NCBI RefSeq assembly: GCF_009389715.1
Contig: NC_052400.1
Location: 248,001-312,000 of the forward strand
Direction of reading: 5' to 3'
Length of the DNA stretch: 64,000 nucleotides
From: Phoenix dactylifera
Lineage: Eukaryota > Streptophyta > Magnoliopsida > Arecales > Arecaceae
The first letter of the stretch is position 1; every line of letters begins with the position of its first letter. Below the pieces are notes generated by a model that worked only from the letters and a program-made list of their open reading frames with translations, made no database searches and was not told the DNA's origin. Both the position numbers and the translations under genes were made by a program. Of the stretch, positions 1 to 64,000 are shown one piece after another.

Positions 1-424
1 TTTGGTAGCCGTCCAATTGAGAAATTGTACTGAAGGAAAATGCCAGGCGTCAATATTTCTTTCGTTGCTGCCAATACGACAATGAACGCGTCTGTCGGCT
101 CTCTGAAACTGAGAAATTATGTCCTTCACCGGCCACCGCATGCGCCATGTGCAGACTACACGGCCATATAATGTTGACCGTATAGGATATAATTTTTTTT
201 CTGAAAATGCCCAAAACTCAACCCATATTATACCAAACCCTTTGTGTTCACAGAAAAAATCGTTGCAGATATTTTTTTTTTTAATGATAAATATTTTTTA
301 GAATACTAATTATTAAATTGCATCTTAAAGCACATCAATTTTTTTTTCACGTCACTTCGCATGAAGTGATCATTGCATCATTTAATGGTCGCTGTCATGA
401 TACAGGTGAATCATTATTTTGCAT
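1..424. other. AT-rich intergenic DNA, no gene seen
   Basis: The stretch is AT-rich with several T-runs. The short open frames in it have no recognisable domain, and I see no RNA gene or retroelement end. Confidence 0.5.
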
Positions 425-505
425 AAAAGGTACAATTCGAACCTTTTATTAAAGTTATGGTGATGTAGTAGCACACTTTAATAAAAGGTACAATTCGAAC
501 CTTTT
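425..505. repeat. Hairpin-forming inverted repeat
   Basis: CCTTTTATTAAAGT at 442-455 is the exact reverse complement of ACTTTAATAAAAGG at 475-488, leaving a 19-nt loop. Both sides are flanked by copies of a 23-bp near-palindrome that begins AAAAGGTAC and ends AACCTTTT (425-447 and 483-505). It may be a remnant MITE or foldback element. No target duplication was identified. Confidence 0.5.
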
Positions 506-595
506 AAAAAAAAATCTCAAGGCAAAATCTGACTAATATATTTAATATTTTAACATGAGATGCTGTAGCAGATATTTTAACTGAGTCTAGACCAT

Positions 596-604
596 CAATC
601 TCTC

Positions 605-612
<8 letters not shown>
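596..612. repeat. SINE target-site duplication, left copy
   Basis: CAATCTCTCTCCTCTTT, identical to 1034-1050. Its T-rich end merges into the reverse-complemented A-tail of the SINE. Confidence 0.8.
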
Positions 613-648
<36 letters not shown>

Positions 649-1033
649 AAAAAAAGGGGTAGGGGGGAGGGACAAGCCCACCCCGCGTAGCAACCCCAAC
701 CGGGCCCCGCCCCCGCCAGGACTATGTTCGATTCGGGCAGAATGGCCGTTTGGTATAGGCCCAGCTCACCAGGCCCCAGCCATATATTACTCATACCCTC
801 CCCACCCGTGACCCCGGCTCGGCTACCCCTCTGGGCTCCGGCTCGAGAACCAGGTGTGAGTACGTCACACCTGGCACCACCAAGGCTACCAGCCGACCAG
901 TAGCACTTCTAGACCCCGTGTCCAGGCTAGGGGCATCCGGTCCCCACATTTAATCGACGCCCGCGCGTTTCGAACCTGGAACCACTTGGTTAGAAGCCGA
1001 GCTCCGTTCCAACTGAGCTACCGCCTTGGCGGC
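613..1033 (-). mobile_element. tRNA-derived SINE with 17-bp target-site duplication
   Basis: Read on the minus strand, the element starts at about 1033 with a tRNA-like head. TAGCTCAGTTGG resembles the RNA polymerase III A box, and GGTTCGAAAC resembles the B box. A GC-rich body follows, ending in a long A-tail, seen as a T-run near 613-645 on +. The 17-bp sequence CAATCTCTCTCCTCTTT occurs directly on both sides, at 596-612 and 1034-1050, as expected for LINE-assisted insertion. A divergent relative lies at 9,207-9,478. The body was not matched to a named family. Confidence 0.82.
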
Positions 1034-1050
1034 CAATCTCTCTCCTCTTT
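1034..1050. repeat. SINE target-site duplication, right copy
   Basis: CAATCTCTCTCCTCTTT, the partner of 596-612, directly abutting the tRNA-like head of the minus-strand SINE. Confidence 0.8.
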
Positions 1051-1748
1051 GGCCAAACAGCTGAGACGATATTTTTCTACTACTTTAAATTCTTCTTACC
1101 TTCTTTGAAATCTTCTTTTCCTTATTACAGTCCTTATCCCTATTCTATGTATTTTACCTCTTCTTAATAAAATTTTGGTGACTAATCCAGATTCCTTTGC
1201 AATATATATCAAAAACACACATGCATACATACATACATACATACATACACACATATACGTATATAGGTAGTTGCCCCAAGACCATGGTCTCCAAAGCATG
1301 GGCCACGCCGGGACTAAGATAAACTAATTCATGTAAATCAAACCAAAATTAATTTTTAAAGTGGATGCATCTTATGGGGATATGAACCAAGACATTTTTT
1401 CAAAAAAAGCTACAATATTTCAGCTACCAACTCATCCGCAAGGGCCAACAATTGGTATACACGGCATAAGAACAAGTCAAAAGCTTTGCCCATGAATTCT
1501 ACCAAAAAAAAAAAAAATCAAAATCAAAAGCTCGCCTGCTATTTTTGTACCTAGGTTGACTTGACTTGAAGACTCAAACATGAATGAATATAAATACACG
1601 TGAATGAGAATTTTAGAAAAAAAAATATTTTTGTAGAAGAAAACAGAATTGATTGCTAATTAATCTCACTTAAAAATGGTCATTACTCTTCATAGGTGAT
1701 GCGGTGATCGTTTACCAATATTCTCCTATATCGACGATGTTAGCGAAT
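1051..1748. other. Intergenic DNA with a short CATA microsatellite
   Basis: AT-rich DNA with a CATA tetranucleotide tract near 1,220-1,250. No gene or element end is recognisable. Confidence 0.45.
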
Positions 1749-1760
1749 AAAGGAACGACC

Positions 1761-1861
1761 ATCTCTTCGGAGACATCAATAAAATTGGAACGATATAGGA
1801 AAGATTAGCATGCCCTTACGCAAAAATGACATGCATAAATCGAGAAATAATCTAAATTTTT
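1761..1861 (+). pseudogene. U6: U6 spliceosomal snRNA pseudogene (probable retrocopy)
   Basis: This 101-nt stretch follows the whole length of plant U6: the 5' stem-loop (CTCTTCGGAGAC), the conserved AAAATTGGAACGATA block, GATTAGCATG, an ACGCAAAAATGACATGCA region, and an AAATCGAGAAAT 3' block ending in a T-run. Several U6 positions are changed, for instance the invariant ACAGAGA box reads ATAGGAA, so it is probably not functional. I see no plant upstream sequence element or TATA box at the expected spacing. An A-run follows at once, and AAAGGAACGACCA (1,749-1,761) resembles AAAGGGAGCGACCA after the A-run, which suggests LINE-type retroposition with an imperfect target duplication. Confidence 0.85.
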
Positions 1862-1889
1862 GTAACTCAAAAAAAAAGGGAGCGACCAA

Positions 1890-3060
1890 GAACTGCCAAA
1901 ATTGTATGTGATTTTTATAAGACTCCGAGTCACTTGTACCCACTCAACCTGGTCCTGCCGAGTCTAAGCCAAGACGCGTTCATATGGACTTGTAAATAAC
2001 CAAATTGACTATGAACGTGATAGAGTACGAGCCTTATAATTTAGCTCCACTTGATGGTTCAACTACTGCTTGGACTTAGAGCCAACAGCCCTCTCGGTTA
2101 TTAAACAAATCAACCCAATTAGACGCGGTGATGTGCCCTTCTAGGAGAATTGAGGCCTTTATAGTTTGCTGAAATCTTTTTTCTCACTAAAATATTTTTT
2201 AATTAATAAAAAAATTATATTTTAGAATGATTTATATTTAATTGAATATTTATTTTTAAAAAAATATTATAAAATATTAATTATAATTTTAATAAAAAAA
2301 TCTTATCCGGACGGGGTGATAAACTTGAGGCCATTTTAGCCAGGACTACAGGAGCAATGGGACCCGTTTATGGATAACATTGACTTGGGGTCAATCTTGC
2401 TTTTGAAAGAATTCAAACTCTTTTTAACCAAAGGAAGAAGAGACACCACTGTCCTTTTTATAAAGTGGAATTCTACTTTACCAAAATAAGCCATAATTGA
2501 TGAGAAGGCCGTTCCCTTGAAACCCTACGGTTTTCTCAAATATGAACCAGCATCCAGCCTTCAAATATTCTTCACTCCTTTGAAAAAAAAAAAAAAAAAG
2601 CCTCCAATTGTCATTTGTAATCTTATTATTATTATAGGTCTTTGGTTTTAATTTATTTTTTTTTGCACTGGGAGTTATGTTGATGATAAAAAATAAAAAA
2701 TTATGATGACCAAGAAGCGACCTAGCTACGTTCTTGCTTCTTTTTTTTTGAGAACTAAATAAGTTCTTGTTAATTAAAGTTTAAAACTCGGATATTTTTA
2801 CGCAATTGGCTGGCGTTTATTATTTCTTAAACAACTTACTTTACGTTAAAGAGGTAGCAAGAGTGGGCTCAACTCTTAAAGAAAGCACCGGAAAAGGATG
2901 TTTGATGGTCCAAATTCCGAAAGGAATGAGAGGTGCATCGAGAAAGTGAAATAAAGCCCATGCATCGGTACTTCTTGGTGAAAGTAAAAACATTTGTTGT
3001 CCACTAGAGTAGATTGAGAATTTAGGAAAGTGAGAGAGGAACGCAGTTAAATGGATCAAA
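1890..3060. other. Intergenic DNA, no gene recognised
   Basis: AT-rich DNA with several homopolymer runs. Short open frames, including one on the minus strand at 2,841-3,065, have no recognisable domain or codon signal. Confidence 0.45.
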
Positions 3061-3062
3061 TA

Positions 3063-3146
3063 CACCTCTTAGGTCAATGAGTCAACTTATTTTAAACACC
3101 GTGCCACCTCTTAGGTCAATGATTCAACCTATTTTAAACACCGGAT
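3063..3146. repeat. 42-bp tandem duplication
   Basis: CACCTCTTAGGTCAATGA begins at 3,063 and recurs at 3,105. Each copy runs on to a TATTTTAAACACCG tail, with only a few differences. It lies about 175 bp upstream of the LTR element and is not part of it. Confidence 0.75.
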
Positions 3147-3323
3147 TAACCTCAAAGAAGGAGAATTTCTACTCCATACTGTATGGACCACATAATAGTG
3201 CACCACACCAATCATGCATCTCAGACCCTCCAGACTATTCATCATGTCGTCATTGGGGATTGCCGTCCATATATATTCTAGCAGGATTGTGTTGAACTAT
3301 TTGTGTATACATATATACATACA

Positions 3324-4107
3324 TGTTGGGGAAAAAAATAGACCACCCCACAAGTACAATTAAAGCACCCAAATCTGACAGCAAGCCTGAGCTCATCATG
3401 CAGGCCGAGCCGAGCTCAGAAGATTGGGTCGAGCTCATCTTCCATGCTGCCGAGCTCAGAAGATCGAGCAGAGCTCATCATACAGGCCGAGCTCATCATG
3501 CAAGCCGAGCTCAGAAGGCTGCCCAGCTCATCTATGCTACCGAGCACAGAAGGCCGACCTCGTCGTCTATATGCTGCGGCCATGCCCTGCAGCAGCCTCA
3601 CCGCACCATGCTTTACTTGCCGGCCACGCTATGACATATCAATCAGGGACCATACCCTGCTACGATTGTCAACGCCTCACCATTCCCAAGAATGTACTGC
3701 ACTGCGCGCCACAAGCAAGCTCTGGCTACGCGCCATCTCCTCCCATGATGGGAACGGGCCATCCACGGCAACTCATTACTTCACACGCCCACGTCCAATC
3801 GTGACGGTAACCCATTAATTCGCCCAGTCACATCACAGGTAACCCTACCACTCTCCCTATAAAAAAGAGGGCTTCTTCCTTCCGAAAAAAGGCTTCGGAC
3901 TTGGAAATACAGTCCCTCTCCTTCTCCAAAATTAAGCCTCCCTCTGACTTAAGCATCGGAGGGCCGGCACCGGAAACCCCGGCCACCGGCTTTTTGCAGG
4001 CCCCCCACGGAGGACGCCGCTCGCCGACGGATCGCCGCCCGCCAGTGTTCACCGGAGCCCCTCCTTCTCAGCTAAATGGTCGCCCCCGGGTCCAATTTCC
4101 AGCAACA
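3324..4107 (+). repeat. 5' LTR
   Basis: A 784-bp TG...CA repeat. The U3 contains a run of GAGCTC-bearing units (about 3,390-3,560), and a TATAAAAAA box lies at 3,858-3,866. The 3' end from CTGACTTAAGCATCGG to CAGCAACA is shared with the otherwise different solo LTR at 10,732-12,012. Confidence 0.9.
3858..3866 (+). promoter_or_regulatory. TATA box of the 5' LTR
   Basis: TATAAAAAA in a CT-rich context, conserved at about 6,931 in the 3' LTR. The solo LTR has TATAAAA at 11,549. Each TATA is preceded by a CAGGTAAC motif, suggesting a shared promoter design. Confidence 0.6.
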
Positions 4108-4126
4108 GTTGGCGCTAGAGGAAGGG
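4108..4126 (+). other. Putative primer-binding region
   Basis: GTTGGCGCTAGAGGAAGGG lies directly after the 5' LTR, where a tRNA primer site is expected. A closely related GGCTAGAGGAAGGG precedes the second gag start in the gypsy remnant near 17,840. The cognate tRNA was not determined. Confidence 0.5.
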
Positions 4127-4140
4127 CCCGAGTTGCGGTC

Positions 4141-4449
4141 ATGAAACTAAGGAGTAGAGGAGTCTTTAACGCCTCTCGGCATCATGCTCCAAGTCCCGAA
4201 CGCTCAGTCCAGAATTTACCACCAAGATCTCCGGTAGATCAAGTTCCACAAGTCCAACCCGAGCACTTCGACGTGCTAGTGCAGCAAGTCCAAGCGCTAG
4301 CCATTGCAGCCCAAAGCCTGCAACAAGTGGAGGCCCCTCCTGTGCCGCTTCCACGGGTTCATGTTAAGCAGAGGAAGAAATTTTCTCCCGAGCCATCTCG
4401 AATCAGGCATGGCTCCCGCTGCAACGACGTATGTGGGGGCAACCAATGA
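4141..4449 (+). pseudogene. Truncated gag N-terminal frame of the LTR element
   Basis: An ATG-initiated frame of 102 codons starts 33 bases after the 5' LTR. Its start (MKLRSRG...NASR), the QNLP motif and the LVQQVQAL heptad-like segment match the gag start in the gypsy remnants at 19,935 (minus) and 56,662 (plus). The frame stops before any capsid or zinc-knuckle sequence. It may be a short retained gag peptide or only decayed coding sequence; no protein evidence is available here. Confidence 0.6.
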
Positions 4450-4721
4450 GAAGTAGTAGCCCAAGTCTCACGTCAACGAGTTGGAGGAAAAGAGTAATAA
4501 AAGCTGAGGTCTGGAGAAGGAGAGTTATGGAGCTTTAAAATGGGATTGTGAGCCTCTGTGGCAAAGGGTACAGCCCCATTAAATCCCATTATCCTTCCAA
4601 GTCTTCTGTCTTCCGACAGCAAGAAACCAGCATGTACTCCCTCCTCACGGGCGTAAGTCCTCAGGACGGCGCCCGCGACGTTGCTCTCCTTCAGAGCGTT
4701 GCCATCACCGAAGCCCCCGCC

Positions 4722-4905
4722 GAGCTCAGAAGGCCGAGCCGAGCTCATCATGCAGGCCGAGCTCATCATGCAAGCCGAGCACAGAAGGCCGAGCTCCGCA
4801 TGCTGCCGAGCTCAGAAGGCCGAGCCGAGCTCATGCAAGCCGAGCTCAGAAGGCCAAGCTCATGCAAGCTGAGCTCAGAAGGCCGAGCTCAGAAGCCCGA
4901 GCGCA
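4722..4905 (+). repeat. GAGCTC-rich short tandem repeats inside the element
   Basis: Imperfect units such as GCCGAGCTCAGAAG and GAGCTCATCATGCA are repeated here. The same units form the U3 repeats of both LTRs (about 3,390-3,560 and 6,410-6,630). Their number and order differ between the two LTRs, which explains most of the 784 versus 840 bp length difference. Confidence 0.75.
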
Positions 4906-5168
4906 GAACACCTCCCAGAAAATCGAGCCAAAGAAGGCCGGTGCTGAGCCAAGTCTTGAGGGACTTCGAAGCTCGAGAGTCATCAAAATATCTCCAAAAG
5001 GTACAGGACGCCACTTTGGCTTCAAATAATTTCAATATTTCATCTATTTTCAGGACAGAGAATCCAAAAAACGACCTACAGATATCCCTATCTCCAACGT
5101 CGCCCCGCTCCGAATAAGGGCGCACGATCGCCAACGAAGTCCATCTCCTGTATGTATCTCCAATGATA

Positions 5169-5860
5169 CCCCGACTAAGTTCGAGATGCCCCGAGTGTCG
5201 ACAGTGCGTGCCCAGACCCCTCGACACTTCGGAAAGATAGGGTAGTACCTTCGCGGCCCTCCGTTGCGCTCAATACCAACAACGGGATAGTACCTTCGCG
5301 GCCTCCCGTAGCGCCTCCTCGACTAAGGTCGAGATGCCCCGAGTGTCGACAGTGCTTGCCCAGACCCCTCGATACTTCGGGAAGACGGGGTAGTATCTTC
5401 ACGGCCCTCCGTGGCGCTCAACACCAATAACGGGGTAGTACCTTCGCGGCCCCCCGTAGAGCTCCCTCGACTAAGGTCGAGATGCCCCGAGTGTCGACAG
5501 TGCGTGCCCAGACCCCTCGACACTTTGGGAAGACGGGGTAGTACCTTCGCGGCCCTCCGTGGCGCTCAACACCAACAACGGGGTAGTACCTTCGCGGCCC
5601 CCCTAGCCCCCTCCTCGACTAAGGTCGAGATGCCCCGAGTGTCGACAGTGCGTGCCCAGACCCCTCGACACTTCGGAACGACGGAGTAGTACCTTCGCGG
5701 CCCTCCGTGGCGCTCAACACCAACAACAGGGTAGTACCTTCGCGGCCTCCCGTAGCACCTCCTCGACTAAGGTCGAGATTCCCCGACGAGTCGACCGTGA
5801 GCCCGAGCTCCCTCGACCTCGGGATGACGGGGTAGCACCTTCGCGGCCCCCCAAAATGTT
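5169..5860 (+). repeat. 148-bp internal tandem array, about 4.6 units
   Basis: The word GACTAAG recurs at 5,173, 5,321, 5,469, 5,617 and 5,765, exactly 148 bp apart. Each unit opens with a hairpin-capable CTCGACTAAGGTCGAG (first copy mutated) and contains two copies of GGGGTAGTACCTTCGCGGCC or a close variant. The last unit is divergent. Frames across the array have no domain and look passive. Confidence 0.9.
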
Positions 5861-6338
5861 CGTGATTGACAACAAAGCGCCTCCAAAATGTTCGTGGATA
5901 ACAACAAAGCAACGCCCACACAGATCTCCAATGGCAACTATTTCTCCTATTGTGCCGGCGTCCCTAGAAAGCGGACCCCGAACAAAAGAGCGTCCTCAAA
6001 AGTTAGTCGAGGAGCAAAGCTGCCGACCTCGGCGTGAGACGCTCGACTCCGACAGTAAAAAAAGGCTCATGGCCTGAATTTTTGCCTTGTCAACTGGGAG
6101 AAGTGCGACGCGGAAGATCTGCCGCGCCGTCTTGACGTTCTCAAGAGCTGAGTCGACCACAAGCCAAAGAAGGCTGCTGAGTCGACCTGAAGCACTTGAC
6201 TCCAACTGCATAAGAGGTACACCCTACTTGGCACACACATCTCCATATATATTTGGCTATATTACAAGATGATCGACGACTGGACTACTTCCTTCGCCCG
6301 AGCCAAAAAGCAGCTCGAACTCGAAAGTCGGGAGGTAG

Positions 6339-7178
6339 TGTTGGGGGAAAAAATAAACCACCCCACAAGTACAATTAAAGCACCCAAATCTGACAGCAAG
6401 CCTAAGCTCATCATGCAGGCCGAGCCCAGAAGGCCGAGCCGAGCTCAGAAGACTAAGCCGAGCCGAGCTCAAAAGACTGGGTCGAGCTCATCATCCATGC
6501 TGCCGAGCTCAGAAGATCGAGCAGAGCTCATCATGCAGGCCGAGCTCAGAAGGTCGAGCCGAGCTCATCATGCAGGCCGAGCTCAGAAGGCTGCCGAGCA
6601 CAGAAGGCCGAGCTGACCTCAGAAGGCCGACCTCGTCGTCTATATGCTGCGGCCATGCCCTGCAGCAGCCTCACCGCACCATGCTTTATTTGCCGGCCAC
6701 GCCATGACATATCAATCAGGGATCATACCCTGCTACGACTGTCAACGCCTCACCATTCCCAAGAATGTACTGCACTGCGCGCCACAAGCAAGCTCTGGCT
6801 ACACGCCATCTCCTCCCATGATGGGAACGGGCCATCCACGGCAACTCATTACTTCACACGCCCACGTCCAATCGTGACGGTAACCCATTAATTCGTCCAG
6901 TCACATTACAGGTAACCCTACCACTCTTCCTATAAAAAAGAGGGCTTGTTCCTCCCGAAAAAAGGCTTCGGACTTGGAAATACAGTCCCTCTCCTTCTCC
7001 AAAATTAAGCCTCCTCTGACTTAAGCATCGGAGGGCCGGCGCTGAAAACCCCGGCCACCGGCTTTTTGCAGGCCCCCCACGGAGGACGCCGCTCGCCGAC
7101 GGATCGCCGCCCACCAGTGTTCGCCGGAGCTCTTTCTCCTCAGCCGACGGCCGCCCCCGGGTCCAAATTCCAGCAACA
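6339..7178 (+). repeat. 3' LTR
   Basis: 840-bp copy of the 5' LTR with the same TG...CA ends. The purine-rich GAAAGTCGGGAGGTAG immediately upstream is a reasonable polypurine tract. TSD ATACA follows at 7,179-7,183. Confidence 0.9.
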
Positions 7179-7183
7179 ATACA

Positions 7184-7218
7184 TAGACACACACACACAC
7201 ACACATATATATATATGT
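7184..7218. repeat. (CA)n and (TA)n microsatellite
   Basis: Alternating CA then TA dinucleotides abut the right target duplication of the LTR element. The left flank also has ATACATA-type sequence, so the element inserted into a microsatellite-like target. Confidence 0.75.
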
Positions 7219-7219
7219 T

Positions 7220-8155
7220 TAGTGAGTGTTGGACCTTGAATTTTCTCTCATAGCACTTCTAAGAGAGCGAAAGAAGTTTGAAGGAGAAGAAAAATTAAAT
7301 TATCTAATTTCTGAAAACTTGGTTGGTATCCACCTAAAAAATTTTCAGTACTTGAAATCAGCTTTCAGATGAAATTTCTTTATACTGGTTGTTTAGGTTT
7401 TTATGATCGGCAAGCTCTCAATTTCTCAATCCTGCCTTTTTCTTTAATATATTATTATAATAATATTTTATAAAAAATATAGAGAATTTATTTTTCATAA
7501 AACTTATTTTCAATTTTCATAACAGATTTGTGGAGGGCAACCAGACGACATTTTCGTAAAACTTATTCCTTTTAAGTTTTATGTAAACTTATTTTAGGGA
7601 AACTCCCTGATCAAACAAGATCATAGATTATTTCTTAAGACAAGGTGGTTGTGAAACCGGACAGCACCTAAATGAAGGTGGGAAAGATAAATTCATGGAA
7701 AAATTAAACCAAATAAGATACCTGCCTAACATACCTAACCAATCTGACTAGATTTCTAGTTGATAAGGTTATGATCAAGATAAAACAACTCTAGTGAACC
7801 CACAAGGCTAGAACAAAGAGATTATTTAAATTAAACAATTATCGGAGCCAAATTATAGACCTCTCTCAGAAGCAAACCCTCATGGGAAGGGTGCCAACCA
7901 CTGGACGGAAAATCTTGTTGGTCATTAATGTGCTTTTTTTTTTTTTTTTTTGATGGACCGGGTGGTCAAAGACCCCGAGAAACAAAACTAAATAGAACAA
8001 AATTGGCACAACCCACAGTATCATATTGAATTGAGCGAAAATCTAACTTCGATTACAAGTTCTTTTGTTCCTCAAAATGCTGATCAGCTTTATATTTGTT
8101 TTATGAACAAAATAGCATAGAAATAAAAATGATAAGGCCATTATATACACCTGAA
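7220..8155. other. Intergenic AT-rich DNA, no gene seen
   Basis: No domain-bearing frame, RNA gene or element boundary was recognised. A T-run with a following GGACCGGGTGG near 7,940-7,970 may be the tail of an old retroposon, without other support. Confidence 0.4.
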
Positions 8156-8159
8156 TCTA

Positions 8160-8780
8160 TGGAGAATGCTCAAGTTGGGTCAGGTTTCGGGCTACGCCCG
8201 AAAGAGTTCAGATTAGATTTGGGCTTGAATGTAGGGCCCATTTATTTTTCGGAGCAGGCTCAGATGTGTCATTAGCCCGGCCTGAGCTCGAGCCCGAATA
8301 AGCCCTGAAATGGAGCTCAAATTCAAGCCCAAATTAATTTATTTTTATATGTTGTTATTTAGAGAAAATAATGGATAAATTAAAATAGATATAACTGAAA
8401 ATAATATATCATGTGTCATTTACTTGTGTTATAAGGGATAGCCTAATTTTTAACTGGATCATTTACTTGTGAAGTAATATTAGAAAATATTAAACTTTAA
8501 TTAGGTTCGGTCGAACCTATTTTTAGCCCAAATGCATAATTCGGGCAGCCCAATCAGATTTGGAGCTAGCTTGGGCCTAGGCTTGGGTCGGCATGGACTA
8601 TCCAAACAAAAAATTGGACTTAAGTGCAGCCCGAATCTCAAAAATACATTCGGGCTAGATTTGAGTAGGGACAAGCGTGACCCAACTCGGCCCACTTCCA
8701 GCCCAAAGAAGTACCATGAACCTCGACGCCTGCTCAAATTTCGGCATGCAAATTCACAAGGAAAAAGTGCCACACATGGT
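8160..8780. repeat. Degenerate GGGCT/AGCCC-rich repeat
   Basis: The stretch is dense in short complementary words (GGGCT, CGGGC, AGCCC, GCCCGA) with AT-rich DNA in the middle (about 8,330-8,500). This is a common texture of decayed non-autonomous hAT-like elements in plants. No terminal inverted repeat or target duplication was found. Confidence 0.4.
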
Positions 8781-8789
8781 TAAAACTAA

Positions 8790-9200
8790 CGGTGTTTTTA
8801 GCAACTTTCCCTGGATCAACAACATAGCTGAAACTAATGTCTGTCATAAGAATTTGGGCCCCCCGCTGTTATCATAAAAACAATGAAAAATGATAACAAC
8901 TATTATACATAAAAACAACACCGCATTGTGGATATTTATTTATTTATTTATTTTTTGCTAAGGCAGATATTTATTATTTGACATTTGCACATTTTATTTA
9001 ATAAATAACATTTCTTTAACTTTTGGAAAAAAAAATTGTACCATACGAAAATATTAATTCTTATGAAATAAATAATCATTGAAAATTAAATAATTGTTGA
9101 AAAACATGTTTTTATTTTTTATTTGTAACTCATTATTTTGTTTCAGCATATTATAATAATTGCTACTTAATATTTGTTAATTTAAATTATACAAATAACA
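8790..9200. other. AT-rich intergenic DNA
   Basis: Very AT-rich, with no supported feature. Confidence 0.4.
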
Positions 9201-9206
9201 ATAGTC

Positions 9207-9478
9207 ATAACATTTTTTTTGGTAAAAAAAGAAAAAAAAAAAAGGAGGTGTGGAAAACCTCACACACGTAACAACCTCCACTGGACCCTCTCTCCGCTGG
9301 AGCATGTTTGATTCAGGTCGCAAATTTTCGCTTACCCTCTCTACCCGTGGTGACTCACATGCCAATACGCCGTCATCCCAGCACCACTTCGATTGCTAGT
9401 GGACTAGTAGCACTCCCACCAGCAGTATTTAGAATGTGAAACATCTTACTTTCGAATTTAATGGACGCCTGGGCTGCC
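9207..9478 (-). mobile_element. Divergent 5'-truncated SINE, same family as 613-1033
   Basis: On the minus strand this repeats in order several words of the first SINE: a body ending in a long A-tail (T/A-rich run near 9,207-9,243 on +), CGTAACAACC versus CGTAGCAACC, CATGTTTGATTC versus CTATGTTCGATTC, and ACTAGTAGCAC versus ACCAGTAGCAC. The tRNA-like head is missing or unrecognisable. It lies about 240 bp upstream of the PFK start codon. Confidence 0.6.
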
Positions 9479-9715
9479 TACTGAAAGGTTGATTTTTTCA
9501 AAAAAATCTAACTATGTCGGATTGTCGGTAAGTGCTGGTGCATTGCCCCCGAGCGCTCTAACTTTAGGCTACGTGGCGCGTACGCAGCTTTGTACCTCAA
9601 CTTGGACAGCTGAAATTCTGCCACGTGGACGTCCTCTCCCTCTCTTGAAATCTCTCCTCTCTCGCCGTCTTTCCACCTGCCGCCCTTCCATCTCTCCTCC
9701 GCTGCGACTGTACCC

Positions 9716-10327
9716 ATGGACTCCGCTGTGCCTCCGGACTCGAACTCCGGTCTCGTCGCCACCACCGGTGACGATAACCCCATCTCCACCACCGCCTTCT
9801 CCCTTCCCCCGATAACCATCCAGAAGCTCCCCCACCTCTCCGACTACGTCGCAAACCTCGCCACCCTCACCAACCCCATTGACCGCAGCTCCTTCTACCA
9901 CCCCTTCCCCGGATTCTACCTCTCCCCCTCCGATCTCATCCTCCGCCACATCGTCTTCGATCTCTCCTCCGCCGCCGCCGGCGATGGAGGCCGCTTCCTC
10001 GCCTACCACCGCGCCGGGCCCCGGCCGACCATCCACTTCGACCCAGCCGCCGTCCGGGCGGCGATCGTCACATGCGGCGGGCTCTGCCCGGGGCTCAACA
10101 CCGTGATGCGGGAGCTGGTGGTGGGGCTCTGGGATCTCTACGGGGTGCGCCAGATCTTCGGCGTGCCGTCCGGCTACCGCGGCTTCTACTCGATGGAACC
10201 GATGAAGCTGGATCCCAAGATGGTGGACAGCTGGCACAAGAGGGGCGGGACGGTCATCGCGACCTCCAGAGGTGGCTTTGATCTTGAGAAGATCGTGGAT
10301 GCGATCGAACAGCGTGGGTTTAACCAG
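9716..10327 (+). other. PFK: PFK coding exon 1
   Basis: 204 codons, starting at an ATG preceded by a CT-rich leader and ending at a GT donor at 10,328. It encodes the variable N-terminus, the GGLCPG phosphate-binding loop and the domain up to RGFNQ. Confidence 0.92.
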
Positions 10328-13300
10328 GTGACTTCTTCTTGATTGCTGATTTCTTCGATTTTCTTTCTTTCCCTCATTTATTTATGTTTCTCAGGTTATT
10401 TTTATTTTTTAGGAGGATTGCAACTAATATTGATTTTTAGATTTTAAGAGATTCAGATTTAGGATATTGTATGGGATTATTATTTAATTCATGCCCATTT
10501 TATTGATTAAAAGAAGAGCAGGATTTTATATTCTTGAAAGGTTTAATAAGAGCTTTTACCCCAAAAAAAGGTTTGATCAGAGCAAAGTTATTCATAATAT
10601 GACTAACATAAGTTATTCATGATATGACTAACACAAGTTATTCATAATTGACTAACATAATCATTAATTGGTTAGGGTAATGTAGAGAGAAGTGTAGTTC
10701 CTTTCAAGTTGTGCTAGTTTAGAAATGTGCTTGTTGGGGGAAAAACCCCAAGTCATACCGCCACGGAGGCGCTCGACTAAAGAGCGCCGACCGGAAAGGC
10801 GCTCGGCCAAAGGGCACCGACCAAAGGACGCTCGGCTAGAAAGTGCCGACCAGGAAGGCGCTCGACTAAGGAGCGCCGACCAGAGAGAGCGCCAAGAAGA
10901 GGCGCCCAACCAAAATAACCAAAGTAAAGCTGCTCGGCTAGAAAGAGCCGACCAGAGGACGCTGACCAGAGAAGCGCTCAACTAGAAAGCGCTGACCAGA
11001 GACAGCGCCAAATAGAGGCGCTCGGCTAGAAGGTGCTCGCTCAAAGGGCGCCGACCAGGAGTACTCAAAGCAACCCCGCCACAGGGCGCCCCATTGGGCG
11101 ACCAGCTCGGATCGGCACCCCTGCCGAGCCGATGCCTTAACCAAATGTTCAACCTGCCGCTATCTCCAAGCCATCAAGGCATAAGATCTTCGCAGGTATT
11201 CGGCACGACCTGTCATTAATGCACGAGACCCCCTCAAGTCTCCGATGCACTCAGTCATTTAATGAACACGGCTCAAGACGATCTCCGGATCACTGAACCA
11301 TCAAAGCGTATGGCTCTCCCTGACCGCCGGTTCATTCAGTAATAAATGCACTTACCATCCACGAACCCCAGGCCCACTACGGCTGACGGTTCAACCACTC
11401 CAACGGGTCCGATCGACCGCGACAACTCCCTGACTCCGGTTTGATCCGGCCTTATTCTCCACTACGCCATTAATGGGCCAAATCGTGCCCAATTATGACA
11501 AAAGAGGACAAATTCCCCTATCACCTCTCAGGTAACATAATCCCCTTCTATAAAAGGGAACCTAGGAGAAAGGGGAGGAGGACCCGAAAGAGAGACACAC
11601 CCTAAGGAGACAGACACCCACTTGGAACCCCGGGAGAAAACCCTCCTAGACCGGGTGGGAAAGAAATAAACAGCACAGACACAATTGATGACATATATCC
11701 TCTTCACCTTATCCACATATTCACTCTGTCTTCTTCACATACTCTCTTCTCTGCTCTCTCCACATATCTGCCCCCTCTGACTTAAGCATCGGAGGGCCGG
11801 CGCCGGGGAGCCCGGCCACCGGTCTTTCTTGCAGGACTTGCGCCCCCCAGGAGGACGCCACCCGCCGGCGCACCGTCGACCACCGCTCCTGCGGCGGAGC
11901 TCCACTCCTCAGGAGGACGCCAGCAGCCAGCGCACAGTCGTCCACCGTCCCTGCGGCGGAGCCCCTCCTTCCCCGGCTTCGCGGCGGCCCCCGGGTCCAA
12001 TTTCCAGCAACAGTGCTCATTGAGAGAATCCTCTTTTTTTTAACTGGATATTGCTTTGGAGCTAGGAGAATCTATTCTCATACTAGGTTTTGGGACCAGT
12101 GTGCAATTGCTGATGAAGACCAAGGAATTATAATGCTACTTTGAAGAAGTAATTTGCTAAAAGATTTGCACTTGGTGGCTTTCCTCGTGTCTATTATCTT
12201 TTGCTTCCTTTGGCGTTAGGTTTTCCAGCCGTAATAATAACAATAATTTTGAAAACGAATTGGACATGTCTTCTAGCCATTCATTCTATTTCGGCATCGG
12301 TGCTTTATGATTTCTTATTAATTTGAGGATTGGATTCCTATATTCTGTCTCGTGTTTGCTTTCCCTTCTGATTAAAAGATTACTGCAGCTTCAAAAAGTA
12401 GAATATGAGTTTAGGTGTCTCATTTTCTTTGGACTTCAGATTTTCTATAATTTGTATAGCAAATCAACATGGATGGTACTTGCAAATATGTTTCTCAAGC
12501 ATAATCTTTTTTCAGCAATCCAAACCTTACAACTCTACGCTTTTGAGTGACTTTAAGGTTCTAGCGCTCTATGAGCTATGTCCTCTCAGCATTTAATTTT
12601 TAGACTTTGTTGCAAGTCAAAAATTTTGCAAACTTTGGTGACATTTCTTATCATGATCTCAACCCTTCGTGCTATAATTTGCCCTCCTCCTGGTATAGTT
12701 GTTCTTGATGTGTATAAGTCTTCTACCTCCAAAAACCCAATTAATTTACCAATTTGATAATTGTCAGCAAATATGCTATTTTAGATGAACCATTGCTCTT
12801 CTTTGGAATGACAAAAAATGGATGGGAAGAAAAAAATATGCCTTCAGAGTCTCTAGGAGGATCATATCTGGCTATCGTACTTATCCACATCTAAGGCCTA
12901 TAGGGTTCTCATTAATGATCTGATGCCGGTGCATAAGCAGGACAGCATGAAGACCAGTTGATGTGTTTGCATTTGCGTGAATCACCCTCCTTAGATAGTA
13001 AGCATCAGTAAATTCCAATTTCTGCTAGATATATTTCCAGTTAGCTTTTCTGCAAAAGATTAATTATATTTCCAGTTACTTTGAATGATTTGATTGCTGC
13101 AGAAATATGACTTGAGAACTGAAAAGAGCTGCAGCAGAGCTCTGGTAGATTTTTAAGTTGGTTTCTGTTGATAAACAATGTATTTGAATAATTAAACAAA
13201 AATGCGTGTGCTGCTCACATGCAGCAACAGCAATAGCAGGAACATGGTTAACAACTCTAGCTAGACTCTGGACATTTAGATTTATCACATGAACATAAAA

Positions 13301-14460
13301 TATGACTATCTTACTCTCAAACTTGAAATTACCCATTTACTGATGTGTATTGCAGGTGTCCACAAACATACTCTTCAATTACACTTTGCTGATATGTATG
13401 TTTTCCCTTTCTTCGTCTTTAAATTTGCATATCTCATTTTTGAACTGGCACAATATAAACATAACTAAGAATTTGAGGATTGTATTCTTAATTAATTTTG
13501 AGCTTTTTAGTGCATATATCCATAATTTCTCAACAAGTATGAAGGGGAAAATTGTTGAATCAAGGTGCTAATTGTTAAAGTTTCCCGAATTTTTCAGCTT
13601 CATCTCAGAGACATAATATAAATTCTTCAAATTTGCAGCTATATGTCATTGGTGGTGATGGAACCATGAGGGGTGCTGTAAAAATCTTTAGGGAGATCCA
13701 ACGCCGCAAACTAAATATATCCATAACTGGGATCCCCAAAACAGTTGACAATGATATTGGCATCATAGACAGGTCATTCGGGTTCCAAACTGCAGTGGAG
13801 ATGGCACAGGAAGCAATCAATGCTGCTCATGTGGAGGCTGAGAGTGCTGTGAATGGCATTGGTCTTGTCAAACTCATGGGCAGGAGCACAGGGCACATTG
13901 CGCTCTATGCAACATTAAGCAGCCGTGTTGTGGATTGCTGTTTGATTCCTGAGAATGATTTCTACTTGGAGGGTAAAGGTGGGCTATTCGAATTCCTCGA
14001 TCAGACGCTAAAACGGAATGGGCATGCTGTGATCGTGGTAGCTGAGGGAGCTGGGCAAGATATGATACCAAGAACTGATAAACAGAAAGAAGAGAAGGAT
14101 GAGTCTGGCAATCCTGTGTTTTTGGATGTGGGACCTTGGTTGAAGTCTGAGCTGAAGAAGTGGTGGGAACAGGAGCATCCTGGAGAACTGTTCACGGTGA
14201 AATATATTGATCCTACATACATGATACGAGCAGTTCCAGCAAATGCCACTGACAACTTATATTGTACCTTATTGGCACATTCTGCAATTCATGGAGTCAT
14301 GGTTGGCTACACTGGGTTTGTATCGGGTCCCATAAATGGCAATTATGCCTACATTCCGATGGAGGAGGTGGCAGTGGCTCAAAACGTTGTGGATACAAAG
14401 GATCATAAATGGGCATGGGTCAGATCAGTGACAAATCAGCCAGATTTTCAGAAATGCTAG
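9716..14460 (+). CDS. PFK: ATP-dependent 6-phosphofructokinase, two exons
   Basis: Catalyses ATP-dependent phosphorylation of fructose 6-phosphate, the committed step of glycolysis. Exon 1 is 9,716-10,327 and exon 2 is 13,639-14,460, joined in phase 0 (CAG|GTGACT ... TTGCAG|CTATAT), giving 477 residues. [10 protein letters not shown] (121-130), GGDGT (209-213), PKTVDNDI (237-244) with the catalytic aspartate region, and MGRSTGH (283-289) are intact. GGDGT is the ATP-type signature; PPi-dependent enzymes have GGDDS. Length and the single intron resemble the cytosolic PFK2-like subgroup; I see no clear plastid transit peptide. Exon 1 is strongly GC-rich, exon 2 is not. The 3.3-kb intron holds a sense solo LTR (10,732-12,012). 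No disrupting mutation was seen. Confidence 0.93.
10732..12012 (+). mobile_element. Solo LTR in the PFK intron
   Basis: A 1,281-bp unit starting TGTTGGGGG and ending CAGCAACA, flanked by a perfect 5-bp duplication GTGCT (10,727-10,731 and 12,013-12,017). No interior or second LTR is present, so an element was lost by LTR-LTR recombination. It is in the same orientation as PFK and carries a TATAAAA at 11,549 and a repeated GAGCGCCGACC-type U3 array (about 10,760-11,060). Its 3' end matches the LTR family at 3,324-7,178. Confidence 0.9.
12018..13638. other. Remainder of PFK intron
   Basis: AT-rich intronic DNA without a supported element. It ends in the exon 2 acceptor TTTGCAG. Confidence 0.6.
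13639..14460 (+). other. PFK: PFK coding exon 2
   Basis: 273 codons plus TAG, preceded by a TTTGCAG acceptor. It encodes LYVIGGDGT, the catalytic TVDND segment, MGRSTGH and the C-terminal lobe. Confidence 0.92.
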
Positions 14461-15130
14461 AACCAAGGTGCCTGTAAAACATGTGAGAGCTTTCTTAAGC
14501 CCTTTTATCTCAGTAGGTTTGAGAAAATATAGTATCCATATTTGACTGGAGCCTGACGAGTTCGTTAAGTTTTTGGATTGTCCTTGCTAAAAATGCATTC
14601 TGTTTGTTCTCAGTCTGACTTATTTTACTAGCAGTTTACGTAGATAGGGCAAAATCTTAAGCTACTGTAGAGTATCTTATAGCTAATTCCACCTGGTAAA
14701 AATTTTTGTGGGCTGCTTAGTGAGGATGGGAATAAAATGAGGCTTGTGGACTTAGCATGAGAGTTTATGTTGCAGATCATGGCTTGTTCTGTCTATTGCA
14801 GGCAGATATTGTCCCTTTTCACCGCTGCCTGTGATTTTATAATGAATGTATCACGTCTTTTACTTGGCCCTGGTCTGAAATCAAATCATTGTAGCTCTAA
14901 TGGTGAAGAAAGCGAGCATGAATGTAGTTAAAACCAACTTGAATATTTTCAACTGAATTGCCTAATGCATCAATGGAGCTATGGACTATGATACAGGTAT
15001 CAACAAGTAACGGGCGACTGCTGGATTCTAAAAGTACGTCTCTGTTACTAAGATGACTGCTGTGAAACACACAGTGGGATAAATATATTATTGCATTGTT
15101 TTTCATAAACATACCAAATGCGATTAGCAT
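14461..15130 (+). other. PFK 3' flank
   Basis: Probable 3' untranslated region and downstream DNA, including a TGATTTTATAATGAATG stretch near 14,830 that could serve as a polyadenylation region. No other gene recognised. Confidence 0.4.
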
Positions 15131-15144
15131 TAGGATTGAGAATG

Positions 15145-15205
15145 CTAACCTGTTCAGTTGGCAAAGTCCAACTCGCCGGGGTTTGAGTCAGCACCCTAAG
15201 AATAA
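15145..15205 (+). other. tRNA-like (pol III box A/B) fragment
   Basis: CTGTTCAGTTGGCAAAGTC resembles an A box with D-loop, and GGGGTTTGAGTC a B box, at tRNA-like spacing. No cloverleaf with a proper acceptor stem can be drawn, so a SINE head or tRNA relic is more likely than a gene. Confidence 0.35.
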
Positions 15206-15687
15206 CACTAATTAGGATTTAAAAAATTCTAGGGCAGAAAATGGATGGTATTTTTGTTCATTTGTCAGTGATTTACTTGATTTAAAGAATACGCCAGGAA
15301 CATAACATAGCTACTCACCAGAAGATCCTTTACTCAATTGGGCAAGAGGAGGAGCCATTTACATAGCTATTAGCAATGAGCCTTTCCTGCAATTTGAATG
15401 GTAGCTGCTATTCTGTTGGAAGTAGCAACTTTTAATGCTCTTGCACTGTTTATGGAAAATCTTTGGTGGATTTAGATCATGATTTTCTGGATAAAAGACT
15501 GAATTTTGGATTTCCTGGCACATTAATTGAATAGTTAGTTCCTGAAGTGTGTTACCTTGTCCCTCTGAAACTTCTTCTTCATAGGATGTGAAAACGAAGA
15601 TGAACAGTCTCGAGTTTCTTGTAGAAGCTTTCTTGCCTTAATACAGTGACTGATTCGCACACTTTGTAAGCTATCCTTTTGATACTC

Positions 15688-15984
15688 CATTTTATTTATT
15701 CCGAAAAGTTCAGGAATAGATATGTACGGAATAGAAAAATTCCACCCACCCAAGTAAAGAACTGTTACAAATAATGAAGAAAGTAATAGATTTAGGTAAG
15801 AAGCAATATAAAATAAACCAAATTTGATACCTGAATATTCGGTTTGATAACCTGCTACTAATTCCTCCTCTGCTTCCGGTAAATCAAATGGCAATCTCTC
15901 ACATTCGGCTAGAGAAGAAATTAGAAAAACAATAAACCCTATAGGTTGACGCCACAGATTCCACCCCCAAAAACCATATTTGGA
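15688..15984 (-). pseudogene. ndhA: Nuclear copy of plastid ndhA (partial)
   Basis: On the minus strand, 99 uninterrupted codons match the plastid NADH dehydrogenase-like subunit 1 from SKYGFWGWN through [20 protein letters not shown] and [13 protein letters not shown] to PELFGINKM. The conserved acidic quinone-site loop is intact. Both ends stop abruptly and the next codons are unrelated, so this is an insert of about 300 bp of plastid DNA and not a working gene. The lack of stops suggests a fairly recent transfer. The flanking PFK and gypsy sequence argues against plastid contamination. Confidence 0.88.
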
Positions 15985-15989
15985 CCATC

Positions 15990-16225
15990 ACAAACTTTAA
16001 TTACTATTCCTCTGTCCAATTACTAGCTTTTAGGATGTCATCTGTAATTTGTTCTTGTATGCAGAAGCATTCTTCTTGGTGTATAATTTTAGAGGTCATG
16101 TTAAAGGAGATGCAGCTGAAAGATTCTGTTTTTGTTATCAACAGCACATACAATCTTTCAGAAAGGTAACAATGATCAAGACAGCTTCGAATTCAAAATG
16201 AAGATTGTGCAGCAATATAGCCGAT
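15990..16225. other. Intergenic DNA, nothing recognised
   Basis: No feature supported between the ndhA fragment and the LINE tail. Confidence 0.4.
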
Positions 16226-16229
16226 TCTT

Positions 16230-16745
16230 CTTTTCTTCTTCTTCTTCTTCTTCTTCTTTTTTGTTTGTTTGTAGGCAGTGGAGTAGGACCCCACTACCAT
16301 CTAGGATGTGATACACCTCTAAATCCCCCTTTGCTTAGTACACTACTACATGTGTAGGAAAATGAGATGTCCAATAGGCATGGTGGATCTTCGAAGCACC
16401 CAGACTAGCTGGAAGTCGACGGGCTATGAAAGCTTCAAGAGAGGAGATGATGTCCCAAGTATCTGAGCTGGGGATGAGCAATGGAGGAAGCTTTCTTGAT
16501 CCCAGGTATGACAGTGTCTGAATCTCCCCGTAGCACTAATCTGGCGGCTTTGAGAGTGAATGCGGCATACTGTATTCCATTCAAAGCAGCCATGAGCTCC
16601 ACCATTGGAACAGTTGTCGGTTGCAGGTGTATATATAATTATATGTGATCCTCCCCTGATGATCCTCTGATGATAAATCTTGTGCCAGCCTTGGCATGGG
16701 GGATGGAGCCATCAATATGTACATTAAGTTATCCAGGTACAGGGG
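16230..16745 (-). mobile_element. LINE 3' end with RNase H domain relic
   Basis: On the minus strand the frame reads LNVHIDGSIPHAKAG, then VPMVELMAALNGIQYAA and LVLRGDSDTVIPG, then AHPQLRYLG. These are the DGS, E-helix and DS signatures of the RNase H domain at the C-terminus of plant L1-type elements. Stops and frame breaks are present. Downstream on the same strand comes an untranslated tail ending in a GAA-repeat run (CTT repeat at 16,231-16,259 on +). The reverse transcriptase and ORF1 are absent, as in a 5'-truncated copy. Confidence 0.72.
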
Positions 16746-16799
16746 GTTCCCATTAAATTATTAGCTTCTCAGGGAAAACCAGAGACCCAGTACCCAATC

Positions 16800-16801
<2 letters not shown>

Positions 16802-16833
<32 letters not shown>
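16802..16833. repeat. (AT)n microsatellite
   Basis: About 32 bp of alternating AT. Confidence 0.85.
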
Positions 16834-16834
<1 letters not shown>

Positions 16835-16839
16835 CTTTT

Positions 16840-17700
16840 GTGCTTAACTTTCAATTTATAACTTAAAATAAAAATAAAAATATGACAAAAAATTACGATA
16901 AGTGGACATGATATCCAAAGAAAATAAGAAATCAACGAGGATAAGTTAGTGTGGAGAAGAAAAACATGATAAATATAGGCAAACCATTTCCTCCGCTCAT
17001 CTTTTTAATGTTTTTGTGTTGCTCTCTTAACCACTGATTATACTGCATTTATAATCGGGTTGACCTTGACGAATGTGTTTGGATGGGTTGGTGGTTCCAA
17101 ATCAAAAATTGCAAACTGTGGCCAAAATATCTGATCAAGAATTAGATTGAGAACAGCAGTGCGGCTTGTGTATCTCTGGAAAAGATGAAATATTTACATC
17201 ATCTAGAAATATTTGTATCTAAAATAAATTAATTGTTCATTGTTCATCATGCGACCGCCAATTATTAATAATCAACTACTATTTGACAGGAAATTTTCAG
17301 GAATTGTCAATGAAGATGCCCTCTTCAACCTATAGTTTGTTCGAGATGTGACATCAACTTTCATTAGCTCTTCGAATAAAGTCTTATCAAACGCATCCCT
17401 ATAATCGTGGAATCATTTGGGGCTTTAGTGTGCCTATTATTTTCAAAGCATCAATGAAGTTTATCTTAGGGACCACTTGGCTTTAGACTGATGTCAAAGC
17501 ATGGAGTGATTTTGAAAATGAACAGAAAAACAGCAATGCTAACTTACATATACATTTTTGGATGAATCACCTCCATAGATTTATGCTATATCATTGGGCA
17601 ATCTCAAGGTAAATAATAAATTCTTGTTGGCTAAACATTGAGAAGATTTTTTTTTCTTTTTTCTTTTTTTGAGGAAAAGAGAGAAGATAAAACTTCTCTT
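16840..17700. other. Intergenic DNA, nothing recognised
   Basis: AT-rich sequence with no supported gene, RNA or element boundary. Confidence 0.4.
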
Positions 17701-17705
17701 ATCAA

Positions 17706-17857
17706 TTACGGTTGAATCTGAGGAACCGGATCAGCCGGGGAAGGCAAATTCTGGACAGAGTTTCCAGGACTCTGCGGGGGACGCCGGGAAGCGTTGGAGG
17801 CTCCCTTACTTCTCAACTTCATGACCGCGACTCGGTCCCTTCCTCTAGCCGCGACCG
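17706..17857 (-). pseudogene. Second gypsy gag start fused after RNase H
   Basis: Directly after the RNase H motif SDQLMKQI the sequence switches to GGCTAGAGGAAGGG (the primer-site-side leader also found at 4,112) and an ATG-led MKLRSKGASNASR gag start, nearly identical to 19,800-19,925. It ends after PQIQP. The order pol then leader-gag without an LTR is a circular-permutation-like or deletion junction. Confidence 0.75.
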
Positions 17858-17858
17858 A

Positions 17859-19120
17859 TATTTGCTTCATAAGCTGGTCGGACAGTATGGCTATGGTATG
17901 TGCTTGAAAATAGGGTCGGAGTCTCCGAGCTGAAATGATCAGGGCAAAAATTGTCTTCTCAAGCTTAGAATATCGGGTCTCAGGATTCCTGAGGATCCGG
18001 CTGGTATAGTAAATTGGCTTCTGGAGCTTGTCCTCTTTCCGGACCAAGACTGAGCTCACTGCGACCGGGGAGACGGCCAGATACAAGTAAAGAACCTTGC
18101 CCTGCCGAGGCTTAGTGAGTAGCGGGGGGGAAGCCAGGAGGCACCTGAGCTCTTCAAAGGCCTGCTGGCATTCCTCCGACTACAGAAAGTTCTTTGGCCG
18201 CTTTAGGATCTTGAAGAATGGAAGGCAGCGCTCGGCCGACCTGGAGGCAAACCTCTCCAAGGCTGCGACTCGCCCAGTGAGCCGCTGCACTTCCTTAACT
18301 GTCCTTGGAGGCATCATCTCTTACAGCGCTCGGATTTTCTCGGGGTTGGCCTCAACTCCACGCTGGGTTACTATGAAACCTAGGAATTTGCCTGAGGTGA
18401 CTCCGAACGCGCACTTCGCAGGGTTGAGCTTCATTTGGTATTTCCTGAGCTTGGAGAATGTTTCATTGAGGTCAGCTACATGGTGTTCCGCCGCTTGACT
18501 TTTCACCAGCATGTCATCCACGTAGACTTCCATATTTCGGCCGATCTGATCTTCAAAGATTTGGCTGACCAGCCTCTGGTATGTGGCTCCAGCATTCTTC
18601 AGCCCGAATGGCATTACCTTGTAACAATAGGTGCCCTTGTCGGTGATGAAGGCCGTCTTCTCCTCATCTTCTGACGCCATTCGGATCTGATTGTATCCTG
18701 AGAAGGCGTCCATGAAGGTCAGCAGTTGATGTTTCGAGGTGGAATCGACGAGCTGGTCGATGATGGGGATGGGGAAACTATCCTTCGGGCAGGCCTTGTT
18801 CAGGTCGGTGTAGTCCACGCACATGCACCATTTTCCATTGGCCTTCTTTACGAGGACCACATTGGCAAGCCAATCTGGGTAGGAGACCTCCCGGATGAAG
18901 CCGGCCTTAAGGAGCTTATCCACTTCCTTGGCTGCTGCTTGTTGCCATTCCGGGGCAGAGCCCCGTTTCTTCTGTTTTACAGGCCTGCAGGTCGGTTTCA
19001 CCTGGAGTCGGTGGACTATGACCTCAGGGTCGATTCCTGGTATGTCGGCGGGCGACCAGGCGAAGACATCAATGTTGGCCCGGAAGAATTCGATCAGGCG
19101 CTTCCTTTCGCGGGGGCTGG
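17859..19120 (-). pseudogene. gypsy reverse transcriptase and RNase H, degenerate
   Basis: Begins at LPAGASPRERK, followed by VFAWSPADIPGIDPEV, VVLVKKANGKWCMCVDYTDL, DAFSGYNQI, MPFGLKNAGATYQ, the catalytic YVDD box, and FLGFIVTQRG. An in-frame TAA follows RAL at about 18,318 and a TAG follows KNFL near 18,180, but the reading frame otherwise continues into RNase H (KPIYYTSRIL, RYSKLEKTIFALI, ILSDQ). Protease upstream and integrase downstream are missing. It is dead as a protein-coding unit but only lightly mutated. Confidence 0.85.
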
Positions 19121-19935
19121 CGCCGGCTGGCAGCAAAATTGGTGGTGAACTGCCTGCCGAGCTGCTCGAAAGAGGATACCGTGCTCGGCTTTAGTCCGGA
19201 AAACCAAAGCCGAGCTGTCCCTCGGAGGGTCGCTGGGAAGGCCTTGCAGAGCACGGCCTCCGAGGACCCTTGCAGTGTCATAAGAGCTCGGTAGCTTTCC
19301 AAATGGTCGAGGGGGTCGGTAGTTTCGCTGTAGGGCTCCACTTGAGGCATCTTGAACCTCGGAGGGACCGGCTCGTCCTCGATTTGGCGGGAGAAGGGGG
19401 ACTTGGTGGTAAATTCAAAATCCCCCTCGTGTCTTGCACTCCTGCTGTAGAGCGCTTCAATCTGGCGCTCCAGGTTCTCGACTTTTCTATCGAGCTCCCC
19501 AACCCGGAGAATTGTCACCGTAGTTTGCTCCGGCTCACGGCGGTCCGGGGCCGACTCGGCTTCAGAGAGCTGGGGTCTTCTGTTTAGACTTCCCCCCGGC
19601 AGCTCTCTCTGGGGGGACACTCGCTCTTCGTTGTTAGCCCTAGAAGAGCCATGAAGGTTCTGGCCTTGGAGAATCGGGCCGTTCGGAGGAAGCTCCGGCG
19701 GGATCTGGGCCTGTGGGGGGAGCGTAGGTAAGGCTTCCTCACGCCAAAGACCTTGGACGGCGGCGGCCAAGGCCTGGACTTGCTGCACCAGGGCGTTGAA
19801 CTGTTCCGGCTGAATCTGAGAAACCGGATCAGCCGGGGAAGGCAAATTCTGGACAGAGTTTCCAGGACTCTGCGGGGGACGCCGGGAAGCGTTGGAGGCT
19901 CCCTTACTTCTCAACTTCAGCCCGAACTCTTTCAT
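19121..19935 (-). pseudogene. gypsy gag, N-terminal and capsid part
   Basis: The ATG at 19,935 opens a frame with KLRSKGASNASR, QNLPSPADP, LVQQVQALAAAVQGL, a proline-rich linker, a coiled-coil-like LDRKVENLERQIEAL, and the capsid block YSETTDPLDHLESYRALM...FSGLKP...FTTNF typical of plant Ty3/gypsy gag. The first six residues (MKEFGL) come from non-element DNA joined to gag. The frame stays open past the join with RT but there reads RT sequence in the wrong frame, so gag is C-terminally truncated and lacks a zinc knuckle. Confidence 0.8.
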
Positions 19936-19939
19936 TAGC

Positions 19940-20285
19940 GCACGGATGGTGGCAGTGCTAGCTTATAAGACCCATCAAAGTAGGCCATAAGAATGTTTTA
20001 TTATAAAAAACCTGCTCTCCATTGAGACCATGCTAACATATAATTCCTACTATATATTTGGCCATGCCCCAAAATTAATTATCTATATATTGATTTCTTC
20101 GAAAATCACATAGCTAACCGGCAGCTTAAGCCATTAATTGGTAAGGTTATAGAATAAGAAAAAAGGAATGGGATGGGGCATTCATCGTACAGTACTTACA
20201 CTAAAAAATTAGTTAGTGTCGAGAGACTAGGCTTTTCATTAAAGTAGAAGATAAAATTTCATCGTCGTAAGGGAAGGCCTTGGTC
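19940..20285. other. Left-arm flank, nothing recognised
   Basis: AT-rich DNA between gag and the trnD-like fragment, mirrored at about 56,310-56,660. Confidence 0.4.
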
Positions 20286-20291
20286 AATCAA

Positions 20292-20365
20292 CTCACTGTA
20301 GTTCAATCGGTAAGAGCACCGCCTTATCAAGGTGGAAAGCTGCGGGTTTCGGTGCTATACAGGAG
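20292..20365 (+). pseudogene. trnD-GUC: Plastid-type trnD-like relic
   Basis: TGTAGTTCAATCGG, AGAGCACCGCC and AAGCTGCGGGTT follow the D-arm, anticodon stem and T-arm of organellar (plastid-type) tRNA-Asp. The anticodon loop reads TTATCAA where GTC is expected, and the acceptor stem does not pair, so it is a relic. The mirror copy is at 56,232-56,305. Confidence 0.55.
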
Positions 20366-20420
20366 AATAATACATTCAACAAAAAAAAAACGTCGACCCT
20401 CGCAACGAATCCACGTGCCT

Positions 20421-20630
20421 CGACAAAAGCTTTATCTTCTTTACGATTGTCCAAATCCAGAGAGAGATCACGATTCTATGGCAAGAAGTATCACGACAGA
20501 AGCTTATCTTCTTTACGATTGTCCAGATCCATCTCGAGGTGTAGCGGGTAGGTGGAGTTAAGCCTCCGATATAGCCTCGCCCGAGAGAGAGAGAGAGAGA
20601 GATCACGATTCCATGGCAAGAAGAAAACAA
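20421..20630. repeat. Imperfect direct duplication
   Basis: TATCTTCTTTACGATTGTCC and GATCACGATTC followed by ATGGCAAGAAG each occur twice, in the same order. The right arm has the same duplication but lacks about 20 bp near 20,560-20,580. Origin unknown. Confidence 0.6.
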
Positions 20631-21651
20631 AGAAACAAGAATCTATGACACAAGCCCGGTAGAAAGGAACATTTCATATTATTACTTAAATATTTTTGCA
20701 TCTATGCCTGTCTCCACTGTATTTTTATAGAGAATCCTAAAAAGATCAATATCGACATATATAGCCTGTTGGTGCCAATCCAACCCACGACCCGGAGTTT
20801 ATAAGATTTTCCAAGAACCTGTGCGCCATTGATTGATATTCTCTATCAAGCAATTGTATCCAAATGAGACCATTCTATCCATGAAAGAAGCAATGAAATG
20901 GAATCAATACGCTTGAAGTAACTGCATGAAGGGGAAGAGCTTGTGTGAAAAGAATGCCTCGAGAAATTTGTTTCCCTGCTTGGGTTTGTACAGTGACAAC
21001 CGATCAAGGGGTCCATATGCACATATTAACAATGTTAAAAGGACACAATAGATAAAATAGTTATTTATGGATATATAGTAAGTATGTACATACATATGTA
21101 TTTATCTGAGAGATTCCAAAGATGCCCTATTTTTAACTATTTTATAGTAATATCATGCTTGATGAACATCTCAAATAATAAAGTCCATGTTACCAATCCA
21201 CAAAGCCAGACAAAAGTGAATAGTGCTTGTGTCCAACATAGATATAATACGAAGAAGGAAACAAAAACTGATAAGAGGAATTAAACTAGGAAAAACATGG
21301 TTTTTACCCTCCTTTTACCTCAAAAAAAAAAAGGAAAATTGATATTGCTTTTATTTGGGAAAAACATATTTATTTACATAATCCAGGAGAAAGGAACATG
21401 CATAATCCAGCAAAATGAAACATGTTTTAACTTGCACCAATGGTGCATTGCTTATATTGCAACTGCCCGCTATTGAGAACCAACTGCTGTATGCAAACGA
21501 GTATTGCACCAAAGCAACTACTGAATACTGTTCGACGATGATGATGTACTCAACCTTTACTTGTGTCCCAGATGTGTGCCGACTTTCATGAAACACAACC
21601 TGTTATGGAGTCATCATTCTGGACATTAATGTGAATGATAGTCTCAAAGCA

Positions 21652-24600
21652 TCAGTAAAGTCTGATTCTAGTTGCTATCTGGCTCTGGCAAATTGGGCAG
21701 ACCTGCAAGCTTTCTCCACACTTATGGCAAGTCTGCAATAAAAAAAATATTATCAGTGCAGATTAAGTATCGTTGGAAGAAAAAAGAAGGAAATCTACTG
21801 CATACCTGATGCCCACACCCAAATGCGAGATTCTTAGCTTGCCACAAGCAAATGGGACAAATCTGTTAACAGAAAAAGAAATATTTTTGGCATCCGTGAA
21901 TTAAAACTTTATATTAACATTGACATTATCAATATGCTTTACACCGAAGACACGGTTCCCTCAGATATAGCAATAACTACAACCACATGAAAATCCATAC
22001 CCAATACAGCAAACTCAGAAGTTTTGAAGTGATCTGCTCATCACAAGCCTTATAAAATAACAGGTCAGCACTCAGCATATGGACCAAAATGTAAATCAAT
22101 TTATTTACTTGTTTCTCTTCTAGAGAACTCTCCGATGGAATGGCTGGCGCCCTTTTATGAACTCCAGCACCTTGCTCCGAGCTGCTTGAGTGCGAGTATT
22201 TTGGATTTGAATATGCTGAACCATGACTTTTAATTGGTGGAGGGAGAGAAGTCATTTCCGGTGTTCCTCTTCGTTTACTGGGGAACAAAAAGGAAATAAC
22301 TTGAACAGCAGAAACATTGTTTAATCAAAATCATGAATCAGAAACATCATCCTAATACCCCAAAAGTTGAAGGTCTATTGTTGCTTTATATTGTGATGGG
22401 ATTTCCATCAATGCTGCAAGCGCGAACTCTGTCTCCTTTCTGCTGTTGGAAATATTTCTAGACATGATCTCTGTAAAGTTCACAAACTGCATAAAACCAA
22501 ATCACAAAATGACCACTCTTCATATGCATATGTAGTATCATACTTATGTATGTTCAGTTTGTAACCTGGAAATTATCAAATGCTCGTGAAGGTATATTAT
22601 CATCAAATTCTCTCATCATGTCCCATGGTCCATCACCAACTCCAACTAGAACTATTGACAGCGGGTAATCACTACCAAGTACCAACATAAGAGGTGCAAG
22701 TCAGAATAACTAACAGTAAATATATGATTAAAAAGCAAATAAAAAGGCTTTACTATCTCAAATGTTGTCAATCACCTAGCTTTGACTATGGCATTCATAG
22801 TATCTCGCTCTTGTGAACTCAGCTGGCCGTGAATTGTGTCAACACTGCGTGTTACCTAAGGTCAAATTAGTATGAGGAGTATTAGATCCCCAAGAAAATA
22901 GACATGTTGGAAGCAGGACAAAATACTATAAACTGAGATGTGGAAAAAGAAAACAGACAAATTAGTGCTCTTTTATTGCATAATATAAAAATCTACGAAT
23001 AGGGAAAATAACAACGAAAAATTGAAAAGAGAAGCATCTTGAATAGCTGACCTGTCCATCTGCTATTATAAGAAGAACATGATATTGGCCACCACTATTA
23101 TCTACAATGCCGATGGCTGTTTCAATTATTGGTGCAAAGGATGTTGGTCCTGTCAAGAAGGTCCAGAGTCATGACCAAATAGGAACTTCACAATGATCTA
23201 TATGAGGTTGACAAAAATATAGCATGTAAGTAAGAGCATCGTACAGACCAGCTAATCGAAGATGTGGAACTAATTCTTTATATCTTTGTAGTGCTTCCTC
23301 AAAGCCATTACATGGTCGGTTCTCTGGATAAAAACTGAATACCTCCTGATCATGTGTGGATGCTGCAATATAGAAACAATAACAAGAATCCCCAGACAGT
23401 TTTATAAAGGTAGCCTTGAAATTTGTAGCAAAATTAAGTAGACCTTTTTCTACAAGCTAGAGCGACACTAACCATCTCCGAATCCAAAGCAAGGAATAAG
23501 ATTATCCTCATCAAAAGCAGATAGAGTTCTTCCAATAATTGATAATGCCTGCTCATATGGGTTTGGAGTATGCCCAATGTCATGCAAACATCGGCGGTTG
23601 AAAGAAACTCTGCCTGGTAACAGTGTAGGATTCATGAATGAGGATTTTAAAAGTTTCTAAGGCTAAACTTTACACAACCTTTTCTAAGATATGAATACCT
23701 AGCAGAAATACTGAGGTGGAAGTAATCAGCATTACTTATAATTCTCTTTCTGTTTTACATTCTCTCCCATATATTATCCAAAAATCTAGAGCATGCAACA
23801 GGAATAGTCCATTCAGGTACTAGTTCAAACAAGCATTATATAGATATTTAACTAGTGGAAAAAATCAGCTAATGCCACAGATAAAGTAGGATCCTAGACC
23901 TAATATAAAAATCTGTTGGTTGCTTCAAAAACTTGTTATAAAAAAATTGTAACTGTAACATAATAAAACATGAAGGAAAAACATCATCCCCCCCCCCCCC
24001 CCCCCCCCCCACAACACACACACACACACACCCCCCATCACAGCATCACAGCACCTGTTTTGCATAAATTCCATATCAGCTAAGCATTAAGCATCAAGAT
24101 GTTACATTAAAAATAATGAGCTTTTCCGCTTATGAGATCTCCCAGATTTGGCCCACAAAGAAGTAAAAGCATTTCATAAGTTGATTTTCTGTGCCTGTTA
24201 ATAATTACATGGTGCAGAACCACAAGCTGATAACAAAAAATTTAAAGGCAGTAGATCACAAGTTTATGAAATAAAACCTGTCCATTCGTTGCTCTTTGTA
24301 AAATCAATTCCCACAATCAGATTTGAAGATTCAAGACCAGCTTGTGAAAGAGCTTCTGTTACCTAGGTTTAAAAACAATATAAGGTCAATAAAGTATGAC
24401 AGTTTATATTGATAGATAGCTAATGTTTAGTGGAGATTGATGAATGAATGTAGTTAACACAGATTATTTGAGACATAGAAGTGAGATGATAAGTAAGACC
24501 ACCTTAAATAAGTAACATTACATCCCCGCCATTAACATACAGTAAAGCAGATGATTTTAATACAGAAGTGAAAGTCATTAAATGAAACTACCTGAGAAAA

Positions 24601-25624
24601 AGCATCATTATATGCTTCCCATTGACATTCAGTATAAGAAAATTTATTTGTAATATTAAAGTTGAGACTGAATAAGCCTTGTATGATCTTTGATATAGTT
24701 CTTCTGGGTGGCTGAGACTTCTTTTATTTTTCCTTCTTTCCTTTTCAGACTCTTCCTCAGTATCATGATCTTAATATATGCACATTTACTTGATCAAAAA
24801 AGATTTTGGTTGTTTAAAAATGAAACATCCCCATTGGAGGTAGTATGTCCTATCCCATGCAAAACCCCATTTTGTCAAACATCAACAATTTGCATCCCGT
24901 GTCCTGCTCCATCATGGGTGTTACCTATCAACCTTGTACAGGACAGTTTAGTTAGCTTTAATGATGTAAAGAAGGAACGCCTCATACCATCTATTTGCAG
25001 TTAATTTTATGGATCATATTTCATCATTGATTCCTGTGCCATAGATTACTTCATATCAAGCCTTCTCTAGTCTTGCTACAACTATGAACTTCAGCAAGAA
25101 ACTAAAGCCACCTCCCTGCTTGAAAACCTAAAAATTCCTTTCATATTAACAAGGGACAGAATTAATTTTTCTAACCAATCCTGCGAGTAACCTAGAGTAA
25201 GCCTAGACCTTGATTACGTTAACTTGATATCTAGCAGTCATTTTTTCAGCATTTTCAGCTTCAAAAACTTCTCAACACCGCATATTTAAGCATGGTGTTT
25301 TATACTTTCTGACACAGAAGAGCACATAATAGCTAAATCATTCTTTCCCATTGGAATTTGAAAATTCATAGAATAGAAGTACAATAAACGCATCAAAAAG
25401 AGATATTTAAAATATGATGAAGAGTAGGGGGGTTGGAATACCTGGTCAAGCGAGTGGTAATCATCACCTATTTTTGTATACTTTCTCTGCACCCTCTCTA
25501 CTGTTCTAGGCTGTAGATTATTCCCTGGGTAAGGAGAGTACCTCGAAGTGCTTCGTGAAGGCGGAGTCCCATAATTATGTGAATAACGATGGGGGCTCCT
25601 AGATTTCGACCATTTTCCTCCCAT
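21652..25624 (-). CDS. RGLG: RGLG-type RING E3 ubiquitin ligase, left-arm copy
   Basis: Mirror copy of the 11-exon gene at 51,015-54,963, starting ATG at 25,624 (first coding exon 25,442-25,624) and ending TGA at 21,652. It encodes [10 protein letters not shown] (Gly2 myristoylation candidate), a copine/VWA domain and a C-terminal RING. The coding exons I compared look unchanged relative to the right copy, with sense and splice sites preserved; it is 24 bp longer genomically, partly from a C-homopolymer in intron 2. Family members build K63-linked chains with a UBC13-type E2 and act in hormone and stress signalling. Whether both copies are expressed cannot be told from sequence. Confidence 0.9.
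23988..24032. repeat. Poly-C plus CA tract in RGLG intron 2
   Basis: More than 20 C followed by CA repeats. The right-arm equivalent is a shorter G-run after a GT tract (52,602-52,637). Homopolymers like this are also frequent sites of sequencing error. Confidence 0.8.
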
Positions 25625-26204
25625 AATCACACTTCCAATCTATAGCAAACTTCTTAACACACAGCTCTCCGAAGAAAACAGCCCTCAACCACCAAATAAA
25701 CCCTCTGCTGAAGACCAAAACCAAACATGAATCAACCTCAATTTCCGGCAGAAATATATGAAGATGCAAACCCAAATTCTAGGCGATAACAAACCAAAAT
25801 TCAAATTCCTTTATTTCAAGAAAAGCAAGCATGAAAACACCCAAAATCCTCACCAACAATAACTGAAGGTATAAACATCCAACTCAGAATTCTTGAAGCT
25901 CAAACAAATTTAGATTGTGGAAAAGCGGATCAGAAGATTAGTCAGAACATATACTTGTACAAAAGCCAAACCTAATTTTTCTTTTCCCAACAGAATAATT
26001 AAAATACTCTCAAAAAATCGAACTTTCCAAAGACCCACACGACCAAATCACTAAACCAACCCCATTAAATATTATAATCCAACGAAAATCATTGAAAGCT
26101 TCCTACATTGATAAGATCTCCACCAAAAGCAACAGTAGAAAATGATAAAAATGAACAAATCAAGCAAGAAAGAGATGGAATAACGCTAGATTCCCACTGA
26201 AACA

Positions 26205-26590
26205 TTATGCGGAGAGATTAACGGGGGAGAGGGAGTACCAATTACGTCGGGGAGGAGGAGAAGCGTACCGTTTCGGGCGGAGAAGAAGATGGCGGTTAGC
26301 AATCGAATCCCCCCGTGACTCCGAGAGGACCCCGATCTTGGTGACCAGCGAGGAAGTTTCCTCGTTAACGTACTTACTTTTCACGACACCCAACGCCATT
26401 ATTGGTGTATTAAATGCAAGATGTGGGCCCAGGTGTCAGAGAGGGTGTGATGTTTGGTGCGCTGAAAGTATGAGACTTATCTGGACCGCTCCCAAGCCAG
26501 CTGCGATTCTCCCATGTAGTCCACGTGGCGATCATTGGCCATGAGGTGCACTCTTGTATTTTTTTTTCTTCTTTAATGATGGTAATTTAT
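26205..26590 (-). promoter_or_regulatory. 5' leader and upstream region of left RGLG copy
   Basis: A short ATG frame of 64 codons (from 26,399 on the minus strand) lies upstream of the RGLG start, separated by a probable leader intron; the right arm has the same frame with one residue changed (A to D). It may be an upstream ORF or part of a non-coding first exon. GC content rises here as expected near a transcription start. Confidence 0.4.
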
Positions 26591-26600
26591 TAATCCTAAG

Positions 26601-26747
26601 TTTGGATTTGATAAAATAGATTCAGATTATAAACATATCAACCTATCTAAACTTGTTTACTAAATAAATTAGATTCAAATTTAGATATTCAAGGTGGAGA
26701 AATATCCGAGGGGGTTTCATGTAGAGAAGACTTGTTCATAAAATTGG
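26601..26747. other. Left-arm-specific 147-bp segment
   Basis: Present only in the left arm; the right arm carries a gypsy fragment plus hAT-like repeat instead at 49,503-50,038. The segment itself is AT-rich and unremarkable, and may be the ancestral sequence. Confidence 0.7.
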
Positions 26748-27540
26748 GGCTTGAGGACAAGTTCCGACAGAATTCCCTGCATGCACAGAGCTGGATATCA
26801 ACCTGGAAGCCCCTTCAGCCCATTGGCTCTTTCATGGTAATTCAATCCCATTAGATGAAAGACGACTGAAGAAAAGTCATAATATTTTGTATCAAAAAAA
26901 AAAGTCAGAATATCTGAATACCACGTCAAAGTCTATATGCCAAGTGTCATCAATTGCTTAAATCGTTATAGATAGAAGAGAACTGGCAATGTTGATGGAA
27001 TTTTCCAATCTGAATGCCTTATGTTATATGAATCTATGGGTGGCTGAGACTGCATGAACCATGCTTGAGGACTAATTTCTTGTGGTTTTTGAAAGAGTCA
27101 GCAGCAGTAGGTTTCATTGTTCATTTTCGTGGCTCGAGACCGAGCAAAAGGAATTTCGTGTTATACTTCCTTTTGACCGCTTAAGAAATGTGTGATTGTT
27201 AGAAAGTCACAATTGAGCTTGAATTCTCTGCAATTTAGCTTCTCAATACGTAGATAGTTGACTAATTAACTCGAGGACACCAAATTCTTGCTGTATTTTA
27301 GAATTATAGCTGCCTTTAGGTGTGGGAGAGGTTTGCTAAATAAACAATCAAGCACTGAAAGTTCATAGGTCCCCATGGACTGGTAGCTCGTTCCGACGAA
27401 TCTATAGACTAAATCATGCCATAGAAAAAATCAGTTTGTGGTCCACATATTGGCATGGGCATGCCTTATATCACAATTATCACATGCATGCCCCCTGCTG
27501 CATCTTTTATGCCTAACTTTCTCCAATTTGCTATTATTAC

Positions 27541-27829
27541 TGTTGCAGGCCTTCCGACCCGACAACAGCATAGTCCCCACAAACTGACGGCAGATAACGG
27601 CACGCGTCCCCCATGAGGTATTGTCCGCTCTGGGACTCCGGCCCGCGTGTCCAGCGCTACTGGGGGAATTTTTTCCTGCCCGCGCGTCCAGCGCTGACGG
27701 AGGGATACCCGCACGGTTTTGCCCCACAAAAAGCGCCTGGTGAGAAAAGAGGTTTTCCCTCCTTATAAGGCACAGACTTTTCTGCTGCCTAATCGGTATG
27801 GGACTAAATTCGGCACCACACCCACAACA
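27541..27829 (+). mobile_element. Candidate 289-bp solo LTR (left arm)
   Basis: Begins TGTTGCAGG and ends CACCCACAACA, with a TTATAAGG TATA-like box at about 27,764 and GC-rich inner repeats (GCGCGTCCAGCGCT appears twice with variation). Flanking pentamers ATTAC (27,536-27,540) and ATTGC (27,830-27,834) differ by one base, compatible with an old target duplication. Mirror copy at 48,420-48,708. Confidence 0.5.
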
Positions 27830-27877
27830 ATTGCCTTGTTGAGTTGATGTGCAACACTTACCTTTAGTATGGATATA

Positions 27878-28930
27878 TCCAAAAAAAAGTTAAAAAATAG
27901 CAAGTCTCAGAGTGCCCTAGGCAACTTCCTTTTCACAAGGCCTTCTAAGTGATCGGCTATATACGAGGCCGTCCAATCCGCGGCCTCATTAACTTCTCTG
28001 TAAGCATGCTCGGCCTAGAAAGCAACATCGCCACTAACGATGGCCCAAATGTCCAGGAGCAGGGGTGGCACCCAATGACCCAAAATAGATCTGGATTGGG
28101 TGATGCATCAAACACTGGGGGATGATAGCATCTAACTCATTTGCACTACCAATGTCCCAATAGATGAGCAAGCGTTTATGGAGATTTATTTTTGCTTCAC
28201 TTTGCAGCATACGTGGCTCTTCACTGATCTTAGTTTTCGAAGGATATTAGGAAAGTGGGAAGGTTCTGTCATCGATGCTCAATCTAATAAAGCAAGTTAA
28301 AGGAGTCGTTTGGTTTATTTTGTTATTTAGACTTTTGTCAACTCAAGGAATAAGATAAGACCCAAGAATATTTGGCGGGTGGCAATTGCAGCTAGTATCA
28401 AGAATGGAGAATTAACCCCAAGGACAATTTGATAAGTGAAAGATCATGGAAAAAGTCGTAATTTGATTAAGAATATCAATATATAAAGAGTTTTCAATTT
28501 TCACTTGTGGAAGTCATTTTTGATTCACCCCGGAGTCAAAATTGTTGGTGGCAATAGGAAGCCACCATGGTATCTGATCCAGTTGGGTAGGCCTCCTGAA
28601 TGAACGCTATCACTAAATTGTCTCCACAATTTTTTCCTTTTTTTAATTTGAAAGGAGTTAAAACAGACCAGGTTTATTGGAAGGGCCCTGGAAAAGGAGA
28701 TTAGGGTGCCAAAAAATAATAAGAAGAAGAACAAACAAAAAGCCCTGTTCGACCAGCACACTATGTATTTCAAGGTGATCGGGGCAATATATAAAATCAA
28801 TGTAATACACGATGGAGTCTTGCACATCACAAATCCAATCAGAAATATCATGATCAACTTATAGTCATTCTAAATGGGCATGTGCAATAGTGTCATTTAA
28901 TCCACATAAACTATAGGCTGGATCAGCTCT
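27878..28930. other. Triplicated intergenic segment, no gene seen
   Basis: Present three times in the window (left arm, right arm, third copy). Open frames here, such as 28,525-28,857 minus, persist in all copies only because the copies are young. No domain recognised. Confidence 0.5.
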
Positions 28931-28935
28931 AATAC

Positions 28936-29994
28936 TGTGAAGGCCCGATCTAGGCCCAATCCACACGATCGGCCCGACCTGTGGTTTGACCTCTGGAGTA
29001 GCCAAGCACATGTTACACGTGTGACAAGAATGGAAAACTCACAGAGGAAGTCTTCTTCTCCTTTGGTGATTTCGGCTAGGAGTCAGAGTTCTAGAGCCGT
29101 CGGGACCCTAGGGCTTCTCTATAAAGGGAGAGCTCTCTCCCTCCATACCTATCCATTCCAAATAATCCTCCTCTTTCCCTCTCCTTCTTTCTCCTTTTTT
29201 TCTATTAAGTTCGTGGCTGCTCGTCATTATGCTTGCCAGAAATCGGGACCACCAAACACCACCTGAGCTGAGGTAACGCTCTGATCTTCTTCTCCTTTCA
29301 CTCTTCTTCTTCCCGCGACCCGAAATCACGGCCGCCGATCAAAAAATCAGCCAGAAATCAACTGAATAAGGATCCCTATTTTGCCTCTTTTTTTTCTTTT
29401 TTCGGCCATGCCTATCGTCGGCGTTCATCGCCAAAGCCCCCGGTCACTTCCCAATATTGGTCCATGGTTGGAACAAGACCCCAGCCGCAAGCGAGCGGCT
29501 AGGATTTGAATACATTGAGGCAAGAAATCATCTATGTCCAGCCCTGCTTTTGGTTTGATTTTGGACGGCCAACCGCCACCGCACCTCATCGGACCACCAT
29601 GGTTAGCCACTAGTCAAAGTTCCTCTGTTTGCTAAAAAAGAAGAAAAGTTCTCTTTCTCTCTCGTTTCCTTCCTTCTCTCTTCTCCCTCTTTCTCTCTCT
29701 AGGAGACCTATGGATCCTAGTATAGGATCCTGTCGACCTGGCCCACAAATCCAAGTTGACACCTATAAAGAGCCTTAATCTACCCTGGTGCCCAGGCAGC
29801 CTGCCAGACTGATCACCCCAGTCCTATTAAGTGCCCATGAAACTCAGTATTAATGAACCCTATAAATTGGCCTTAGCCCTAATCTAGTCTGTGCCTCATG
29901 ATTCATTAATCGAGTTGCTTAGACCTGACCTAACTGGGTCGTCATTATCCAGCCGATGTGGGACTAAACATGCCCACACTTGTTCTCACACACA
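28936..29994 (+). repeat. Candidate LTR-like repeat (left arm), unclassified
   Basis: Begins TGTGAAGGCCCGATC and ends ATGTGGGACTAAACATG...CACACACA, contains a CTATAAAGGGAG TATA-like box at about 29,119 and CT-rich tracts; this is the texture of a plant solo LTR. Flanking pentamers do not match convincingly, so it is only a candidate. Mirror at 46,255-47,313 and third copy from 58,428. Confidence 0.35.
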
Positions 29995-30725
29995 GTAACA
30001 CCAAAAGATATGAAGCAGTGGAGCATATTTTTTTTAAAGTTCTGAGATTAGACCCCCAAAGCATTTTCCATGGTGATAACTAAGTCTAGAAACAATCAGC
30101 CGAGATTTCATGCGGCAACATGAAAAATACTAAAGATTTTCAATGTAGATTCAGTGCTGCACATACCCAAAACTACAATAGGACAATAGCTAAAACTCTT
30201 CTGTTTGTTTTCCCCATTTTTAGGCAGCATAGAAATCAGAAGTTTGCAAAGCAAATGCCAAAGCACCACACAGTACAATGAAAGTTGACATATGTTAAAC
30301 TAGCATTATTCCCATTTAACAGAAAAAGCAAACCAACATGGAAATTCTAGCGATCCATAAATTTTAAAAAAAATTATTGTCTAACTGCAAAAGGATGGTA
30401 AACATACACAATTGTGTACAGCAACTAAAAGATTACAGCAAATGGAAGACTAACATCAAAAAATTGTTTGCAGATGTCATCTGCAGTCCTGGTTATGTGA
30501 CAGAAAAAAAGTACAATCATCTTAACCAACAGATAGGAAGGTTGAATTTTTGCATTGAAAAGACGTCACAGCAGCTTACAGCTATTTTAAGGAAACCTCC
30601 TCGTTTTTTCGTAGCACAAAGCACAAACCAACAATTAGACATTAGATATACTCCAACAAGATGGGACCATGGAAAGTGATGACTGCCACTTAAAGAAAAA
30701 CTTTGTATCAGCTCCAAGATAACAT
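29995..30725. other. 3' flank of MRPL46 exon 6 copy
   Basis: Downstream sequence of MRPL46 in reverse orientation; no additional gene recognised. Confidence 0.5.
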
Positions 30726-30869
30726 TTAACTAATAATCATCTTGTTGAAAAAGTCAGCTTGCTCTGGAAAGTAGTCCATTAATTCATCCTTGGTCACCCA
30801 TACATAGTCCTGACACTTTCCAATATGGAGTTTGCTGGTACCAATTACTTGTGATTTGAAAAAGAATCT
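30726..30869 (-). pseudogene. MRPL46: Orphan copy of MRPL46 last exon (left arm)
   Basis: Identical in encoded protein to exon 6 at 45,380-45,523: [20 protein letters not shown] through FFNKMIIS and a TAA, with its CAG acceptor. The left-arm homology stops within intron 5, so exons 1-5 are absent on this strand nearby. It is a duplicated exon without a promoter or start, therefore a gene fragment. Confidence 0.9.
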
Positions 30870-31712
30870 CTGTTAAGAAGAGAGATGGAAAAAGGTTACG
30901 GAAAGTAACCAACCAAATATACCATTTTGGAATGTTTCTATATCAAAATAATACACAAAGTGGGGGTACATGGAGGGCAGGTTGATACATAGACTAGTTC
31001 AACATAAAAGCAGCAAGCTCCATCACATCTTTAATTAGGATTTATTTGCAAATCCTGTTCCACTATTTATTCCAATCAAATATCATGTGCTTCATCATTA
31101 TGCTCATAAATAAATGCTCAACTTCTCAAAACTTAATTGACTGATGCCAATATTTCTGATACCCTCACTGTGAATTTGCTAGCTTAATGTTACGCAATTC
31201 CAATGGAAGGTCGAAGGTGCTAGCATCCTTCTTGGATGCATAGATATCATATCATTGTGGTCATATCCACACAATTGACAATGGCTGTACGAGGCAATAT
31301 AATGGAGGAGAAAGATCAGGGCAGGCCGTTGATCCTGCAATCTTAAAATTTCACTGAAAATCACCTTCTAAGACATATTCTAGTATCTTGAAAATCTCAG
31401 GATTGCAGGACAGATGGACCTCCCCCAATCCCTCCAACTTCTCCATCACTCTTAGCCAACTCTAAATAATGGAAGAAATATCATGGATACAGTATTAAAA
31501 CATCCAAATAAGCCCTATCAATCCTAATTGGTAGTGATTGCAAACAAGATACACAGTCGAACATTAGAAGTCGGTTCATTTCCCTATACAACTAGATAGA
31601 TGACATTTTAGAGGATAATGATGATAAAACCCTTTGCTATTGCAGTATATTAATTAGTATGCCAAGAGAAACCATGCAACATCGAACATGTCTTTTGGAA
31701 CTTCTCAACAAC

Positions 31713-31713
<1 letters not shown>

Positions 31714-31758
<45 letters not shown>
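31714..31758. repeat. (TA)n microsatellite, left copy
   Basis: About 45 bp of alternating TA in the MRPL46 intron 5 segment; the right-arm copy is about 53 bp and the third copy about 91 bp. Confidence 0.9.
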
Positions 31759-31760
<2 letters not shown>

Positions 31761-33439
31761 AGATCGGCATGGCTCTAGCTTCCTACACCATAAAATCCTT
31801 GCTATTATGTCAGGTGGTTGAAAGAAATCAGCTCCAAATATAACAAATGATGTACCACACTGCAAAAGGAGGAATAGGCCTAAATCAGGCCTATCCAAGA
31901 GGCTCAAGAAGATCTTTGAACTCCCCTTTTTCTATTAGCAGAATCGAAGATCAGTGTTTTTTCCCCGAAGTTAAGACATCAGAATCTAGGCGAACCAATC
32001 AGCCCAGTCAATGAATACTTACCATTTTATTGTCTTTTTGGAGGCAGTTTAAATTGCAGTTTGCTGTGATTGAAATAATTATCCAGCAATAGATTAGGGG
32101 TGAAATTTAAAATCTGATACTCTCATTTGTTACACATATCCTGTGAATAGAACTTGGGAATTGGTGTTATACACAGTCGTCGATCTTAAATAGCACTCCC
32201 ATCCACCATTGGTTTTATGATCGCGATGCCAATAAATCACAATCCAAAATTATTACTTACGTTGTGTTAACTAGAGATCAATTATTTCTTCAAGAATCAT
32301 AATTGCCCTGTTTGATCCCAGGTGCAACAATGTTTTGTAGAAAAATGACACAAAGGGAAGAGTCAGACAAAGAGAGAAACAGAGTGGCTGTTAAATAAGG
32401 AAAATAGAAACAGCAAAAAATTATGAAAGGCATGAAGAGGAATGACTTCTGCTATTTGAGAAAGAAGAAAATTAAGCCAGGAAAAGTAAAGAATTTGAAA
32501 GAGATGCGAAAGAAAAGAAAGAATGTGTGAATGAAGAATAAGAGAAAAAAAAACTAGGTGGTCTGCTGATGTTACCAGGAAGGAAGAAAGGACAAAAATG
32601 GAGAAGCGAGACAGTAGCAAGAAAAAGAAGAAAAGTGATGAAAATGGATGCAGAGGTCAGAGAAGGGCAAAAAGAAGATACAAGGCTAAAGAGAAGTGAT
32701 ACAAAATCCTCTACACTAAAAAGATTTTATTCTCAATATGCAATATCAAATTAGATGCTTCGGATTTCCCCATGAATCATGGGCAGGGATGTAGGACAAG
32801 GATATGACATGATATGGATAGCCAATACAACAAATCTTGAAAAAAATAAGATAGGACATGTCTAGAATACGCCAACGAATAGATATGTACTTCATATATA
32901 CATACATATACACACACATACACATACATAGATACGTATGCAAAAGAGCATCTATAACACATAGTAGGCCAAAAGAGAAACCACTATACCTAACTTAAAT
33001 AAAAATAATTTGATTATAGATAGAGCAGTATCTATTAAAGTAAAATCGAGACCAAGATAGATCTATGCATTCAATTGTGCTGAGATAGGCATTTCTGAGG
33101 CAAAAAATAACACATAGTTCATATTTAGATGCAGTTTTTAAAGAGGAGAGATAGAAAAATAGTTTTTATATAAATAATATTTTATATTTAATAAAAAAGA
33201 AAAATTCATATGGGGCATTAGAAAATCCAACCTATTAGTATAGAATAAATTGATTTGTGCTATCTATAATATATGTAATAAGCTTAATTCCATGATTTAA
33301 GCCTTAGATATGGGTTGTTTGCTATTTGTTATCTTCAGCTAATTACATAAAGCATAGAAAAATATTTATGCTTTTTTTATTATATAGATATTTGGTTGAA
33401 ACAATGAAATGTTTCAGACAGTCCATGGTGTCTTGCAAG

Positions 33440-33900
33440 TGTTGGAAGTCTCCTTCTTTTAATAGTTTGTAATGTTGAGAGGAGTTTTTGTCCCACATTG
33501 CTTGTGTAGAGTTTTTTAGATAGTTTTATAAGCATTCATATCCTACACATGTTAAAGTAACTTTTTGGTAGGAAGTTGTGGAGGGAAAGCCAATATTATG
33601 TTATCAAAGATTGGCACTTAGGCACGTGAACGTGTAAAATAAAATTCATATTGGCAGTTTTTATCCGTTTTGCACAAAATAACTGCACTAGCAGTTATGT
33701 TTTAAACATGCACTATTCCAAAGGTTGTGTTGGTTCAGAGTTTAATTCAAGGTTATAAATTGCCGGTATCCTTCACAGATTAATATAACTTATTCTACAA
33801 AAATCTCTCATTCCGTTGTTCTGGGGAATCCTAGTTTTGCTGGCTAGGATTCTATTTTAGTTTTGTTGTATCCTGGAGCGAATTTGCTGGATCACCAACA
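33440..33900 (+). mobile_element. Candidate copia-type solo LTR
   Basis: Begins TGTTGGAAGTCTCC and ends GATCACCAACA; contains a TTTTGTCCCACATTGC motif common in plant copia LTRs and a TTTTATAAGC TATA-like element. Flanking pentamers GCAAG (33,435-33,439) and GCAAC (33,901-33,905) match at four of five bases. Length 461 bp fits a copia LTR. It lies about 1 kb upstream of MRPL46. Confidence 0.6.
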
Positions 33901-33909
33901 GCAACATAG

Positions 33910-34740
33910 TGGGGGCAAAATTCGCTTAAGGACAGTGTTAATTCACGCTTCAAGACCGGTTTTAAATACTAGAGTTCCTCGTGCTTCAACAGTTAGTGTC
34001 ATTATCTACCATGTGAAAGCCCAAGTGTACACCAAAAAAAAAAAGAAGCCCAAGTGTACTAGGGTGGTTGTATGCCTGATGACGACGATGATGAAGTATC
34101 CGAAAGTATCTCTAAGAGGCCAGAAATTAGATTTTTTTCCCCAGACGTGTTCTTAAGCTTTTAGATAGAATATAATAATTTTTTTATTAAGAGTATGACA
34201 TATATTTTATATAACTTTTTAGAAAAGTACATTCTCAACCAAGCATAAGCTAGTTAGAAATGTACCAAATTTTCGTAGTCAACCAAATACATAAAAATTA
34301 TTTTTTCAGGCATTATACACCCAAGCTTCAGCTTTCTAAAAAAAAAATAATAATTTGAGAACCAAACGGGTCCTAAACTCAATCCCATGATAATGAGGTC
34401 ATCCTTCCAAGGCTGAACCTAAAGTGAATCTAAAATCTTTAACCCAAATACAACTTGGTTAAATCAAGTTGGGTGCATTTGGAAGTTAGCCATTGGGCCG
34501 TGATCCTCGAGTTCAAATTATGTTGGATGTCCAGGTGCTATGACCAAAAAATTTGGGTCGGATCTCCTGGTCCCACCTAACCTTAAATCTTCTTGACATT
34601 TTTTAACCTAGCCAAGTCAAGTAGGTTGTACATAGCCCACACAAAGTAGGTTCAAATCTTGCTCTTGGCTTGGGCGGCCCACATGGATCTGAGCCTATTT
34701 GGTGGAGAAGATGGGCCGGATGAAGGAATGCGAGTGTAAT
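33910..34740. other. Upstream region of MRPL46
   Basis: No gene recognised. DNA becomes GC-rich from about 34,740 toward the MRPL46 start. Confidence 0.4.
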
Positions 34741-34885
34741 TCTTCGATCGGGTGAGTTTTGACTTCTGGGTCGAACGCACCGATATCGATACGCCCCCGC
34801 TGTGTCCCCGGGTTTATGGGGGGCTCAAGGAGGGTTCGCGTCGAAACCGAGCGGAAATCGGGAGAGGGGGGGAAAGGAGAGGGAG

Positions 34886-37800
34886 ATGCAGCGAGCCGCC
34901 GCTTCGCTGCTCCTCCGAACTCTGCGATCGCGAGGGTTCTCCTCGTCGAGCTCCGACAAGATCATCGCCACTGTCCTCTTCGAGCGCCTTCCTGTCGTCA
35001 TCCCCAAGATCGATCCCGTCGTGTACGCCTTCCAAGAATTCTCGTGAGATTTCAATCCCTCCTCATTTCCTCCTTTTACTTCTTCTTCTTGCTTGATACC
35101 GCAATAAGAGCCCCAAGATTGGTGATGAAGTTTATATTAATCGGAAAAGATTGAACTCTAATGTAACTGATAGCATCTATTTGCGGAACGCCGTTTTCTT
35201 GATAGCATTTTTTTTTACTTCTTTTTAATAAATTCTGATGAGCTTGAACGGGATGGATAGGATGATGGTGAAATAATTTATGTAGGTTTCGGTGGAGGCA
35301 GCAATACCGGCGAAGGTACCCTGATGAGGTCTTGGGAAGGGGCGATGCCAGGTAAAGTTTTTTAATCTTTCTGGGACTTTTGGTTCTCTTTCAACTTCAA
35401 TAATGATATTATATTCCTTCCTTTATAATTTCTATTAGCTAGCTGAAATCAGGTTAAAGGTTTGTTATATGCATGTTAGCTTTGTGAATCTTTTGGAGGT
35501 GAAGGAGAAACATCAGAAGCATAGTTTTTAGATTTTGAAGTGGAATGCTTGACACATGCATTCATACGTCAACATTAGATTTTAAGTTATGGTGCTGGCA
35601 TTTCCTTTTCTTCTTTTTCCTATGAATTGTTTGCAGCTGATATGACGAGTAAGAATCATCACCAACATAAAGTCTATGCTACCTAAATGGAGCGGGTGCC
35701 AAGTCTCCTATTTTCTTGTGTGGTTTCTATCATTGGTTGTCTATTGTTCCCTCCTAATCATCAACCTATTATCTCAATTTGTTACCTCTTTTAAATGGGC
35801 TATCACTGAATTATGCTCAATATCCATAGAAGACCTGAAGAGGGTGTTTGGATGCCTCACATGTCTATCCATGTTATGTTCTTTATATTGCTGGGCTGCA
35901 TAGTTTGCAAACTGCAGTTTAATTGAATAAAGGTGGCGGTAGAAGGGATGTGATGTGGATGGACGTACCATGTCTGCTGCATGTATTGAAATTCTAGCTG
36001 CAACTAAATGATTACATTTTGTCTCTCCGATGTATTATCGTGTTTCTTGTAGGTAAAATGATATTGCGAGGATAGTTGGATGAAGCATACAAAACATCCT
36101 TAAAATTCAACTCCAGTTAATGCATTTTGGTCCTACTAAGCTTCCTATATCCTGATTTCTAGTTTCATCCTTCTTGACATTACTCTACATTTTCAAGCCA
36201 TCATCCCCTCATCTTGAAAACTTAAATGTCGTGAACTTTTCTATTGCTTCTTGGTTGCTCCTAAGCTTCCTCAGAAGTAGTTAATTCTAATTACATCCTT
36301 CCGAACGTGCACATAATTTTTGCTCATGTGTCCTCTCAACAACTCAAGCTTCTTATAATGTTATATTATTATAATATAATGTCTATTTTATAGCAAAACA
36401 AAGTCAGTCATATTCTGTGATTATAGAAAACTATGATGGGCAGACCCTGCATATATTTTAAAGCTGGTATACTACTAATCTTTTATATATATTTTTAGAC
36501 AAATGTAAGTAATAGTTCTGAATTGTGGTATGATTTGCTTTCTGGATTATGTGTCATACATGTATATCAAGTATTGTACATGAATTTTCCATGTATAATC
36601 CATAGGTTGTTGCATAGATTTGATTTTTTTGGGTTTGAAATCTATCCATTGATTCCATTGATTGTCATAAACAAACATAAGCAAGCCTTACCATTTGGAT
36701 GGGTTGTTTTATCGATGTTACTTCACATAAGCTTCCTGTATAAATCTACAGAGTGTGATTCCTGTCTAAAGCTGTAAATGGAAAGCGCCAAATATATTTT
36801 GCCAGAAAATTGTAAAACCTTTCAATCTCTTTTGTCATTGTTTCTACATAAGTCTTATTGTTCTTGATTCATGAGTATGTAATATTCTCTCTTTGTTAGA
36901 CATAACCATGATGGAATAAGTCCCAATTTTTCCTCTATCTTCAGAGTCATATATTGCAGTTCTGCTCTGAAGTTAACATCAACCAGCAGCTAGAATGTGC
37001 TATCTTTTGTACGGCATCACACTTGCTCCAAAATCATTTTCATCCTTCCTCATCCACTTTCTGAAGCTTCTGGTTCTCTCTGTATTCAAGTGTTTTTCAT
37101 TTTTTTATCATATTCTACCAAAATTGCATCTAGTCCTATTATTGTGGTTCCTAATCTCTATATCATGTATGCCTTGATAATGTAGCAACCAAATTACGAT
37201 TTTTCTACATGATAAGGTTTGTTGTGTTGTTATGCCAAGGTTTCTTAACCTCTTTTGTAATCTAAACTTTTCTGAGAGATCCAATTTCTTGCTTTGACTA
37301 TGGAGTCGACTCTTGCAACCACTCCTAGCTCAAGCAACCAAGGAAATGACTAGTAGGGTTTTGAAAATTGAAATTCATTACCTACGAGAAAACATTTCAT
37401 ACTCTCTGCAAAGCAGTGAAAACATGGAAGATTATATTTTCTTAGTAACTTCAAGTTATCGATAGATTTCTCCAATTTCTTCGATCACAATAAAGATTGC
37501 AGAAAACCTGGCATATAAAAGGATGCTTTATTTTAAACTTCTTGTTTGGTTGTCATGTACAAGAATGGTGCCACAAGGAAGTGGTTAAAAACCATTAAGC
37601 CTCTTAAATGGTTGGTGTATCCTTTACTGATGTGCTTGATAATATGAAAATGATGAATATTTTGGAATGAAAAGTCAGTCATCTGCAATTATAGGGATGG
37701 ACTCTGCCATATTGCTGTGCATATTCATATGTGCAAAGAGAAGCCACTAGTATGATGGATATAGGAGGCTCATGTGCTCAATTTTGGTCTCTTTCTTGTT

Positions 37801-40800
37801 GTAACCTAAATATGTCTATTGTTCCAAAACTGGAGAAGATGTGACTTTGGATAAAAATGTTCAAACCTTTGAATAGGACTTTGACATCGTCAAGTTCCTA
37901 ATATACCCAAGAATAATCATCAATGAATTTCCTACAAAACTGGTTTAGTTTAAACATAGCTGTAATTATTTGGTTGCCTTGAATGATCATTATTAGTTTT
38001 GTTCCTGATTTCATGATAAAATAATTTAGTAGTAAGGAAGTAACAAAAGTTTTTATATAACATGCATGCAAAATTTGGTTTACCTACTTCCATTATCTTA
38101 AATAATGGAAACACATATCTAAGTCAGTTTTAATCATGGTGGGAGATGACTTTTTTGAAGCAAAGCATAAAATTTTGTTGGATTGTGTATCTGCACGCAT
38201 AAAATACTTAACATGATATCTTGCCTGGCATCTTGTTTATATTCAATAAATTCATCTGTTTTAACATGGGAATTGCTTCTAAATCCTGCAAATCCCTTTT
38301 GCTCCAAAATGCAACTTTAGTGATAAGGACTTCGAAAGAATAAGTGTTTTTGATATGAACTGAAAGGTTGTAAATAGATTATGAGATGTGCACTGAAAAG
38401 TCAAGGCTAAACTATTCATGGTGCAATGGATATAAAAGTTATTGGAGCAAAGCATGACCAGCATGAGGTGAGATATTCAGTTCCAAGATTATTCCCTCAT
38501 TAGATTTGCTGAAATAAACATATAATCATATAAACATAGAATGATTGACAGAGTTAAAAACACCACTTAAAGAATTTCCATTTTTTTAGGAAGGTTTTGG
38601 ATAATACATTTTAGCTTGGTTTTGTCTTCTTATATGAAGATGCTTTTTGTGATTGATCTTAATAATATTTTGGATGATTTGAAGAACCTGTGGAGTCAGA
38701 TGCATTCATAATAAATGATTTTTAATGAAAGAGGAAGTCTCCCTTGGCTAAAGATTTTAGTCAATTATAAAGTAATGCAGAACTGGATTAAAGTGAATTT
38801 CACATCAATAATATGGAAATGCTAGAAAGTATCTTATGCTAGACTTATAGATTCTGAATCATATGATAACCGCCACGACCTACTCCTACCACCTTATGTG
38901 TGCATCCTTGTTTGGTAAAATTTTATGTTAGATACTGTATGTGAAAAGAGAAGTATGCAGGAACATCCCTTTCCTCGGCGTGCTTTTTCATGCTTAACAT
39001 ATACAGATGCATATTGGTTTCAACTATCAGAGACATCGATAAAATCTAGTTAGTCTGAAGTTAAGTAAGCATAGATAAACAGATTCGAACATTTTATGGA
39101 TAGAATATCTTGGAAAGAAAGCTGTTCAAAGACCAGGAAAGAAAACCTTCAGGAATCATGGGTAGTTTTTATAAAGGATATGATGCATTTCTTAATCTTA
39201 AGAAATCTGCTAATACTGCATATGCAAAGAGAATATCGTTAACTCCATTACTTAAATGGTTAAAGGTTCAAATAATTCAACATTGTCACTGCACTGGCTT
39301 TTACTTAAAGAAAATTTGTTAGGTAAAATTTTAATTAACCACTCTAGTTAAAACCAGAGGCTTAATCTACATGCCTTATTTTCCTAGTGTTTGTAAACAG
39401 CCTGCAGTCTGAATTTCAAGATAGACTTCTCCTTAGAAATCTTTTGTTTTAACAAGCCAGCTGGAGTTAGTTTCATTGCCAACTGGAGAGGATTTTTTTT
39501 GTATTATCCTTATCATTGGCAACAAGCCTTATGCTTTATATTTGGCATACGCAAGGTCCGCCGTACCGGTACCGGTCGGCGTACCGGTGGCCGGCCGGAC
39601 CGGTCCGTACCGGCCGGTATGCGGTGGTTTCAAAAACCACAGCGCGCGGCGCTGTGGTTCTAAAAAAAAAAAAATCGTACCGGTGCGAACCGGCCGGTTC
39701 GCACCGGTACGAGGCCGGTACCGGCCGGTACGGGCTCCGAACCGGCCGGTACGGGCCCGAACCGGCCGGTACGGGCCCGAACCGGCCGGTACGCACCCGT
39801 ACCGGCCGGTTCGGATAAAAAATCGGGATATACCGGTTTTTTATCCGTTCCGGTACCGGTCTAGGACCGGACCGGTACGTACCGGCCGGTACGGGCCGGT
39901 ACGGCATTCCATGGCATACGAGCTTCTCTGTCATCCTATAAATTATTTATCACAAACTGTCTGACTACTAGGAGGTGTATCTTAACAGCGAATTGGGAAG
40001 AAAATGTCCATGATACATCAAAAAAAATGTGAAGTTAGATATTTAAATTTCACAATTACATACTGTACTGTTGTTCTAAATGTCCTTGTTCTTTGTGACG
40101 TGATTTGTAACTCAATTTTGTATAACTATTGATCATTTTCTTGGGGAAAAGGTGACTACCAAATTGATTATGTGCCTGCTCCACGAATCACAGAAGCTGA
40201 CAAAACCAATGACCGGAGGTGTGTCTTTTTTATCTGGTGTTCTGGTGGTGCTTGAATTAATGGTTATCTCCCTTTCTTTTTTGCAAGGCATAATATCATA
40301 AGATTGAAGAAAACTGATGGGTGGTAAAAACATGAATTCATGGTTGTGCGATGGCACTCTTTTTCTTTTTTAAAATAATATGGGTTCATAAATCAAAGAT
40401 ATATAGTATTTAGTGGTCATCAGGATAGTCAAATATTTCCGTGCATTGGGCTGTATTTGTGCCATATATTTGGCTCACGATCCATGGATTATGACCCATC
40501 ACAGTTAGGGCTTGTATGGTCCTTAGACCACTCGCCTTCTCTCTGTTCTCATCTGGTACCTTCCCATCCGTTCTTCCACATGCTTGTTATCTTCTTTTAT
40601 TATTGTATTGATCCCATTCAAGAGATTTTAATGGTCCTTTGTGTAATCTCTGAACCAACTGTTGATCTGATTGTTTGCCCCTCAAATGGACCTCACCCTC
40701 CAACTGTCATTGTCATGCATGAAATCTGGATTTCTACATGGTATATAAGCTTTCTTCCATGTAAACCCCCCTACTAAATTTTCTCACCCATTTACATCTT

Positions 40801-43800
40801 TTTGGGAGTAAATTTGTATAAACATAATAAAAAATATTGTTCTTTTTTGTTGGGGCTCAATGTTGATGTTGTACTGTTGATAACTTGACTATTATGAAAG
40901 AAATGTATACATTATCTCCAAAGATTGGTCTAGCATGCGTGTGTGCACCATTTATTGGTAAAGATGATACGGTCCCTCTATTGCTGCTTCTCCTTCAACC
41001 AAAAACTGTGCTAATGGTTTGTTTTTTGTGAAGATCATCACTTTACTAAAAGGTTGGTTTAGTTGCTATAGGGTATCCACGTCGGAGAGTATATTGGAAA
41101 GCAAAAAAGGAAGAAGTATGTAACTTCTAAATATTCTGTTGGAGGTAATGCTAAGTGCTAAGTCTTAGGACTTCAGTTATTCAGATGCTTACATTGTGAG
41201 CTGGCTGTTGAGCAAGTGCCAAGGTGCATATAGATTCGGTATGATGTTTCTCTATGTATCAAAGGAAACAATTTGAGGGGGTTAAGAAATTGTATTTAAT
41301 TGATAAAATCTGACAGTATTTACAATTGTATTTAATGAAAAAAGAAAACTCTAGAAGGGTACATTAAATAGAGGTCTTTAGTCAAAAATTGAAATTACAT
41401 GAACAGAAAATTGGGCAACAAAAGTGCTTGTGATTATGCAGGTTTAACCTTAAAAGAAAAAGAATAAAAAAAGGAATTGAAGGATGCAATCATCGAGAGG
41501 ATTGGGGGGCTAAGAAGGACATAACTGCCAGTACAAAGAACTTGGGATATGTTGGTCATGATAATAATTGTATATATTATAAAGCATGATGAACATGCCT
41601 TCTCCCTTCATGGCTACAGTTTATGGATTACGAGTGTTCTAACTCATGTTGCCAGCATATTTTAGATTTTTTCTATTCATCTGTCGTATACTGCTATGCA
41701 AATAGCTGGTTATCAGTTTTTCGTTTTCCATTTGCCAACCCTATTTATTTTCATTGTTTGCTGTCTGTTATCTATAGATCATTGCAGAGAGCACTAGATA
41801 GAAGACTTTATCTTCTCCTCAATGGTAGCACATATGGAGCTCCTGACAAGAAACCTGTTTGGCATTTCCCAGAAAAAGTATATGAAAATGAAGAGACTCT
41901 GCGACTGGTATTTCCCTAACAAGTTCTTTCATTTACAAATTACATATATCTACCTTATAATTTATCTTCAAAAAGTTTTGCTTGTTGGTGAATGACTGAG
42001 GTTGTGATTCAACACCCTTCTTTTGAAGAAGTCTGTGTTTGTGATGTCTATGTGAAATCCTTAATTTCAGTGTGCAGAATCAGCATTGAGATCTGTACTT
42101 GGAGGACTTCATCATACGTATTTTGTTGGCAATGCTCCTATGGCCCACATGGCTGTAGAACCAAAAGAAGACTCATCAGATACTCCATCCTTTAAGGTAC
42201 CAGTCTTCATATCTTCTTTTTAGGACCTTTTTATACATATATTGCATGTTTTGCTTTTAACAGGCCGAAGGTTGTAATTAGTAAGAGTGCTGACATGTTG
42301 ACCCGACAATCTTCTCCATTAGACATTGGTTTGAACTTTTGAGGGAATTTATGAAGGCAACCTACCTTTATTCAAATACTAACTATGATTTGCTTTGTCA
42401 CATATTTGAGTTTTTCAGAAGACCAAAACCTTTAATTTGACCCAGGTCAGTTAAGGGCAAAAAGGGGATCTCGGAGGTGCACCAGCCTAATCTGTTAGGG
42501 AGAGAGGCAAGGCATCTTCATGGATGAATGGAGTAAAGAGATAAATAAGTGGGAAGGCCTCTTTGAGAGAGAGAGAGAGAGAGAGGGCCACTTTGGTGGT
42601 TAGAGAAGTAGACGCGTGTATATTTCAATGTACATTAAGCAAACACCACACTCACACAGAGAAAGAGGGGAGGATAGTGTATAAAAAAACAGAAAACTGA
42701 AGATTTTTCTGTTTTTTCTATTTTAATAAATTGCTTAAACAATATGAAGTGGCAGTAAAGCTAATCCTTTTCACAAAAATATTAGTGTATTCTTCTTTTG
42801 AGTCCAATTTAGAGGAAGAATGATATTTTGGAAGTCTTTTTATAAGTAAAAAGTAGGTAATTTTTAAGTCTAATGAAGTAACGTGGTCTGTAGTGTTTTT
42901 CTTATCTTGTAGAGAGGGTTATGTGGAAATTTTTAGGAAGCGTTGAGACTTCAGCTCGCATGCTGTTCCCGGATTCTTCTTGGATGCATCCGATGCTTAT
43001 GTTAAATATTCTATTTTTCAAAACTAAGAAGACACTCTAGATAATTGTTGGTTATGTTTGAGATACTTTCTCGATACCTCCAAAAATTAGAGAAAGGCTA
43101 CTTTCTTTCCTTTTTGATATTTATTTTCTACTGGTGAATGGTCAATTTTTTGGTCTACGATACTAATATTAAAATATGAAGTATGAACTGGGGTTTGTGG
43201 ATTTGATTGATGACTATACGATAAGCTTATAAGAGTTGATGTTATCATATAGAGCATGAACTATGTTATTTTTGGCCTACTATGTGTTATAGATGCTCTT
43301 TTGCATACGTATCTATGTATGTGTATGTGTGTGTATATGTATGTATATATGAAGTACATATCTATTCGTTGGCGTATTCTAGACATGTCCTATCTTATTT
43401 TTTTCAAGATTTGTTGTATTGGCTATCCATATCATGTCATATCCTTGTCCTACATCCCTGCCCATGATTCATGGGGAAGTCCGAAGCATCTAATTTGATA
43501 TTGCATATTGAGAATAAAATCTTTTTAGTGTAGAGGATTTTGTATCACTTCTCTTTAGCCTTGTATCTTCTTTTTGCCCTTCTCTGACCTCTGCATCCAT
43601 TTTCATCACTTTTCTTCTTTTTCTTGCTACTGTCTCGCTTCTCCATTTTTGTCCTTTCTTCCTTCCTGGTAACATCAGCAGACCACCTAGTTTTTTTTTC
43701 TCTTATTCTTCATTCACACATTCTTTCTTTTCTTTCGCATCTCTTTCAAATTCTTTACTTTTCCTGGCTTAATTTTCTTCTTTCTCAAATAGCAGAAGTC

Positions 43801-44482
43801 ATTCCTCTTCATGCCTTTCATAATTTTTTGCTGTTTCTATTTTCCTTATTTAACAGCCACTCTGTTTCTCTCTTTGTCTGACTCTTCCCTTTGTGTCATT
43901 TTTCTACAAAACATTGTTGCACCTGGGATCAAACAGGGCAATTATGATTCTTGAAGAAATAATTGATCTCTAGTTAACACAACGTAAGTAATAATTTTGG
44001 ATTGTGATTTATTGGCATCGCGATCATAAAACCAATGGTGGATGGGAGTGCTATTTAAGATCGATGACTGTGTATAACACCAATTCCCAAGTTCTATCAC
44101 AGGATATGTGTAACAAATGAGAGTATCAGATTTTAAATTTCACCCCTAATCTATTGCTGGATAATTATTTCAATCACAGCAAACTGCAATTTAAACTGCC
44201 TTCAAAAAGACAATAAAATGGTAAGTATTCATTGACTGGGCTGATTGGTTCGCCTAGATTCTGATGTCTTAACTTCGGGGAAAAAACACTGATCTTCGAT
44301 TCTGCTAATAGAAAAAGGGGAGTTCAAAGATTTTCTTGAGCCTCTTGGATAGGCCTGATTTAGGCCTATTCCTCCTTTTGCAGTGTGGTACATCATTTGT
44401 TATATTTGGAGCTGATTTCTTTCAACCACCTGACATAATAGCAAGGATTTTATGGTGTAGGAAGCTAGAGCCATGCCGATCT

Positions 44483-44543
<61 letters not shown>

Positions 44544-45523
44544 AGAAGTTCCAAAAGACATGTTCGATGTTGCATGGTTTCTCTTGGCATACTAATTAAT
44601 ATACTGCAATAGCAAAGGGTTTTATCATCATTATCCTCTAAAATGTCATCTATCTAGTTGTATAGGGAAATGAACCGACTTCTAATGTTCGACTGTGTAT
44701 CTTGTTTGCAATCACTACCAATTAGGATTGATAGGGCTTATTTGGATGTTTTAATACTGTATCCATGATATTTCTTCCATTATTTAGAGTTGGCTAAGAG
44801 TGATGGAGAAGTTGGAGGGATTGGGGGAGGTCCATCTGTCCTGCAATCCTGGGATTTTCAAGATACTAGAATATGTCTTAGAAGGTGATTTTCAGTGAAA
44901 TTTTAAGATTGCAGGATCAACGGCCTGCCCTGATCTTTCTCCTCCATTATATTGCCTCGTACAGCCATTGTCAATTGTGTGGATATGACCACAATGATAT
45001 GATATCTATGCATCCAAGAAGGATGCTAGCACCTTCGACCTTCCATTGGAATTGCGTAACATTAAGCTAGCAAATTCACAGTGAGGGTATCAGAAATATT
45101 GGCATCAGTCAATTAAGTTTTGAGAAGTTGAGCATTTATTTATGAGCATAATGATGAAGCACATGATATTTGATTGGAATAAATAGTGGAACAGGATTTG
45201 CAAATAAATCCTAATTAAAGATGTGATGGAGCTTGCTGCTTTTATGTTGAACTAGTCTATGTATCAACCTGCCCTCCATGTACCCCCACTTTGCGTATTA
45301 TTTTGATATAGAAACATTCCAAAATGGTATATTTGGTTGGTTACTTTCCGTAACCTTTTTCCATCTCTCTTCTTAACAGAGATTCTTTTTCAAATCACAA
45401 GTAATTGGTACCAGCAAACTCCATATTGGAAAGTGTCAGGACTATGTATGGGTGACCAAGGATGAATTAATGGACTACTTTCCAGAGCAAGCTGACTTTT
45501 TCAACAAGATGATTATTAGTTAA
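34886..45523 (+). CDS. MRPL46: Mitochondrial ribosomal protein mL46 (MRPL46), six exons
   Basis: A large-subunit mitoribosome protein with a NUDIX-like fold. Exons: 34,886-35,043, 35,286-35,351, 40,144-40,218, 41,778-41,907, 42,071-42,196, 45,380-45,523; together 699 nt, 232 residues. The N-terminus MQRAAASLLLRTLRSRGF is an Arg/Ser-rich mitochondrial presequence. Family blocks seen: [107 protein letters not shown]. Splice phases agree at every join, but intron 2 ends TTCTTG|GGG with no AG: the expected acceptor A appears to be missing. The next AG (40,150-40,151) would give a TGA at once. The right inverted arm begins inside intron 5. Confidence 0.9.
35352..40143 (+). other. MRPL46 intron 2, 4.8 kb
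   Basis: Starts GTAAAG. Its 3' end reads ATTTTCTTG where an AG is required. It contains the 360-bp palindrome-rich element at 39,552-39,911; the rest is AT-rich with no recognised gene. Confidence 0.75.
39552..39911. mobile_element. CCGGTACC-rich palindromic element with 9-bp target duplication
   Basis: 360 bp dominated by CCGGTACC, GGCCGG and GTACCGG words on both strands, broken by an A-run and a TTTTTTATCC patch. TGGCATACG occurs directly on both sides (39,543-39,551 and 39,912-39,920). The ends share GCCGTACCGG in inverted orientation. A 9-bp duplication is typical of Mutator-like DNA elements, hAT being 8 bp. No transposase is present. Confidence 0.65.
42197..45379 (+). other. MRPL46 intron 5, spanning the right-arm boundary
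   Basis: GTACCAG donor to AACAG acceptor, 3.2 kb. From 43,270 it is part of the inverted duplication; 42,197-43,269 recurs only in the third copy. A GA microsatellite lies near 42,565-42,585 and a TA microsatellite at 44,484-44,536. Confidence 0.75.
44484..44536. repeat. (TA)n microsatellite, right copy
   Basis: About 53 bp of alternating AT, mirror of 31,714-31,758. Confidence 0.9.
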
Positions 45524-46254
45524 ATGTTATCTTGGAGCTGATACAAAGTTTTTCTTTAAGTGGCAGTCATCACTTTCCATGGTCCCATCTTGTTGGAGTA
45601 TATCTAATGTCTAATTGTTGGTTTGTGCTTTGTGCTACGAAAAAACGAGGAGGTTTCCTTAAAATAGCTGTAAGCTGCTGTGACGTCTTTTCAATGCAAA
45701 AATTCAACCTTCCTATCTGTTGGTTAAGATGATTGTACTTTTTTTCTGTCACATAACCAGGACTGCAGATGACATCTGCAAACAATTTTTTGATGTTAGT
45801 CTTCCATTTGCTGTAATCTTTTAGTTGCTGTACACAATTGTGTATGTTTACCATCCTTTTGCAGTTAGACAATAATTTTTTTTAAAATTTATGGATCGCT
45901 AGAATTTTCATGTTGGTTTGCTTTTTCTGTTAAATGGGAATAATGCTAGTTTAACATATGTCAACTTTCATTGTACTGTGTGGTGCTTTGGCATTTGCTT
46001 TGCAAACTTCTGATTTCTATGCTGCCTAAAAATGGGGAAAACAAACAGAAGAGTTTTAGCTATTGTCCTATTGTAGTTTTGGGTATGTGCAGCACTGAAT
46101 CTACATTGAAAATCTTTAGTATTTTTCATGTTGCCGCATGAAATCTCGGCTGATTGTTTCTAGACTTAGTTATCACCATGGAAAATGCTTTGGGGGTCTA
46201 ATCTCAGAACTTTAAAAAAAATATGCTCCACTGCTTCATATCTTTTGGTGTTAC

Positions 46255-47313
46255 TGTGTGTGAGAACAAGTGTGGGCATGTTTAGTCCCACATCGGCTGG
46301 ATAATGACGACCCAGTTAGGTCAGGTCTAAGCAACTCGATTAATGAATCATGAGGCACAGACTAGATTAGGGCTAAGGCCAATTTATAGGGTTCATTAAT
46401 ACTGAGTTTCATAGGCACTTAATAGGACTGGGGTGATCAGTCTGGCAGGCTGCCTGGGCACCAGGGTAGATTAAGGCTCTTTATAGGTGTCAACTTGGAT
46501 TTGTGGGCCAGGTCGACAGGATCCTATACTAGGATCCATAGGTCTCCTAGAGAGAGAAAGAGGGAGAAGAGAGAAGGAAGGAAACGAGAGAGAAAGAGAA
46601 CTTTTCTTCTTTTTTAGCAAACAGAGGAACTTTGACTAGTGGCTAACCATGGTGGTCCGATGAGGTGCGGTGGCGGTTGGCCGTCCAAAATCAAACCAAA
46701 AGCAGGGCTGGACATAGATGATTTCTTGCCTCAATGTATTCAAATCCTAGCCGCTCGCTTGCGGCTGGGGTCTTGTTCCAACCATGGACCAATATTGGGA
46801 AGTGACCGGGGGCTTTGGCGATGAACGCCGACGATAGGCATGGCCGAAAAAAGAAAAAAAAGAGGCAAAATAGGGATCCTTATTCAGTTGATTTCTAGCT
46901 GATTTTTTGATCGGCGGCCGTGATTTCGGGTCGCGGGAAGAAGAAGAGTGAAAGGAGAAGAAGATCAGAGCGTTACCTCAGCTCAGGTGGTGTTTGGTGG
47001 TCCCGATTTCTGGCAAGCACAATGACGAGCAGCCACGAACTTAATAGAAAAAAAGGAGAAAGAAGGAGAGGGAAAGAGGAGGATTATTTGGAATGGATAG
47101 GTATGGAGGGAGAGAGCTCTCCCTTTATAGAGAAGCCCTAGGGTCCCGACGGCTCTAGAACTCTGACTCCTAGCCGAAATCACCAAAGGAGAAGAAGACT
47201 TCCTCTGTGAGTTTTCCATTCTTGTCACACGTGTAACATGTGCTTGGCTACTCCAGAGGTCAAACCACAGGTCGGGCCGATCGTGTGGATTGGGCCTAGA
47301 TCGGGCCTTCACA
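46255..47313 (-). repeat. Candidate LTR-like repeat (right arm)
   Basis: Reverse-complement copy of 28,936-29,994, with a few base differences shared with the third copy rather than with the left arm. Confidence 0.35.
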
Positions 47314-47319
47314 GTATTA

Positions 47320-48370
47320 GAGCTGATCCAGCCTATAGTTTATGTGGATTAAATGACACTATTGCACATGCCCATTTAGAATGACTATAAGTTGATCATG
47401 ATATTTCTGATTGGATTTGTGATGTGCAAGACTCCATCGTGTATTACATTGATTTTATATATTGCCCCGATCACCTTGAAATACATAGTGTGCCGGTCGA
47501 ACAGGGTTTTTTGTTTGTTCTTCTTCTTATTATTTTTTGGCATCCTAATCTCCTTTTCCAGGGCCCTTCCAATAAACCTGGTCTGTTTTAACTCCTTTCA
47601 AATTAAAAAAAGAAAAAAATTGTGGAGACAATTTAGTGATAGCGTTCATTCAGGAGGCCTACCCAACTGGATCAGATACCATGGTGGCTTCCTATTGCCA
47701 CCAACAATTTTGACTTCGGGGTGAATCAAAAATGACTTCCACAAGTGAAAATTGAAAACTCTTTATATATCGATATTCTTAATCAAATTACGACTTTTTC
47801 CATGATCTTTCACTTATCAAATTGTCCTTGGGGTTAATTCTCCATTCTTGATACTAGCTGCAATTGCCACCCGCCAAATATTCTTGGGTCTTATCTTATT
47901 CCTTGAGTTGACAAAAGTCTAAATAACAAAATAAACCAAACGACTCCTTTAACTTGCTTTATTAGATTGAGCATCGATGACAGAACCTTCCCACTTTCCT
48001 AATATCCTTCGAAAACTAAGATCAGTGAAGAGCCACGTATGCTGCAAAGTGAAGCAAAAATAAATCTCCATAAACGCTTGCTCATCTATTGGGACATTGG
48101 TAGTGCAAATGAGTTAGATGCTATCATCCCCCAGTGTTTGATGCATCACCCAATCCAGATCTATTTTGGGTCATTGGGTGCCACCCCTGCTCCTGGACAT
48201 TTGGGCCATCGTTAGTGGCGATGTTGCTTTCTAGGCCGAGCATGCTTACAGAGAAGTTAATGAGGCCGCGGATTGGACGGCCTCGTATATAGCCGATCAC
48301 TTAGAAGGCCTTGTGAAAAGGAAGTTGCCTAGGGCACTCTGAGACTTGCTATTTTTTAACTTTTTTTTGG
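47320..48370. other. Triplicated intergenic segment, right arm
   Basis: Mirror of 27,878-28,930, no gene recognised. The third copy begins at the equivalent of about 48,370. Confidence 0.5.
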
Positions 48371-48419
48371 ATATATCCATACTAAAGGTAAGTGTTGCAC
48401 ATCAACTCAACAAGGCAAT

Positions 48420-48708
48420 TGTTGTGGGTGTGGTGCCGAATTTAGTCCCATACCGATTAGGCAGCGGAAAAGTCTGTGCCTTATAAGGAGGGAAAACCTC
48501 TTTTCTCACCAGGCGCTTTTTGTGGGGCAAAACCGTGCGGGTATCCCCCCGTCAGCGCTGGACGCGCGGGCCGGAAAAAATTCCCCCAGTAGCGCTGGAC
48601 GCGCGGGCCGGAGTCCCAGAGCGGACAATACCTCATGGGGGACGCGTGCCGTTATCTGCCGTCAGTTGGTGGGGACTATGCTGTTGTCGGGTCGGAAGGC
48701 CTGCAACA
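48420..48708 (-). mobile_element. Candidate 289-bp solo LTR (right arm)
   Basis: Exact-length mirror of 27,541-27,829. Confidence 0.5.
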
Positions 48709-49500
48709 GTAATAATAGCAAATTGGAGAAAGTTATGCATAAAAGATGCAGCAGGGGGCATGCATGTGATAATTGTGATATAAGGCATGCCCATGCCAAT
48801 ATGTGGACCACAAACTGATTTTTTCTATGGCATGATTTAGTCCATAGATTCGTCGGAACGAGCTACCAGTCCATGGGGACCTATGAACTTTCAGTGCTTG
48901 ATTGTTTATTTAGCAAACCTCTCCCACACCTAAAGGCAGCTATAATTCTAAAATACAGCAAGAATTTGGTGTCCTCGAGTTAATTAGTCAACTATCTACG
49001 TATTGAGAAGCTAAATTGCAGAGAATTCAAGCTCAATTGTGACTTTCTAACAATCACACATTTCTTAAGCGGTCAAAAGGAAGTATAACACGAAATTCCT
49101 TTTGCTCGGTCTCGAGCCACCAAAATGAACAATGAAACCTACTGCTGCTGACTCTTTCAAAAACCACAAGAAATTAGTCCTCAAGCATGGTTCATGCAGT
49201 CTCAGCCACCCATAGATTCATATAACATAAGGCATTCAGATTGGAAAATTCCATCAACATTGCCAGTTCTCTTCTATCTGTAACGATTTAAGCAATTGAT
49301 GACACTTGGCATATAGACTTTGACGTGGTATTCAGATATTCTGACTTTTTTTTTTGATACAAAATATTAAGACTTTTCTTCAGTCGTCTTTCATCTAATG
49401 GGATTGAACTACCATGAAAGAGCCAATGGGCTGAAGGGGCTTCCAGGTTGATATCCAGCTCTGTGCATGCAGGGAATTCTGTCGGAACTTGTCCTCAAGC

Positions 49501-49659
49501 CCGTTTCTTCTGTTTTACAGGCCTGCAGGTCGGTTTCACCTGGAGTCGGTGGACCATGACCTCAGGGTCGATTCCTGGTATGTCGGCGGGCGACCAGGCG
49601 AAGACATCAATGTTGGCCCGGAGGAATTCGGTCAGGCGCTTCCTTTCGCGGGGGCTGGC
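49501..49659 (-). mobile_element. gypsy RT fragment inserted in right arm
   Basis: About 159 bp nearly identical to 18,960-19,118 of the gypsy remnant: on the minus strand RERKRL, the DVFAW-containing segment and VIVHRLQVKPTCRPVKQKK. Four or so base differences separate the two. It starts in a shared AGCCC and ends at GGGGCTGGC, the same point where gag is joined to RT at about 19,118 in the left element. Confidence 0.85.
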
Positions 49660-50038
49660 CAACAGTTAAACGGGTTAAACAGTTTAAACGGGTCAGACAT
49701 CTAAAACCCGATCCAACCTGTTTAACCTGCCCAACCCGATCTGTTTAGACCCGTTTAACCTGTTTAGACCTGTTTAGACCCGTTTAACTTGTTTAGACCT
49801 GTTTAACCTGTTTAACCCGTTTAAACTGTTTAGACCTGTTTAACCTGCCCAACAGTTAAACGGGTTAAACAGTTTAAACGGGTCAGACATCTAAAACCCG
49901 TATCCGACCCAATTAATAAACAGGTTAAACGGGTCGACCTGTTTACGACCCAAACCTGTTTAGGCCAAACCCAAACCTGTTTATGGCGGGTCGAACACGG
50001 GTCGGATTGGCGGGTCGGGTCATATTTTGCCACCCCTA
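49660..50038. mobile_element. hAT-like element rich in GTTTAA/TTAAAC words, one end missing
   Basis: Repeated words GTTTAAAC, CCCGTTTAA and CCTGTTTAGACC fill the segment. A 51-bp unit starting CAACAGTTAAACGGG at 49,660 recurs at 49,850. The right end CATATTTTGCCACCCCTA is the reverse complement of TAGGGGTGGCAAAATATG, a terminal sequence type of plant hAT non-autonomous elements. The matching left terminus is absent, replaced by the RT fragment. Confidence 0.6.
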
Positions 50039-50040
50039 CT

Positions 50041-51014
50041 TAGGATTAATAAATTACCATCATTAAAGAAGAAAAAAAAAATACAAGAGTGCACCTCATG
50101 GCCAATGATCGCCACGTGGACTACATGGGAGAATCGCAGCTGGCTTGGGAGCGGTCCAGATAAGTCTCATACTTTCAGCGCACCAAACATCACACCCTCT
50201 CTGACACCTGGGCCCACATCTTGCATTTAATACACCAATAATGGCGTTGGGTGTCGTGAAAAGTAAGTACGTTAACGAGGAAACTTCCTCGCTGGTCACC
50301 AAGATCGGGGTCCTCTCGGAGTCACGAGGGGATTCGATTGCTAACCGCCATCTTCTTCTCCGCCCGAAACGGTACGATTCTCCTCCTCCCCGACGTAATT
50401 GGTACTCCCTCTCCCCCGTTAATCTCTCCGCATAATGTTTCAGTGGGAATCTAGCGTTATTCCATCTCTTTCTTGCTTGATTTGTTCATTTTTATCATTT
50501 TCTACTGTTGCTTTTGGTGGAGATCTTATCAATGTAGGAAGCTTTCAATGATTTTCGTTGGATTATAATATTTAATGGGTTGGTTTAGTGATTTGGTCGT
50601 GTGGGTCTTTGGAAAGTTCGATTTTTTGAGAGTATTTTAATTATTCTGTTGGGAAAAGAAAAATTAGGTTTGGCTTTTGTACAAGTATATGTTCTGACTA
50701 ATCTTCTGATCCGCTTTTCCACAATCTAAATTTGTTTGAGCTTCAAGAATTCTGAGTTGGATGTTTATACCTTCAGTTATTGTTGGTGAGGATTTTGGGT
50801 GTTTTCATGCTTGCTTTTCTTGAAATAAAGGAATTTGAATTTTGGTTTGTTATCGCCTAGAATTTGGGTTTGCATCTTCATATATTTCTGCCGGAAATTG
50901 AGGTTGATTCATGTTTGGTTTTGGTCTTCAGCAGAGGGTTTATTTGGTGGTTGAGGGCTGTTTTCTTCGGAGAGCTGTGTGTTAAGAAGTTTGCTATAGA
51001 TTGGAAGTGTGATT
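50041..51014 (+). promoter_or_regulatory. Upstream region and leader of right RGLG copy
   Basis: Mirror of the left RGLG 5' region, with a 64-codon upstream frame from 50,241 and a probable leader intron before the coding ATG. The exact transcription start cannot be set from sequence. Confidence 0.4.
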
Positions 51015-54000
51015 ATGGGAGGAAAATGGTCGAAATCTAGGAGCCCCCATCGTTATTCACATAATTATGGGACTCCGCCTTCACGAAGCACTTCGAGGTA
51101 CTCTCCTTACCCAGGGAATAATCTACAGCCTAGAACAGTAGAGAGGGTGCAGAGAAAGTATACAAAAATAGGTGATGATTACCACTCGCTTGACCAGGTA
51201 TTCCAGCCCCCCTACTCTTCATCATATTTTAAATATCTCTTTTTGATGCGTTTATTGTACTTCTATTCTATGAATTTTCAAATTCCAATGGGAAAGAATG
51301 ATTTAGCTATTATGTGCTCTTCTGTGTCAGAAAGTATAAAACACCATGCTTAAATATGCGGTGTTGAGAAGTTTTTGAAGCTGAAAATGCTGAAAAAATG
51401 ACTGCTAGATATCAAGTTAACGTAATCAAGGTCTAGGCTTACTCTAGGTTACTCGCAGGATTGGTTAGAAAAATTAATTCTGTCCCTTGTTAATATGAAA
51501 GGAATTTTTAGGTTTTCAAGCAGGGAGGTGGCTTTAGTTTCTTGCTGAAGTTCATAGTTGTAGCAAGACTAGAGAAGGCTTGATATGAAGTAATCTATGG
51601 CACAGGAATCAATGATGAAATATGATCCATAAAATTAACCGCAAATAGATGGTATGAGGCGTTCCTTCTTTACATCATTAAAGCTAACTAAACTGTCCTG
51701 TACAAGGTTGATAGGTAACACCCATGATGGAGCAGGACACGGGATGCAAATTGTTGATGTTTGACAAAATGGGGTTTTGCATGGGATAGGACATACTACC
51801 TCCAATGGGGATGTTTCATTTTTAAACAACCAAAATCATTTTTGATCAAGTAAATGTGCATATATTAAGATCATGATACTGAGGAAGAGTCTGAAAAGGA
51901 AAGAAGGAAAAATAAAAGAAGTCTCAGCCACCCAGAAGAACTATATCAAAGATAGCACATACAAGGCTTATTCAGTCTCAACTTTAATATTACAAATAAA
52001 TTTTCTTATACTGAATGTCAATGGGAAGCATATAATGATGCTTTTTCTCAGGTAGTTTCATTTAATGACTTTCACTTCTGTATTAAAATCATCTGCTTTA
52101 CTGTATGTTAATGGCGGGGATGTAATGTTACTTATTTAAGGTGGTCTTACTTATCATCTCACTTCTATGTCTCAAATAATCTGTGTTAACTACATTCATT
52201 CATCAATCTCCACTAAACATTAGCTATCTATCAATATAAACTGTCATACTTTATTGACCTTATATTGTTTTTAAACCTAGGTAACAGAAGCTCTTTCACA
52301 AGCTGGTCTTGAATCTTCAAATCTGATTGTGGGAATTGATTTTACAAAGAGCAACGAATGGACAGGTTTTATTTCATAAACTTGTGATCTCCTGCCTTTA
52401 AATTTTTTGTTATCAGCTTGTGGTTCTGCACCATGTAATTATTAACGGGCACAGAAAATCAACTTATGAAATGCTTTTACTTCTTTGTGGGCCAAATCTG
52501 GGAGATCTCATAAGCGGAAAAGCTCATTATTTTTAATGTAACATCTTGATGCTTAATGCTTAGCTGATATGGAATTTATGCAAAACAGGTGCTGTGATGG
52601 GGTGTGTGTGTGTGTGTGTTGGGGGGGGGGGGGGGGGATGATGTTTTTCCTTCATGTTTTATAGTTACAATTTTTTTATAACAAGTTTTTGAAGCAACCA
52701 ACAGATTTTTATATTAGGTCTAGGATCCTACTTTATCTGTGGCATTAGCTGATTTTTTCCACTAGTTAAATATCTATATAATGCTTGTTTGAACTAGTAC
52801 CTGAATGGACTATTCCTGTTGCATGCTCTAGATTTTTGGATAATATATGGGAGAGAATGTAAAACAGAAAGAGAATTATAAGTAATGCTGATTACTTCCA
52901 CCTCAGTATTTCTGCTAGGTATTCATATCTTAGAAAAGGTTGTGTAAAGTTTAGCCTTAGAAACTTTTAAAATCCTCATTCATGAATCCTACACTGTTAC
53001 CAGGCAGAGTTTCTTTCAACCGCCGATGTTTGCATGACATTGGGCATACTCCAAACCCATATGAGCAGGCATTATCAATTATTGGAAGAACTCTATCTGC
53101 TTTTGATGAGGATAATCTTATTCCTTGCTTTGGATTCGGAGATGGTTAGTGTCGCTCTAGCTTGTAGAAAAAGGTCTACTTAATTTTGCTACAAATTTCA
53201 AGGCTACTTTTATAAAACTGTCTGGGGATTCTTGTTATTGTTTCTATATTGCAGCATCCACACATGATCAGGAGGTATTCAGTTTTTATCCAGAGAACCG
53301 ACCATGTAATGGCTTTGAGGAAGCACTACAAAGGTATAAAGAATTAGTTCCACATCTTCGATTAGCTGGTCTGTACGATGCTCTTACTTACATGCTATAT
53401 TTTTGTCAACCTCATATAGATCATTGTGAAGTTCCTATTTGGTCATGACTCTGGACCTTCTTGACAGGACCAACATCCTTTGCACCAATAATTGAAACAG
53501 CCATCGGCATTGTAGATAATAGTGGTGGCCAATATCATGTTCTTCTTATAATAGCAGATGGACAGGTCAGCTATTCAAGATGCTTCTCTTTTCAATTTTT
53601 CGTTGTTATTTTCCCTATTCGTAGATTTTTATATTATGCAATAAAAGAGCACTAATTTGTCTGTTTTCTTTTTCCACATCTCAGTTTATAGTATTTTGTC
53701 CAGCTTCCAACATGTCTATTTTCTTGGGGATCTGATACTCATACTAATTTGACCTTAGGTAACACGCAGTGTTGACACAATTCACGGCCAGCTGAGTTCA
53801 CAAGAGCGAGATACTATGAATGCCATAGTCAAAGCTAGGTGATTGACAACATTTGAGATAGTAAAGCCTTTTTATTTGCTTTTTAATCATATATTTACTG
53901 TTAGTTATTCTGACTTGCACCTCTTATGTTGGTACTTGGTAGTGATTACCCGCTGTCAATAGTTCTAGTTGGAGTTGGTGATGGACCATGGGACATGATG

Positions 54001-54963
54001 AGAGAATTTGATGATAATATACCTTCACGAGCATTTGATAATTTCCAGGTTACAAACTGAACATACATAAGTATGATACTACATATGCATATGAAGAGTG
54101 GTCATTTTGTGATTTGGTTTTATGCAGTTTGTGAACTTTACAGAGATCATGTCTAGAAATATTTCCAACAGCAGAAAGGAGACAGAGTTCGCGCTTGCAG
54201 CATTGATGGAAATCCCATCACAATATAAAGCAACAATAGACCTTCAACTTTTGGGGTATTAGGATGATGTTTCTGATTCATGATTTTGATTAAACAATGT
54301 TTCTGCTGTTCAAGTTATTTCCTTTTTGTTCCCCAGTAAACGAAGAGGAACACCGGAAATGACTTCTCTCCCTCCACCAATTAAAAGTCATGGTTCAGCA
54401 TATTCAAATCCAAAATACTCGCACTCAAGCAGCTCGGAGCAAGGTGCTGGAGTTCATAAAAGGGCGCCAGCCATTCCATCGGAGAGTTCTCTAGAAGAGA
54501 AACAAGTAAATAAATTGATTTACATTTTGGTCCATATGCTGAGTGCTGACCTGTTATTTTATAAGGCTTGTGATGAGCAGATCACTTCAAAACTTCTGAG
54601 TTTGCTGTATTGGGTATGGATTTTCATGTGGTTGTAGTTATTGCTATATCTGAGGGAACCGTGTCTTCGGTGTAAAGCATATTGATAATGTCAATGTTAA
54701 TATAAAGTTTTAATTCACGGATGCCAAAAATATTTCTTTTTCTGTTAACAGATTTGTCCCATTTGCTTGTGGCAAGCTAAGAATCTCGCATTTGGGTGTG
54801 GGCATCAGGTATGCAGTAGATTTCCTTCTTTTTTCTTCCAACGATACTTAATCTGCACTGATAATATTTTTTTTTATTGCAGACTTGCCATAAGTGTGGA
54901 GAAAGCTTGCAGGTCTGCCCAATTTGCCAGAGCCAGATAGCAACTAGAATCAGACTTTACTGA
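51015..54963 (+). CDS. RGLG: RGLG-type RING E3 ubiquitin ligase, right-arm copy
   Basis: Eleven coding exons: 51,015-51,197, 52,281-52,365, 53,004-53,144, 53,255-53,368, 53,468-53,565, 53,759-53,838, 53,943-54,048, 54,128-54,255, 54,337-54,505, 54,752-54,808, 54,883-54,963; 1,242 nt, 413 residues, all phases consistent. MGG at the start gives a Gly2 myristoylation site, so plasma-membrane attachment is likely. A copine/VWA domain follows (about 61-330) with a MIDAS-like DFTKS at 81-85, [36 protein letters not shown] and [16 protein letters not shown]. The C-terminal C3HC4 RING has C370, C373, C384, H386, C389, C392, C399 and C402. I chose the ATG at 51,015 because MGG is the family start. A paralogue or allele sits in the left arm. 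Confidence 0.93.
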
Positions 54964-54999
54964 TGCTTTGAGACTATCATTCACATTAATGTCCAGAAT

Positions 55000-55960
55000 G
55001 ATGACTCCATAACAGGTTGTGTTTCATGAAAGTCGGCACACATCTGGGACACAAGTAAAGGTTGAGTACATCATCATCGTCGAACAGTATTCAGTAGTTG
55101 CTTTGGTGCAATACTCGTTTGCATACAGCAGTTGGTTCTCAATAGCGGGCAGTTGCAATATAAGCAATGCACCATTGGTGCAAGTTAAAACATGTTTCAT
55201 TTTGCTGGATTATGCATGTTCCTTTCTCCTGGATTATGTAAATAAATATGTTTTTCCCAAATAAAAGCAATATCAATTTTCCTTTTTTTTTTTGAGGTAA
55301 AAGGAGGGTAAAAACCATGTTTTTCCTAGTTTAATTCCTCTTATCAGTTTTTGTTTCCTTCTTCGTATTATATCTATGTTGGACACAAGCACTATTCACT
55401 TTTGTCTGGCTTTGTGGATTGGTAACATGGACTTTATTATTTGAGATGTTCATCAAGCATGATATTACTATAAAATAGTTAAAAATAGGGCATCTTTGGA
55501 ATCTCTCAGATAAATACATATGTATGTACATACTTACTATATATCCATAAATAACTATTTTATCTATTGTGTCCTTTTAACATTGTTAATATGTGCATAT
55601 GGACCCCTTGATCGGTTGTCACTGTACAAACCCAAGCAGGGAAACAAATTTCTCGAGGCATTCTTTTCACACAAGCTCTTCCCCTTCATGCAGTTACTTC
55701 AAGCGTATTGATTCCATTTCATTGCTTCTTTCATGGATAGAATGGTCTCATTTGGATACAATTGCTTGATAGAGAATATCAATCAATGGCGCACAGGTTC
55801 TTGGAAAATCTTATAAACTCCGGGTCGTGGGTTGGATTGGCACCAACAGGCTATATATGTCGATATTGATCTTTTTAGGATTCTCTATAAAAATACAGTG
55901 GAGACAGGCATAGATGCAAAAATATTTAAGTAATAATATGAAATGTTCCTTTCTACCGGG
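55000..55960. other. RGLG 3' flank, right arm
   Basis: Probable 3' UTR and intergenic DNA, mirror of about 20,650-21,600; no further gene. Confidence 0.4.
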
Positions 55961-56231
55961 CTTGTGTCATAGATTCTTGTTTCTTTGTTTTCTTCTTGCC
56001 ATGGAATCGTGATCTCTCTCTCTCTCTCTCTCTCTCGGGCGACACCTACCCGCTACACCTCGAGATGGATCTGGACAATCGTAAAGAAGATAAGCTTCTG
56101 TCGTGATACTTCTTGCCATAGAATCGTGATCTCTCTCTGGATTTGGACAATCGTAAAGAAGATAAAGCTTTTGTCGAGGCACGTGGATTCGTTGCGAGGG
56201 TCGACGTTTTTTTTTTGTTGAATGTATTATT

Positions 56232-56305
56232 CTCCTGTATAGCACCGAAACCCGCAGCTTTCCACCTTGATAAGGCGGTGCTCTTACCGATTGAACTACA
56301 GTGAG
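56232..56305 (-). pseudogene. trnD-GUC: Plastid-type trnD-like relic, right-arm copy
   Basis: Reverse-complement copy of 20,292-20,365 with the same altered anticodon loop. Confidence 0.55.
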
Positions 56306-56661
56306 TTGATTGACCAAGGCCTTCCCTTACGACGATGAAATTTTATCTCCTACTTTAATGAAAAGCCTAGTCTCTCGACACTAACTAATTTTTTAGTGTA
56401 AGTACTGTACGATGAATGCCCCATCCCATTCCTTTTTTCTTATTCTATAACCTTACCAATTAATGGCTTAAGCTGCCGGTTAGCTATGTGATTTTCGAAG
56501 AAATCAATATATAGATAATTAATTTTGGGGCATGGCCAAATATATAGTAGGAATTATATGTTAGCATGGTCTCAATGGAGAGCATGTTTTTTATAATAAA
56601 ACATTCTTATGGTCTACTTTGATGGGTCTTATAAGCTAGCACTGCCACCATCCATGCGCTA

Positions 56662-57372
56662 ATGAAAGAGTTCGGACTGAAGTTGAGAAGTAAGGGAGCC
56701 TCCAACGCTTCCCGGCGTTCCCCGCAGAGTCCTGAAAACTCTGTCCAGAATTTGCCTTCCCCGGCTGATCCGGTTCCTCAGATTCAGCCGGAACAGTTCA
56801 ACGCCCTGGTGCAGCAAGTCCAGGCCTTGGCCGCCGCCGTCCAAGGTCTTTGGCGTGAGGAAGCCTTACCTACGCTCCCCCCGCAGGCCCAGATCCCACC
56901 GGAGCTTCCTCCGAACGGCCCGATTCTCCAAGGCCAGAACCTTCATGGCTCTTCTAGGGCTAACAACGAAGAGCGAGTGTCCCCCCAGAGAGAGCTGCCG
57001 GGGGGAAGTCTAAACAGAAGACCCCAGCTCTCCGAAGCCGAGTCGGCCCGGACCGCCGTGAGCCGGAGCAAACTACGGTGACAATTCCCCGGGTTGGGGA
57101 GCTCGATAGAAAAGTCGAGAACCTGGAGCGCCAGATTGAAGCGCTCTACAGCAGGAGTGCAAGACACGAGGGGGATTTTGAATTTACCACCAAGTCCCCC
57201 TTCTCCCGCCAAATCGAGGACGAGCCGGTCCCTCCGAGGTTCAAGATGCCTCAAGTGGAGCCCTACAGCGGAACTACCGACCCCCTCGACCATTTGGAAA
57301 GCTACCGAGCTCTTATGACACTGCAAGGGTCCTCGGAGGCCGTGCTCTGCAAGGCCCTCCCAGCGACCCTCC
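56662..57372 (+). pseudogene. gypsy gag fragment ending the right arm
   Basis: The ATG at 56,662 gives MKEFGLKLRSKGASNASR and continues like the left gag. A frame break occurs near 57,050 (after LSEAESA, where the left copy continues in frame), then the capsid block YSGTTDPLDHLESYRALM resumes in another frame. The sequence stops at CCCTCC (57,372), mid-capsid, where it is fused to the third duplicated copy. Confidence 0.85.
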
Positions 57373-57379
57373 AAAAAAA

Positions 57380-58427
57380 AGTTAAAAAATAGCAAGTCTC
57401 AGAGTGCCCTAGGCAACTTCCTTTTCACAAGGCCTTCTAAGTGATCGGCTATATACGAGGCCGTCCAATCCGCGGCCTCATTAACTTCTCTGTAAGCATG
57501 CTCGGCCTAGAAAGCAACATCGCCACTAACGATGGCCCAAATGTCCAGGAGCAGGGGTGGCACCCAATGACCCAAAATAGATCTGGATTGGGTGATGCAT
57601 CAAACACTGGGGGATGATAGCATCTAACTCATTTGCACTACCAATGTCCCAATAGATGAGCAAGCGTTTATGGAGATTTATTTTTGCTTCACTTTGCAGC
57701 ATACGTGGCTCTTCACTGATCTTAGTTTTCGAAGGATATTAGGAAAGTGGGAAGGTTCTGTCATCGATGCTCAATCTAATAAAGCAAGTTAAAGGAGTCG
57801 TTTGGTTTATTTTGTTATTTAGACTTTTGTCAACTCAAGGAATAAGATAAGACCCAAGAATATTTGGCGGGTGGCAATTGCAGCTAGTATCAAGAATGGA
57901 GAATTAACCCCAAGGACAATTTGATAAGTGAAAGATCATGGAAAAAGTCGTAATTTGATTAAGAATATCGATATATAAAGAGTTTTCAATTTTCACTTGT
58001 GGAAGTCATTTTTGATTCACCCCGAAGTCAAAATTGTTGGTGGCAATAGGAAGCCACCATGGTATCTGATCCAGTTGGGTAGGCCTCCTGAATGAACGCT
58101 ATCACTAAATTGTCTCCACAATTTTTTTCTTTTTTTAATTTGAAAGGAGTTAAAACAGACCAGGTTTATTGGAAGGGCCCTGGAAAAGGAGATTAGGATG
58201 CCAAAAAATAATAAGAAGAAGAACAAACAAAAAACCCTGTTCGACCGGCACACTATGTATTTCAAGGTGATCGGGGCAATATATAAAATCAATGTAATAC
58301 ACGATGGAGTCTTGCACATCACAAATCCAATCAGAAATATCATGATCAACTTATAGTCATTCTAAATGGGCATGTGCAATAGTGTCATTTAATCCACATA
58401 AACTATAGGCTGGATCAGCTCTAATAC
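57380..58427. other. Triplicated intergenic segment, third copy
   Basis: Same content as 27,878-28,930; no gene recognised. Confidence 0.5.
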
Positions 58428-59488
58428 TGTGAAGGCCCGATCTAGGCCCAATCCACACGATCGGCCCGACCTGTGGTTTGACCTCTGGAGTAGCCAAGCA
58501 CATGTTACACGTGTGACAAGAATGGAAAACTCACAGAGGAAGTCTTCTTCTCCTTTGGTGATTTCGGCTAGGAGTCAGAGTTCTAGAGCCGTCGGGACCC
58601 TAGGGCTTCTCTATAAAGGGAGAGCTCTCTCCCTCCATACCTATCCATTCCAAATAATCCTCCTCTTTCCCTCTCCTTCTTTCTCCTTTTTTTCTATTAA
58701 GTTCGTGGCTGCTCGTCATTGTGCTTGCCAGAAATCGGGACCACCAAACACCACCTGAGCTGAGGTAACGCTCTGATCTTCTTCTCCTTTCACTCTTCTT
58801 CTTCCCGCGACCCGAAATCACGGCCGCCGATCAAAAAATCAGCCAGAAATCAACTGAATAAGGATCCCTATTTTGCCTCTTTTTTTTCTTTTTTCGGCCA
58901 TGCCTATCGTCGGCGTTCATCGCCAAAGCCCCCGGTCACTTCCCAATATTGGTCCATGGTTGGAACAAGACCCCAGCCACAAGCGAGCGGCTAGGATTTG
59001 AATACATTAAGGCAAGAAATCATCTATGTCCAGCCCTGCTTTTGGTTTGATTTTGGACGGCCAACCGCCACCGCACCTCATCGGACCACCATGGTTAGCC
59101 ACTAGTCAAAGTTCCTCTGTTTGCTAAAAAAGAAGAAAAGTTCTCTTTCTCTCTCGTTTCCTTCCTTCTCTCTTCTCCCTCTTTCTCTCTCTAGGAGACC
59201 TATGGATCCTAGTATAGGATCCTGTCGACCTGGCCCACAAATCCAAGTTGACACCTATAAAGAGCCTTAATCTACCCTGGTGCCCAGGCAGCCTGCCAGA
59301 CTAATCACCCCAGTCCTATTAAGTGCCTATAAAACTTAGTATTAATGAACCCTATAAATTGGCCTTAGCCCTAATCTAGTTTGTGCCTCATGATTCATTA
59401 ATCGAGTTGCTTAGACCTGACCTAACTGGGTCGTCATTATCCAGCCGATGTGGGACTAAACATGCCCACACTTGTTCTCACACACAGT
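58428..59488 (+). repeat. Candidate LTR-like repeat (third copy)
   Basis: Copy of 28,936-29,994, with private base changes near 58,979 and 59,330. Confidence 0.35.
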
Positions 59489-60218
59489 AACACCAAAAGA
59501 TATGAAGCAGTGGAGCATATTTTTTTTAAAGTTCTGAGATTAGACCCCCAAAGCATTTTCCATGGTGATAACTAAGTCTAGAAACAATCAGCCGAGATTT
59601 CATGCGGCAACATGAAAAATACTAAAGATTTTCAATGTAGATTCAGTGCTGCACATACCCAAAACTACAATAGGACAATAGCTAAAACTCTTCAATTTGT
59701 TTTCCCCATTTTTAGGCAGCATAGAAATCAGAAGTTTGCAAAGCAAATGCCAAAGCACCACATAGTACAATGAAAGTTGACATATGTTAAACTAGCATTA
59801 TTCCCATTTAACAGAAAAAGCAAACCAACATGGAAATTCTAGCGATCCATAAATTTTAAAAAAAATTATTGTCTAACTGCAAAAGGATGGTAAACATACA
59901 CAATTGTGTACAGCAACTAAAAGATTACAGCAAATGGAAGACTAACATCAAAAAATTGTTTGCAGATGTCATCTGCAGTCCTGGTTATGTGACAGAAAAA
60001 AAGTACAATCATCTTAACCAACAGATAGGAAGGTTGAATTTTTGCATTGAAAAGACGTCACAGCAGCTTACAGCTATTTTAAGGAAACCTCCTCGTTTTT
60101 TTCGTAGCACAAAGCACAAACCAACAATTAGACATTAGATATACTCCAACAAGATGGGACCATGGAAAGTGATGACTGCCACTTAAAGAAAAACTTTGTA
60201 TCAGCTCCAAGATAACAT

Positions 60219-61198
60219 TTAACTAATAATCATCTTGTTGAAAAAGTCAGCTTGCTCTGGAAAGTAGTCCATTAATTCATCCTTGGTCACCCATACATAG
60301 TCCTGACACTTTCCAATATGGAGTTTGCTGGTACCAATTACTTGTGATTTGAAAAAGAATCTCTGTTAAGAAGAGAGATAGAAAAAGGTTACGGAAAGTA
60401 ACCAACCAAATATACCATTTTGGAATGTTTCTATATCAAAATAATACACAAAGTGGGGGTACATGGAGGGCAGGTTGATACATAGACTAGTTCAACATAA
60501 AAGCAGCAAGCTCCATCACATCTTTAATTAGGATTTATTTGCAAATCCTGTTCCACTATTTATTCCAATCAAATATCATGTGCTTCATCATTATGCTCAT
60601 AAATAAATGCTCAACTTCTCAAAACTTAATTGACTGATGCCAATATTTCTGATACCCTCACTGTGAATTTGCTAGCTTAATGTTACGCAATTCCAATGGA
60701 AGGTCGAAGGTGCTAGCATCCTTCTTGGATGCATAGATATCATATCATTGTTGTCATATCCACACAATTGACAATGGCTGTACGAGGCAATATAATGGAG
60801 GAGAAAGATCAGGGCAGGCCGTTGATCCTGCAATCTTAAAATTTCACTGAAAATCACCTTCTAAGACATATTCTAGTATCTTGAAAATCCCAGGATTGCA
60901 GGACAGATGGACCTCCCCCAATCCCTCCAACTTCTCCATCACTCTTAGCCAACTCTAAATAATGGAAGAAATATCATGGATACAGTATTAAAACATCCAA
61001 ATAAGCCCTATCAATCCTAATTGGTAGTGATTGCAAACAAGATACACAGTCGAACATTAGAAGTCGGTTCATTTCCCTATACAACTAGATAGATGACATT
61101 TTAGAGGATAATGATGATAAAACCCTTTGCTATTGCAGTATATTAATTAGTATGCCAAGAGAAACCATGCAACATCGAACATGTCTTTTGGAACTTCT

Positions 61199-61297
<99 letters not shown>

Positions 61298-64000
61298 AGA
61301 TCGGCATGGCTCTAGCTTCCTACACCATAAAATCCTTGCTATTATGTTAGGTGGTTGAAAGAAATCAGCTCCAAATATAACAAATGATGTACCACACTGC
61401 AAAAGGAGGAATAGGCCTAAATCAGGCCTATCCAAGAGGCTCAAGAAGATCTTTGAACTCCCCTTTTTCTATTAGCAGAATCGAAGATCAGTGTTTTTTC
61501 CCCGAAGTTAAGACATCAGAATCTAGGCGAACCAATCAGCCCAGTCAATGAATACTTACCATTTTATTGTCTTTTTGGAGGCAGTTTAAATTGCAGTTTG
61601 CTGTGATTGAAATAATTATCCAGCAATAGATTAGGGGTGAAATTTAAAATCTGATACTCTCATTTGTTACACATATCCTGTGAATAGAACTTGGGAATTG
61701 GTGTTATACACAGTCGTCGATCTTAAATAGCACTCCCATCCACCCTTGGTTTTATGATCGCGATGCCAATAAATCACAATCCAAAATTATTACTTACGTT
61801 GTGTTAACTAGAGATCAATTATTTCTTCAAGAATCATAATTACCCTGTTTGATCCCAGGTGCAACAATGTTTTGTAGAAAAATGACACAAAGGGAAGAGT
61901 CAGACAAAGAGAGAAACAGAGTGGCTGTTAAATAAGGAAAATAGAAACAGCAAAAAATTATGAAAGGCATGAAGAGGAATGACTTCTGCTATTTGAGAAA
62001 GAAGAAAATTAAGCCAGGAAAAGTAAAGAATTTGAAAGAGATGCGAAAGAAAAGAAAGAATGTGTGAATGAAGAATAAGAGAAAAAAAAACTAGGTGGTC
62101 TGCTGATGTTACCAGGAAGGAAGAAAGGACAAAAATGGAGAAGCGAGACAGTAGCAAGAAAAAGAAGAAAAGTGATGAAAATGGATGCAGAGGTCAGAGA
62201 AGGGCAAAAAGAAGATACAAGGCTAAAGAGAAGTGATACAAAATCCTCTACACTAAAAAGATTTTATTCTCAATATGCAATATCAAATTAGATGCTTCGG
62301 ACTTCCCCATGAATCATGGGCAGGGATGTAGGACAAGGATATGACATGATATGGATAGCCAATACAACAAATCTTGAAAAAAATAAGATAGGACATGTCT
62401 AGAATACGCCAACGAATAGATATGTACTTCATATATACATACATATACACACACATACACATACATAGATACGTATGCAAAAGAGCATCTATAACACATA
62501 GTAGGCCAAAAATAACATAGTTCATGCTCTATATGATAACATCAACTCTTATAAGCTTATCGTATAGTCATCAATCAAATCCACAAACCCCAGTTCATAC
62601 TTCATATTTTAATATTAGTATCATAGACCAAAAAATTGACCATTCACCAGTAGAAAATAAATATCAAAAAGGAAAGAAAGTAGCCTTTCTCTAATTTTTG
62701 GAGGTATCGAGAAAGTATCTCAAACATAACCAACAATTATCTAGAGTGTCTTCTTAGTTTTGAAAAATGGAATATTTAACATAAGCATCGGATGCATCCA
62801 AGAAGAATCCGGGAACAGCATGCGAGCTGAAGTCTCAACGCTTCCTAAAAATTTCCACATAACCCTCTCTACAAGATAAGAAAAACACTACAGACCACGT
62901 TACTTCATTAGACTTAAAAATTACCTACTTTTTACTTATAAAAAGACTTCCAAAATATCATTCTTCCTCTAAATTGGACTCAAAAGAAGAATACACTAAT
63001 ATTTTTGTGAAAAGGATTAGCTTTACTGCCACTTCATATTGTTTAAGCAATTTATTAAAATAGAAAAAACAGAAAAATCTTCAGTTTTCTGTTTTTTTAT
63101 ACACTATCCTCCCCTCTTTCTCTGTGTGAGTGTGGTGTTTGCTTAATGTACATTGAAATATACACGCGTCTACTTCTCTAACCACCAAAGTGGCCCTCTC
63201 TCTCTCTCTCTCTCTCTCTCAAAGAGGCCTTCCCACTTATTTATCTCTTTACTCCATTCATCCATGAAGATGCCTTGCCTCTCTCCCTAACAGATTAGGC
63301 TGGTGCACCTCCGAGATCCCCTTTTTGCCCTTAACTGACCTGGGTCAAATTAAAGGTTTTGGTCTTCTGAAAAACTCAAATATGTGACAAAGCAAATCAT
63401 AGTTAGTATTTGAATAAAGGTAGGTTGCCTTCATAAATTCCCTCAAAAGTTCAAACCAATGTCTAATGGAGAAGATTGTCGGGTCAACATGTCAGCACTC
63501 TTACTAATTACAACCTTCGGCCTGTTAAAAGCAAAACATGCAATATATGTATAAAAAGGTCCTAAAAAGAAGATATGAAGACTGGTACCTTAAAGGATGG
63601 AGTATCTGACGAGTCTTCTTTTGGTTCTACAGCCATGTGGGCCATAGGAGCATTGCCAACAAAATACGTATGATGAAGTCCTCCAAGTACAGATCTCAAT
63701 GCTGATTCTGCACACTGAAATTAAGGATTTCACATAGACATCACAAACACAGACTTCTTCAAAAGAAGGGTGTTGAATCACAACCTCAGTCATTCACCAA
63801 CAAGCAAAACTTTTTGAAGATAAATTATAAGGTAGATATATGTAATTTGTAAATGAAAGAACTTGTTAGGGAAATACCAGTCGCAGAGTCTCTTCATTTT
63901 CATATACTTTTTCTGGGAAATGCCAAACAGGTTTCTTGTCAGGAGCTCCATATGTGCTACCATTGAGGAGAAGATAAAGTCTTCTATCTAGTGCTCTCTG
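60219..64000 (-). CDS. MRPL46: Second MRPL46 locus, partial (exons 4-6 in window)
   Basis: On the minus strand, exon 4 (63,878 to beyond 64,000), exon 5 (63,589-63,714) and exon 6 (60,219-60,362) with the same splice sites as the complete gene at 34,886-45,523. Exon 5 differs by one silent change (TCA to TCG serine). Exons 1-3 would lie past the right edge, so I cannot say whether this is a full gene or a fragment, nor whether its intron 2 has a normal acceptor. Confidence 0.85.
61205..61295. repeat. (TA)n microsatellite, third copy
   Basis: About 91 bp of alternating AT, twice as long as the left copy. Confidence 0.9.

Follow-up and report, generated by a model that had tools for sequence, protein, structure and literature searches.

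A stretch of the date palm (Phoenix dactylifera) genome that reads as two long arms in inverted orientation raises the question of how many copies are present and by what kind of rearrangement they were made. The first-pass annotation had described two arms, 19,223-32,974 and 43,270-57,372, around a 10.3-kb spacer, and had left the choice between a very young segmental duplication and a misassembly of haplotypes. The window, i.e. the whole stretch of 64,000 nucleotides that was analysed, corresponds to C9:248001-312000 (contig C9) in an assembly of 773,078,369 bases and 2,391 contigs. We added flanks of 20 kb on the left and 50 kb on the right, and the joined 134 kb contain no N. The window was compared with itself by BLASTN and its numbering is used for all copies.

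Copies, order and orientation

Comparison of the window with itself gave two inverted matches, 19224-26601 with 57372-50038 (98.9%) and 26747-32974 with 49502-43270 (99.4%), which agree with the annotated arms to within 1 base (start 19224). A further inverted match joins 57370-64000 to 48371-41785 (99.0%), and in direct orientation 57370-62511 repeats 27878-32974 (98.6%). In the added flank this third copy extends to 72712 (C9:320712), 8.7 kb past the window end, and 33118-48371 mirrors 72712-57370, so that middle and third copy match. Matches of many kb at 99% do not arise by chance. The following features were mapped:

19224-32974, plus: copy A (self-BLASTN)
19224-27877, plus: DUP1 segment in copy A, 8.65 kb, holding an RGLG gene (minus strand) and part of a fragment that we take, from its translation, to be Gypsy-like gag
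57372 down to 48372: second copy of DUP1, within B'
27878-32974, plus: TRP segment in copy A, 5.10 kb, with three occurrences (A, B' and C)
32975-33117, plus: Junction 1 patch, 143 bp, joining A to B'
33118-57372, minus: inverted middle copy B' (B in comparisons), 24.3 kb, taking in the annotated spacer from 33118 on and the annotated right arm (self-BLASTN and flank comparison)
49502-50038, no strand: about 0.54 kb in B replacing 26601-26747 of A; pol-like fragment (presumed) and dispersed repeat
57370-57372, no strand: Junction 2, joining B' to C, with a 3-bp microhomology TCC/GGA
57370-64000 in the window and on to 72712, plus: third copy C (self-BLASTN and flank comparison)

Along the chromosome the sequence runs forward to 32974, passes through the 143-bp patch, runs backward through B' to the equivalent of 19224, and runs forward again from the equivalent of 27878 into the flank. 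The middle copy is inverted between two direct ones, A(+), B'(-), C(+). DUP1 occurs in A and B', TRP in A, B' and C, and DUP2 in B' and C, giving a copy number of 2-3-2 with segment sizes of 8,654 bp (twice), 5,097 bp (three times; 5,142 in C) and 10,201 bp (twice). The net gain from the rearrangement is 39,738 bp. Only two junctions are novel, 32974-33118 with its inserted patch and 57370-57372, and the inverted copies lie about 9 kb or more apart. As read from the assembly, the locus is young and belongs to an established class of rearrangement, the DUP-TRP/INV-DUP of human genetics.

The third copy rules out a plain two-arm inverted duplication. Both arms described earlier are present, but the spacer between them is not unique from 33118 on, since it recurs in C, and position 57372, taken as an arm edge, marks the join to a partial third copy and not a transition to unique DNA. 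Descriptions of the type 'inverted duplication plus spacer' may conceal a third copy.

Differences between the arms that the annotation had listed were found as well, namely AT-repeat microsatellites of different length, a replacement at 49.5-50.0 kb, and an indel near 20,560, which measures 22 bp at 20555 rather than 20 bp. Within the replaced block, the fragment that we presume to be pol-like is matched at 99% by an element on contig C14 and at 98% by a local element (40 of 1,594 candidates scored). A's version of the block is also partly a dispersed repeat.

The two junctions

Junction 1 follows ...AGGCCAAAA. The next 5 nt (32975-32979) have no found origin. After them, 120 bp (32980-33099) align in reverse-complement orientation to 73984-73860, without a mismatch and with a single 5-bp gap. 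The template of the patch lies 1.15 kb (1,147 bases) beyond the partner breakpoint at 72712. In a genome search with a junction probe the 120-bp patch matched, besides itself, only C9:321860-321984 among the 40 of 383 candidates scored, which makes a common repeat an unlikely source. Next come about 25 nt (33098-33122, with overlaps into the elements on either side) that are similar to what lies in B' and C after the A breakpoint, with one mismatch and one 2-bp gap. Among random 56-mers of the locus, 2 of 5,000 in forward and 3 of 5,000 in reverse orientation scored at least as well; this pool includes Junction 1 itself and the copies homologous to it. The element is also partly similar in its letters to a dispersed repeat family. 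The 25 nt are probably a re-copied hop, although the element is ambiguous. TTCA (33118-33121) is common to the junction and its partner near 72712, and an A/T difference beside it may be a mutation in C.

A dispersed repeat has its edge at position 72712. A probe from the 1,147-base region between 72712 and the patch template had matches outside C9 only on its first 116 bases, i.e. the edge repeat (40 of 94 candidates scored). We considered whether these 1,147 bases are a later insertion in C; by eye, no target duplication or terminal repeats were seen. That a transposon insertion created the A edge at 32974 is disfavoured, with B and C collinear there and the patch being a local copy.

Junction 2 fuses a gag-like fragment (our presumed label), dispersed in the genome, to the sequence at 27878. 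An 801-base probe across it had one full-length occurrence, and its halves were found at the expected other sites (40 of 1,923 candidates scored). When 50,000 random joins were made in the locus, 6.0% had a microhomology of at least 3 bp and 2.0% of at least 4 bp. A microhomology of 3-4 bp at two junctions is only modestly unlikely by chance and is weak evidence on its own. BLASTN (E up to 1e-3) detected no similarity between the partner sites of either junction in their 3-kb surroundings, 1.5 kb on each side.

Divergence of the copies and gene content

A three-way alignment of the shared TRP segment spans 5,142 columns, of which 31 carry a private substitution (11 in A, 6 in B, 14 in C) and none shows three bases. 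The segment has 3 indels, only two of them single-base. C-to-T or G-to-A changes account for 5 of the 6 private substitutions in B, 11 of 14 in C and 5 of 11 in A; the lower share in A suggests that at some A-private sites the derived base is the one shared by B and C. Over the full matches we counted 53 substitutions between A and B (112 before 59 in the non-homologous replaced block were dropped), 48 in 15,229 positions between B and C and 25 in about 5.1 kb between A and C, corresponding to K of 0.0039, 0.0032 and 0.0049. Similar pairwise K, the private counts and the lack of a three-base column are as expected for copies made at about one time. With substitution rates of 2.61e-9 to 1.3e-8 per site per year, the divergence of 0.3-0.5% suggests an event about 0.1-0.9 million years ago.

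The earlier proposal of a very young segmental duplication is supported by this divergence and by genome searches using three probes, whose near-identical copies, among the 40 candidates scored in each search, occur only within this locus on C9. Outside it, the longest matches among these candidates were dispersed-repeat pieces of 374 bases at 96%, 212 at 93% and about 300 at no more than 92%.

Differences are unevenly spread. A and B share a substitution-free run of 2,635 bp (p 0.0004, 20,000 uniform shuffles), B and C one of 2,469 bp (p 0.0095, 20,000 uniform shuffles), and B and C show no substitutions over the 1,474 bp adjoining Junction 2. Seven of the 11 A-private substitutions fall in 28478-29229. 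This pattern is compatible with gene conversion between copies and also with uneven mutation or constraint, and proves none of them. Because of the uneven spread and the cluster in A, later conversion may have blurred any clock.

Two genes are affected by the rearrangement:

21655-25624, minus: RGLG-type E3 ligase, copy A, 11 coding segments found
51015-54960, plus: RGLG-type E3 ligase, copy B, 11 coding segments found
34886-45520, plus: mL46 (mitochondrial ribosomal protein), copy B, six searched segments found
60222-70943, minus: mL46, copy C, six searched segments found
30729-30869, minus: last coding segment of mL46, copy A (segment search)

An RGLG gene in each arm had been annotated, and all 11 of the searched coding segments were recovered in both. 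The assembled protein matches PF07002 (Copine-type vWA, 5.2e-70) and, at its C-terminus, the RING domain PF13920 (2.2e-6, 27.8 bits with a cut-off of 27); a protein combining Copine and RING we take to be an RGLG. A and B differ by one silent change in 1,224 bp of coding segments, and judged from these segments the gene appears intact in two copies. The two copies are divergently transcribed, and from this layout no read-through hairpin across RGLG would be expected.

The second gene was identified by a PDB sequence search, in which it matched 6xyw_AI (At1g14620, mL46) at 2.1e-105 over residues 3-232 of 232; a Pfam search with it gave no match. Copies B and C differ at one position in 696 bp with the peptide unchanged, and in A the other five of the six searched segments are absent. 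In B, coding segment 3 has TG at its acceptor (40142-40143), where C keeps AG. Mis-splicing of copy B is therefore predicted, and this copy is apparently damaged. By its coding segments, mL46 thus appears to be present once intact, once with a changed splice acceptor and once as a last-exon fragment.

Origin of the structure

We consider it likely that replication-based template switching made the 2-3-2 inverted structure and that the copies then diverged by point mutation. Synthesis would have proceeded forward to about 32974 and then switched to the opposite strand near 73984, where about 120 bases would have been copied before release and a probable re-engagement near the starting template for about 25 bases. 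The next switch, at TTCA near 72712, would have been followed by a backward run of about 24 kb to 19224, and a switch at TCC/GGA would then have led to forward synthesis at 27878 and onward along the normal chromosome. Afterwards point mutations would have accumulated, with tracts compatible with gene conversion. The assembly itself shows the three copies with their order and orientation, the sequences of both junctions, the 120-bp templated patch, the private substitutions and the gene content; we infer that one event produced them, in what order the switches occurred, which enzymes acted, and that the structure exists in the living plant. Template switching is the simplest account because two long-range switches explain every copy-number step and a templated patch is a usual scar of it. 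From a two-switch path one would also expect the spacer again in the third copy, past the window end, and the added flank contains it there.

The same end product could also be reached stepwise, and the present sequence does not separate that route from a one-step origin. In an eroded inverted triplication of the ODIRA type, a full palindromic triplication would first form through switches from the leading to the lagging strand at short inverted repeats. One copy of the flanks would later be lost, by end joining or break-induced replication close to the centre of each palindrome, which would leave the 2-3-2 arrangement. This route is proposed for DUP-TRP/INV-DUP, with eroded spacers of 1.1-34.9 kb, in PMC10766186. 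The asymmetries of 8.65 and 10.2 kb fit erosion, and the microhomology and filler at the junctions fit end joining. However, short inverted repeats 40-80 nt apart, the mark of unaltered ODIRA junctions, are absent from the present ones, the surroundings of the partner sites lack similarity in BLASTN, and an extrachromosomal intermediate and two later deletions would be needed where two switches suffice; we regard this route as unlikely. We also consider it improbable, and somewhat more so, that the locus is an assembly artefact, in which haplotypes were left unmerged or chimeric reads were put together in inverted order. The arms are 99% alike, a level that alleles could show. Date palm is described as highly heterozygous in PMC6794320, whose PacBio and FALCON-Unzip assembly comprises 772.3 Mb; some of its 2,706 primary contigs are anchored to 18 linkage groups, and its reads had an N50 of 18.5 kb and subreads averaging 11.2 kb. 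If the assembly used here is the same, many reads were shorter than the 15.3-kb match between B and C. Uncollapsed alleles, as considered in the annotation, are nevertheless disfavoured by private substitutions in each of the three copies, for which two haplotypes of a diploid would need errors, by junction microhomology together with a templated insert that reads as a repair signature, and by 134 kb of sequence with no N. The bias towards C-to-T and G-to-A in B and C, with so few single-base indels, also speaks against an artefact. Chimeras from missed adapters fold back with almost no loop, unlike the structure seen here.

Separate events unrelated in time, an inverted duplication followed by a tandem duplication or the reverse, would account for the somewhat different K of A/C and B/C and for the clustered A-private substitutions. 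The private counts of 11, 6 and 14 are not clearly unequal, however (chi-square about 3.2, 2 degrees of freedom), and the clustering fits gene conversion, which leaves such a history very unlikely. Least probable, to the point of being barely credible, is a rearrangement in which DNA transposon ends underwent alternative transposition. In maize, reversed-ends transposition is reported to produce duplications (PMC3744419), Junction 2 cuts a dispersed gag-like fragment and 72712 lies at a dispersed-repeat edge, but inspection of the junction sequences by eye revealed no transposon ends or target-site duplications.

The locus can be compared with several known systems. With the human DUP-TRP/INV-DUP at PLP1 and MECP2 (PMC4352052, PMC10766186) it shares direct duplicated segments flanking an inverted triplicated one, two junctions that produce four copy-number transitions, and few-base microhomology with extra template switches at the junctions. 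In contrast to the human cases it lies in a plant genome, is small (8.7/5.1/10.2 kb) and is 0.3-0.5% diverged, and because of this divergence it is not a de novo variant. Jct1 at PLP1 is mediated by inverted repeats (PMC4352052), while at neither junction here was similarity found between the partner sites; the trait of the PLP1/MECP2 subclass, a Jct1 in a pre-existing inverted low-copy repeat, is absent by BLASTN of the 3-kb surroundings. ODIRA at yeast SUL1 (PMC10766186, PMC10766183) shares the interstitial triplication with an inverted centre copy, but unaltered ODIRA differs from the present locus, which has junctions without closely spaced short inverted repeats and ends offset by 8.65 and 10.2 kb. 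The 120-bp local copy at Junction 1 resembles templated insertions attributed to MMBIR or microhomology-mediated end joining (PMC12426944, PMC8421209), and the 0.54-kb composite patch in B is a possible second likeness; unlike insertions at breaks, this insert lies where the parts of a multi-kb rearrangement meet. Limited literature searches, with subscription journals outside their coverage, found no plant report of a DUP-TRP/INV-DUP.

We see an even chance that the locus represents a retained natural DUP-TRP/INV-DUP, roughly 10^5 years old or older, whose junctions record multi-hop switching (120 bases out, 25 back, and out again) and whose copies were gene-converted. Most study of complex inverted triplications has concerned variants that cause human disease. 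A plant case that is young, small and base-resolved has junctions short enough for PCR, and its persistence and spread become askable. Its gene effects comprise the duplication of an E3 ligase gene and the copying of a ribosomal protein gene, one copy of which was then apparently damaged. If this reading is true, an error best known from human genomic disorders would also seed gene-copy differences in a plant, and would do so without inverted repeats at the breakpoints.

Differences between copies A, B and C

Between the near-identical copies A (19224-32974, forward), B (33118-57372, the inverted middle copy) and C (57370-72712, forward, running past the window end) the substitutions are unevenly distributed. 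Long substitution-free runs at window positions 20249-22882 and 34768-37235 adjoin dense substitution clusters, a pattern suggesting possible gene conversion between inverted copies. Copy B furthermore carries a composite patch (window 49502-50038) consisting of a dispersed repeat and a fragment which we take to be pol-like, and in its place copy A shows 147 bp of different sequence (26601-26747). This difference looks like filler-type break repair, with the change going either from A to B or from B to A.

Repeats within the copies

A GC-rich minisatellite with CCGGTACCGG-like units is located in copy B (window 39500-39950) and in copy C (about 65884-66101). The repeat is nearly self-complementary, and several indels within it distinguish B from C. 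In copy A a dispersed-repeat fragment (window 27540-27829) is located about 50 bp from 27878, the partner site of junction 2 (the join between B and C); elsewhere in the genome copies of this repeat lie about 390 bp apart.

Left end of the window and flank

Negative positions lie left of the window; L014 and L015 are sequence handles.
-19763..-10836 and -2355..8146 (L015, L014, window): pieces of a direct duplication, 83-96% identity, about 17-19 kb apart
L015:3454-3554 and window 1761-1861: U6 snRNA genes, one per side of this duplication
window 5169-5849: short tandem array that repeats roughly every 148 bp, with about 88-90% identity between its copies
window 9716-14460: ORFs, by translation presumably phosphofructokinase-like (putative)

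The mL46 splice acceptor

In the mitochondrial ribosomal protein gene mL46 the acceptor dinucleotide at window 40142-40143 reads TG in copy B versus AG in copy C. The B copy of mL46 may be a pseudogene in the making.
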